The notes below the pieces were generated by a model. The model did no database searches, was not told where the DNA came from, and saw nothing but the letters and a program-made list of their open reading frames with translations. Source: Ulva prolifera (taxonomy: Eukaryota > Chlorophyta > Ulvophyceae > Ulvales > Ulvaceae). Taken from it: 64,000 nt of DNA. Below, piece by piece: positions 1 to 64,000 of this stretch. A program made the position numbers and the translations under genes. Position 1 is the stretch's first letter; the number at the start of each line of letters is the position of its first letter. The stretch covers positions 1,212,501 to 1,276,500 of the forward strand of contig CM041197.1 of NCBI GenBank assembly GCA_023078555.1, written 5' to 3'.

Positions 1-49
1 ACATTATAATCTATAGATCCGATGTCCGCTCACATCGGGGTGCAGCAGC

Positions 50-2571
50 TTAGTGGGTGTCCTCGTTGGCCTGCTGCACATACATCACGGGCACGTCAGA
101 ACTTTCACTGGCACGTTGGCACACTGCCCACAGTCAAGCAAGCAATGTTTCTATCGTTTCAGAGTTCAACTCTCAACGTTGCATGCATTCCGATGCAGAC
201 ATCAGCAACATGTAGGCACAGCTCTGTGCTCCTCGAGGAGCTCAGATTGGCCTTTCTGTGTGAAATCATCGTGTCACAGAACAGATCACCCCCTCTAGGA
301 CAAGCTATTAATATTACAAGCAGAGAGACAAATGGTGTAGCGTGTGGCAGGAGCGTACGCCCTCGGCGGTGGAGCCGTCGGTGGAGCCGGAGGCGTCGCC
401 GGAGGCGAAGTCGCCGCGCTCGCAGCCCTCGATGACCTCAAAGTCAGCGCCGGTGACAGCGGTGATGGAGGTGGCCACGTTGGTGTTGAAGCAGTTGCCC
501 TCGAGCAGAGCCTGAGCGATCGCCTGCACACACCCACGCAGTGACCACCAGTAGACTGACGAGAGAATTTAAAGGGCGTAAACAAACACAGTAAAAGAGT
601 CTCGTCCGGCTCAAAAGTTGCCATGAGACGCTGGCTGTAATATTTGTCAGCAGGTTAAGTGTTAGTAGACTTCAGCTCCATGACAGCGACCACCTGAGGT
701 CAGCTGCGTGGCAGCAAATACCACATACGGGAAAAGGGTGATGCTCTGATTGCATGCGAATCTGTCACCTGTGTCGCCGAAAGGATACATATACACATAT
801 GTGGGCAGAAGCTTTAGGCGCACCTTGGTGAAGACGACAGCGTAGGCGCGGGCGGAGCACCAGGCGAAGGCGACCGCGAAGGACGAAGCATCACCCTCGG
901 AGCAGGCAGTCACCTCAGCGCGGGCAAAGGCGTCAGCGATGAGCTCCACGAAGGAGGACGCGGTACCCACGGACAGAGCAGCGGCGTCGGCGAGGCACTC
1001 GCACTCCTCTGCAGAGGCCGCGACGGCGGTGGCGTGTGCCTCGGCGCTGGCCTCAGCCCAGGCCTCGGCGGTGGCGACGGCGGAGGCGCAACCGAACGCA
1101 ATGCCGGTGGACACGCACTGCGCCTGGGTCGCGGCCATGGCCTCGGCGATGGCGAAACCAGCATCCTCAGCAAAGTCCACAGCGGTGGCGATCACGCCAT
1201 CAAAGTCGGGGCGGCAGAACTCGGTGAACACCTCAGCCACGGCAGTAGCGTGGGCGTTGTCCATGTCAGAGAAGGTGGCTGCGCTGGCCTGGGATGTGCA
1301 GGTCACGGCGGAGATGGTCGAGCCGGAGAAGCCGCCGCTGAAGCCACCCTCATCTCCCTCATTACCCTCGTTACCCTCGTCGCCCTCATCCCCTTCGTCG
1401 CCCTCATCACCATCCTTGTCAGGGGTTCCACCCTCATCACCCTCGTCACCCTCGTCACCCTCGTTGCCTTCATCACCCTCGTCACCCTCATCGTTGCCGC
1501 CAAGAGTGGGGCGGGTGAAGCCGTCAAGGCCCTCATTGCCCTCATCACCCTCATCTCCCTCGTTGCCGTCAGTGCCGTCCTTGGCGAGGAGGGTGCGGGA
1601 GGAGGTGGTGCCGGTGGAGACGGCGGCGGAGGCCTGCTCTGGGGCCATAGCGGCGCCCGCGACCATCAGGCCAACAGCTGCTGCGGCGTAGATCCTGCAT
1701 GTACGCGTCTGTTCAGATTCCTGTTTGTGAAGTCCGCCAGTCCAGGCACAGCAACTTGAATGCTTCCAGAAACCGAACTGAGAAGCAATGACCCGCTGCT
1801 GCAACCCAATTGCTACCTAGTCTAGAATAGAATACCAACACACACTTACACAGAATGCCACACACTTACATTACATTTTCAAACACCTGCTTTACTGCTG
1901 TGAACAGAAAAAAAAAAAAAGTCATAAAGTTGCAACCCATGGGTGGATTGCCATTGCTGCTGTGCAGACATCAGTACTGATCATTGTGGCAGCCAGTTGC
2001 AGCCTAGCGTTGCAACATACATGATTGATTGAGTGCTGCTGTTCACAATTGCACTCTTGGATGCCATGTCTTGGATGCCATGAGTGTGAGCACAGTCTGG
2101 CCCACTGCCAAGTTGACTTCACTGCTTGCAGCAGTTGGTCAACCTTGTCAACCTTGAGGCTGTGCTGTCACTCTGCCTGTCAGCAACCTGCCTGACAGGG
2201 AACTTGCAACAGTCATCCCATGCCAACAGTACATTTAAATGCCTGCCACGGCAAGTATGAGAGTGCACCAGGTGATTGTTGCAGGCCTTATAATTACCTC
2301 AACAAGATTCTGGGCAAAACACACAGACCATTTGATCTAGATGAGTGGCAAGTTGCAGTTGAATGTAACTAGAAAGCAGCGTATAGCCACAGCTGCATGC
2401 ATGTACGTACCGCGCAGCCCTTACCTAGGCCTGTACAATCAGATCAATCCCGGAACCAGACGGAAGCCGAAAAGCAAGGCACTGATGACAACGCAAGCAC
2501 CTCACAGCACTGTATGTAGACAGCTATAGCTACTATAATCTCACAGACATCAAAGTGTGTGAAGCGCACAT
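50..2571 (-). CDS. Secreted acidic-repeat / alternating-Ala Cys protein, copy 1
   Basis: Exons on the minus strand: first exon ending at 2570, then 1694-824, 523-359 and 73-50 (stop TAA). The phases join exactly. The start codon is split: exon 1 ends in AT and exon 2 begins with G, giving a protein of about 353 residues. Residues 1-24 (MIYAAAAVGLMVAGAAMA then PEQASA) look like a signal peptide. Residues 42-117 hold about 18 Asp/Asn-Glu-Gly triplets, so glycine falls at every third position. Residues 130-291 are Ala-rich, with stretches where Ala occupies every second residue. The 55-residue third exon adds more of this domain. There are ten cysteines. The last exon encodes only QANEDTH. Introns are 875, 300 and 285 bp. 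No named family was recognised; a secreted wall, matrix or mucilage protein is inference. Confidence 0.85.
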
Positions 2572-2690
2572 GATGCTGAGTCCTGTGCTTGAAGCTGGAG
2601 CTGTCAAGTGGAGGTGCTACGTGTAGATGTTCTGGCGGTGCACGGGCTGGGACGTCTGAGTTGCTGTGACCTGTACCGCTGCGATGGGCG

Positions 2691-2825
2691 GTATATATAC
2701 GCTCCGTGACTGCAGCTATAGTCGCGCCCCTTAGCAACCGTCCACTTCCGTCGCTGCAGTCCCCGCTCGAATCGAGGTGCCCCCCACGCATGCGGCCTAG
2801 AAGCCGTGCTCTTCGCACCCATGAC
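2691..2825 (-). promoter_or_regulatory. Promoter of copy 1: TATA box and shared upstream element
   Basis: GTATATATAC at 2691-2700 lies about 120 bp upstream of the split start codon. At 2812-2825 is TTCGCACCCATGAC, which recurs in the same orientation relative to the gene at 80-117 bp from the TATA box in all four copies. Confidence 0.65.
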
Positions 2826-3805
2826 GAGCGCACGGCTGCACGTAGCACTATCCACGGACTCTCGCCACGTAGGCGTACACACCCTCGTAATTCTGCATCG
2901 TTCAAGCTTTCCAGGCCCGTGTGAATTACGACGGCGAGCCGGGTGGCGGCGTGCTGCAGCAGGTCGGCGCACATGGGCATGCGCGCGCCCATTCTGCGGC
3001 CGCATTAGGCTGTGCGGGGCAGCGGTGACGCAAGATGGTGATGCGCCGGGGCGGCAGGGAACGTATCTCGAAACATGGTGATCAAGGTGCGTGGAGTGAT
3101 CGGCCTCGTGCCGCGTTGGATGCTCGCGAGTCGACTCGATCGGCCCATTATGTCAGCAAGTGTGTCCGGCGCCGGTCTACCTCGTAATTGCAGCGGGCCG
3201 GGGTAATGCTGATGTGTATGAGAAGTCAGGGCAACAATGTTTATGAGTTCGTGTGAGCGGCGATTGCGAGATGGTGTAGCGCATGAGCCAGCTCCAGGTC
3301 CTGCGGCTGCCCGGGCCGGACTCAGGGCTGCAGCTGCGCGTGTTACACGGGAAAAGGCGGCGCGAGGTGGGCAGCATCGCGAAGAACGCGAGAGGATTGA
3401 GGGGTGCGTGTGTGTTGCAAAGACAAAGTCGGGGTGCGCGTGCACGTGTGTGTCTCCCTTTGAACGTTGACTAGGCAGTTGTCCCTCTTCGAACCGAGTT
3501 GTCTCATTCAGTATCTTCAACGGATCCGGAGGACTATCTCGACTTCGGATGAGATTCGGTCTTAGTGTTTGTTTCCTCCTGTTCACTCTTTTCAAAAGAG
3601 TCTTTTGTAAAGTGTCTCGAGTTCGTGGCGACGGGAACCTTCAGGTGCTGACACATGGCATTTGTGGCTTCAAACACCATTTCCCAGCCGAGTTCTGTCA
3701 TTGTTTTCCAGCCAGGTGTCCACATGATTCAAAGCTTGATTCTCTTCCGACGGTGGTCCCAGCAGCGTGCGCCGCTCTTCTTGCCTGGCTGATGCATGCG
3801 CAGGA

Positions 3806-3852
3806 ACAGCCGCGCGATGTTCGTAGGTTTACAGCCGCGCGATGTTCGTAGG
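3806..3852. repeat. 22-bp direct duplication
   Basis: ACAGCCGCGCGATGTTCGTA(GG) occurs at 3806-3827 and again at 3831-3852 with no mismatch. Confidence 0.9.
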
Positions 3853-5150
3853 AGGTTCTTTACTTGCGTTCCACTGCCATCACTTTCTCTCCGCAGTGAG
3901 TGTCGCGTCGGCATGCGATAGCGAATCTGCTAGCGATGTCACAGCAGCAGGCTGTCTGAGCATGTGCGCGCTAGAGCACACTGCTCTCGCGACGCGCTAG
4001 GAAGCGGTGCAGCTCACGTGCTAGAGCTGCGCATGTCCACTGCTGCCATGTGCCGGCGCAAAGCGACGGGAGACTCGGCTTCGGAATCACGCACCACAAG
4101 TGCACGTGCACTGTACACATATCGTGTTACAGAAGATTGAATTCAATCCGGCACCGGGCACTGTACACAATACTCACAAAAGATTGAACGGAAATTTCGA
4201 AATTAATGCACAAACACAGGAAAGTGGCACAGTGCACATGTGTTACAAGGACAAAGCCGGACATCTAGAGGCCGGATGTGCACACGCCCAAGCACTCTGC
4301 GTGGTGGTCCTGCGGTACGCGACTGCCGTTGCCGTGCCAGCGCTAAAGTGCCTGCACCTGCACGTGTGCTGTTGGCGGCCGCGGTAGCTTTGGTGGGTCG
4401 TTTCCTGTGCGCTGTTCTGGCGGTGCTATTTGCTGTTTCCCCAGCTTTGTGCGTGTAACGCAAGCGCTCTGCAATGCACAAAGTCTGCATACGCGGGCTT
4501 GAACAAGCCGGAGGTTACCGGGACATTTGATGCTGTGTTCTGTGCGTACGCGTGGTCGCTGGAGGTGTCCGTGCATGTGTACAAAAACTGTTTTCTTTTT
4601 CTGATACACTGTGCTCATCGTTGCGTATCTCGGAGTAAGGGTTACAAATCTCGGAGATAGTCCCGAGCAACGAATGATAAACTTGCATCTGTGCACCTTG
4701 ACGAGAGCTCTTCGCGATGCTGGAGCTTGTGCAGTGCTCGCTTAGGCCCTTTCACAGTTCCGAAACAGCACTGATGTTCCCGAATATGCTGTCCCGTAAC
4801 ACATCCGTGTACCTACAGCGTGTATGCTTCCGGAACGCAGCCATGTTGTCACGGAGCATCTGCACGCATCGCCATGCATGTATGCACATGGCGCCGCGCG
4901 GCTCGATTAGTGGGGTCACCGCATGCAGCTGCCATGCCGTACAGCGCGCGCGCTGCGTGCCAGCACCTGGCAGCCCGGCCTTGGTACTCTGTGGGAAGAT
5001 TCCGGCTGTGGTGACGAACGCCGACGCAAATTTAGGCGTTTGGCAGCGGCGTACGTGCACGTGCGGAGCGTGAGTAAAGCTGCAGGCGGCCTGGAGGCAC
5101 CAGGAACACGAGCACTGTCCAGCTGCAGCACTGGCAGAATTAGTGATGAG

Positions 5151-5188
5151 CGTGGCCATTCGTCGCGATTCGTGGCCATTCGTCGCGA
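5151..5188. repeat. 18-bp direct duplication
   Basis: CGTGGCCATTCGTCGCGA at 5151-5168 is repeated at 5171-5188, period 20. Confidence 0.9.
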
Positions 5189-5686
5189 AGATAAGGGGCG
5201 GTTTCTATGCATGTGCTTGGCGGGTTGCTGTTAGGATCCTGAAGTTGGCTGGCATGCCAATTGACCCCCAGCAAGCTTGTGCTTCAGCTTGGACAGAGGA
5301 TCCATGGCTGCAGCTAACCAATGGCATAGGTTGTTTCACTGGTTGGCCACTGTGGGAGGAGCACGGAGCACCTCTCAAGTTGACTCTGTACTTTCACCAC
5401 TTGTTGCAGGAACACAGCACAACCACACCACGCAGCTGCGTGTCTGAGTGCTACCTGCCCCTAGCACCCTCCCCTGCTTTGTACTTGCGACACTGCAGCT
5501 GTTCTGGTGTGTGGCCATGGGGCTGCAGCTGGCTGCATTATGGTTTGCACCTGCAGGCCTGGTGAAATTTCAAGGTCAGCTTTACAAAAACAGAGTCAGA
5601 GACCTGGGGGCAGGTAGCATCTCAGAGCCAGCACCGTGTGACAGTATCACCTCACACCACAATCATTCATGTCACACATGCCAACC

Positions 5687-5710
5687 CGCCTTGCTGCCTT
5701 TGTCCTTGTA
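5687..5710 (+). mobile_element. Very short retrotransposon tail with 13-bp target-site duplication
   Basis: The 24-bp insert, reading CTTTGTCCTTGTA at its 3' end, sits between perfect copies of ACACATGCCAACC at 5674-5686 and 5711-5723. The insert matches the 3' end of the dispersed TTGTAAC family, so it reads as an extremely 5'-truncated non-LTR insertion. Confidence 0.7.
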
Positions 5711-6756
5711 ACACATGCCAACCGCCTCTCACATCCCGACCCCTCACACCCCTCAGAACACAAACTGCGTCTACCTGCCTCTGGCCAGAGCTCTCGACAC
5801 GGCCAAACGAGCAGCGTATCGCCCCATGCCACCAGACAGCAGCTAGAAACGTTGCCACCCGGACATCCGGCGGCATAAAACTGGACTGTTACTCAGTGTG
5901 TGCCTCCTGCAGTTCCCCCTCCGCCAATTTGAAAGCACGTGTCGCGGTAGGCCCCTATAGGTAGCCCCTAAGCCACATGAGCATGCCCACTGTTGACCTG
6001 AGAGCACCAAAAAAGGATTAAACCTTCGGTTGCACCCGGTATAATCGGAGGCCCACCTCCCCCCATCCCCACAGGCCCACCACATTTTCAGGCTGTCTCA
6101 GGCGAGGGGGTTGGGCACTCGGTCTGCATGCACGTCCACTGGGAGCGCGGGCACCTCAGCTCTAGAACGCTCTGGAACACGCTTTAAAGAGCTATAGACT
6201 GAGTAGAACAACCTGAAACGGTCTTAAGCATACTGGGCGAAACAGGTGTGAATGCCCAGCGAAACGAGGGGTTCTTGACCAAAAGTGCTGTTTTGCCCAG
6301 CACGGCTCATATGGCATCAAACGGCGCCCAGCGCATGCCCATTGTGCTTGGTGGGCCGAGAACACCTCAAAAACACCATAATATGTGTCACTGGTGATCA
6401 TTGACAAGTCAGCTGGTTGTTGGTGTCCGTCTGACTTGACGGCACGGGTCGCGACGACTCGTCAGCGTGGCCACGGCGAGCGACCAGCTCGCCGGGGGCC
6501 TCGCCGGGGGTGGTTAATCAGTGCAGCAATGACAGACTTGTGCGTTGACCACTGGAATTCCCACCACTGCTATTGCTGATCAACGCTGCATGGCCAGTGT
6601 CAAGTTCGGCAAAAAAATGCGAGCAGTTTCTGTCCCTCTCGCCAGTGATGTGGAGTCGTTCTTTCTTTTCAACTGTTGAGGCTGCTCCATGCATGTTTGT
6701 GCTGATCTGCTACAGTTCTTTTATCGCTGCTGGAACCAAGTCACACACAAGCACAT

Positions 6757-6891
6757 CTCTGTCGTTGGCTGCGCCGGTGATGGGTTTCCTGGGCGTGGTG
6801 TGTGTCGCGTGCGTGGGTGGCTGGGTGTTTGCTTCGTCTGTTTGCTTCTTTCGCGGTGCTGCCCGCCTTGCTGCCTTTGTCCTTGTAACAT
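6757..6891 (+). mobile_element. 5'-truncated TTGTAAC-family retrotransposon tail
   Basis: A GT-rich segment ending CCTTTGTCCTTGTAAC is flanked by perfect 12-bp repeats ACACAAGCACAT at 6745-6756 and 6892-6903. The segment is closely similar to the ends of the copies at 13879-14218 and 51140-51339. Confidence 0.75.
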
Positions 6892-9682
6892 ACACAAGCA
6901 CATTATCCAGAACGTCTTATATTTGGCGCTGGTCTCATTGCCATGCGATGTACCTCTGGAAGTAGCTATGATTACATCTGCGTCAGCGTGCATGGCGTAG
7001 CAATATGAAAGCAGCGCCCGCTCACATCGTAAGCCAGCTGCGATGACTAGACGGGTCTATAGATCATTTGATGTTTTAGTGACACCCAGTCCAGGTCTCA
7101 TGGACCAAGTCGAGCTTTCGGCAGCCTGCCGTGACCGCTGTCGGAGAACGTGCATGCCAGCCTGTTGAGCATCATCATCGCAGTTACGCCCTCAAACCTG
7201 ATCATGTTTGAGGCTGATCGTGCGCTCCATCGGGCTGCAGCTTGAGAAGGGCGGATCTGCCTCTTCGAAGCCCTGGCAGGTACTCTTGCTTCCACGAAGT
7301 TTACATCTTATCGCACTACGTGGCAATAATTTGTCATTAATCTTAATAAGGACCGTGTGTCTCCGATGTTGCGTAGTCATGTTGAGCCTGATCAGCAGGC
7401 ATCGCGTGGTGTGAACGGATGACCTCACAGAAGCATGTCCTCGGTGTGATATACACTCTCACACCATCGCTCATGGTCATTACCATTTACGGCTGCTTTT
7501 GACGTGAGCGCTTGACACCATGTGCGATGTTTGGTTTCTTTGGCATTATGGCATTCAAGGCACTCACCAGATCCTGGCACAGTATGCACTGCTACCAATA
7601 CCCATTTAGAGTATATATGGAAGAAAGTTTCGTTGGTGCGAAGCCATTAGAATTGATGCAGTGGGCACACGCCCATCCTCCCTGACACATCTGTTTGGTG
7701 TTCTAGATCTGGACACAGATGATTACCGATGTATGTGATTTTGTACCACACGTTGGGCATTGACAATCTATTCTGGAGTCTCAAGCTGGCTGTGGGGCCT
7801 CGACGACTCCGGGGTTTCCTGTTCTGACTGCTCTGTGCCAGTGCACAGTGTCCTGTCTGATGCCTCGGCAAGCAAGGCACACAACTGTGTTATGGATTGC
7901 ATTAGTCAAAATCTTTGCGTTTCTAGGATCTGCATATCTTGATGTCGGGCCTGGGGCTGTTGCTGCTGACGGGGTAGATGGGGTAGATAGCGCTGTCCAT
8001 CAGTGACATTTTGCTACTATGTTGTTCCTGGCATGTGAATGGCTTGCTCACCACCCCACAGGAGTGACGTATACTCTGTTCTCATGTTAGGCAATCCTCT
8101 CTGATCTGATGTGAAGCAACGCACAAGCTCATCCAGGGACTGGTTCATCTTTGCTGGGGTGTGTATATGATCTGACCCCTGGTCTAGTGATCATACGGAT
8201 CAGTTTTTGGACATTTTGAGGATCGAGATTGACCCCGTATCTGTGTTTGGCAGATGGAACTTGTAGCCATCACTGTGGTAGGCTTCATGTGCATCCTGTG
8301 CACACTGTTCTGGCAGTTGGGATGTTGCAACAAGCGCTGAGAGATTTGGACACTGTTGTGATCATCGGTGCTGGACTTGTCTACTTACCAGGCTGCTGCA
8401 GGCTACGCACAGAGCATGGAACAATGCTCGAGCCTATGACAGTGGATGTAAACGTGGACTCTGGCGAGAGGCTGTTGTCTGTTGCAGGCAGAGAGCGAGG
8501 GTCAGAGCGTCATACGAACTACATGGTTCCTGCTTCCCAATGAGGCATCACTACGTAGAAAAAGAAATGCAGAAAACTGATGCACATGCAGCGGCGATGC
8601 TGACAGACTTGCCAGAACGGCCGACCTGCATGATTCAAATCACCATGTAGTGGTGCCGAAATGCTCCGTTCTTGTATTGATGTCCCCACATGAGTTGTGC
8701 ATCTCGGCAACATCGATCAGAGGTGGCCACTGGCATTGGTGGCCAGCTGTGGCGGGCCCTAGTCTTGGGCTGAACTCAGAAGCAGTGTTGAGTCGCTTTG
8801 CAGCATGTCCAGTGTTGTCACTTTGAAAATAGATGTGAATATTCGGAACTGTTCTATGTGATCGGGTTTGATGATGTAACGGTGCTCAGAACAATGCTAC
8901 TGCCGACAAAGACCTGCCCTGCATAGCCCACAAGTGCATACATCATGTGGGAGCTTGCCAGCCACCACGCAGTCAGTCAGTCACAGTGGTACAAGGACAC
9001 ATGTACAGCCATCGAGGCAGATAGCACCGAAGGACACAAACACGGGTCAGAGTGCGGTCAGGGCACAGCTGCTTTCAATTGCAAGCACCTTGCCAGATCC
9101 TGTTTGGTGACATCAGGCAACGCAGCGATCTAGCCTCAGGCCGCTGAAGCAGATCTGCAGCAGCGTGTTACTACCTGTGCTGCTCCTGTCCGCAGTCACA
9201 ACATGCTCAGCCAGAGGTGCAAGAGAGGGCTGGTTACGTTACAGCACGCAGCTGGAGAACATATGTGGATCACTCGGTATAACAACGGGCCAGTGGGCCT
9301 ACACCACCTGCTGTTGCCATGCAGTGCCCCTATGCCACAGCCACCCGCGCTGCCGTCCAGGTGCATCCTCTAGTTGCAGTACCGAAACTCCCCAGTAGCA
9401 CATTGAATAGAATACTAGCCTATCGATAAATTAGCCCCTAGAAACTCTCTGATATTGGATGAATCCGACGCAGCGGTGAGCCGTCTGCACTTGCAGCTGT
9501 CCCTTCTCTGCTCATTATGGATTAGCTAATCCCTAGGTTGGGGCCCTTCGTTATTGGTGTAGAATGCTCGGGCCTGCGTGGCCCGGCATCATGCATGGAG
9601 CCTCCAGGTCCCGCACAGCACTCCCCGGGTCTCTCCCGGGGGTTGCGAGCTCAGTCTTCGTAGGTGGCCCTTGCGCAGCAGC

Positions 9683-10011
9683 TTAATGGCCGAGGCTGTC
9701 GTTCGCCTGCTGCACACGCACCACAGCCACGTCAGCATGCGTACACATCACTCCCACAAACTGTTGATGTCTAGATACATGATGAAACATGAATTCAATT
9801 ACACGCGGAGGCAATTGCAGCATATGCACGGGTCGTAGCCACAGCTGTTGAGGTGAATACTAGAACTTGTGCCCTCTAGACAGACTGAACATGAGGCGTC
9901 TGAACATGAGAAAATTCTCTTTCGGAGAGACAACCCATTGCAATGCTGTACATCACGGTCAGCTCTATGTATGCAAGTGTCTATCGCAGTGCCACAGGCC
10001 CTAGACAAGAG

Positions 10012-10043
<32 letters not shown>

Positions 10044-11985
10044 TGGTGCAGGGGAGCGTACGCCCTCGGCGGTGGAGCCGTCGGTGGAGCCGGAGGCGTC
10101 GCCGGCGGCGAAATCGCCGCGCTCGCAGCCCTCAATGACCTCAAAGTCGGCGCCGGTGACAGCGGTGATGGCGGTGGCCACGTTGGTGGTGAAGCAGTCA
10201 CCCTCAAGCAGAGCCTGGGCGATCGCCTGCACACACCCACGCAGTCAGCAGCTGGCCACCACCGGCACTCCTGATACTGCAGGCATCCCTCTGGCTAGCA
10301 CAGCTGCAGCACGGAAGGTACTGGTGCAATTGGTCGGGCGCAGGGACACCTGCACTGGCTGGCGCTGCAGCTGCGATCACGGCAACACTGGCAACGGCGG
10401 AGTGCCAGACACGTTTGGAGCTGCAACCAAAGCAGCTGCCATTATGACCTGGTGTGTTGGGAGGACTCACCTTGGTGAAGACGGTGGCGTAGGCGCGGGC
10501 AGTGCACCAGGAGAAGGCGACTGCGTAGGACTCGGCGTCACCCTCGACGCAGGCAGTCACCTCAGCGCGGGCAAAGGCATCGGCGATGAGCTCCACGAAG
10601 GAGGACGCGGTACCCACGGAGAGGGTGGCGGCCTTGGCGAGGCAGTCGCACTCCTCTGTAGAGGCCGCGACGGCGGTCGAGTGCGCCTCGGCGGTGGCCT
10701 CAGCCCAGGCCTCGGCGGTGGCGACAGCGGAGGAGCAACCGAATGCAATGCCGGTGGACACGCACTGCGCCTGGGTCGCGGCCATGGCATCGGCGATGGC
10801 GAAACCAGCATCCTCAGCAAAGTCCACAGCGGTGGCGATCACGCCATCAAAGTCGGGGCGGCAGAACTCAGTGAACACCTGAGCCACAGCGGTAGCGTGC
10901 GCGTTCTCCATGGCAGAGAAGGTGGCTGCGGTGGCCTGGGAGGTGCAGGTCACGGCGGAGATGGTAGAGCCGGAGAAGCCGCTGCTGAAGCCACCCTCAT
11001 TTCCTTCGTTACCCTCGTTGCCCTCGTTACCCTCATCCCCCTCATCGCCCTCATCACCGTCCTTGTCAACGACACCACCCTCGTCGCCCTCATTGCCCTC
11101 GTCACCCTCATTGCCCTCGTCGCCTTCGTCGCCCTCGTCGTTGCCGGCACTCAGGGATGGGCGGATGAAGCGATCAAGGCCCTCATTGCCCTCATCACCC
11201 TCATCGCCCTCGTTGCCGTCAATGCCGTCCTTGGCGAGGAGGGTGCGGGAGGTGGTGGTGCCGGTGGAGACGGCGGCGGAGGCCTGCTCTGGCGCCATGG
11301 CGGCGCCCGCGACCATCAGGCCGACTGCAGCTGCGGCGTAGATCCTGCATGCACAACACACATGTAAAGTCAAGTAAAGTCAACATATACTGCAAAGCTC
11401 AGGCTTGCACAGCTGATAGTGTTGCATGCTGTAGCAATTTTTAAAAATTAAGTGCTTACTAGTGACTTCTGACACTGCAGATGCCATGCACTTGCTCTGC
11501 TGTGGCAACAAATGCCTGCATGCAGATCTATGCATGATCATGTATGCTGGTGCACCACAAGATGTGAGAAGGGGGGACTATGCAAGTGAGCACTTGCACA
11601 TTTGCTTTGCTTTTACATGCACATATGCATGCATGCATGGCATATGTGTCCTGCCAGAGCTGCTCATCCTCACGACAAGGTACAGCTGTTTCACTGTGGA
11701 GCTGAAACTGTAGATCGTTCTTGCCGAAACTATCACGGGTGTAAACAAGAAACACAGCAGCAGCTACTGCAGAATCTGTTCGGAAATAGCTCTAGCTTTC
11801 ACACACGTAGCCACACACTGCAGCGGCGCCATTGCAAGCACGCGCTCGAGCTCCCTGATACGACAGGACAGGTGTAGCACAATGTGTACTACGTAGCAGA
11901 AACACCATGCCGCAATATAAAGAGTGCGTTCGCTTGCTGTCGGCGTCAGCTGCCTGCAGGTAGCGGTGGGGTTGAGGACGCACAT
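9683..11985 (-). CDS. Secreted acidic-repeat / alternating-Ala Cys protein, copy 2
   Basis: Exon 1 ends at 11984; coding exons are 11344-10471, 10226-10062 and 9709-9683. They give about 355 residues with the same plan as copy 1: signal peptide, Gly-Asp-Glu triplets, Ala/Cys domain with ten cysteines, then a tiny last exon. Here that exon reads QANDSLGH instead of QANEDTH. The start codon is again split as CAAGAT^G with donor GTGCGT. In the triplet region it carries VVDKDG and groups with copy 4, whereas copies 1 and 3 carry PDKDG. Introns are 639, 244 and 352 bp. The third contains a run of 29 G on the plus strand. Function unknown. Confidence 0.85.
10013..10041. repeat. Homopolymer run of 29 G
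   Basis: An uninterrupted G run on the plus strand inside intron 3 of copy 2, 20 bp from the exon 3 donor. The length may be affected by assembly or sequencing slippage. Confidence 0.9.
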
Positions 11986-12108
11986 CTTGAGTTGAGTCTT
12001 GGGCGGGAGCTCGGAATACGGAACGGCTCGGAGATAGCTGGAGCTGATTAGACTTGAACAAGGGCTGGAGCTCGGAGATAGTTGGTAGTGTAGCTCTGCC
12101 AGAGCGCG

Positions 12109-12228
12109 GTATATATACGCCCCGCGGGGTCGCGACCCGCAGCCTGTGACCCGCGCTCGATGGAGCAAAAGATGCGAAAGGAATCGTGGCTGCAGTGGCA
12201 ACACAGGCACGCGTTTCGCAACGATGAC
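12109..12228 (-). promoter_or_regulatory. Promoter of copy 2
   Basis: GTATATATAC at 12109-12118, about 125 bp upstream of the start codon. The shared element TTCGCAACGATGAC is at 12215-12228. Further upstream GTGTGCATCAATCTTGCG at 12336-12353 is identical to a motif upstream of copy 3. Confidence 0.65.
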
Positions 12229-13878
12229 TTTAGGCTATTGCATGAAAGCCCTACAAAAGCATTTCAACGTTCCGATGCATAGCGCTGTGTCGTCTAATGC
12301 GCTGTGAGAGGGCGTAAATTTGTCTACGTGGCGCAGTGTGCATCAATCTTGCGCCCCGCGCCCGTATCCCGCGCTGTCATGCATACTGACACGTAATGGC
12401 ATACGCCACAACACTGCGTCCATTGACGCCATGCACGCCCTGTTGTGACGTGAGACCACCGCGACGATGCATAGCGGCACTTGCATTGGCCATCCAGATG
12501 CCTTATTACAACACTTCGCGCGCTTCGCGAGAGAATCGTCGTGACGGCTGCAGTACTGATGCTCGAGACCACCCGCGAACTCGAGTGAACATACCTCGTT
12601 CCACTGGAACAATGGCATGATCAAGGAAATTTCCACACCTTGCCCAACTCATGTACATGATCTGCCGATGTAGAGCATATGACTTGCAATTGCGCGCTCA
12701 GTAGTGTATATGCCTCGTGCCGGCCGAAGGCTGGAGATACGTACATGCATCGAGATCATCGTCATCATGATGCGCACACGTCACAGCCGATCTCGAGATC
12801 CTTGCGGCAGTGCAGTACTGATGAGCGCCCATGCTCAGGTGCATAATGCCGGCATCACAGCGGCTCACGTCTGGCTGGGCGAACACCGTACGTGTGTCAA
12901 GATTACATACGTTTACAGCGATTTGTATCCATGCGGAATCAACATATATCTAGCGCTCAATCGCTATTTGGAAATACACGGCGCACGCAGCATCGCGCTT
13001 GACCTGTGATTCTTTTGATTCATTTCGGAATAGGCTCAAAGCAGCGATGACACATGGCGCCCTCGCAGCGCTGCTGCGCCAAGCCACGTGTTCGAGGTGA
13101 CGGTACATGCACGCATTCATGCATGCGTTGTGCGGCGGCGTCATATGGAGATGCCATCATCGCCAGCATGTCCGAGACGTCTCGGGACGGCGGTACCTGG
13201 CCTGCTCCTCACAGCTATATGTGACGTAATATCACCTGACGCGTGGCCATGGGGGACGCGGGACGCAGGGGACGCCGTGGCTGCGAGGTTGGCTGAACAG
13301 TATACTGTACACCATGCTAGTAGTGTTGGTGATGATTGTGCCTGATAGTGCAGCATTCTTCATGCACTGCTAGTAGTGAGCTCAGCTGAGCCATGCTAGC
13401 TACAGCATATCTCACGCACTCAGCCTGTGAAGGAATTCACCCCTAGATCTAATCATGCCCCATGCTTCATCGACCATGTGGAGAAATCGCTCCCTAAAGT
13501 CCCAGCCGGGTACTACTAGTAGTATGCTGCCTCGTTGAAGTTGTGGTTCCTTGTACGAGTTTGTGAGGTGCCTCCTCATGACTGATCAGTCACCCACGTG
13601 GTGCACACCATGCATTAATTAATTAATTATAACTTATAATTGAATGAGTGACAATTGTCACTACGATACAGTGTGGGGTGACCTTCTTGGACCGGTGCTT
13701 TGCAGCACTGGTGGTGTGGTTGGTAGTAAAGTAAAGTAAATCAATCGACGTAGTGCCTGTGGTGCTCGCGATTGACTCTGTACCACCGTGACACTGAGAC
13801 ACTTCCAGCGCTGCTGATTCTGATGATGCCGCCATGCACAGCAACCGTGACGTTACACACACACACACACACACACAA

Positions 13879-14218
13879 TGGGTCTGGGGGTTGGGTTTGG
13901 GGCCGGGGCGGCCCCCGGCAATCGGGCGGCCAGGATGGGCGGCCTTGGGCAGCAGTGTGTCAGGCGCGGCCCTGTCGTGCGGCGACAGGCGTTGAGGTGT
14001 TGGATGCTGTGTGGTTGTGTGTGGGCCGTTGGCGTGTGCGGGTGTGTGGGTATGTGCTTGGCAGTCTGCGGATCTGTGTCGTTTGCTGCGCGCGTGATGG
14101 GTTTTCTGTGCGTGGTGGGTGGTTGGTGTTGCGTGCGTGGGTGTATGGGTGTGTGCTTGGTCCGAAGTCTGCTTGCTTCTTTCGCGGTGCTGCCCGCCTT
14201 GCCACCTTTATCCTCGTA
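13879..14218 (+). mobile_element. TTGTAAC-family retrotransposon tail, 340 bp
   Basis: A G/T-rich segment ends in a sequence matching the 6757-6891 copy (TTCGCGGTGCTGCCCGCCTT, then CTTTATCCTCGTAAC). It is inserted in a CA microsatellite, and ACACACAA is present on both sides, consistent with a short target-site duplication. No intact reading frame is seen. Confidence 0.65.
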
Positions 14219-15603
14219 ACACACACAAAATCATGACACTGCAGTGCAGCTGATGCATTTGATGCCACTGCCATAACTGCCACAAATGCGGGAGGCAAAA
14301 GTGTTTGCTCAAGCTGTGAGCTCAGGTGCAAAGAACTGGGAGTCAAGACATGTACACACGCTACAGACAAGCTCAGCATTGTCCTTGTGTCATAAATTCC
14401 AGCCGATCTGGGCCCAATCAGTCAGAGGCCACGTTATTGGACATGTGCATATTTCATGAATCTCAGAGGTATTCATGTATGACAGAGATATTTACTGGCA
14501 TGCCAGGACATGTCCCTGAGCTGACCCTGGATTGCCACAGGCATCTAAGCTTACCTAGGCAATGCTGGCTGCTGCCAGGACTGTTACACAGGTGTCCCTT
14601 GGCCATGGGTGCACCACGCCATTGCCTGCCTACCTGGATCCATTCCGGCCGGAAGACCATTAAGAGTACATGGGTGCACGCCACGCCAAGACCCCCCCTC
14701 ATGGACAGAAGACCATCATGGCCAGACCAGACGACCATCATGTGTGATTAAGCTACAATGATTAAGATTACATGGGTGCACCAGCTGCAGCCGGCTCGCC
14801 AAGCTTACAGACAACAAGGTTGAAAGCATGACCACATAGGACTCTGCAAAGGCTGCCCAGGAGCTGCATGAGTGGCAGCACAACTGTCCAATGTATCAAC
14901 TCTCAGCTACTCATTCATGAAGCTTGCCAACATGGTCAGTGCAGAAAAAGAGAGAGATCTGCAAGCGATCTTCTTTGACATCAGCAATTATTAGCAAGCA
15001 CTGCTGCTTTGTTGACTACTCTGGTCAATGAATACCCTGGCATTCATGCCAGCCAGAGAGCAATGTAGCAATCCAGTGGTGAAGCAGCAGGGCCATATCA
15101 CTGGATTTTGTCAAGCTCTTGTGGTTGCAATGATGATCATCAGCCTGCAGCTGCAGGATGCCGAGTACATGACTTGTTGGTATCTCTGATGATGATATGA
15201 ACTGTTGTATACTATCTGAGCATTCAAGCAACACTCCAGCTGCAGTGCACTGGCTATTTGCTTGTTGCTCAGATCCCATGGCCATGAGCAGATGAAGCAG
15301 AGCAGCAATTCAAGAGACCATGCATGAGTGACTGGCGAGCCTGTTGTCCAGGATCTAGGATCCTGGCACTAGCACAGTACTGGCATCTCACAGCACTCCA
15401 TGGACCGAGTACTAGCAAAGACATTCAGTCAGTCCGCATCATGCACCGTATATTTGCTTGTGTTCAGAAGCATTCATGTATATGATGCTACGTGGATGCT
15501 GCGGTGCTACCAGCCTGCCCTGCCTTCCCCTCAAGGCCACAATAACAATGTCCTCTCCACGATACGGCTCAGTACATTCAGATTTACTTTGCAATTGTAA
15601 CAC

Positions 15604-15663
15604 AGAAGCATGTTCAAAAGCATGTTCGGAAGCATGTTCAGAAGCATGTTCAGAAGCATGTGC
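15604..15663. repeat. 12-bp tandem array, five units
   Basis: Five consecutive units of AGAAGCATGTTC with one or two substitutions in some units. There are no spacers, so this is a minisatellite, not a CRISPR array. Confidence 0.9.
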
Positions 15664-15986
15664 AGGGTGGACCAGCTGACAAGGCCCTACGTAGGAACCC
15701 ATGAGAAGCAGAGAAAGTTACAGCTGGGAAAGACGCAGTGTGGCGCTCTGCGGCTGGCAGTAGATGCAAAATGACTGCCTAAGCCACCGATGCGAAGAAA
15801 GAAAATACTGCATGGCCACCTACACTACTTCCTGCCGGCAGTGAGCTTCACTGCAGCACCCCCACACTTCCACCTTGAATGTGGTGTCTGGGAACTACAG
15901 AAAAATTCTTATTATCCGGACACAGCAGTGACTTGGCTTCAACCTTCCTATGATATCGACCAGTCAGAAGGGCTGCAGCGTGTGCT

Positions 15987-16030
15987 ACACTGCTACAGAA
16001 CAGGTGTGACACTGCTACAGAACAGGTGTG
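15987..16030. repeat. 22-bp perfect tandem duplication
   Basis: ACACTGCTACAGAACAGGTG(TG) occurs at 15987-16008 and immediately again at 16009-16030. Confidence 0.9.
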
Positions 16031-16199
16031 GATGACTAGTACTGCTGCCATCCTTTATGAGCTCGACCTTGTGGACCCTTGGGTGTCAGCGCTCGTGCTC
16101 GCTCCAGCAGGGGCCCTGAGTGCCCCATGACAGCGTCGTTACAACGCCAGCCCTGATGAGATTCTGCCCTCCGGTCGCAGAGCTGAAGGCGCAGAGGCT

Positions 16200-18538
16200 C
16201 TAGTGGGTGTCCTCGTTCGCCTGCTGCACATATGCACACCCTGGCGTCAACAATCTGCGTTCCATCGCATGCGTGTGCGCATGCGTGTGCGCGTTCCTTG
16301 AGCAGCAGATGGCTACTATGGCGTGCTTGCTTGCTGCGGGCCGCAGCTAGCCACCCAAGGTCATTGCCAACACGGTGTGAGCGATTACGATCGAGGTGGC
16401 GATGCCTGCCTGTGGTGCATGCATAGTATGCACATGAGGCGGCCGGTGAGCCCAGGCCAATGCTCAAGCAGGCCTGGGCGTATCGCGGACAAGGTGCCAA
16501 GCTTGGGTCAGTCTGCATCACTAGTACAGTGGCATGTTTGACAGTATCGGGAGCGTACGCCCTCGGCGGTGGAGCCGTCGGTGGAGCCGGAAGCGTCACC
16601 AGCAGCGAAGTCACCGCGCTCGCAGCCCTCGATGACCTCGAAGTCGGCGCCGGTGACGGCGGTGATGGCGGTGGCCACGGTGGTGGTGAAGCAGTCGCCC
16701 TCGAGCAGAGCCTGGGCGATCGCCTGCACACACCCACGCAGTCAGCAGCGTTTTGTATCCTGCGGCGTAAGCTAGTAGCTGAAGCACAAGTGCTTCAGCG
16801 TCATCCTGTAGGTAGGTACGAATATTACACGTATATATTATTACACGTAGCTAGCTTGTACATCTTCAGATCAGTATTCACAGGCAGCACAGTCCGCTCT
16901 TTGGAGCCTGTGTGGATTGAGCAGATCATGTAGTCCCATGAAACAGCAGACACGTTCATGATTGAAGACTGACTGTGATGATGAATGTACTCATTGAACA
17001 AACAGTCTTGCTGGAGAGGATGGCAGGGCAGTAGTGTGGCAATCCAGTGATATGGCCGCTATACCACTGGATCCTTGCACGTCGCGACGTGCAAGGATCC
17101 AGTGGTATAGCGGCCATATCACTGGATTGCCACAAGTAGGGCTCACCTTGGTGAAGACGGTGGCGTAGGCGCGGGCAGAGCACCAGGCAAAGGCGACCGC
17201 GAAGGACTCGGCGTCACCCTCGACGCAGGCAGTCACCTCAGCGCGGGCGAAAGCGTCGGCGATGAGCTCCACGAAGGAGGACGCGGTACCCACGGACAGC
17301 GCGGCGGCGTCGGCAAGGCACTCGCAGTCCTCTGCAGAGGCCGCGACGGCGGTCGAGTGCGCCTCGGCGGTGGCCTCAGCCCAGGCCTCGGCGGTGGCGA
17401 CGGCGGAGGCGCAACCGAACGCAATGCCGGTGGACACGCACGCAGCCTGGGTCTGGGCCATGGCCTCGGCGATGGCGAAACCAGCATCCTCAGCAAAGTC
17501 TACAGCGGTGGCGATCACGCCATCGAAGTCGGGGCGGCAGAACTCAGTGAACACCTCAGCCACAGCGGTGGCGTGGGCGTTCTCCATGGCAGAGAAGGTG
17601 GCTGCGGTGGCCTGGGATGTGCAGGTCACGGACGACAGGGTGGAGCCGGAGAAGCCGCCGCTGAAGCCACCCTCGTTTCCTTCGTTACCCTCGTTACCCT
17701 CATCACCCTCATCGCCCTCGTCGCCCTCGTCGCCATCCTTGTCAGGGATTCCTCCCTCGTCACCCTCATCGCCCTCGTCACCCTCGTTGCCCTCATCACC
17801 CTCGTCGCCTTCGTCGTTGCCGCCGAGAGTGGGGCGGGTGAAGCCGTCAAGGCCCTCATTGCCCTCATCACCCTCATCGCCCTCGTTGCCGTCAGTGCCG
17901 TCCTTGGCGAGGAGGGTGCGGGAGGTGGTGGTGCCAGTGGAGACGGCGGCGGAGGCCTGCTCTGGGGCCATAGCGGCGCCCGCGACCATCAGGCCAACTG
18001 CAGCTGCGGCGTAGATCCTGCATGTATGCAGCACACCAGTTGTTGCAGAGCCCATGAACGTGTGTCAAGCCAGGCCTCTCAGCTTAGGACTGTGCAAACT
18101 TGGCTTGCACTTTCAGGACTACTAGTCCTATGCAGTACACTGGCCTGTGGATGGCAGTCCAGCTCAGGAGGGCCTGCACTAGTCACAGCTGCCAGTTGGC
18201 AGTCCAGCTCAGGAGGGCATGCACTAGTCACAGCTGCCAGTGAATGGCATGATCTGTGCCTGCAGTCAGCATCTACCTCCAGGACTTGCAGCCTATCTGC
18301 TTCATGTATTTGAGCTGGAGTGGGCAGCTCTAGTTGCAGAATTAGCTAAGTAGCATGCGTCCTAGTCAAAGCAGAGCTCTGTCCAGCTGCGTACTAATGC
18401 AGGCTTGTACTACTGCAGCACTACAAAGCTACAGCACTCTGCTCCAGATGAGACAACAATCAACAGGTCACATAGAGATCGTACGGGGTTGAGTGTTTTA
18501 CAAGATCATGACAGATTTTGCAGAACGAAGGCGTACAT
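16200..18538 (-). CDS. Secreted acidic-repeat / alternating-Ala Cys protein, copy 3
   Basis: Exon 1 ends at 18537; coding exons are 18017-17147, 16723-16559 and 16223-16200 (stop TAG). They give about 353 residues, with QANEDTH encoded by the last exon. The start codon is split as ACCAT^G, here with donor GTACGC. The triplet repeat is of the PDKDG type shared with copy 1. Ten cysteines are conserved. Intron 1 (519 bp) contains a 45-bp tandem duplication. Intron 2 (423 bp) contains a perfect 100-bp palindrome close to the splice donor. Coding exons are nearly identical to copy 1 by eye, while introns are not alignable. Function unknown. Confidence 0.85.
17035..17134. repeat. Perfect 100-bp palindrome flanked by AGTAG
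   Basis: Two 50-bp arms meet with no spacer at 17084/17085 (GTCGCGAC centre) and match at every position. AGTAG is present directly on both sides, at 17030-17034 and 17135-17139, as a transposon target duplication would be. A shorter imperfect relative with the same AATCCAGTG...CACTGGATT ends lies near 15064-15113. Best read as a fold-back or miniature inverted-repeat element inside intron 2 of copy 3. Confidence 0.85.
18152..18241. repeat. 45-bp tandem duplication in intron 1 of copy 3
   Basis: Two adjacent 45-bp units (18152-18196 and 18197-18241), beginning TGGCAGTCCAGCTCAGGAGG, differ at one position. Confidence 0.9.
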
Positions 18539-18658
18539 GGTGAGTGTAGTCTTGAGATGCGGAGAGGAAGTGGAACGAGTGTACGCTGCTGTGGATTGCT
18601 GGATTGGAGTTCTAGTGGAGCTCGTAGATGCGGTGTAGTATTGTCCAGGCAGGTCGAG

Positions 18659-18799
18659 GTATATATACGTTTCCATCCGGATCTCATGGCTAGACCGGGC
18701 GCCGAGATGCATGTTCGAAGCGCACCGCCTGAGCGAGATCGATCGCGTGGCGCCGAGTGGCGACGGTGACCTGGAACTCGCCCAGTTCGCACCCATGAC
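18659..18799 (-). promoter_or_regulatory. Promoter of copy 3
   Basis: GTATATATAC at 18659-18668, about 121 bp upstream of the start codon. TTCGCACCCATGAC at 18786-18799 is identical to the element of copy 1. GTGTGCATCAATCTTGCG at 18925-18942 matches copy 2. Confidence 0.65.
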
Positions 18800-19370
18800 T
18801 GGCTCCGAACCACAAAACTACTGAAGGTAGTGCCGCGATGCCTAGAATCACGCGTCGTGAAGAACGTATACGCATCGTCACTCGTAGCCGTACAGTCACG
18901 GCGCAGATGCTGCTACGTAATTCGGTGTGCATCAATCTTGCGGCCCCGTAGCTATAGGCCTGCCAGTGGGCCTCTTACAGCGGGACATGGCGTGGCCACC
19001 ATCGAGCCGCCCCCCATGGAGCCGCCCCCCGGCGCCAGGCAGCTCTCGTGAGTGCATGAGGTGACGACTCGGAACTCTCACCGCCGGCGCTGCAGGTGCG
19101 AAAGTTCCCCTACACGGATCCTTTCCGACTCTGCACAAGAGCGCGATGCGCGGTATCGTTGATCGCGATTCACTGGATGGCGCCATGCAGCAGCACCACC
19201 AAAAGCATATTCCATGCTACAGTTGGCCATGGCGAGAGTGCACTGGAGCTCCTTAGGTCTTGCGCACCATCCTGCTGGCGGCGATTCTGTGCAGGCAGCT
19301 GCTGATGTTCTATGGCATCTATTTAATTAAGCCAGATTTGTAACGATAGCCAGATCTGCTCTGTACCTGT

Positions 19371-19450
19371 GTTACAAGGATAAAGCGAGCAAGGCAGCCT
19401 GAGATAACACCGGAACAACAAGGAGAACACCACACCCACCCACGCAATCA
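19371..19450 (-). mobile_element. Older TTGTAAC-family tail, reverse orientation
   Basis: It begins GTTACAAGGATAAAGCGAGC, the reverse complement of the family 3' end. The flanks GCTCTGTACCTGT (19358-19370) and GCTCTGGTCCTGT (19451-19463) agree at 11 of 13 positions and read as a decayed target-site duplication. Confidence 0.5.
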
Positions 19451-19787
19451 GCTCTGGTCCTGTTTGACTCCTGCTATGTGATGCAAGCAAGTATACATGC
19501 CTCTCCAATGTTGTGCTTGTACATGTCAAATGTGCAGCATAATCGTGACAGTACTGACAGTACACGTATTACAAAAGAGAGGGAGAAGACAAACACCACA
19601 AAAGAATCTTATCCGGAACAACAGCAACATACACACAAGCACACTACAACCACGCCCACACCTCAGCCCAGCAGGATCGCGTCCTCCAGGCCCGCATCAT
19701 GCCGCAGCCCCTGCTCACGCGAGATTACCAGCCCCGACGTCGACTGCCGTTACATCTCCGCATTGCCCCGCTACAACGACACAGACA

Positions 19788-20278
19788 ACATCCCAGGTAC
19801 ACGATTTTTTCTGGTTCGGGTTCAGGATTGCAGCGGGCGACGGCTGCGGTTGGGGAAATGGGTTGGGGTCTGGGGGCTGCCAGTGGACGGGGCCCCCCGG
19901 CGGCTTGCGCATTGGGCCGGCTCCGGCTGGGCTGCCAGCTTGGGCAGCCTCGGCCGCGCGGGCGGCGGGGTCGTATTGCGTGCGGGCACGGGGGTGCGTG
20001 TGTTGGGGGGTTGAGCTGGGACGGGTGCACACATGTGTGGGTGTGGTGTGGGGGTGTGTGGGTGCGTGTTCAGTGGATTCCTGTCGGGCTGATCAATGTC
20101 GAGGCGGGGTGCTGTACATATTTAAACGTGTGCGGGTGCTTGCTGTGACTTGGCCCTGAGTTCAGGCGGATTCGAGGTGGCTGTCGCTCTCCTGACGCAC
20201 GTGCTTTGGGTTGTTCGTGGGCTTCCTCGTTGACCTGGCGGTGCTACCGGCCCCTCTGCATGCGGCTTTGTCCTTATA
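19788..20278 (+). mobile_element. TTGTAAC-family retrotransposon tail, 491 bp
   Basis: A G/T-rich segment similar in texture to 13879-14218 ends in GGCTTTGTCCTTATAAC. ACACAGACA occurs at both borders (19779-19787 and 20279-20287). It is the longest copy of the tail in the window. No intact reverse-transcriptase frame is present. Confidence 0.6.
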
Positions 20279-22073
20279 ACACAGACAGCAACCACAGCGC
20301 CCACTGGACGATCGCGCCTTTGGAAATGCGCCCACTAGCAGCAGCCACATCCCCCGACTGGCCGACGAATCGCACGGCAGCCTTGCCCATGAAGCCACAC
20401 GACTCGACGGCAAACGGAACAACTTGAAACCGGAACGCTGCATGATCAGGCACGTACGTCCCGCCTGCAGCGGTCCCGCTTCCTGTTCTCCGCCCGCTCC
20501 GCTGTCGCACCCGTCACGCGTGCCGCGGCGGCCACGTACGAGGCCGCCGGCGCACGCGTGACCACGGCTTCCACGCCAGCCATCTCCAGGCCTCGTGCGC
20601 AGGAATGCGCAATCGATTGCACATGCATATGCCACTGGCACCGCGCTTACGTATGTACGTCAGCATTGCTGACTCAGCATGAAACAAGCTTCTATCCATA
20701 CAACAGAGTAAAACGGTAAGCTATGTCAATGGAATTTCCTTCTTGAAGCCTGTTCACTCTTCTGTCAGTCTCAGCGCTAGCGGCGAGCTCTGAAGCTGCG
20801 CGCGTGAAGCACCACAGCAAATTAGCGACCTATCGCTCGATGGACGTTTCGCTCGAGGCAGAGCTGAAGTTGTCAGCTCAGACGTACCCACTGGCGACTT
20901 GATCCGCCGTCCGCGAGCAAGTTGTGGCAGCAGCCATGCGCCGCGGGGCAGCACGGACACGCGTGCACGCAAGTTATACACGTGGCAAACGTCTACCCTG
21001 TGTACCTGTAAGGTAGATCACGAAAAATTGAACAGCCGCGATTGTTCACCTCAACGAACACCACACAAGCTGTAAACAATTTCCTGCTGTCGATGTGCTG
21101 CCCGCTTGCGCTCACGCACCCGTGAATGCGGCTGGCATCACATGCATGCATGTGCACGCATCAGCTCCTGCTGCTGCGTCAGCCGCGCGGAGCTACGGAA
21201 CCGTCTCTCGTTTACGCTTTTGTAATGATACACCGAACCGTCTCGCGCCGTCTGCGTGCGTGCCGCAATTGTGCACGTGCACGTGTGTGCGATGCCTGGG
21301 CATCGACATATATATATATATATGGCTTATGGCTTATATATATGGCTTATGGCATATGGCTTCCGCGTGTACCGGCGCGCTGTTTCGACTGCAACTGCTC
21401 GGCGGTGCAGACCTTTGCAGAGGCTATGGCCGGCGCCTGATCAAGCTGCTGACGCTGCAGCTTGATCAGCGCGCTGGCCCGGCTGCTGCGTGGGCGCTGC
21501 TGCAGTGTTGTCGTGTGTGTGGATATTTGGTTGTTGCTTCGGAAGAGATGAGTTTGTCGTGTTTGTTTAATCCCCTTCATTCTTCTGTAAACCAGCTCTT
21601 CTGTACATGTAAACCAGCTGACCGTGACGTGTTTGGCAGCAACATATGCTCAAGCGGCCCCCATGCACGCAGCACGCGCAGCAACAACCTCGAGTGACAC
21701 GCGTCCGTGGTCGATCGGGGCGAGGCGCATGAGGCCATCGCAAACGCTGCGCGATTTTTGACCATTTCTTCGCTGTGCCTGCGCGGCCGTCACTATGAGC
21801 GGACAAGGTTGCAACAGATACACACCGCAACCGCTGCGCCGAGCATTTTCAAGGCAGCCACGCGAACTCTTTGTATTATGGTTGTATTATGGCATCGTAT
21901 GCGCGCAGCTGTGCAGATCACGCAGTGCGTGCGACTGTCACCGTGCCGGTACACGTCATCGCCGCCGACGGCGCCACCGCGCAGGCTTGAGCGCTCCAAA
22001 TGCATGCAGTCATGCGTGACGGTAAGCTTGCATGACGATCCGTGGCGGGTGGCTTCGCGCCGCACCTGCGCCA

Positions 22074-22290
22074 CAAGATTGGTACACACTGAATTACGCA
22101 GGCGCATCCGAAAGGTCTCGCGGAGCATTATACGACATGGCGCAAGGCGTGCGCATGCTGCCGCAGTTCAGCGTTGCTTACATCAGGTCATTGGTGCGAA
22201 CTGCGTGCCGACGTTGCCACCACAGCCACGATCGCGAATCATGAGCTCTGCACTCGCCACCGCCCCGGACGCTCGAAAGCGTATATATGC
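22074..22290 (+). promoter_or_regulatory. Promoter of copy 4
   Basis: The TATA-like GTATATATGC at 22281-22290 is about 140 bp upstream of the start codon. GTCATTGGTGCGAA at 22187-22200 is the reverse complement of the element shared by copies 1-3. CAAGATTGGTACACAC at 22074-22089 resembles the reverse complement of the distal motif of copies 2 and 3. Confidence 0.6.
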
Positions 22291-22424
22291 GCCCCACTAC
22301 CGCTCCTACTCAACACTGCCTTCTTCCGTCCTCCAACTTTCCTCCGAATTCCTTCAGTCAGTCAGAGTCCACTTGATCGCGCCGTGGCCAAACTTCCGCA
22401 CCAGGACTCGATCTCAATCTCAAG

Positions 22425-24683
22425 ATGTGCGTCCTCGTGAAACCGATTGCCCTCGAGCGAGTTGGTCGTGTGTGCTGCGACTGTGGACTGCACTCAGTTG
22501 TGTGATGCAAGGACAATGGTCGGAGATCGTCTGTGTGTGGCGTGAGCTGGGTCCACGGCAATCCCTTCGCTGCTGCTGCTTTTCCGGCAGCACAGCAGCG
22601 GTAGCATATGCATGCCCTTGTTCGCGTGGTCACGCCACCGCATCTCTCGAGAGAGAGTGTGGCACCTGGCGATATGCATGTACAGATTTGTGTAGCACCT
22701 GAGGGGTAGATAGCTCACTTGTGAGGGAGACCTCAATATTAATTGTCCTTGAGGAGCCAGGATTGTGAGGCCTGCAGTACCAGGCATCAACATATGAAAC
22801 TTTCCCGGAGATGAGCTTTGAGAATGAGCATCCTGTTTTTGTTTTTGGAGAGTTGCTTGCTGCTTCACAACCAGCCATGATCTGTCCAGCATGAGAGGCT
22901 GCAGCCCTGGTCCCTGGTACCATGAGCCCGGTACCACGTGTTGGCTGTTGTATTGGTTGTATTGGTTGTATCTCTGAGAACCAGAGCATCAGTTCTACCA
23001 CATTTTGTTGATATGAGCACGCATGCAGGATCTACGCCGCAGCTGCAGTTGGCCTGATGGTCGCGGGCGCCGCCATGGCCCCAGAGCAGGCCTCCGCCGC
23101 CGTCTCCACCGGCACCACCACCTCCCGCACCCTCCTCGCCAAGGATAACGACGGTAACGAGGGCAACGAGGGCGATGAGGGTGACGAGGGCAATGAGGGC
23201 CTTGACCGCTTCACCCGCCCATCCATGAACAACGGGGACGAGGGCGACGAAGGCGACGAGGGCAATGAGGGTGACGAGGGCAATGAGGGCGACGAGGGTG
23301 GTGTCGTTGACAAGGACGGCGATGAGGGCGATGAGGGTGACGAGGGCAACGAGGGCAACGAGGGTAACGAAGGAAATGAGGGTGGCTTCAGCGGCGGCTT
23401 CTCCGGCTCCACCATCTCCGCCGTGACCTGCACATCCCAGGCCAGCGCAGCCACCTTCTCCACCATGAAGAACGCGCACGCTACCGCTGTGGCTGAGGTG
23501 TTCACTGAGTTCTGCCGCCCCGACTTCGATGGCGTGATCGCCACCGCTGTGGACTTTGCTGAGGATGCTGGTTTCGCCATCGCCGAGGCCATGGCCCAGA
23601 CCCAGGCTGCGTGCGTGTCCACCGGCATCGCGTTCGGTTGCTCCTCCGCCGTCGCCACCGCCGAGGCCTGGGCTGAGGCCACCGCCGAGGCGCACTCGAC
23701 CGCCGTCGCGGCCTCTGCAGAGGACTGCGAGTGCCTCGCCGACGCCGCCGCGCTGTCCGTCGGTACCGCGTCCTCCTTCGTGGAGCTCATCGCCGACGCC
23801 TTCGCCCGCGCTGAGGTCACTGCCTGCGTCGAGGGTGACGCCGAGTCCTTCGCGGTCGCCTTCGCCTGGTGCTCCGCCCGCGCCTACGCTGTCGTCTTCA
23901 CCAAGGTGCGCCCTACTAGTAGCCCGCCGATGCATGCACTGTTGGTTGAGGGTGCTACCCTGTGGCTATGTCTTTACAATTCTCTTCGAGAATCCCTGCA
24001 TGTTGATGAGCCTTCTGAGGGCCGTCTCAGACTCTCTGCTAATCGTACCTTTGTCCAAAGCAGCCACTGCAGTCATGATGGTCACTGCGTGGGTGTGTGC
24101 AGGCGATCGCCCAGGCTCTGCTCGAGGGCGACTGCTTCAACACCAACGTGGCCACCGCCATCACTGCCGTCACCGGCGCTGACTTCGAGGTCATTGAGGG
24201 CTGCGAGCGCGGTGACTTCGCTGTTGGTGACGCCGCTGGCTCCACCGACGGCTCCACCGCCGAGGGCGTACGCTCCCCAACACCGATGCTGAGATATACT
24301 GTAACTTCCAGTTTAAAATTGAAGGCAGGACAGACACTGTTTTGATGGTGGCGTCGGTGCAGCCTTGCGCTCTTGTCGCTGCACGTTGTGCAGACCGCGG
24401 CAGTTGACTGCAGCTGCAGCATGCATGCGTCAGCCTGTTTGCTGTCTCGAGCGAGCGAAAATCTTGAAATGCCAGTACACTCCAAGCATGTAGCAGCACT
24501 CGGTGCACGTTCATGTCCTGGACCTCGCATCTGATGACCCTGTCCCAGAGATCGCTTTCCCTGGGCTTGAATCATGCAGAGTGCTGCTTTGTCTCGTCCA
24601 TTCTCAGTCAATGTGCCAGAGACACGGCGTGGCGTGACGTCTCCCCGATGCGTGTGCAGCAGGCGAACGAGGACACCCACTAA
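22425..24683 (+). CDS. Secreted acidic-repeat / alternating-Ala Cys protein, copy 4
   Basis: This is the only plus-strand member. Exon 1 ends at 22426 (CAAGAT), and coding exons are 23029-23905, 24103-24267 and 24660-24683. They give about 355 residues with signal peptide, Gly-Asp-Glu triplets (VVDKDG type, as in copy 2), an Ala/Cys domain with ten cysteines, and the QANEDTH last exon. Donors are GTGCGT, GTGCGC and GTACGC. Introns are 602, 197 and 392 bp. It lies head to head with copy 3, 3.9 kb apart, so the cluster has an inverted arrangement. Exons match copies 2 and 3 almost base for base, while introns do not align. Function unknown. Confidence 0.85.
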
Positions 24684-27161
24684 GCTGCTGCACCCCAATG
24701 ACTGGAGGTGGTGAAGGAAGACGTGCAGTGAGACCTTCACAGGCGCAGCTCCGCCTCATAAAGCCATGCAACGGACTGTGATAGCCAATGAAGCACCACA
24801 GTCTCCGTTGGAATGCATTTGATTTACTTTTATATTTGCTTTACGTCAGATTTTCCTCCGAGATTTGCATGATGATGAAAGAGTACTGTGCTTGTCGCCT
24901 TATGATGCTTCTCTTTGAGGCGGTCTGCCAGGGTAGTGCCCGCACTGCAGCGTGGCTGCATGCGCTTGGCTTGTTAGCTGCATCTGAGCTGCCCAAAGAC
25001 TGAGCATCTGAGAAGAAGGCTGTATTTTTCAAGCTGTAACAAGCACTACTCCCCCGCTGTGTGTCATCTGTCAAATGAGTACAATGTGTACATGTCAGAC
25101 CTTACTGCATCCATCTTGCCAGATTTTGGAAACTGTGGGAAATGGCCAATGTTCTGTACAGAACACACATTTTTTCATGTACAAACTCAAGTAAGCAACA
25201 AGAGAGTTTTGAGCCACATCCTGAGGATATTTGTGCTGCTGAGCAGCAGTTGGCGCTGGCCTGTGGGCTATTTACAAAGGAGTGAACGGAGACAACAAAC
25301 ACTGGCCTGTGGGTATTGTGGGTTGTGAGATACAGGACAGCTTGGGAAGTTGTGCTGATGTCATGGTATGGATATGATGGTTCAATCATCCAACATTGGG
25401 GTGAAGCAACTGACAGTGCATGACTAGTGCCAGGAATCAACAGACCTGGCCACTCTTGGCCAGCATTGGGACACACTTCACACAGCCACCACGTTTCCCA
25501 TTCTAGCTCAGTTAGGCTCAGCTAGGTTTCTAGGTCGCTAGAATAGGCTATCCATCCACATAGTCCTCATCACCATGAGCTTGAGCAGGTTGGTATGTAT
25601 CTGTGCGAAAGTATCTTGCTGCACTTCTCAGCAGAATCAGGTGATGCATGAGCATGCATGCATTTCACCACTGTATACAGTACCGGCCGTTGCACCTCAT
25701 AATTCACTCCCACTTCACCTTGACCTGCTGCCTCTTTGTAATATGGGTCCAATGCCTGGACTCCTCCTCAAGTTTTCTTTGAGGCCCAAACATGTGCACA
25801 GAGTGTACAATGCAATCCCAAAGTGTGGCCTGGGCCCCTAAGGCAATTGCTGGGCTGCATGAGGTTCACATGGAGCCCCAGGCCACATGAGCCTGTCCAG
25901 CATGTGGACCCTCTGGTGTTCAGTCAGTCCAAGGCACTACTGATCGCCTTGCTGTCAGCGATGTGCCTGAAGGCCACATCTCACATGGAATATGACCTCT
26001 AATATTTTTTTCAACAGATGGCAATGCAGATGTTACCCCACAGCTCTGTGGGAGATTACTGTAGCCAAACTGTCCCCTGTGCTCTAGCCCTATGCATTGA
26101 GTCACAGTGCTTTGCCTGCTCGCATGTGCCTTTGTGCTTGTTACATCTTTGTCCTAACACACACAGCCACAGTGCTCTGTGTTGGTCCTGTCACAGTGTG
26201 CATCTGTCAGGCAGTGCTTGCTTGTATGGGGCATACTGTAACCATGCTCATGCACAGACATTGTTCACTCAGTCATGCATCTCCAGGATAGCCTGGATAG
26301 GGCCGTAGCAGTGGTCTTATCTTGCTGTGGTGGGATAGAGCATCTACCTCTGGATAAAGCCAGCTGTTCAAGACAAAATGGCCATGTGCACAGCCTGATA
26401 TGACCTGTGACATCCCACTCAGCTGTTACAATGCAAAAGTTCACAGGGCTGGACATTGCCCACTGTTTTAGAGATGAATCACTGATGTGCACAGCAAGAT
26501 ATGGATCCACCCAGAGTGCCAGTACTGCACGCACGACTGCGTAGTCTTGTGAATCACAAGTTGTGATGCCCTGATGCCCGCACTGTCGCAAGGGTGGTGC
26601 TGGTTTGGTGGACAGGTTGTGGAGCTGCCTGCCTCGTCGATTGTCCTTTTTACACCATGTGTAACGCACACAACGCGCAGGAAACCGTTGCATGCAGGTT
26701 GGCATGCATCATGACACAGCACTGCCACCAGCCTGAACGCCTGGCGTGCCGCTCCGGACATCCTCTGTACTGCTACTCACTACTCAACTGATGGACGCAG
26801 CTCAGTTGGGGCCGGGAACGCACCCGCCCAGCCATCATACCCACAGCTGTGCAAGCACCTCCATGCGTAGGAGCAGTCCCTGCCCACGCAGGGCAGATTC
26901 GCAGATGCTAGAATCGCGCAGATGCCAGAATCAGGCATGGAACGATTTCGCTCGACTGTACTCCAGCAGGGAGCACACTGGGCGTGCTTGGGCCGCTGGC
27001 GGCAGGTGGTCCGCCACGTGTGTGGCTCAGTGACGACAGCTCCATGCAGGCCTCGGACCCCCCATGCATGGTGCTTCACATGCATGGTGCAATACGAGGG
27101 ACCTGACGTGGCACGGACGCACAGGTGGCAGGCCTGCAATTGCAAGCCCTGAGTCTTCCTC
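24684..27161. other. No gene recognised between copy 4 and the coiled-coil gene
   Basis: Short open frames only, none with splice signals in phase or recognisable motifs. A decayed TTGTAAC-like tail may lie near 26130-26160. The sequence is less GC-rich than the flanking coding regions. Confidence 0.45.
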
Positions 27162-30100
27162 TCATTCATTTGTCGGTCTCGGGTCTTGCGTCTTGCGAGC
27201 GAGGAGCTCCCGGCCGGTGCGGATGAGGGTGGAGCGGACCTCCTGGAGGCCCCGCTGCAGGTCCGCCCTGCACCGCAGACGTGCGTACGGCGCCTGTTTC
27301 GGCGGCCGCTGGCGGGCCGAAGGTGGCCGCACGTCAAACACGCAGCCGCCGTGTCGCCTTTGGTCATGGGCAGATATTCCGGGCCGATTGGCATGTGCCA
27401 GTGACGCGGGGTCGGCGTGCCCGCGGATCCTCAACGCGCAACGGCAACTCCGGGCGCCACCGTGCGGCCGCGACCGAATGCATGCCGTTGCCAGATCACC
27501 GCAGCGGACACCAGGCCGCGGCTGCCTTCGTTGATACATGTCCAGTCTGGCAATGGCATGCAGAAACCAGATCTGAGGGCAAGCAGGTGTGCAGGGGCGC
27601 CTGTGCGAGCATGGCGGAGACCGGCGGCAGTGAGGCCACACGAGGAGAGAAAGCAAGGGAAAAAAAAAGGGGGGGAGGGGAGAAAGTTTGCAGCCACAGC
27701 ACGCAGCACGCAGCATGCAGCGCACCTCTGCTGCGGGTCCTTCGAGGTCTCCAGCTTCCGCATCACCTCATCGTGCAGGAGGTCCAGCCGGGCCATCTCC
27801 CGCTGGAGCTGCGGCAGAGTCCGCACGTCGCCGGCCGGCACAGGCGGCTCCCCCGGAGTCCGGCCGGCCCGCTCTGCGGCGGAGGTGCGTGCGTGCGGCG
27901 GCGCTGTGGCGGCAGCAGAGCCTACGGGGCGGTCGTGTGCCTGTTCACCACCCCGCCCCGCAGAGGAGGCCTCCACACTGCCGGCCGTGGAGCAGGTGCT
28001 GCCTGCACCCACACCGTGGGCTAAATCCTCTTATTGGTTCTTGTTTGTCTGTGCTCCTGTTATTCATCGTTTTCCATTGCTGTGGCTGATGTGGCAGAGC
28101 GCACATGGCGTACGGCAGATACTGGGGGGTCTGAAATCAAGGCAGCTCAGCGCGGCTGCCGCAAGCAGGGCACACAATGCATGCCGCCCTGGCACGGTGC
28201 ACCCCTGTGGTGCTGCGGCGTGCTCGGAACACGTTGTACACAACAGCTATAGCAAAGACACACTGGGGCGCCACACCACAGAGAAACATTGATCAGCTTG
28301 ACCACATACGAAGTAATCTTAGTGCTGTGAATATTGTGCCTGCTTGCAGGCTGCATCCCCAACCACGTTCACCAAAGTGATCCAACTCTGCTTTTAGCCA
28401 TGGCAGACTTGGATCACAACATGGTCAAAGATGCTGACGCGTAATGCTGCCCCGATGTAATGCAATGGGGCACACGGGTGCTAGAGCACAGAAGCATGTC
28501 ACGCCGCGCAGCGCACCTCTGCGCCTTCCACTGGCGCCCGCCGTCCCCCGCAGCATGCCCACGCCGGAGCTCTGGGGCCGCCGCTCCACGCTGCCACGCC
28601 GTGCGGCCCCCCGCTCGGCACCGGCAGACCCCTCGAGGACCTGCTTCCGCGCTCGGGATGCACGCGTCGACTTGATCAGCAGTGGGGGCCTCGCCGGCAC
28701 TGGCCGATGCGCCGCGGCGGCTTTCGCCCGCGGCGGCCCTGCGGCTTTCGCCGGCTGCGGCGGCGCTGCGGCGCGGTTGCGGGAGGCTGCGGTTGGGTTG
28801 AGGTGTCCCGGTGGCCGTGAAGCATGCGCAGGGCGGCCTGAACGAGTGCCGGATGCCTTGTGGGATGCCGGTTTTGAGTGAGAGCCGCTCCCGTCCGGCG
28901 AATACTGCGTACCAGACTCAGACCGGCCTGCATGCGCTGTATGGTTTAGTCACCCTTGGGCGCCACCATGCAGAAACGGCATACCATGCATGTCCACATA
29001 GCTCACAGGCAGGCCGGTTGCAGTGGACAGCAGCTTTTTTTATTCTGGTTCACAATGACCACACCAGCACGCACGAGAGCATAATCAGTCACTGACAAAC
29101 AATCCAAGACCATGCACAAGCAGCCTCGACACAGCACGCAGACCAACACACCGTGGAGTTGTCAAGGCCTGAAGTGGGGCTTCAAGACCCAGGCACACGG
29201 AACTGAGAGCTCTGGGCGTACCTCTGTGTCCTGCGCCAGACTCCTGCCCAGCCCAACCCGCACCACCGCCACTCTCCCATGCTGCTTCGGCAAGGGAGTA
29301 CTCACGGCGCTCCAGCTCGCCACCCTGCCACGATTCCGTAGCCTCGCCGTCCTTGGACCCACCATCAGAGGACCCACACCCACCGTTCCCATCCCGTGTG
29401 TCGGCCCGCTGACACCCGCCGCTGCCATCGCCCCTGAAGGACTCGGAGCCAGTACGGCTCGGCTGCAGGCATCTGTCACACGACCAAAGCGCAGTTGCCT
29501 GGTCACCCATGCTGTGCTTGGCCGCGGCGCGGCCCCCGGCTGTGCCGAGCGTCTCTCCCGCCTGCGCATCACGCATGGCCGCCTGCCCGGTGCATCGCTG
29601 ACTGGAGCAGCCAGATGACTCCCCACCGCTGTGCGAGGCCGCACCGGCCCGCTGCAGAGCCGGCGGGTGACCCGTGCGCTGCGCGCGTGACGCACTGCCA
29701 CAGCTGTGCGCGCTGCCACGGTCTGACCCTCGCTCGTGGCCCGCGGACACAGTGGCGGAGTGTGCTGAGCCTGCTGAGCTCACTGCATCCCGCACGGCAT
29801 CCCTTGCAGCGCACGACCTCCCCCCCGGATGCCCAGCTGACGGCCGCGCAGCAGCCGGCTGCGCATGCTGGTGTGTTACGGCACACGCCTGTTCTGGAGG
29901 CGGCTGCTCAGCACGAACAGAGCCGCTGTTGCCGTCTGGCCCCCGGCAGAAGATGCCAAAGCCGTGTGCAGTGCTGCTGTCCTCCTCCGCTGTACCGCCT
30001 GCCACATGGCAGTTGGAGCTTTCCGGCCACCGCGCGTGTGAAGATGCATGCCTGCTGCCAGCCGACGGGGAAGCAGACCTCTGCGGCGCTGAGCTGTCGT

Positions 30101-33100
30101 GGCCATGCATGTCCCCGGAGCCATCAGCCGCACTCCGGCCGGCGTCACAGTGATCCCGTGGCTGCGCGGCTGCGACGGGTGCAGGGTCCGGGCAGGCTGC
30201 GGCATGCTGTGAACTTGCCCCTGCGGCACTCCCCGCTGACGAGGCAGGCTGGCTGTTCGTGCGGAGCGTAGCGTGCTCCGGAGGGCAGGCTTCGTCCGCC
30301 GTGGCAGGCACGGGCGCCGGGGCGGCAGCAGGCGGCGGCTGCGCATCTTGGGTGCGCACCCGCTCGGAACTGCCCAGCAGCGAGGCGGCATTTGTGTGTG
30401 CATCATGCACACCCCCGTCCCCAAGCCACTGTCCCACCTCCCCGGCAGAAGCACCATCTGCACCCCCAGCAGCCGCAACTCTGATAGTGGGGGAGCTCGG
30501 CTGTGCATCTCGTGCACCCCTCACTGGCTCCAGCAGCTGGGGAGCGGCTCCTGTAGCCACTCCGGTGCCTGGCATCGGCATGCCGGGGAACTGCACCACA
30601 TGCGGCAGAACGTGCACTGGCACGCCGGCCGGGGCCTGTATATGCATGGCCGGCATGCCTGGGCATTGCAGCACAGCACTCACGCCGCCTTCCCGACACG
30701 CCGCCCTGCCCACCGCAGGGTGACGGTGCCCCCCGGCCACAGTGGTGGTGGGCGCATCATGCGCCGTGCTCATGAAACCCTGACCGCATGCGGCCTCCCG
30801 CATCGGCACACCTTGTGGCGCAGCGCCGCTTGGGTCCCACCCTGAATATGCCGTGGCAGGTCTTGCATACACTTCAGCTGCGGGCCCAGCAGCGACCCCG
30901 CCGACGTGATAGGCGCCCACGCCGGCAGCAGGCATCCAGCCCTGGGCCGCTGCCGCTCCACCGCAGTCCCCACCCTGAGGTCTAGCCCGATGCACCCCAA
31001 CCCATGCTCCACTCCCTTGCGCGCCATCCGGAAGCTGCCGGAAGCTCGGCGAGCCGGGGCGGGCCGCACATGCAGCCGCCGCGCGGCCTCCCTCTTGGCA
31101 GAAAGGCGCGACACCGCGTGCTGGCATGCGCGCCGCGCCGCGCCAAACGCTCGGGTCCGACCCGGTGCAGCCTGGAGTGCAAGGTGCGGACACGGCATCA
31201 GTCGGACGGGCGGCGGGAGGACAGTAGTCTCGGGTGCATGCATGCATGTCTCCGACGGCAGCCCGGCCTGCGGCTGGGGCTGAATATCCATACTGATCTG
31301 CATGGGCGACGCCGCCGGATGCGCCATGGCCGGGACCCGCGTGGGGGGAACACGAGCGCGAGCTACACGGCCATCCGTGTGCTGATGTCGGTGCTGTGCG
31401 CGCTGAGGACGGCAGCGTGCTCAGCGCAGCATCTCGGTCAAAGTTGCCCTGGCTCGGCAGGCGGGCACCCACGCTGAGGGATCGCAGCGATAGCTCGGCT
31501 GCAGCGAGCGGCTCTGGCCGAGCGCCGTCGGCACCATGCCCCCGCCCCCCTCTGCATGACACTGTCATGCTCTGCTGCTCCGGATACGCAGCCTCTGCGC
31601 CCGCCGACCACGCTCCGCCTTGGTCGGCTCGAGCATGGTGTGAGAATGCGTAGGGGGGGGACTCAGAGTGCTGGACAGGTGGGTTCGGGGGCGCTGTGGT
31701 GTGTGAGGGGTAGCCGCCGGCATGGCCGGGTGGGGCTGCGGAGCGGCGGGGCGGGGCGGAGGCTGGGCGGGCCTGGAGCGTGTTGCAGGCGTCGGCCAGG
31801 GGCTCGCAGCTGTGGGCACCTCGGGCGCTGCGGGGCGACAAGCACAGCTGCAGGGGAGCGCTCGGCCGCTGAAATGTGAACGCGTTCTCAGCCACGGCGG
31901 TGCCTGGCTTGAGTGTCTCGTAGGCCTCCGCGACCCTGCAGTCATGAGGTGAGTCTGAGGTGCCATATGCGCAGTGTCCACCGGGCTGGAAGACTGAAAT
32001 TAAGGACCGCTGGGACGGCAAACAGGCCGAGCCTTCTGCAGCATTCCCAGACGAAGCTGTGGCATCGGCTTGACAGTTGACAGACTGGCCGCAAGAGGCT
32101 GCCATCGATACTCACGGCTAAGGCATGGCTCCTCACCGCAGAGTGGGACGACGTCCAAGGCCGTGGACCTACTGCGAAGCAGAGGCAGGTGTCCGTGTGA
32201 GCTGGGCACCAAGCAAGATCGGTGTGACAACACGGTTACATACGCAGCGCAATGCGCTGCGGCAGATGCGACTCCAGGCGCCACGAGCCGTAGAGAAGCA
32301 CGGAGAGGGGGGCAGCACCTGGTCACGCTCTCCAGTCCCCGGACTAGCGCCTCAGAGGCGGCCTCCATCGCGGACTCGGCATGCACGCCGCGCATCTGCA
32401 GGGCGCGCACTACAGCCACCTCCTGGCGCATGCGCGCCTCCGCCGCCCGCAAGGCAGCCGCCGGGGCGGCGGCGGACGCGGCCGCAGCCGCGGCGGACAC
32501 CTCCGCCGCGTGGGCTCGCTTGTACACGTCTGCCAGCTCCGAGCGCAGTTCGTCCATCGCTGTTCGCGCCGCTTCCACCTCCTGCCGCGCCGATGCTGCG
32601 GCCTCTCGTGCGGCCTCGGCCTCGGCTGCGGCCTCGTCTGCGCGCCTGGCCTCCATGGCCTGCTGATCTGCAGCGGCCTGAGCTGCTTTGACAGCAGCTC
32701 GGGCTTCCTCTGCTGCATTCTCGCGAGCCATGAACGCCTCTGTCTCCCCAGCTACAGCCTGCAGAGATACCATTGGATGAGCGTTTGACTGATCATGGAG
32801 AGCGAAGCGTCAGGTTCAATGTAGTTGTCATAGCGTAGTGGACACTTTTATCCATGCCACGCTTCTTGTGAAATCCGACATATGTGTCGTCAGTGTCAGA
32901 AGAGTCGGCCTACCCGGTGTGCTGCGTCCTGGGCTTCTGCGGATCCCTGTCGAAGCTCCTCGACCTCGACTGTTAACGCACGAATAGTTATCTCTGCATT
33001 CGATAGTTCTTGTTGCAGGTTGCGGATGTCGTGCTGCCGCATTGACACCGTATCCTCGAGTGTGGCATTTCTAGCTGTGGAGTCAGCGAGCTGCTCATGC

Positions 33101-33543
33101 ACACTGGTCAGCTCCTTCCGTGCTCTGTCTGCCTTTTCTTCAGATGATTCCTGATCCTGCAGCAATTTCTGCGCTGTCAGCATGGAGGATAGCTGCAGCG
33201 ACTGGAAGCTGGCAGGGAGGATGCGAATTTGTTAACCTGCACGGTTTGATGTAGGGCATCTTTCAGCTCGATGATTAGCTGCCGCAGTTTGGACACCTCT
33301 GTTGCATGCTTCGTTGCTTCTCCGTCAGAGGTTTTCTGAATCGCCCTCGCATTCTCATTCGCCTTGTCTACTTCCCGTCGGAGCGAAGCGGCGTTCTGCT
33401 CCGACTTGGCCAGCTGCTCTTGCAGGTCTCGCAGAGCGGCAACAGCAACTGCATTGTTTGCGAAGCTTGTTGCGACAAGGTTCGCGCCTCGTCTCCTCCA
33501 TGTTTCAGCAGGCAGCTGCTGCTCGAGCGCATGTAATTCCGTA
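27162..33543 (-). CDS. Large coiled-coil and low-complexity protein, 5' end incomplete
   Basis: Minus-strand exons that join in phase: 33543-33237, 33192-32914, 32758-32327, a large exon from roughly 32090 to 29222, one from about 28830 to 28517, 28002-27726 and 27267-27162 (stop). The first three encode heptad-like coiled coil (for example LRDLQEQLAKSEQNAASLRR), the third very rich in Ala, Glu and Arg. The large exon is about 960 residues of Ala/Gly/Ser/Pro/His low complexity without a domain I recognise. The C-terminus returns to coiled coil (LPQLQREMARLDLLHDEVM, then ADLQRGLQEVRSTLIRTGRE). Total is over 1,500 residues. A cytoskeletal or scaffold role is only an inference from architecture. 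The acceptor of the large exon, the 28.8-28.5 kb exon frame and the N-terminus are the uncertain parts. Confidence 0.7.
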
Positions 33544-35290
33544 CTGCAATTTCGACGCGATGATCGGGTGAGAAATGAAGGCGTACCTTGAGAGTACATT
33601 GAGCATCTTCAGAAGATAAACCATGATATAACGTTAGCTGCGCGGTTGCAGGCGGGCACAGGGGGTGCAGGAAGGTCTACACAGGGCCACAGAACAGTGC
33701 TGTAATGCCGCGCAAAGAATGATCGGGTCGCTGCCATATCTCTATTAGTCACAAATTTGACTTGTATAATGCAGGTGCTTCCGAACTGCCTATGTTCTGC
33801 CGTGGAATGGAAATCCGGATGTCAACACTGAATGGGATGGAGGAAAACGCGACGTGCACCGCACTGGAAAGTGCGTTGTCTGGAGAACAACGTTTGCTAA
33901 ATGCACGTGCTTCGGCGGTCGTCGGAGTTGTGATTACTTGCTGTAGTGCTTTTGCCTCAACGGCACTGCCAATTGAACAGGCTAGCAAGCGCACCTTCGC
34001 CACTACTTACTGAAACACTGGCCTCGCAGCCCGCAGCGATGCGTGCCGCGAAGGTCAGATGGATCCTGGTTGAACATCGTGGCAGCAGCCATTGTTTATA
34101 GTGTTTTGCTTTTGTTCCTATTGCATGAACAGCACATTTTATCGTTGGTGATGCAGCAGATATAGTTCATGCCAACACCAGCCTCGAATCAGTACAGCCT
34201 GCAACATTACAACAGATTCTTCAAAAGGAAAAGATATGGAACAGCAGTGACAATACTCTAGATCCATGCCAGCAGCTTCCACCACAAAATATCCCTCATG
34301 TACCGCAAACATGGTCTCGCCTGTACTTTTCACCACAAGCAACCTCACCCCGCTCATGGTGCAGCAGCAATGACCGATCAACTGTACAAAGCTCATACAT
34401 ACGAGCTCATGGGCACGCTGTTCCATGCCACATCCCCCAGGTGTGACGAACCAAATTTACGATGGAAAATCTCCTCTCCTGCCACCCAGACATCATCGAT
34501 TCACTCTCACACCAACACCTTGCCTCCAGAAAGAGGCCTGTGCAGCTACTCAACACAACTCAGGCTTGCACAGCTTCGAACGTTGGTAGCATAGCCCATC
34601 CCTGCCAACTGCATACTTTTCCAAACCTCTATGTACCCACCCCGCCAACCCGCCCTGTACTCATTCACATGCTGCATGGCTTGCTATAAACACTCTCTAG
34701 ACCTATCCCGCTGCACTTTGGCAGGACCTGCTCTGCACAGCAGACCGCCTCTGTGCCACTCACAGCCCCACCGGCAAGCGCCCAAACATGTCCCACCCCA
34801 CTGCCGCCCCCGATATGACCACCACAAAGGACACCAATGCCCATCGTCTAAGAGGGGAGTAGCACGTCGTCTTACCGTCCACCAGGGCACGCACTCTGCT
34901 CAGCCAAAGGCCCAAACTGTCAAGACTGCTGCTACAAGCACAACGACACGCACATGCAAGCAAACAGCCTGCAGGGGCAGAATTCGAAAACCACTGCCCC
35001 GTCAGACCATCAGCTGTGGCCAGGGCAGCTTGTGCCACAGCCGCCCCAGGCGCTCGCTCCCCCATCTCCAGAGGAAACGCCCGCAACACGCGCAGCAAGA
35101 GCCGCACTCTCAGAGCAACACTCTCAAACGACCTCAAGGAATGGGGGTGCCTGTGGTCCTCACACGGTGTGGCAGCACAGCCCTGAGCCTGAGGTGCCTC
35201 CCAGTGACAAAGCACTCCATGAGTTCTCACAACAGACAATGTATGTTTTTTTTTGTTAAACTGGCAGAGTGGTGGAGGGAGGGAGGGAGA
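33544..35290. other. Interval between coiled-coil gene and CBS gene
   Basis: It may hold the missing 5' exon(s) of the coiled-coil gene (for example a short ATGGCGAAG followed by a GTGCGC donor near 33995, minus strand) and the 3' untranslated region of the CBS gene. A Pro/Gln/Ser-rich open stretch at 34954-35259 (plus) has no supporting splice or domain evidence. Confidence 0.3.
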
Positions 35291-38028
35291 TTAGTAGGAG
35301 ACGTTGATGTAGTCAGACATGCAGGCGACCTCGGTGTCGTGTTCGCTCATGATGGTTCCGATGATGTCCTTCACGGACAGCATGCCGAGCAGGCGGCCGC
35401 TGTCAAAGACCGGGATGTGGCGGATGTTTTTGTCCTCCATCATCTGCATCGCCTTGAGCACATCTGCAGACAAGAGGATGTCCTGGTGTGCCCTCATGAA
35501 GCACGGCCATACCTTTCCGCTACAGCCACACACGGACTCGCCCGTATCTCCATAAAATGTCAAATTACTAGCATCAATGCAGGCTACGTACAGCGGGATG
35601 TTCGCTTGATCTGTGCCGTGGCTGGAGCAGCTCTTGCTGGTCTCACCAACAAGAGCACGGCGAGCGGGTGTCCAGTTTGAACTGGACAGCTTGAGCGTGA
35701 TGTAGCTCACAATGCAGGCATCAGCGCTGAGAGTGTGATTCAGGTCAGAATTCAGGCAAAGTGGCTGGGTTTGCTGGCGCTGCGGCTGCAAGGGCGCACT
35801 GTCATCGGGGGTTAGGGTGTGGAGCTCTCGAGTACCGGTCATGAGGGCAGAACAGGCCATCTCCTTGGAGCTCTGCACACACAGGCCGAATGCATCACTG
35901 CCATATCCATGCTTTTCAATGCCAAATGGCATGTTGGCGATTGATAAAGATAATAAGAAAACACTGACGTTTTGATAGGAAGCCTTCAGGCCTGGTGGCA
36001 CGTCACAGAGGGCGGATTGTCAAGCGAGCAACTGGGGAAGCACCTTGCCAAGAACAGCCACTTTGCGGACGTAATCTGCACAGCAATCAACATAGGTAAA
36101 TCAACTCGTGGTATGTGCCTGATGTGAAGTGCATCTTCCGGTGTGACCAGGCCTGGGAGTGGCCAAACACAGAGCAGCAGCAGATTCAGCTCATCAGCAC
36201 CAAAAACAATCACAGCTTGAGCCACGGTAATGCGACGACCGTTTCTATTGCAAAGCGCAATTTATCAAAAGCCAGCGTACCGCGCTCGGTGATGATGCCA
36301 GCAACGTTCTCTTGCTTCAGGTTTCCAGGCTCGACTTCGCCCTTGACGACAACCACAGAGCCCACGTTCGCGCCAGCCATCTGCACAGCAAGTCAGGGAC
36401 ATGTGACTCAAATGATCCAGTGAATGTAGCGTGCATTTATTCAAGGTTGCATGCTGCTGGTGTCAAAATGGGCGACATCGTCCGTGGTGACTCATTCAAC
36501 ATTCATTGAATTACCGATGGTACAATGCTGAGCTGTCTGAGGTTCAGAAACAGTACGCGAATGCTTGATCACTTTGTACAGTGCTGCCAACAAACTCCGT
36601 GCTGGAGAGCTCGAGACGGATGGACGTGGTTATACACTGAACACAAGATGCTGTTTTCAAGTGTGTTGAGTGCCGTCAGCTGTAGCTGTCTGGCAGTGGT
36701 GATACGGCACGCCAGCTTAGAATGCTTAGTGATCGAAGTTGGCATGCCATGGGACCTCATGCGTGATCTGTTTGACGAGAGCTCTCATCTGAGCTTCCCA
36801 GTTGAGCCTGATAAGAGGCATGGGTGGAGGTCGCAAGCATGCAAAGCAGAGGAGCGGAAGACGTATTTAGTGGGGAGATGTGCTGTTGACATCTTATGGA
36901 CTGTGAAGTGTCCGCACATGATGCTCCGATGCCTGGTGCATGGAGCACAGTTGGAGGCATGTCACACCTTCTCAATGGCATCAAACACCTTGTCAGACAC
37001 CTTGACCGTGAAAAGGCCTGCAGTGATACCTCCTGCTTCTTCCTGCAGCTCAGAAAGAGTGTTGTAGCGGCAGTAAGTCCACTCACTGAAGACAAGCCGC
37101 ATCCAGAATCGAGAGCCACATGCTCCAGACGTGTGGTCAGGCAGTGACGCCGGTGTCAGCAACACGACACCACACCGTAGCGAACAGTACGCTACAGCCG
37201 CAGGCACAATGCGGTGCTGCCCTCGGATCAGCCATCGTGCTCATTGGGAACAGTGGTGATGCATTGCGCATCTGAGGCACACGCACGGCACAGCATACGT
37301 GTGGCTTGCACGCAGCTCGAAATGGGTCAGGTCTGTTGTGGTAGCCGTTCCGTGACCTTGCAATGGCCACTCGCGACATGAACCAGTCACGAGGCCATGG
37401 CAGCGGCCCTTGCCATCCTCACGAATTCACGGGCGCACAGCTCGCGGTGAGACAAGTCACACGTGCTGACCTGTCCGGTGACCAGGCTTGCCCAGTTGAC
37501 AGCTCCAGGACATGTCGCTAAAACCATGGGGCACACCTTTTCCCGCATAACACGTCCAATCGTAACATCGTTCAGCATGGAGCCTTTAGCTTGTGGTGGA
37601 GTCTGCGGGGCCGCTTGAGCGGACATCGCTCGGGCAGCTGCAACGAAAACTGGAGCCTGCACAAGCGTAGCACCTCAAGCTGCAGCTGGTGGGAAAAATC
37701 CGTATGAGGAATAAGAATTGAATTCGTATGGGTCAATTGGATGCGACGTATGTGACATCTGCAGTCGACATCGGAAACCCTCGACAAGGCTCATGATCAG
37801 CTGCGGTCCCGGAGACTGGCGCAGACGAGAGCGCCCAGCAGATCGCAGTCGCGGAGTTGGCTAATTTCTGAATAGGTGATTTTATTTCACGGTGCATGAA
37901 GTGTACTGCGCGCTGAAGGTTGTGGGTGTCGCGCTTCTGTAAGCGCGTGACCGACATACCTGCAGCATATCTCCTTTTTGGAATGCCCCAGCGGAACGAC
38001 GAGCCAGTTCTGCAGCTTGACGAAGCAT
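35291..38028 (-). CDS. CBSX3-like: CBSX3-like mitochondrial CBS-domain-pair protein
   Basis: Seven exons join in perfect phase: 38028-37960, 37656-37537, 37042-36968, 36380-36281, 36075-36044, 35872-35800 and 35463-35291, giving about 213 residues. The N-terminus MLRQAAELARRSAGAF is Arg/Ala-rich without acidic residues until Glu7, a typical mitochondrial presequence. The first CBS domain (about residues 50-133) contains TVKVSDKVFDAIEK and VAGIITERDYVRKVAVLGK. The second (about 134-205) contains NIRHIPVFDSGRLLGMLSVK and DIIGTIMSEH. Length, spacing and the final YINVSY match Arabidopsis CBSX3, a mitochondrial protein reported to bind thioredoxin o2 and affect redox balance; adenosine-nucleotide sensing is known for CBS pairs in general. 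Function here is inferred from that family. The start Met is chosen for the presequence and the strong GTATGT donor after exon 1. Confidence 0.93.
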
Positions 38029-39133
38029 AATTGCAAATTGATCGATATTCCAGAAAAATGCGATGGCCGAAGACGTATTGACACAGGTGTCGGAGATCTG
38101 GACGTTACGATCTCAACAGCGAAATCTCAAAAACAGATGCACGGCTGAAATTCACCAAGTCAGAGACAACTACAGTAATCAATGCACCCTAAATGCGTCG
38201 CGAACTTGGGTCCTGCTGGCAGAAAGTCGTAGACTGCTCGTTGACTCTCTTCACCAGACCTGGTCCAATGGCTGACGTGGATATGAGCGGTGCACCCAGA
38301 TCAGCGTGCCACGCATGCAATGGCCCGATCTATCGCGATTTAAACGACGGCCACCAGATAGCCTCAATACGACACCAGGTCTGTGGTGCCTCACATTTGA
38401 CCGTCTACGAGGTGGAAGGTGACATAATGATGCAGCGAAATGGAAGCAGCACGTGTATGCAATATGCGTTTGGCGTCACTTGCCTTCCAAGCCAAGGCCT
38501 CCCGCATGGCATGCCAGAAGCGGCTTTCAGTGGTGATCTGCCTGCCCCTCGTGGTGCACATGCTGGTTGATGTGTAGCGCAATGCCCGACTCAATCATGC
38601 TTTGCACTTCCATCACATATGCACACAGACCTCGGACACATATCTGGACAAGCAGATGCGCAGCAATTCACAGTTCTGAAGGCAGCTTTGAAAGGCCATG
38701 GTGTCTATGACACAGAACAACATGGCCAGGGATCCCGTATGGGCACTGAGCCGATATCAGCGGGTCCCCCAAGAACAGCCCTTCAGCATGCCTTGACGCT
38801 GTGCCAGTATGTACGCAAGGCACCACTTGCACAGAGAGGGACGGGAGTTTACATGCTGCATCGGTCGCCTAGCCCTGCCGCGCTGCGTCCAGACGTTCTG
38901 TGCGCAGCGCGCATGAACACCGCGCACTGTGCACATGAGGGCGATGCTCCCACAAGAGCTACCTCAGCCTCCCGAGGGGCTCAAGTGGAAGCATGTGCAC
39001 CACAGACGCAGGCAGTGGATCGCGCGCACGGCAGTGTGCACGCCGGCAGCTGTGGGCCATTGCAAGAACCTGCACCAACGCGCGAGGCGGACCACACGGC
39101 ATGCATCATGGCCAGCAAACGGCTAGTCACACA
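38029..39133. other. Interval between the CBS and OPR-RAP genes
   Basis: It holds the promoter side of the CBS gene and the 3' side of the OPR-RAP gene. An open frame on the plus strand at 38063-38275 starts 35 bp from the CBS start codon, but no motif or second exon supports it. Nothing else recognised. Confidence 0.4.
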
Positions 39134-42100
39134 TCAGGCTCCATCCCCAGAAAAGCCACCACTAGATCTCCGCAAAGGAGCTCTCGCCTCCGCCGGCGAG
39201 CCACTGCCAGCCCCGCCACGGCCGTCCCACGCCGGCCTGCGCAGGCCAGCCGCGCCCGTCAGCCGGCTCTTTGCGGGCGGGCCTCTGCTGCCCGCCCCGT
39301 CAGCGTCGCCCGTGCGGGGGCGACGACGCCCCGCCGCGCCGCCGCGGCCACCACCGCGGCCCCGGCCGCCGCGGCCGCCGCCGCGACCACCGCCGCGGCC
39401 TGCGTTGCCGCCGGCCCCGGCGGCCGGCACGGCCGGCGCCATGCCGCCAGCGGCGGCCGCCGCCGCGGACGCGGCGTCGGGGCCGTTGCCACTGCTGCGC
39501 ACCGCGCCCACGAGCATGCGCTGCAGCCACGCGGCGCGCTCCGGCGTCGTGCGCAGCCGGTGCCACACGTAGTACGGCACGCTGATGACGACCCAGCCGC
39601 AGGCGACGAGGGCGCGGCGGCGCGCGACGGTGTCGCCGAGCACGTGCTCCTGGTCGTTCACGGCAAAGTGCGACGGCCCGTCGACCTCGATGGCGACGCG
39701 CGTGCCGCCACGCACAAACAGCGCGATGTCGATGGAGTAGAAGCCGTCGGCGGTGAGGTACTCCTGCACGGGCTTCGTGCCCATGTCCTGCACATGAGCA
39801 CTTCCCGTCACGCGGCATGCTCACACCACGTCACAGCCACCACGGCGCCGGTGCGTCATCACGAGAGGACATCACAGCTGCGCTCTGGCGAGGGAACAGA
39901 TGGGACGGCCGCACACGGCTGCGCCCGTCGCGTCGATCGGATTGTGCAGGATACTTTTGCCACAGCAGCGCCACATGTGCTACCTTCAGCACGCACGAGG
40001 CGGCCGTGCACGGCCCCGCAACCGACCCGACAACACAAGAGCCCCGTACAGCTCAACCACTGGTTTGTTGAGGACTCAAACACTACACACGAAGCGCTGG
40101 TATTCTGTGTAAACAAGCTCACAAGTCAGATGCGGCATTTCTGACATCGGCGCAGGCCAGGGCGTGGCCACGAGCGAGCCCACGCCGCACCTGCAGGACG
40201 GAGAACACCGACTGCTGGAACCCCGACGGCCGCGCCTTGGACGCCGCGAGGCAGATCTCACGCACGTGCTCCGTCACCTGCGCGCGCAGCTCCGGGACCA
40301 TCACGCTGTCGGCCTCGAGGCGCTGCGCGAGCTCCTCGTGCGAGAGCGCGCCGCCGGCGCGTCCCGGCCGCAGGTGGTACGCCACCTCGGCGTACAGCAG
40401 CATCGTCTGCATGATGGTCGGCACGCGGTAGGCGCCGGTGAGGGCGCCGCGGTACGCGCCCCCGGCGCGCGTGTGCGCCTTGGCGTTCGCGAGCAGCCGC
40501 GTCGCCTTGATGCACTCCTGGTTGTACGACTTCGCGAGGCGGGCGGCGAAGAGTTTGCGGAGGGGCTCCGACATGATGCCCTTCAGGCAGAAGCCCCAGT
40601 CTGCAGCGCACCCTCAAGGTGTGACGTCGTGATGGAGGAGACGGTCGGGCAGGGTGTGGCATAGGCGCCACCACCCGAGGCGCAGGGGACGCCCAGGAGC
40701 TTCGGTTTGCAAGCGAACTCCTATTGTGTGCATGCATGACCTAGTGTGACGGCACGGACAAGCACGGCGACGGGGTGTCATTGAGTTCGTCCCCCAAAAC
40801 ACGATGCGTTCGTTGACGTCGTCGGGCGCTGCGGCCCGGCAGAAGGCAGAGCAGGGCGGCGCACATGCATGTACGGTCGACTTCAGGCCAAAGCCGTGGA
40901 AGCTGCGGTAGAACTTGGTGGCCCAGTCGCGGATGACCTTGCGGTCCTCCGGGGTGATCGGGATGTTGAGCTTCGCGATGCTGTACACCTGCAGCAGCCG
41001 GCCACCTGCCGCTCAGCGTCACCAACGCACACTCCGCCACACCGGCACGCCGTGCTCTCACACCCGCGGGAGCCGCGGACTTGAATCGCGCAGGGTACAA
41101 GCCGGTTGATCTCGTGATGATAGGCCAGGGCGGCACGGCCACCGACGCATTTGGCAGCCGGCACACCTGCCTGTACGCGCACCATCGGCGAGCGCCCATC
41201 GCATGGGGGGAGGGGGCGAGCTGCAAGCGCACGACACACCGCCGCGCACAGGGGCCTCAAGCGCCGTATGCACTGTGTACTCTTCATGTCTTCCGGAACA
41301 GGCGTGACGTGGCGTGGCGAAAGTGATGTAGAAATGCACTGTGGACACGGATCGGCTGTGACTGTCGCCCAAACCCTAACCCCTAACCCCTAACCCCTAA
41401 CAGAGGGAGCGGCGCACCCAGCTGGAGGCCTCGATGTGCAGGCCGGTGTCGGCGCGGAGGTCCGCCACGAGCGCGCGCACGAGGTACGGCGCGAGCTGCG
41501 GGTGGTAGTACTGGCTCGCCGCGAGGGACTGCAGGATCTGCGGCACCGACGTCGCATCGACGCCGTAGCGCATGAGCTCCGGCACGCGCGCCATCAGCGC
41601 CTCGAACAGCGCGCTGTGGTCGTCCGAGGTCAGGCGCGCCGCGTACAGCAGCCAGCCGACGGAGCGGCGGGCGTTGGCGTCGCGCATGTCGAGGTCGTGC
41701 AGCGCGCGGACGGCCGTCGGCTCCATCGCGATGATGTGCGCGAGGGCAGGCGAGCCGGGGGCGGTGTACGGGATGACCGACATGAACCACATCGAGAGCT
41801 CTTGCGGCGCAAAGGTGTCACGGACGGCGTAGGCGCGCTCCGCGAGGGCCATGATGAGGTGCCGCGGCGCGTGGTTGCTGCTCACGAGCGCCCACCCACA
41901 GTTCGCGACCGCCTGCAGCCACAGCATGCGTCAGTGCAGGAGCCTTGTGCGGTGGCTATGGCGTGGATATTGGGATGTCTGCGGCTGCTTGCAACGGCCC
42001 GTGGTGTTCTTTGGTGCTCCGCTATACAACGCTCTGAACTCGTGGACTTTGACCCATAAGCCTGTGGCTGGTTTGCAGAGGCGCCTCAGCGTGAGAGCCT

Positions 42101-45100
42101 CGCGTGGACGGCCGGGCTCGTCTGCCGTGAGCGTGTCTGCGGTGGAGCAGCCGACAAGCGAACCGATGCAGCCAGCGGACACCACAGGGGCGTCTGTCGG
42201 ACCATCAATGCTGTGAAGCAAAGGGCAACAGGATGTCGATGGGGCCGCGAGCGGCGCGACCACCAGAATGTGCAGCGCAGCACACAGCGCCCGGCTGGCA
42301 TGCAGCTTGCAATCGACAATCGCCACGATCAGCTGTGATTCCGACACAACGCAGGCAGATGTCCACACCTCTGCAGACGCAGAAGTGCAGCCATTCACTG
42401 CAGCACCTGCCCAAGAACATGCAGATGCATGCACCCGGCATGATCGCCCATGCGAGTCCGGGAGGTACCAGGCCGGCGGCCATGCGAGTCTGGCAGGTGC
42501 GGGGCAGGCGCACCTGAGGGCTCATCTCGGCGGCGGTGTTGAGCGCCGCGACGGACAGCCGCCGCAGCACGGAGCGCGCGACGCGGTGCGTGCCGCCGCG
42601 CACGTGCCACTCCCCGGACACGATCGCCCAGGCGACGTTGGAGACGCCGCGCGGGCGCAGGTCCTGTGCCTGGACGCGCACGCGCCGCAGCAGGGGCACG
42701 ATGACGTGGCGGTCCGCGTACGTCATCTTCGCAAAGCTCCACAGCACCGTGCTCAGCTCCCAGGCGGTGAAGTCCTGCAGTGGGGCCGCAGGGTGGAGGG
42801 GGCCAGGCAGTGCATGCCAGGCTAACGGGGGCACACGATCATGAGCCCTGGCGCAGCAGCCATCAGATACTTGTCGCCGAAAATTCGACGTTGGAGCAAC
42901 GGGAAATGCTCTGCAGGGTGTACTCACTGCACCGATGGACACCAGCGGAGGCAGGGTGTCTGACAGGCGGAGGCATGGGATTGAGACAGGGCAAACAACG
43001 GCCGGTCATGAGCGGCAGATGCATCCGCACGAGGCCGGCGCAAGCTGATACACGGCGGAAACAGAGGCCAGAAGCTTTGAAGCAACACGGCTGCAGCCGC
43101 TAGGTGAAGGAGGCTACGCTGCACTGAGCGCACATACAGGCCAGCACAGCCACAGCGCTGGCACGAAGCACAGGGGGGCGCACGTCCATCTGCCGCAGCA
43201 CGTTCCGGCACAGCACGTCCAGCGCGCGCAGCACGCGCGGCCACAGCGCCGCTGCCACATCAGGTGGCTCCAGCAGGCCCGGGAGCTGCCACAGGTCCCC
43301 CATGTCGACCCCGGCACGCATCGCCGACATGCCGATCCCGAGCCCAGCATCCTCTTCCCACCACGCCGACGGGTCCCAGCCCTCCGGGTCCTCCGCGAGC
43401 TCCCCCCCCTCCCCGGTGCTGCTGTCGCCGGTCGCCCCCGCCACCGCGCCGCCGTCATCAGCGTCGCTCTCGCTCTCTAAAGCGGCGGCGTCGTCGCCGT
43501 CGGCGGGCTCGGCCGCGAGCTCCGCCGTGGCGGCATCGCGCAGCGTCTGCATCGGCAGGCGCAGCTGCGCAGGGAGCACCAGCGGGCCGAGGGGCGGCCG
43601 CGGGGCCGCCGCCTGTGCCGCGGCGCCGCCGCCGGCGGCTTCGAGCAGACCGTCGAGCTCCGTTCCAATATCCTGCAGCGGAGGCGGATCCTGTCATCGC
43701 GCCTGCCTGCGCACACTGAAGCCGGACGCGTGCTGTGAACGGCTGCATGCGACACGGCTTGTCGGTCCAGCTCCGGCACAGACATGGGGCACGGGCGGCA
43801 ACATCAGCGGCAGCACACACTGTCACAGCTACCTGTACCACAACGCACCCCCTTCTGCATGTCGAGGCAGCCCCAGCAGGCGGCCATGGCATGGGGCCAT
43901 GCGGCATCTCGCAACCCCGTAGTCTCAGCACTGCTCTCCAGAAGCTGTTCGGCGAGACAGAGGGGGAGGGGACAGAAGCCCGCGGCTGTGGGCGAGACGC
44001 TGAGTCACAAAACTGTGCCAGGCGAGATGGAGCTACCTGTTGCAGTGCTGAGGGCGGCAGCCGACGCAGCGCGCCCAGGCTGCACGCACCGCACACCACC
44101 AAGCAGCTCTGCGCATGTCCTGCATGTGTGCATGAAGCGCCGGCATGCAGAATCTGACAGGTCAATACCGAAAACACCCGCTCACTCAAGGTTTTTAAGC
44201 ATGACTTGGGAGCAGCGCAGGCCGGACGAGCACCATCAGCTGTGGCAGGATGTGGCCGGGCGGCCAACCAGTACGTGCTCGCACGCACACAAGCGCACGG
44301 CCAGCATACGCGACGGATGCGGCGACTTGCACCAACACAGCGCACCGGTGCCACGAGCCACGGGCGCGGCAGAGCACGAAGTGCAAGACCCCGCCACCCC
44401 ATGCCGTGTGGGCAGCACACCTCAAGCATGCCGTGCAGCTCCGCCGCGGCCTCCGCCGCGGCCTCCGCCCCCCGCACCGCCCGCAGCGAGTCCACCACCG
44501 CGGCCCCCTGCATGCTGCGCGACTCCGGCGCCGCCCGCTCCGGCTTCTGCAGCACCCCCGGCGCACGCACCTCCGCCGCGGCCTCGGCCGCAGCCGCCGC
44601 CGCCGGCTCGGCGTCCGGGTACGGATTGGCCCGCGGCTCCAGCGCCGCGGGCATGTACGCCGCCAGGAGCTGCCCCCCTGGGAGCGACGACCCGCCGAGG
44701 GAACCGCTCTCTGAGCCTCCCGGCGCCTCGTCCGGGTGCTCCGGAGGGGGCGCGGTGAGCTGGAGGGGGTGGGGGCCCCGCTGCTTCCGCTGCAGCAGCC
44801 AGGCCAGCCGATTCTGCAAGCAGGATGCGGCGGGCTGAGGTGGCGGCGAATGGTGGGGAGCAGGTAGCTGGAGGAGTGGGAGCGGGATGGGGCTGCTTGC
44901 ACAGCGGAGCTGGGCGAGCCGCCGCTGACCCTCCACAACGATGGAGGTATGATGGAGGCTCAGAAGCAGCTCCGAAGCCGAGCGAATGCTTCAGCAGGAG
45001 GCAAGCCTGGGAACTGTGTGCAGAGCAGGCAGACACGTGTGAAGGTCCAGAGCACTGCTGCGGTGCTTCCATCGATACGGAGTGAGGCAGAGCTTTCAGT

Positions 45101-45977
45101 GAAGCCAGCCCTCAGTCTGGACAGCGACATGATGTAGCAGGACATGTGGACGTGTCCCTGGTGGGATCAGCAGGCTGTCCTGCCTGGAGGAGCAAGTCTG
45201 GTCAGCTGCAGTGCACGATGATTGCTTCAGTAAAATCGTAAGATGAGCCGGGTGGAAGGACGAAAGATGCATACTCTCAGCTACGTGACTGTGTGGTGTA
45301 ATCGGTGATCAGCAACAGCGGAGCTAGCATGATTCACTGGAATGGCATCGCGCTCGGATACACTTGGCCGGCGTTCGAAAAGTCCACAATAGCATGCGAT
45401 GTGCCCAGCAATGCATGATCTGACTACATCACAATGGCACTGCAACATTCCCATGTCGCATCAACACGAGTGGAAGGGGTACCACTGACTGATTCGCTGC
45501 GATGATTTTGGGATGCAAGCCTCGCGGGTAGCACACCAGGGCAGAAGCTGTGTTGACGTAGTTGAACTGGGGCCCAAGCGTCAAGATGACATCTAGCAAG
45601 GATGGTAAGTCCTTGCAGCTGACTATCTCCATTGTATACTGCTTGTATACATGTATACCATCCTTCTGGGGGGTCCTGTGCCTTGCAGGCACCCTGTTAC
45701 CTCCGCTTGCTTTGGCAGGATGCTGTCGCCGAGCTGATGGATCACCGCGCCCTGCTCGGCGTACACGGCCTGCCTTCTGACGCTGATGCTCGAAGGCATC
45801 ACTCGCTCCGTTTTGGTAGTCTTGCGGATCATCTTTGGTGCGTTGAGTTCGATAAGTGTCCTTCGAGCGTTTGGGCTGCTCGGCACAAGCCACAGGTCGC
45901 CGTGGCAGGGCTGGCTTTGGTGATACATAGCAAATGTGATACCTTGAGCCTGTTCCATAAAGTATGTGATTGCACAT
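39134..45977 (-). CDS. Octotricopeptide-repeat protein with RAP domain and RGG-rich tail
   Basis: Exons 45537 (donor) upstream to about 45977, then 44813-44421, 43672-43184, 42774-42514, 41912-41418, 40988-40865, 40600-40191 and 39787-39134 join in phase, giving over 960 residues. OPR-type helices are visible: FNYVNTASAL joined to NRLAWLLQ, then DFTAWELSTVLWSFAKM, RPRGVSNVAWAIVSGEW and FAPQELSMWFMSVI. The RAP domain fills the first half of the last exon (VAIEVDGPSHFAVNDQEH, LGDTVARRRALVACGWVVIS, VPYYVWHRL). OPR-RAP proteins in green algae act in chloroplasts and mitochondria on RNA stability, splicing or translation; the target here is unknown. After RAP comes an unusual tail of about 130 residues with Gly-Arg-Gly repeats. 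An acidic linker (residues DGDDAAALESESDADDG) lies in the 43.6-43.2 kb exon. The exact 5' end is uncertain: the upstream exon is open to 45977 and may contain an intron near 45.64-45.70 kb. Confidence 0.9.
41371..41401. repeat. Telomere-like repeat (CCCCTAA)n inside an OPR-RAP intron
   Basis: About four units of CCCCTAA (TTAGGGG on the gene strand) begin 16 bp inside the intron that follows the 41912-41418 exon, just after donor GTGCGC. Confidence 0.9.
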
Positions 45978-46926
45978 AACAACACATTACTGGTCTTGGG
46001 GCGCCAGCACGTGTTGGCGTCCGTCCGTCGTGTCTCAGTTAGCCAGCAAGAGCCCCGGATACTTGGGACTACAGTGGAGATCAACGTTACTGGATCTCAT
46101 TAATTACTGTAGGATAAGAAGTCAAGGCTAGATTCTGAGCAGCGCGAAGAGCATACCTGTGACGATGTCAGCACATGACGAACGTGAGCTTTGTCGACGC
46201 CAACATAGACGGTATCTCGCTGAATTATGCAGTGAATGCACTTTGATCTAGTGTCGACAGCTTTCACACGTCATCTGTCTGCCCTACAAGCGCCCAAGAT
46301 TTCAATTTACATGCACCGACTGGTCGCATGAACTTTTCGCCGGACAGGTCACCCGCAAATGCAATGTCGAATCGGTCAATGGTTGTCTTAGTTGCCTTGT
46401 TTTGTGTGGTATCGTCGTGACGCGTAGTAGTATGTGCCAGTGTGCCAGTCTCCCCTGTGCAGCGCTCGCTCAGTGCATGCACCGTTCATGGCTACAAGGC
46501 GTATCGCTCGGCTGTGCACACCGCTGCGGTATCCTCCGTGCACGCAAACTCCTCTCGACTTCCGCCAGCCGTCGAGGAAGCATGCATGTATGAGCTGCCG
46601 TTGACAGGAGCTCGGATCAGCAGGGCTCGGCTCTTTGATTTCGCGACCAGGTCGGGAGCCCGCCGTATACCTGTTGCCGGTGCCGCACCTGTGCACTGCC
46701 ACGCCGATCGGCTTGCGCACGACAAAGACGTTGCCTTTTGCTCCATTAGATCAGCGCAGATGGTATCAATCAAGGTCTCACTGGATTTGAAGGGAACGTC
46801 ATGGAACACCAACGTCTCCGCTTCAGGTGCGCTGGTCGCGGCGATCACCGCCCTGCTGTTTCTGGTCTCGAATCTATCGCAACTTATACCTGGCTGTACC
46901 CTTCAAGTCTGCTGATGTAAATTCAG
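45978..46926. other. Interval between divergent OPR-RAP and plus-strand gene
   Basis: It probably carries the 5' regions of the minus-strand OPR-RAP gene and the upstream exons of the plus-strand gene ending at 47141. Both strands have open frames around 46.49-46.85 kb, and I could not decide between them. Confidence 0.35.
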
Positions 46927-47141
46927 GTTCAATGAAAGAGGCTGTGATGTCTGCCAAGCAGCAAAGTATGGAGAGGATAAACCAATACATGGCGCAAAAC
47001 AAGCAAGATCCTGTCGCCGCTGAAGAAGTGAATGTCTTGGAGGAGGAGGTTCCAGACGATGTTGACGATGGGGACGACGAGATCCAGCAGCTCGCAGGAG
47101 AGGCATCCCACAAGCCAAAAAAAAGGAAGACTGGCTTGTAG
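46927..47141 (+). CDS. Last exon of a gene with acidic stretch and basic C-terminus
   Basis: After acceptor ATTCAG the exon reads in phase 1 to a TAG stop. It encodes about 70 residues: a helical start (MKEAVMSAKQQSMERINQYM), an acidic run (VLEEEVPDDVDDGDDEI) and a basic end PKKRKTGL that resembles a nuclear localisation signal. The composition is clearly protein-like, but no family was recognised. Upstream exons were not identified. A nuclear protein is inferred from the basic end only. Confidence 0.6.
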
Positions 47142-48684
47142 CGCCTGAATGATAAGCCGCCTCAAAACACGTGCACCTCACATTGGGGACATCTAGTCCA
47201 CTCAGTGCTTAGTGCCATAGGAGCAGATGTCCGTTTCCTACGAAAACTGCTGCTGTACATGCCTTGGTGAATATGGAGTGTGTCCACGAGCCATACATGA
47301 AGAACCTGACAGGCCACCACAAGAGCCTATCAACCGTGGAACAACAATGCAGTCGCTTTGGAACACGCCCAGCGCCTGCGTCCCAGTCCAACCGCATCGT
47401 GAGCTGCGGCATCCACTGCGCTGTAGCACCAACAGCGCTGTCCTCGGCATGGCAGTAAGGATGTGCGCTGCAGAGAGCTAAAGTCAGCCAGGCATGCATG
47501 CGGCCGACCTAGCAGCGGCATTGTCTCTGGTCTAGCGTCTAGCAATGCTGTGCATGGGTGACAGTGGTAGAGTGCAGGCACATGGCTTCACCAAGCCACA
47601 AACCGCATCCTGCGACTTCACCATGGTCTTCTTGCGTCGTGTTTTGTTTCTGAATCCCGAGACACAGCATCAATGATTATTCGGTGCATGTGGTCGGTCT
47701 GTGCAGCGTTGTGGCCAGACACGTGTTGATGCACGGAGTGTATGTGCACTGGCAACCAGGCAGCCGCGGATCTGCAGCCTTTTTCTGGTCCTCTGGAACG
47801 GTGTTTTTTATTATTATTATTTTTTTTTTTTTAATTCCCCTATGTGTATGATGGCCCGCGTGCACACGGACTGACATGCATGCCCATGTGTGCGCCAAAC
47901 TGCATTCCTTCCGTGTAGACCCTGCTGCAAGCTCCTATCTGAGTCGCGCTCGTATGGCACAATCTGCTGCAGACTCACAACAGTTGTGCTTGTACAGCAC
48001 AAAATGCCAGTGTGGACAGGGACACCGGGGTGCTGCTGTGCGTGGACTGCCGGCATCGGCTTGCAGCTGTTATGTTCCTACCGTTGTCATATCCGCTGCA
48101 CCTGCATCGCTATGTGCCCGTCCAGGCTGAGTAGTAAAGCAGAAGTAAAGCACTGATCCTGAGATGTGCCGCTTGCACTTCTCCGAGTGTCAGTGGCGTC
48201 GGTGACCACACAGGAGGCATGTGTGCTGACTCACCCCGAGCGCAGTGTGTTGACTATGGGAGATCAGTGTTATTACACGCCATCGGGATGTTGTCTGTTG
48301 CAGCCGCTTACTCCTCAGACTCGCAGACAGGCCGCAAATGCACCTGTTCCATTCGATCGCTCAATCGTCTCCTCCTTCCCGTGCACCCCGGACACGCACC
48401 TGAACCAGTCACGGAGCCGCGAGGCGCACCACAAAACAGGGCACAATCCGCCAGCGTTCCTAGCCGCCGTCATGGCATCATCACGTGCAGACTCTGCGGG
48501 CCTGAGCCTGAGTTGCAGCAGCCAGGGCCGCGGGCAGCGATGCATACGCACACCCCCTGCACAACAGCACTACAGCACCTAACCCCTAACCCCTAACCCC
48601 CTGCACAACAGCACTCAAGAATATAAACAGAACCTGCTCTGTATGCAATAACCCCCGACAGACGAAAAACCCGTCATCCCGAGG
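47142..48684. other. Interval with telomere-like island, no gene recognised
   Basis: It contains T-rich low complexity near 47800-47835 and the telomere-like repeat at 48578-48600. No exon is supported. It lies between the 3' ends of the plus-strand gene and the minus-strand membrane-protein gene. Confidence 0.45.
48553..48615. repeat. Telomere-like repeat between perfect 19-bp direct repeats
   Basis: CCCCCTGCACAACAGCACT occurs at 48553-48571 and 48597-48615. The 25 bp between them end in about three CCCCTAA units, which overlap the second direct repeat's C run. This looks like telomeric sequence inserted at a break or a duplication around it. Confidence 0.85.
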
Positions 48685-50534
48685 TCAGGAGGCCCCCTCT
48701 GCCAGCAGCCGCATCACATCATCTGTGTCCTCCTCCACCCACGCATCCAGCCCCCCCTCACCCTCCAACGAAGTGCCCCCTGCTCCATCCGTGTCACCCA
48801 CAGCAGCCCCTTCCAGCGCGCCATGCATGCCGCCGTACGGGTCCCCCGCCGCTGCCACCCCCGCGGCCGGCCGCCGGTGCCGGAGGCCCGTATCGAGGCC
48901 GTGCTGGGGATGCGGGGCCTCCCGAATGCCGTGCAGGTCTGCATCTGTAGGGGGAGGGGAGCCTGGCTGCGGCACCGGAGCCACAGGTGCAGCCTGCGAA
49001 GCGCGACAGCACACATCAGACACGCGCTGGTGGGGGCGCCGAGCCGCTGCCGCTGTGGCGTTGCGGCACGAGGATTTTTCCCCCGTTTTTATCATACTTG
49101 TTTTGGCTGCATCAAGTGGAGGGCGCATCCAATCGGATGTGTGAGGACCGTGTGCGTGCTTTGCTGAGGGGGACGCAGCCGCCCTGTGCCAGCAGGAGGC
49201 GAGCACCGCAAGACCATCAAGTGCCGCACGAGCACAGCCACCAGCTGCCATGTTTGCCGGGCTGGTTGGCCGGGGAGCTGCTGGGACAGCTGGAGTGCAT
49301 ATGTGCTGTTGTGAATGGGATGCAGCAGAGTAGCCACAGAGCATCTGCGTTGCGCAGGCGCGTGGCAGGGGGTGCAAAGCTTGGGCAGCAAGTTGGGCTG
49401 CAGTGTGTTGGGCATCCACTGTTTGTACGATGGTCCCGGACAGGTGCACGGCAACTGCCGCGTGGCGTCTGCGAATTCATTTAGCCGCGAGACAAGACGA
49501 TCAGGGCTGTGGCACTTCATCACACACACAGACAATGCGCGGTGGTGTTGGATGCCAGCATTGGTGCCCATTCGCCATTGCATGTGTGCTGCAAATCTAA
49601 GAAGTCTGTGGCATGCGAAGCCTAGCATGCAGCAATCACTGGCACAGTTGACACACACAGGCCCCAACAGCTGAGTTGCCAATGTTCGTATCGATATGGC
49701 TGTTTCATCGTGCATACATTGATACTTCACAAAAGGAATCCTTTGTTCACGGACTTCGAAGAGGGAGATTGGACACGGGACCACCAGAGCTCCAGGAGGC
49801 TGCAGTCGCGTGTGACCATGAGGATTGCATGGATATGCATGACTGGCAGAGGTATTTTTGGCATGAGGCTACGATGCTGCAGTGATAACAGGCTCAGAAG
49901 GGATTTGGAGGGCCTGCTCATGATTCAGTAGCAGTGGCGTGCTTGCACGAGTGGGATCGCACCGGTGGTGAGGGATCTGTTGCTTGTGCTGTAGCACTGT
50001 GCCCACAGCAGAGGAGGCACAGCGAAACCAGGGCCACGCACAAGCAGATGATGCCACAAACAGCTACAGTGGTAGCCTGGGCAATGGATGAGATGAACGC
50101 AATTAGCACGCCCCGGATGTCCGTTCGGCCACAGGCAGTGTCACCTGTCATGTCCGAGGCCTCTATCCCTGGTCCGTCGTCCTTGGCCTCTATTAATCTA
50201 TCAAGTATGAACTTGATGCATTCTTCGACTTCTGGACGCAAGGTCGAGCGGAATCGTGCAGCGGTGTTTCGATGGCCATGCACATCACCACAACCGGCGA
50301 TCTGGCGTGTCAAGCAAGTACCCGGAGATAAGTTCACATAAGAGATACAGAGCGAACACGAACGTACATGAGGTTCTCACCTTTTCGATTTTTCTCCGAT
50401 AGGTTTATGAGCATCATCTCTCCGTACGTGTCCACGACCAACGACAGCATAAAGGCGCCCGCGCACAGGAAACACACAGCAGCAATCAGCTTGCATCTTA
50501 CCAAGCGAAAGCAGCAGGGGCACAACTGAACCAT
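48685..50534 (-). CDS. Two-transmembrane protein with Cys-rich N-terminus, paralogue A
   Basis: Exons 50534-50381, 50231-49963 and 48993-48685 join in phase and give about 243 residues. The short N-terminus VQLCPCCFRLVRCK is rich in Cys and basic residues next to a first membrane span (about 15-35). A loop of roughly 60-70 residues follows, then a second hydrophobic span ending CLLCCG (about 105-128). The tail is about 115 residues, Gly/Ala/Pro-rich then acidic, ending LDAWVEEDTDDVMRLLAEGA. Membrane-proximal Cys suggest palmitoylation, and D-V-M-R-L-L fits the acidic dileucine [DE]xxxL[LI] pattern bound by AP adaptors. Both are inferences. The paralogue at 52186-55648 has the same plan, the same intron-1 phase and similar length. 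No named family recognised. Confidence 0.75.
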
Positions 50535-52185
50535 TACAGCCGCGATATGTATCTCCCTTGCCGCAGTGACCCCGAAACGCAGCTTAGATCAAAACAGACG
50601 CGTCGGTCCGGAAGTTGTCTGGTCCCAGGCTGGTTTCTCCTGGCGGGCTCTGAAAGACCCACTGATTTGCGCTTGGAACTACACTGTTTGCTGCTGGATA
50701 GTTACAGCGGTGAGTCTCGTGCATGTCACCCACGCGCAGGCTGTACATGACCGCCTTCCGTCACTCGCTCTATTTCTGTGTCTGTTCATTGGTCGCTGCA
50801 AATGGAGCCCGCGACGCAAGGCAGCATCAGACTGTTCTATACATTGACACTACAGCACATGGCAGCCAGCTCGTCCAGTGCACAGCATGTGGGGCCGTGC
50901 GTGGCCGTGCTGATGCGCTGCATCTGGCACTACAAGCCACGAAGTCGAGTCCAGACACCTCAAGCACAGGCGCATGTCGTGCACCGCCCTGCTGCGGGCG
51001 GAACGGGCTTGCAAGATGACGCGAAGAACCAATTGGTCTCCTTTGTCGGGATGTCTCCACCTCAGCCAGGCCGTTCAATGCAAAACACCCACCAGTGCCT
51101 TCAAGAGTCCTGGAAGGAGGCAGGCGCCGCGCTGTGTGTAACAGGGATAAAAGTGGCAAGGCGGACAGCACCGCAAAAGCAGCGAGCAGGTCAAGAACAA
51201 AAGCAGCAATCCTGTCCAACGCGCCCGCGCCATCGCTCCCATCACGCCCATGCAACGCACGCAAAGCCCACAACGCCCCTGACAAACGACACAGACTACC
51301 AGTCCACCACACATCCACGTGCACACCCACACGCTCAGACGCGTTGTGTGTTACACATAGATGTGGGTGCACATACACGCCAACAACGACTCACAAATGG
51401 AAAAATTACAGCAGGCCTTTCATCCGCTGTACACGCAGCTGTCAGCACGCCGGAAACAGTCCCCGCTGACGCAGCAATTGTCGCAGATCAGCATCAAGAG
51501 CAGTCCTCATATGCAGCCCCGCGCGTGTGCGATGCTCTACACTGCACAAAGCACGAGGCACACTCTGTGCCATCTGCGGGTGCCTGAATGTGTGGCTCAG
51601 TAACCACAAGGCCAAACAACGCCTCTGATAGCAGCAGGTGCTGAAGTTTCAAATCGACATCTTTTTGGCAGCCGATAGAAAAACCCTGGGCGAAATCAGG
51701 TGCCACAATAGCCCCCGCTGCGTGGCTTGTACAACTCAATTTGAACAGGGGACTTCATGAGATGTTACGCTGCAGTGCAGTGCATCGCACCGCTTGCACA
51801 GGTGAAATGCATCTGCAAGCCAGGGCTCGGCTGGAACCCGCCCGCTCTGCTACTGCACAGCACCTTCAGATAAACATTGCATGCCGCGTGAGGTGCTACA
51901 GTATGTGCATGCCCCCGCCGCTGCTGATTGCCAGTTCTGCAACTAGGTTGCAATATGTTGTGCCATTGCCGTTGCAAGTGCCACTGCCCTGCCGCAGCCC
52001 CTGCCAGGCGGGATACCCGCAGCAAGGGCTGCTTACAACAGCCACGCTCCCGCCACGCCGCATCCTCACACACAGGCGTGCGGCACGGCCGCACGCATGC
52101 CACACATGCGTCACCGCAGGCACAGCCCGCAGCACTGCGCACTGGCACCGCCCCGGCCTCCATCAGCACCGAGGGAACTGACAAC
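50535..52185. other. Interval between the paired membrane-protein genes
   Basis: It includes the upstream region of paralogue A and a retrotransposon tail at 51140-51339. Open frames on both strands here are parts of that tail or unsupported. Confidence 0.45.
51140..51339 (-). mobile_element. TTGTAAC-family retrotransposon tail, reverse orientation
   Basis: It begins AACAGGGATAAAAGTGGCAA, continuing AGGCGGACAGCACCGCAAAA, the reverse complement of the family end. Flanks CGCGCTGTGTGT (51128-51139) and CGCGTTGTGTGT (51340-51351) differ at one position. Confidence 0.6.
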
Positions 52186-55100
52186 CTACACGCCGGTGTC
52201 CAGAAGCGGCATCAGGTCCGCTGCGTCCTCGTCCACCCACGCGTGCATGCCCCCCGGCGTCTCGTCGTGTGCTCGCGCGCCGTCCCCACTGGGGCGTGCG
52301 GCGTCTGGGTCGCCGGGGGGGCTGCCGACAACCCCAAACTCACCGCCGCCGTTTTCCGCGCCCTGTGACCCCTGGCCCTGGGCAGTTGGCGCACCACGGC
52401 CACCCCCGGCATCCTCTGCTTGCGGACCTGCACACGCACCCTATTACGCATCGGCGCATGCGATCGTCACGATGCAGGGTCGAGACGATTGTAGCTGGCG
52501 TCTACAGAGGGCTGCCAGCAAAGCACATGTATCATAGAAACAGATCCCTGGCATTGGCCTGATCAGCGGTCATATACAACACGCGTTTACTTGGCGGTGA
52601 CAGGGAGCGCAGGTTCATGGCTGCCGAAACGGGCACGCATTGGGGCTGTGGGTGCTACTCGATAGCTGTGTGCAACTTTTGTGATATATTCACTGTACAA
52701 TGGGTTCCTCGCACACCGCGTGGTCTGCTTGACATGTCACGGCGCTCAAACTGCCGCAGCTTGTCATGCTTTGCAAAGCATGCATGCTTTGCAAAGCATG
52801 TATATATTAGATGCGCCTTCGTGCCGAAGGCGTAAACCCTCGCCCCAAATCATAACATCCTCAAAGTGCAGGTGAACCACTCCAGAACCAGAGTCACACG
52901 GAGGAGGCACAGAACAAGAAACGTACAAAAATACGCCAGGGCAGAAAATACGTCAGGGCAGAACACCTTAGCTAGCTCACGACCATCGGTATGGCTGCGA
53001 TCAACGCCCCTGGATCAGAGCACTCACCACACAGACCGCAGGGGAGACATATGCGTCGTGATTATGCATACATACCTCACTGTGCTGATTCCTATTGCGG
53101 CCGTGCGGCCCGAGAGGACGGGGGTGCTGCGGAGACGCGGGACGTGCAGAAACGCACTGCTTATCGTTTGTACGACCCTGATGCGTATAGTTTTGTGCTG
53201 TTATCGCATGAGACGCATGGTCGCTTGGGACGGCCTGCCATGAATCACGTGAATCGGCTGGCGGAGGTTGCGTCTCGGTGTGGTAAGATGAACCGTGCTT
53301 TGTTTGTGACGAATGCTCTGCGCCGGTTGAATGTGGCGTTGTGCAAGGGGAATGCTCTTGTGCTCCGTGCAGGGCTTCAATCTTTGGCTGGCATCACCGG
53401 CCGGGCTGTGGTACGTGCTCGTACCCGGCTCAGTGCCATGACTGCGTGAGTGGATTTGCGTGGGTATTCCTGGCAACGGCTCGCTGCCCGGCCTCTGTCC
53501 TTTGTAACTACATACCTCACTTACCACAGGTGCACCATGGAGGCCCTGTGAGTTACGGACGCTTGTCTGCGCCTAGGGCGGGCTCCAGGTGGTGCGCCTC
53601 TTCGACTTGTCGTCCCGCTCAGTCGGAGCTGACAATCTCCTCTAAAAGATGCGGCTCAGTAAGTATAGATGCACTTTTCACTACATACAGAAGTACTCGC
53701 AGGACGCACAGATGTGGCACCTTAGCAACAACATGGACGTGTCGCTTGTACCACTGACTCCTCGCACACTGCAACACGATTGCTTGGACCATATGTGGCC
53801 CAAGGGTAAGTCCAGATCTAGCATACAAGGACAAAGGAGGCAATGAGACAGACAGCACCGCGGAAACAGCGCGTGGGCCATGAGTGTATATATGTATGGT
53901 GCACAGCCAGATTCACTGAGACACCAACACCCTGAAATCCGGGAGCTCACGAGGCATTCAAACTACATGTGAAGTGTGTGGCTGAGTCCGCCAGCGGGGT
54001 ACCCCTGTGACGTCACAGCCGGACAGTAAAGCAAAGCACATCTGAGTTGACTGAGCCGGATCCTATTGGACATTGACAACTCCGAGTTAACGGGACCACA
54101 CATGCCGGACAGTGGTTGACACTCAGAGCAGCTGCAGAGTGCGGCTCCGGGGCGGCATTGAACTTCAAATTTGTCAGGGCGCATGAGCACCCGACCTGGG
54201 TCGTGTGGGCTGCGAGAGGGCCCCAAGGCAAGGCTGATCTCTAGCGAGATACCCACGCCTGAGACTGGCAGGGTCGGGGTGGGGGGGGGGGGGGGGGGGG
54301 GGGGGAGGGTCATACTGCTGGGCTCGCGCTGCTGGAGCGCCACGGCAGCTGCAATCGGCGCCGCCTGCACACGCATGAATTAGTTTGTATTGACATCATA
54401 TGCATAGGTTCATGGGATCAGCTCGACGGTGGGCACGTCAGCTGAATGCGTAGCGGTCGCACGTGGTGCCATACTTCAGCAGGGGCTGACAAAGCAAGAG
54501 GTGTTCAGGGATTCAAGATCGAGACACGTACTCAAGATACATATCTCAAGCCCCGCAAAGCAGGCACATACTCTTAGACTGGCAAGCATGTAAGTGTCAG
54601 CCACCCAGTCTCTGCCGACCCAGGCTCAGACGATTGCGCCGTAATCTCTGCCATGGTCGGCAGAAGGTTCAGAGGTGCAGGGTTGGCCAAATTGCGGCCT
54701 TTTGCTGACAGGTAGTGACCACCGCAGCGAGGCGGCACGTCGGACTACATTCATGTACATTCACAGCTGAAATGCATGGCCGGAGGTGGCATGATCGATA
54801 GAGCAGTGCTCGAGCATCTACATGAAGCGCGTGCACGACACGGAAATCCCTGTTGCGATGTAATATCAAAGCAGCCGCGGAAAGACATACCATACGGTGA
54901 GGATGTCTCGAGGCTTGTGGATGTCCACAACAAAGGAGGCAGAGTGGTATGGTCGCGAGCCAGAAGCAGGAAACGCTTAGCCACGCCAAGCCAAACGCCG
55001 TACTCCAGCCGACTAGAGCAGGATTGAGACCGCTGTATTCTTTATGCTGGGCTAAAGCCTTGTCGAACGCAGCCCTGATCTCAGGGCTCACACGCTGCAC

Positions 55101-55648
55101 AGCCTCGAAGTAATAGTTGGCGAGCCTGTCGTTGGTCACCACGCGCTCTCTGTCAGCCCAAACTAGCAACAGAATCTGCCTCACGATTTCATACGTGAAG
55201 AACTGCACATCTGCATAGGGAGCGGACAATGTTCACGTCCCACTGTAATGATTCTCGCAAAAGGCTTCCGAACACTTGTGTTGCCAGACTGGCAAGCACA
55301 AGCTGTTGCTGAATAGCATGCAACGGCTGGTGGCGCGAAAATATATCACCTCTGTACCTCTATCGGTGGCCGGCGAACTGTGTGTAACATGACAGCAGTG
55401 TCATGACATGTGTGCTCGTGCCACGGCTTTTTGCGCATTGCTCAGGTCCAAATAGAATTAAATTCTGCTAGTACATGCTGACCTTTCCATTGTGATTCAG
55501 TGAAGCTGTCGTCGAAAGCGCTCTTGAACTCCTCCTCAACCGCGGGACCAATCGCGCAGAAACAGACCACGCCGAGTAAAAGCAAGAGGACGGCTGACAC
55601 GACTTTAAATTTGATCTTTCCAAAACAGCATGTGCAGCAGCAAGGCAT
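52186..55648 (-). CDS. Two-transmembrane protein with Cys-rich N-terminus, paralogue B
   Basis: Exons 55648-55483, 55210-54896 and 52427-52186 join in phase and give about 240 residues. The N-terminus PCCCTCCFGKIKFK precedes a first membrane span (about 15-36). A loop of about 90 residues, more helical than in paralogue A (TNDRLANYYFEAVQRVSPE), leads to a second span ending CLLCCGH (about 126-150). The tail is Gly/Ala/Pro-rich and ends GGMHAWVDEDAADLMPLL then DTGV, matching A in the Ala-Trp-Val-acidic-Leu-Met-x-Leu-Leu pattern. Intron 2 is nearly 2.5 kb and contains a retrotransposon remnant, a G run and other repeats. Its donor is either GTATGG (used here, in phase) or the overlapping GTATGT (out of phase with the last exon). 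Function unknown. Confidence 0.75.
52765..52800. repeat. 36-bp palindrome made of two 18-bp palindromes
   Basis: CATGCTTTGCAAAGCATG is repeated twice without spacer (52765-52782, 52783-52800). Each unit and the whole are self-complementary. TATATATT follows directly. Confidence 0.95.
53082..53508 (+). mobile_element. 5'-truncated non-LTR retrotransposon with reverse-transcriptase C-terminal region
   Basis: A 427-bp insert lies between perfect 13-bp repeats TACATACCTCACT at 53069-53081 and 53509-53521 and ends CTCTGTCCTTTGTAAC. Its open frame to a TGA near 53449 encodes DAYSFVLLSHETHGRLGRPA, NHVNRLAEVA and ALRRLNVALCKGNALVLRAG. This matches the pattern commonly seen at the C-terminus of plant and algal LINE open reading frames (ETYGRLG-P-A, then LRELSV-LCRGN). 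Inserted antisense in intron 2 of paralogue B. It is a dead-on-arrival copy and links the TTGTAAC tails in the window to a LINE family. Confidence 0.75.
54024..54104 (-). repeat. Second dispersed repeat family, reverse copy
   Basis: Contains, on the minus strand, GGAGTTGTCAATGTCCAATA(GGATCCGGCTCAGT), nearly identical to 63596-63676. Related pieces lie at 57243-57290 (reverse) and 15559-15592 (forward). The better-preserved end is an ACTTTACTTTAC tail. Confidence 0.7.
54281..54305. repeat. Homopolymer run of 25 G
   Basis: An uninterrupted G run in intron 2 of paralogue B. The exact length is uncertain for technical reasons. Confidence 0.85.
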
Positions 55649-58600
55649 CTTTCCGATACAAAAATCATATCAAAGGCTGCGAGACCTGATGCTTTCACAA
55701 TACATTTGCAGCCATCCCTCGTTTGTGATCCTCCTGCAGTTTGTGAAACATCATGCCTCATGCGCTTCGAGCAAATCTGTGCGAGCGTCCACGGAATTGT
55801 GCATGCCAACACACCCATCAAAGTGCGTATGGATCCCGGCCGCGGCATATCGGAGGTGCTAGGAAGCACCACACCATCGTGCGCTGCATCACGAGCGAGC
55901 TTGAGTTTGGAGAGAATGGCGAGCGACGAAAATTGCAGATGGATGCATGGCCGTGTGGGCTCCGGGCGTAAGAGCGATCGGCGTATCCGTGCGGCGTGCT
56001 GCTCTGGGTCCCCGCGTGAGTTTGTATGGCTGGTTCCCGAAGACGCTCCAGCGCCGGATTTTGCTGCATCGTGGATCTGTGCAGCTCTGCGGGCCTCGCC
56101 GTGCTGCCCACCACGCTGTGAGTGCTGTCGGTGGTCTGGGTTGGCGTGTGTTGCGAGCTTGGCACAGCACTGCAGTCACTTACAAGAACTCGGGCCATTG
56201 TATGGTAGAGCACCTACTCTCAATTCTGCCAACATACAGCTGCCACCGGTCTCCATGCGACGAACAACTACCAACGCTCACACCAGTACTACAGGTACCA
56301 AACGTCACATATACGCGTTGAAGCCATGCTCCCGCTCCTGTTGGCTTGTGCTTGATGAAATATACACCAAGTGTGCATGCACTACTGCATTCAGTTACAG
56401 AAGAACATCCAGGCAAGCCCCTCGATGATAATGTTACATTGTGACATAGCACTGCATTGGGCGTTGACAACCCTGATATGTTTGTGAATGCAGCAGAGAG
56501 AAGCTCGGAGAGTCGCAAGCAAGCCAAATGAAGCTAAAATATTCGCTATTGGATGGTGATGCTTGTGGTGTATGTGTATGTTGATGATTTGGGGCATATG
56601 GCATACATTATCCGCTGGGACATTGCCATGTAGCTCTGGCGGTTGGGACCAGACTGTGCGCAGGAATGTAAAGGCACCGACAATGTATCAAGGCAGCAGA
56701 TATCTTGAAGCGCCCATGGGAATCCAAAAAAAACGGAAAGGCCGGACGCACAAGGTGGCCAGAGTGATGTCGGCCGAGACTCAGAGATTGGAATCAGGAA
56801 GGCCTGTCGCTGGGCTCTGCAAAATGGCAAGGTGTCGATGATGTGCACAGACGACATGCACTGAACACTCGACTCTCAGGCATCCTATACCTGGTATTGG
56901 TTTGCTACACCTGGTATGGATTTGCAGCATGCATCAAACACAAGATTCGTGAGTTCTGCCATGTGCCACTTGAACCACTCCATACTGTAACATGGAGACC
57001 GCGCCCAAGCTCCAGCGTGAACAGTGTCCATTGAAGGAATCACGACATCAAGGCTGAAAACGGCACATGTGTCCTCTGATTGGGACTTCGAGTTTGGCTG
57101 GGGCCATCTTGACTGGTGCCACTTTCGAGGACTTCCGAGTTACGGTTGATGTTCAGTGTACTCAAGGCTGTCACTGCCAGCACGCAAGCATCCTGATCGA
57201 TGACACCGCCGCTTTAAGAGCAAGTACAGAGTGGGGCTGCATTGTAAAGTAAAGTATATCTGAATATACTGAGCCGAATCCTATTGTTGTCACCACTGGT
57301 GCACGATTCTCCTCTGAAACTGACGAACAGGAAATTGCAGTTGAGGCTTCGTGGTTTTGTCTGCCCTTTCTCGTTGAAGACGCAGAAGCTGTGGTGCGAG
57401 TGCTGTTTTCTGCATGCCATGTGCTGTCAGGATGGGACCAAGGTTCTGCCGAGTGCACACATTTCTGCTGCTCCACGGGGCAATCACTATCACAAATGAC
57501 CAGCCCAGCCGGTTATGCACTCCCAGCTGACTGAACCAGCACATGTTGCGCGTCGTGTACTTGCTGGCATCCAGGCTGCACTCAGAAGGGACGTTGGCTT
57601 TGCTTGCAGACTTTTCGCTGTCCACGCATACATGAAGTCCGGAGCATGTTCCGTATCACAAAGCGGCTTTGCGTTTTGGGGAAGGAGTGTCAAAGAGGCG
57701 TTTGGTGCACGAGGTATCGGCGCGTATCAGGTGCCGAATGCTTGATGCACCATCCCATGCGCTGCACAACACATGTGAGTGCTTCTGTAACATCTGTGTC
57801 AGCTATCAGTGCATCGCTGAGTTTGCGCCTGGAGAACAAGGTTATGACTGAACCTGATCCAACCACAGGCCAGTCCATTGATCATGAAAATCCGGCCGAA
57901 AGTCTCAGCTTTGGAGTTCACCAATAAAGCATTGATGACACGAAGGCCCTGCAGCAAGCATGCCTGCGTGTATATCCTGACTCACAGCGATTGACTCTGA
58001 ACGTGCGTACATGGCTTCGGTCTAACTTTTGAAACAGCGTCACAGACATCCCGGCATGACAGGCGAGACAATTGTGAGTGTTGTGTGTATCCAATACAGT
58101 TGACAACCCTCTGGATCGAGAATGTTTCGCAGCGAGTGCAACAGCACAGGTTCTGCGTCAAGGCACCACGATCGCACATCGAGTCTAAAACTTCAATCGG
58201 TTGCGCACAGAAAGATCAGATGGTACATGGATGTGCGGCTACACAGGAACATGTAGCTCCGCCACCAGCATGTACGCACTTTTTCGTATCTGCCTTGTGT
58301 CTGACGTCCGCACCGACGTGACGGGAATCTCCTTGGCTGATGCCTGCGACTTGGATCATGTGGCCGCTCTGGCTGAGATCAGAACACCTGTCGCCGTACA
58401 TGATGGCTGGACTCTAATATAATCAGCACAATTTGATTTGTGGACAAAACTGTCATAGCACACTCACCTGTCGCAGCCGTCACTTGTACTCGTGAGCTTC
58501 GCATGTACGCAGGTGATGTCCGCATTCCGCTTTCCGATTGAATATTTTCACCAAAGTTGTCTGAATTAGTCGAAGGCCACCTGAAACAGCAAGAGTGGAC

Positions 58601-59160
58601 GCCCGCACTGTTTGGATTGTATACCGCTCACTGTTCGAGACGGTGCCTCGGCTACGTCAAGAAGACGTAGATGGACGAGGTGAGACGATTGGCCGAGAGC
58701 AACTTATACACAATTCATTCGTACGATACCTTTTGTCTTCAGGCATTCTCGGCTTTGCTAGGCTCCACCAATACGTTTCCGGGGGTGGATCTGGGGCAAT
58801 AGGTTTGTGGACGCGTCTGTTGCTGCGCTGCGTACAGTCGGGTGAGTAGGAACATTGTATGTGATATACTGGTATGGAATTGCTTTCGTTTGAACGTGTT
58901 ACAGTGCTGGAGTGTCCATGGTTCGTGCGTCGCGTTTGCGAGAGTGCAGGCGTGGGTTCGACCTTCCCATTGCAGCGCCTTCTTGTGAAGGCACGCCCCG
59001 TGGACGCCAATGGCATGTAGCGGAAACATTATTCCTCCATCCGCTGTTCTTCTTGATCGTTGCTCCTCCTACGTGTGGGCCGGGTTTTACGCCACCACGC
59101 AAGGCTTGCGTTCCGCAAATTTGAGCACATGCAAGCATTGCACTGTACCTCTACGAAGTA
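55649..59160. other. Interval upstream of paralogue B and of the WRKY gene
   Basis: No exon is convincingly supported. The WRKY gene's first exon(s) should lie in the right part; possible pieces near 58675 (ATGGACGAG then GTGAGA) and 58790-58850 (a GTGAGT donor) could not be placed in phase. A fragment of the second dispersed repeat is at 57243-57290. Confidence 0.4.
57243..57290 (-). repeat. Second dispersed repeat family, short reverse copy
   Basis: On the minus strand it reads CAATAGGATTCGGCTCAGTA followed by TATTCAGATATACTTTACTT, matching the 3' part of 63596-63676. Confidence 0.6.
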
Positions 59161-59212
59161 TATGTTCCTTGCCTGAGCGTTATACTTATTTTGGTCGTCA
59201 TTTGCATTGCAG

Positions 59213-61210
59213 AGAGTGCACGGAAGACGCAGCAGGCTCCACCCGGCACCACTTCACGTGCAAGACTGAGGGCTGCGAACATAGGAAAGTAATTACCATT
59301 GATAAAGCAAGCGAATACTGTTTCGTAGAGGAGAACGGCCCACACAATCATCCTCTGGCGTCCTTAGAGCAAGCTTCCCGGCTTCCGCACAGCGCCGGTG
59401 CGCACGAGGTCCGCTGCTTTCCGTAGTATCGATGCACCACGTTAGGAGCTGGAATTGAGCAGCCACACTAGGCTTGCGCAGCTTTCGCTCACTGACATCT
59501 GATCTGAGTATCAACGGGGCGCGAAACCAATCGACTGTACATTCATGTGATCATGACGACGTTCACATAGGTCTCTGCTGCTCATCTTTCACCCACTGGC
59601 ATCATTACAGGATGGGGATGGGGCACTCCGGGATGTGGCACATCCGCCCACTTTTGCTGAGCATGCCACTCGAGTAAGGCGCTTAGCATCCAAGAACGTG
59701 TCCAAGGTCGTCCAGATGTTCAAAAGCAGCTCTCAACATACATCCGACGAAGATAGGTCCCCTCGCCAAATGCAGCAGCGGGGAGGCGAAGCAAACCTTC
59801 CTCTCGGGTCCCCAGCGTGCGAAGCTATTACTCCACGCAGCCGAATGAATCCGCCAACCCCGAGCACAGCATCTCCTCCACCCGCAGGAGGCTCCGGTCA
59901 CACTGCATCTACTGCTGTCGCCGCGGATCGCTTGCTTGGGGAGGAGCCAATATCCTCCACCGATATCAATGCTTCTGCAATGGCTACTGCAGCACCCGAC
60001 GTTGTCGATGAACGGCATCCAGCTCGATATCCAGGCTATGAAGGTGTAAATACTTCAGATAGTCGTGTTCGGGTAACAGAATATTTTGAGGGCGGGGTTG
60101 TGGAAGGGAAACCAAACGAAGGAAAACCGCGGCTGGCATTGCTGTTCGATGGCCCTGAACACGAATACCAGGATGAATACAAGTGCGCACATATTCTCAA
60201 AAGCCGAGCTGTAACTTTGATGTCGGTTGTGCTGCACAGCGACAGTCCATGCAACATCGAGCATTTCATCATACTTCAAGCTGCAGACATGCAGCTGCTC
60301 CACCACAAATATTGCATGTTGGTGAGATGTGTCACAATCTTCTTTTTGCAGCTGGCGGAAATACGGGAAGAAACCCATCAAGGGGTATGCCAACCCTCGA
60401 TTCTACTGGAGATGCACATATGACAGCTGTGGGGTCCAACGGCACACTCAGCTCCTTGTCACTGGAGAGACAGAGGTGCTGTATGACGGCTGCCACTGCC
60501 ATTTGCCACCTCCAGCGAAAGCCGCCCGCGGCAGGGGGCGTGGCAGAATAGCATCAGAGGTCCCTGTTGCTGCGGGGCGAGCTTTAGAAACGGCTCTGAC
60601 ACGAGACATAGCCTGCGTGAGGGCTGCATCGTCTGGAGCTACCACGGGTGGCAACTCATGTGGTGCGGCGACCCGTGCTGCCTCGTCCGGTCTGGCCACA
60701 GGGCCTCCTGTGCCGGCTGCCGATGACGCCGCTGGCCCCCCCTCCACCGATGCCGCTGTGCTGGCGCGGCGGGGGGCCGAGGAGGGGCATGCGCATGGAG
60801 AAGCGGCGACCAAGCGAAAGGCGCTCTTCATGCGTACAGCTCGCATGAAGGCGCCAACAGCAGCAGCGATGATGGGCTCCCCAACAGAGGAAGACTTTGA
60901 CGAGCCGATGCCCGTGAAGCGGTCCCGTCCGGCTGCAGCCACGGCGGCTGTAGAGCTGTTTCCAGAACCTGCTGCCAGCCCGCGCGCCGCTGCTGCGGAT
61001 GCGCCACGTGTCGTGGCGGGGCTCAGCCCGCGTTCTACCCCCCGCCGTGGTGCCGCCACTGTCCACACGAGGTCGCCAATGCGGGCTGTGTCCCTTCAGA
61101 ATGCTGCAGCTGGTCGGCAGAGCCTACCTGTGGACGCCCAGAACTTGTCCCGGTGCCCATTGTACTTCCTGGCCTGTGTCGCTGCCAAGGAGAAGTTCAC
61201 CAGCGTTTGA
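59213..61210 (+). CDS. WRKY transcription factor with two zinc-finger domains, 5' end missing
   Basis: Exons 59213-59408, 59611-60182 and 60352-61210 join in phase; earlier exon(s) are not identified. The C-terminal WRKY domain is complete across the last intron: DEYNWRKYGKKPIKGYANP, then a zinc site C-x4-C-x21-H-x-H ending CHCHLP. The heptapeptide is WRKYGKK instead of WRKYGQK. The first domain, at about 59230-59360, keeps a perfect C-x4-C-x22-H-x-H finger (CKTEGCEHRKV...HNHPL), but the WRKYGQK heptapeptide is not visible in front of it. The sequence there reads YTYFGRHL if no intron intervenes. The rest is Ala/Pro/Ser-rich with a basic PVKRSRP. WRKY proteins bind W-box DNA in the nucleus and are typical of the green lineage. 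The join between the first two exons assumes donor GTCCGC; GTGCGC 9 bp earlier would be out of phase. Confidence 0.92.
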
Positions 61211-63595
61211 GTTGAGGCACGCAATTCGTCGCCTCGGCCCTGAAGCTTCGTGCATGTGTGCCCGCAGGTGCATCACCTTGCTCAGTGCTGACAGCTGTGC
61301 AAGAGTGTGTGAAATGACAATTATGGCAGGCACATTATATGAGGGGCTGATACGGTGTATTGGTAGCTGTGTGTGTGTGTGTGTGAAGCTAGCCATTAGT
61401 GTGACCTGCGAGGGCGAGCCCCGTGAGACAGCAGATGTGTTGGTTGTGCATCGGTGGTGAGCTCAAGACTGACTGCATGCCCGGCATGTATCGTTGGCCG
61501 GAAATGAGTCGCACCAGTGCTTGACAACCAGAATGTTGACTAGAGTCTACTGATTTCTTTCCTACAGCAGCAAGGGAATGAATGTAGATCAGAGGACATG
61601 CACATGATGCCGGGGAACAGAATTGGTGATCTGTGGTCAATTTCGTTCAAGCCATGACCGTGCCTGATCCTTGCGATGTGTAAGTTGTATCCACATGCTC
61701 AGTCAATGCCGGCAGCTTAAAACAGTATCGCTTGTAGCGATATTCCTTCCACTGGTATTTCTGAATTTGGAGGGTCGACAATCTAGATGATCCACAGTGG
61801 GTTTAATACAGCTCATTTCCAGCATGCAACATACTATGGCCCTCCACCAATTCTGCAGTCATGCCTTCGCGTGAAACTGTTGCCAGATGAAGCCCAGGCG
61901 GAGTGGTTGTGTTGCACTCTCATGTGTGCCTCACCAAGGTCAATTTACCATTCTGATCAAGTTCTGTTCCTAGAACACATGCCCCTGCTGCGAAGCACTA
62001 GATGTCGAGAGGCGATGCTGTATAAATTTATATGGAGTCCATACAGGTGAGCAGCTCTCACTACGGCGGGTCTGTGCAAACCGCACCTAGCCAAAGGTGC
62101 TACATCTGGGCATTGTTGGCATTGCCTTAAGCTAGCTGGATCTGGGATGGTTGCTTCTGTAACACAGCTTACAACACTGGAGCTTGCAGCCACTCAAATG
62201 CAATCTTGTGGCCTCTGCACAGTTGCACAGTGAACAAACTTTCAAGTGGTGGTCATGGTGGGCCGGGACCTCTCCAACAGCTGACATCGATCGGCGCAGC
62301 ACAGGTCATGCTACACGCACATTCGAGGTGTGCTATAGCACCCAACTAGTAGTAGCTACAGCTATAGGCTACTACGTAAAAGTGTAGGTGACACACTGTG
62401 CCGATGCCGTTGGCCAAAGAAACCCCGATTTGATCAACCAAAAGTGGCCCTTGATGTGTCTGAACACGTATCTCTTTCAGGCTGTCTCCTAGGCCTACAG
62501 CGGCAGCTACAACCCTCCTCTAGCTGACAACCCTCCTCTAGCTAATCATGACACGGTCTCCGCATATCTTCATATCCTATATGACACACATGTGACCTCA
62601 TGCATGGTTGACACTCATGAATCTTCCACACAGACATGTGGAGCATGACACAGGAAGAAAAGCCAAGACAAACTCCTGATTTGTTGTGCAGATATCTTTC
62701 ACAAGGATCTCGTTCCAGCAATCTCAATCTAAGCAATCCTATCTGTCTGTATTCTGAACAAGGGTTGTGTGTTTCCCACTGCTGTGCTGGCGGACGTTAT
62801 CGCCAGACAGCACAACAGCATTGCTGTAATGTGCATATGTTATCACGTATGGTTTCAGGAAGACCTGACAGGACTCGCAAAAGACGTACAGCACTTGGGC
62901 TTCTGTTGGGTCACCTTCACACTACGAGTCTACTGTGTGGTCCCACACACTGTTGTTAACACGACACATAACAACAAGCGCCCTGCAACGGAGCCTGCTG
63001 CATGCTCTCCCTGCCTGACTGTGGCAGCCCCAGAAGTTGTGATAATGCAGACAAGGCTGTGTCTATCCTGGGAAGGATGATATCCAGTGTCAGCCCTCCC
63101 TTAACCAACACACTACGTCACGGAATCACCGAGGCAGTGCCAGCTGTTCTGAGCCAATGCAGATCACCTTCTGTATTGTCATGCCGCGAATCGACCATCA
63201 AGGCCTCGGGTATGTGGACATTGTGCTTTCTGCTGCACTTGCCCGAAGACAGCGGCCCTCCGTAGTCCGGGGGCAAGGGCAGCATCCTCCACGTACACAG
63301 AGATCAAGGAGGCCGTTTCACCACCACATCTACAGATTTTCGACATGCATAAACACGAATCCCCCAAATTACAATGCACTGGTCAGCCTATATGCATCAT
63401 GGCCACAACAACAGCTTCTCTGTCGAGATAGCGGTAGATTCACCAGCTCACGACCTCTCTGACACTCACGCTCATTCAGAACACGCTCCAGTCATTCCAG
63501 AGCCTTGATATGCACGTGTGCGAGGCGACATGCCTGGGCACACAGTTTGAGACAGCCACCATGAGTGCAAGATGTCCAGGCAGCACAAGTGGCAT
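61211..63595. other. Interval downstream of the WRKY gene, no gene recognised
   Basis: Holds a GT microsatellite near 61367-61384 and a short duplication near 62505-62540 (ACAACCCTCCTCTAGCT twice). Open frames around 62.77-63.27 kb show no recognisable motif. Confidence 0.45.
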
Positions 63596-63676
63596 ATGTG
63601 GTCCCGTTAATTCGGAGTTGTCAATGTCCAATAGGATACGGGTCAGTAAATTCAGATTTACTTTACTTTACTTTAC
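63596..63676 (+). repeat. Second dispersed repeat family, best-preserved end
   Basis: Reads GGAGTTGTCAATGTCCAATA(GGATACGG) and ends in three TTTAC units, as a non-LTR element with a short microsatellite tail would. Other copies are at 54024-54104, 57243-57290 and 15559-15592. Confidence 0.7.
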
Positions 63677-63727
63677 AAGTTCCTGCTGGTCTGTATCGAC
63701 TACTGCAGCACAGGCCATCATGATCCA

Positions 63728-63940
63728 TCATGATACAAACCCCCGGGCGCTGGTGCTGCGGCAGCAGTAGGTCTCCTGCGTGGCCGCGGCTTCTGCGTCG
63801 CTGTGAAACAGAGCCTGTAGCACGGTCTTGCCCCGCTTGCCAGCGCCAGCTCGCAGGGGCCCAACCATCGCGGCCTGGGCATCGCGCTTCCCGCTGACTG
63901 CGGCGGCTGCCGCCTCCCCGACAGCACCCTTGACCTTGGC
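63728..63940 (-). CDS. Last exon of a gene leaving the window on the right
   Basis: After acceptor TTTGTAG the exon reads in phase 0 for 70 codons to a TGA. It encodes AKVKGAVGEAAAAAVSGKRD, later RAGAGKRGKTVLQALFHSDA, a Lys/Ala-rich sequence with sensible composition. The other two minus-strand frames are also open but are unlike protein. No family recognised. Upstream exons lie beyond the window. Confidence 0.5.
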   Translation of the reverse strand, partial: AKVKGAVGEAAAAAVSGKRDAQAAMVGPLRAGAGKRGKTVLQALFHSDAEAAATQETYCCRSTSARGFVS

Positions 63941-64000
63941 CTACAAACAGCGCACACGCTGTCATTGCCGCCACACGGACTGAGCTGCTGGACGTCCAAC

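Follow-up and report, generated by a model that had tools for sequence, protein, structure and literature searches.

Organization of the four window genes

The stretch of DNA analyzed here, 64,000 nt of the genome of the green seaweed Ulva prolifera and referred to below as the window, carries four paralogous genes (copies A to D; Table 1). Each possesses a TATA box, carries GTATATAT, and has a short leader ending AT|GT[GA]CG[CT] and a main exon opening with GATCTACGCCGCAGC after CATGCAG (TGCAG|G ATC TAC across the boundary), the ending common to all four intron 1 acceptors. The intron 1 donors read GTGCGC (A), GTGCGT (B and D), and GTACGC (C), and the ATG lies 128 (A), 132 (B), 129 (C), and 143 nt (D) from the TATA box. 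Joining exon 1 to the main exon yields ATG ATC TAC with an open frame in every copy, and the four-exon models, open from MIYAAAAVGLMVAGAAMAPEQASA to the QAN- terminal peptide, encode 353 (A), 355 (B), 353 (C), and 355 (D) amino acids. The first-pass annotation had reported a start codon split as AT^G in all four paralogues, and this is confirmed here, with the coordinates correct at all four. At these positions intron 1 would separate base 2 from base 3 of the initiation codon (phase 2 of codon 1), a placement that forms part of the overall explanation to which we assign a probability of about 0.87.

Table 1. Features of copies A to D, with positions in the window.
Feature	Position	Strand
Copy A TATA box (TATATATA)	2692..2699	-
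Copy A AT of split start codon, exon 1 end (A 2571, T 2570)	2570..2571	-
Copy A intron 1, 875 nt, GTGCGC...ATGCAG	1695..2569	-
Copy A main exon (first base 1694): start-codon G, putative signal peptide, acidic Gly-X-Y repeat, Cys/Ala-rich domain	824..1694	-
Copy A exon 3	359..523	-
Copy A terminal coding exon (QANEDTH, stop)	50..73	-
Copy B TATA box (TATATATA)	12110..12117	-
Copy B AT of split start codon (A 11985, T 11984)	11984..11985	-
Copy B intron 1, 639 nt	11345..11983	-
Copy B main exon (first base 11344)	10471..11344	-
Copy B exon 3	10062..10226	-
Copy B terminal coding exon (QANDSLGH, stop)	9683..9709	-
Copy C TATA box (TATATATA)	18660..18667	-
Copy C AT of split start codon (A 18538, T 18537)	18537..18538	-
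Copy C intron 1, 519 nt	18018..18536	-
Copy C main exon (first base 18017)	17147..18017	-
Copy C exon 3	16559..16723	-
Copy C terminal coding exon	16200..16223	-
Copy D TATA box (TATATAT)	22282..22288	+
Copy D AT of split start codon (A 22425, T 22426)	22425..22426	+
Copy D intron 1, 602 nt	22427..23028	+
Copy D main exon (first base 23029)	23029..23905	+
Copy D exon 3	24103..24267	+
Copy D terminal coding exon	24660..24683	+

The arrangement is specific to these genes within the window: its two strands contain 27 TATA[AT]A boxes (overlapping boxes collapsed to one), ATGTRCG is the first ATG after four of them, and these are exactly the boxes of copies A to D. The GC content of the window is 57.7%; PMC9266709 gives 57.3% for U. 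compressa and 57.2% for U. mutabilis. Over its 45 aligned residues, one plastocyanin exon of this genome matches PDB chain 7pcy, the protein of Enteromorpha (now Ulva) prolifera, without a difference, in agreement with U. prolifera as the likely source.

The encoded proteins

By inspection, the window proteins begin with a hydrophobic stretch and then an Ala-x-Ala site, resembling a signal peptide. The window protein resembles collagen in having an acidic Gly-X-Y-like repeat, with little proline, and its score against Pfam Collagen (PF01391) was 22.3 bits, a weak match under the curated cut-off of 27.2. A PDB profile search gave two collagen-like chains, both weak (E 0.25 and 0.48). Judging from these features, the genes probably encode a family of secreted, acidic collagen-like proteins. 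Collagen genes have been stated for Ulva genomes, 28 in U. mutabilis and four in U. compressa (both in PMC9266709). The Gly-X-Y repeat is common to those genes and the window protein; the latter has a sub-cut-off Pfam match, an acidic repeat, and little proline. A Pfam search of ten long frames elsewhere in the window returned one WRKY domain.

Distribution of the split start codon in the family

A protein search of the genome (88.9 Mb in 44 contigs, the window lying on contig C2) returned 127 matches, of which a subset of loci was read. This gave 52 distinct copies with a placeable main-exon start. The first base of the main exon is a G after AG in 52/52, a figure that is partly conditional, as any copy without a start placeable after AG was excluded and acceptors commonly prefer a G following the AG. 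The copies are of common ancestry and hence not independent. Left out of the count were L003-L008, which repeat copies already included by another id; L063-L065, which are near neighbours of L061; L057, L060, and L068, which are family matches with a start unplaceable after AG; and L078, which is not a family member. L049, L053, L062, L066, and L071 also stand outside the 52, having no signal-peptide hit; L062 has CAT|GTACGC and GATCTAC.

A TATA-like box, a leader, and AT|GTRCG were found in 44 of the 52 copies. This total starts from 44 candidates with a looser box, minus the doubtful L056 and L061, plus L018 and L022, whose sites came to light only in additional upstream sequence and whose first introns would be long, at approximately 1.6 and 2.35 kb. 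No TATA-paired candidate was found in six copies (L043, L046, L047, L051, L054, and L067). At the level of genome sequence, a GT-AG intron between the bases of the initiation codon is thus predicted in the four window genes and in 44/52 family copies.

A stricter rule, which like the window control involves no copy-by-copy fitting, required that the first ATG at least 28 nt past a TATA[AT]A box be ATGT[AG]CG, 70-230 nt from the box. It was passed by 35/52 copies, with none passing in 20 dinucleotide shuffles and two on the reverse strand. There are 17 failures: for eight, the sequence examined contains no TATA[AT]A box, and in nine another ATG comes first or the site is absent. A tight promoter pattern containing GTGCG had 11 matches genome-wide, ten of them just upstream of family copies on contig C3 (two of the ten being the same site); the eleventh lies elsewhere on C3.

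Of 43 TATA[AT]A boxes, overlaps being collapsed, 40 have AT immediately in front of the first GTRCG that lies 60-230 nt past the box. Counted by copy, the figure is 39 of 42 copies with such a site. This speaks for the split start codon, but would also be seen if AT belonged to the donor signal and not to a start codon. The other donors of the same genes speak against the latter reading, which we consider scarcely credible: intron 2 donors follow AG (11), AC (3), or CG (2; n=16), and intron 3 donors follow GC (36), GT (3), GG (2), or AC (1; n=42), leaving a specific AT-containing donor motif unsupported.

A different constraint might act on the donor itself, namely that C is kept at +4 because it prevents AUG-UGA or AUG-UAA from arising in unspliced RNA. 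All 44 tabulated donors have C at this position, although the table demanded it; the genome-wide promoter pattern has no matches with GTGAG against the 11 with GTGCG; and 12 of 16 GTRNG donors of intron 2 have C. However, intron 3 of the same genes, where there is no start codon, also has C in 40/42 readable donors, so C at +4 looks like a donor habit of the family. Start-stop avoidance was rejected on this ground and seems very improbable.

Evidence for a probable translation start at the split AUG

In the 44 tabulated copies the donor was chosen by demanding ATGTRCG and favouring few upstream ATGs, and the figures for start context and leader composition are therefore partly selected. Subject to this, A occupies the -3 position in 38/44 copies. 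The leaders are poor in ATG, again partly by selection, with six observed in 42 leaders against 27.2 expected (0/500 shuffles gave so few) and a density of 1.6 per kb compared with 27.5 per kb in intron 1. Another ATG precedes the split one, at least 28 nt past the chosen TATA, in 7/44 tabulated copies.

From codon 2 on, variation falls mainly at third positions, which places the start of translation no later than codon 2. That codon is itself variable, being Ile in 31 of the 52 copies, Met (ATG) in 19, and another residue in two; a quick tree of 50 copies, many of whose forks are weak, shows at least 13 changes of this state while the AT ending stays constant. The Met codons raise the alternative that intron 1 is a mere leader intron, with the start inside the main exon, at the codon 2 ATG or at codon 11 or 12, where ATG is also common, the split ATG being incidental. 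We regard this as improbable. Against it stand the 31 copies with Ile and the two with another residue at codon 2, codons 2-10 vary mainly at third positions like coding sequence, and a start at codon 11 would on inspection remove much of the hydrophobic stretch. Moreover, the AT ending is retained even in 15 of the 42 resolved copies that have an ATG at codon 2.

The first-pass annotation had described exon 1 as conserved and offered selection or recent duplication as the cause. Apart from the TATA box and its own end, exon 1 is not conserved in sequence in the window copies (49-61% pairwise leader identity vs 41-48% when shuffled). Selection for keeping a working start is supported by the sequences, as the AT, the -3 A, and the ATG-poor leader are kept while the remainder has been scrambled.

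Age of the intron and divergence of the copies

The main exons of copies A to D are 90-93% identical, with 81-90% identity at fourfold sites, whereas their first introns are 43-47% identical vs 41-43% for shuffled sequences, within 1-4 points of the shuffled value in all six pairs. The unalignable introns and leaders contradict recent duplication for the window copies. Across the family, intron 1 gave no blastn match in 17 of the 22 pairs whose identity at fourfold sites is 0.8-0.9, a pattern that fits either gene conversion restricted to exons or slow synonymous change combined with fast intron turnover. A closer pair, L021/L025 (93%), retains the whole intron, which speaks against a simple rule.

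Predicted consequences of retaining or removing intron 1

The start codon had been described as assembled by splicing. It does span the exon junction, but the unspliced RNA also has an AUG at this point, formed by AT and the G of GT, because the first base of the intron is itself a G. Splicing, as predicted here, alters the sequence after the AUG and does not create the AUG. With intron 1 retained, the frame from the split AUG meets a stop after 5-80 codons in every one of the 50 copies that have a candidate donor, and in none does it stay open into the main exon, meaning that unspliced RNA would not yield the product from this AUG. The frames thus support the view that the signal-peptide frame can be reached from the split AUG solely upon removal of intron 1. 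As to the related statement that no conserved in-frame start exists without splicing, copies A, B, and D have no stop-free in-frame ATG before the main exon and copy C has one 39 nt upstream; in the family, at least one such ATG occurs in 18/52 copies, at scattered positions.

The first-pass annotation further proposed that this dependence could couple splicing to production. The dependence itself follows from the sequence, but it is not evidence of control, because the product of almost every gene with an early intron in its coding region depends on removal of that intron. In a regulated gate, retention of intron 1 would act as a switch, the unspliced RNA being a dead end (short peptide, decay) and the rate of splicing setting secretion of the family. 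The uniform dead end of the unspliced frame speaks for such a gate, as does the AUG in both RNA forms, which follows from the sequence. If correct, one AUG would have two fates, with intron 1 retention diverting ribosomes to a dead end in about fifty secreted matrix protein genes, and the family would be under a common splicing gate on the alga's matrix production. We consider this unlikely. A shared switch would be expected to conserve some element, although short or dispersed ones may be overlooked, and neither whole-intron identity in the six window pairs nor blastn in the 22 close pairs revealed a conserved regulatory element in intron 1, its interior being near the shuffled level in the former and unmatched in most of the latter.

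Relatives on C8 bear on the same question. Two C8 genes were read, the first taken from a 5090-bp tandem array of five copies and the second a sixth copy close to it, and both also contain stretches of the acidic repeat. Their exon 1 reads ATG GCT AT|GTACGC and their exon 2 GATCTACGCAACAGG, so that an intact ATG stands two codons before the split one and the split Met codon is internal. The wider family can therefore do without the split-start layout, an argument against an obligate switch.

Most likely, intron 1 is an ordinary leader intron that became fixed within the start codon before the family expanded. Our preferred explanation, with the probability of about 0.87 given above, is that a spliceosomal intron in codon 1 of a large secreted collagen-like family predates the divergence of the copies and has been kept for the sake of the protein. 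The intron would have been in place before the examined copies diverged, and would have been maintained since the protein needs an exon 1 ending in AT, an exon 2 starting with G, and a leader without an earlier AUG. On the spliced mRNA the ribosome would read AUG AUC UAC and then the signal peptide; on unspliced RNA it would run into the intron and stop within 80 codons. Splicing at these sites would presumably be constitutive, with intron 1 playing mainly the usual part of a leader intron.

Comparison with known systems

An interrupted start codon is in itself a known rarity. Introns that interrupt it, in phase 1 or 2 of codon 1, are called "relatively rare, especially in plants" by Nielsen and Wernersson (2006, PMC1626468). 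Those introns share with the Ulva family a position within codon 1; here, by comparison, the intron occurs in most of 52 copies, before a signal-peptide-like start, and in a green seaweed. The start codon introns of the same source, in phase 0 directly after the ATG, are likewise early and one base from the Ulva position, but as described there their peak was seen in proteins that lack a signal peptide and include an excess of ribosomal proteins, whereas the Ulva intron is in phase 2 ahead of a signal-peptide-like start. The engineered AU/G split start codon of RETS (PMC12363958) is likewise interrupted after the U and made whole by splicing; it is artificial, employing a split group I intron ribozyme spread over two RNAs with a third RNA as trigger, unlike the GT-AG intron within one gene in Ulva. 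A literature search on split start codons found no report of a comparable family, which is weak evidence of absence as most subscription journals fell outside its scope.

With 44/52 copies, the family offers a well replicated case of a start-codon intron, and it reveals what selection holds (the AT, the G, the -3 A, and the AUG-poor leader) amid a changing leader and intron. It also carries a warning for annotation, as predictors that want an intact, single-exon ATG may misplace the starts of such genes or miss the signal peptide.

Exon and intron divergence among family copies

The exons of the four window genes (copies A-D), and those of the family pairs L023/L024 and L069/L070, are closely similar within each set, fourfold sites included, whereas intron 1 and the leaders are mostly unalignable between the same copies, with the splice sites marking the boundary at which the likeness ends. 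For L069/L070, fourfold sites are 99% identical, yet a match covers only 16% of intron 1. Such similar exons with diverged introns may result from gene conversion confined to the exons, or from synonymous sites that change slowly. Intron 1 of copy C contains a 45-nt unit present twice in tandem (98% alike), and its intron 2 contains a perfect, spacer-free inverted repeat of 50 nt.

Intron 2 and related genes

Intron 2 has been gained or lost inside the family, as it is present in the window-gene clade and some other family copies but absent from many copies on contig C3, where reading continues across that point. Related genes on contig C8 comprise five spaced 5090 bp apart and one nearby; the two that were read, L072 and L073, carry an intact ATG two codons upstream of the split Met. 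Elsewhere in the window, a reading frame contains a WRKY DNA-binding domain (E 4e-12).

Coordinates of the features discussed
Feature	Location	Remark
Intron 2, copy A	window 524-823	corresponding stretches in B, C, D
Inverted repeat	window 17035-17134	
Tandem repeat	window 18152-18241	
Reading frame with WRKY domain	window 60326-61207	
L072, L073	contig C8, from 2443280	related genes
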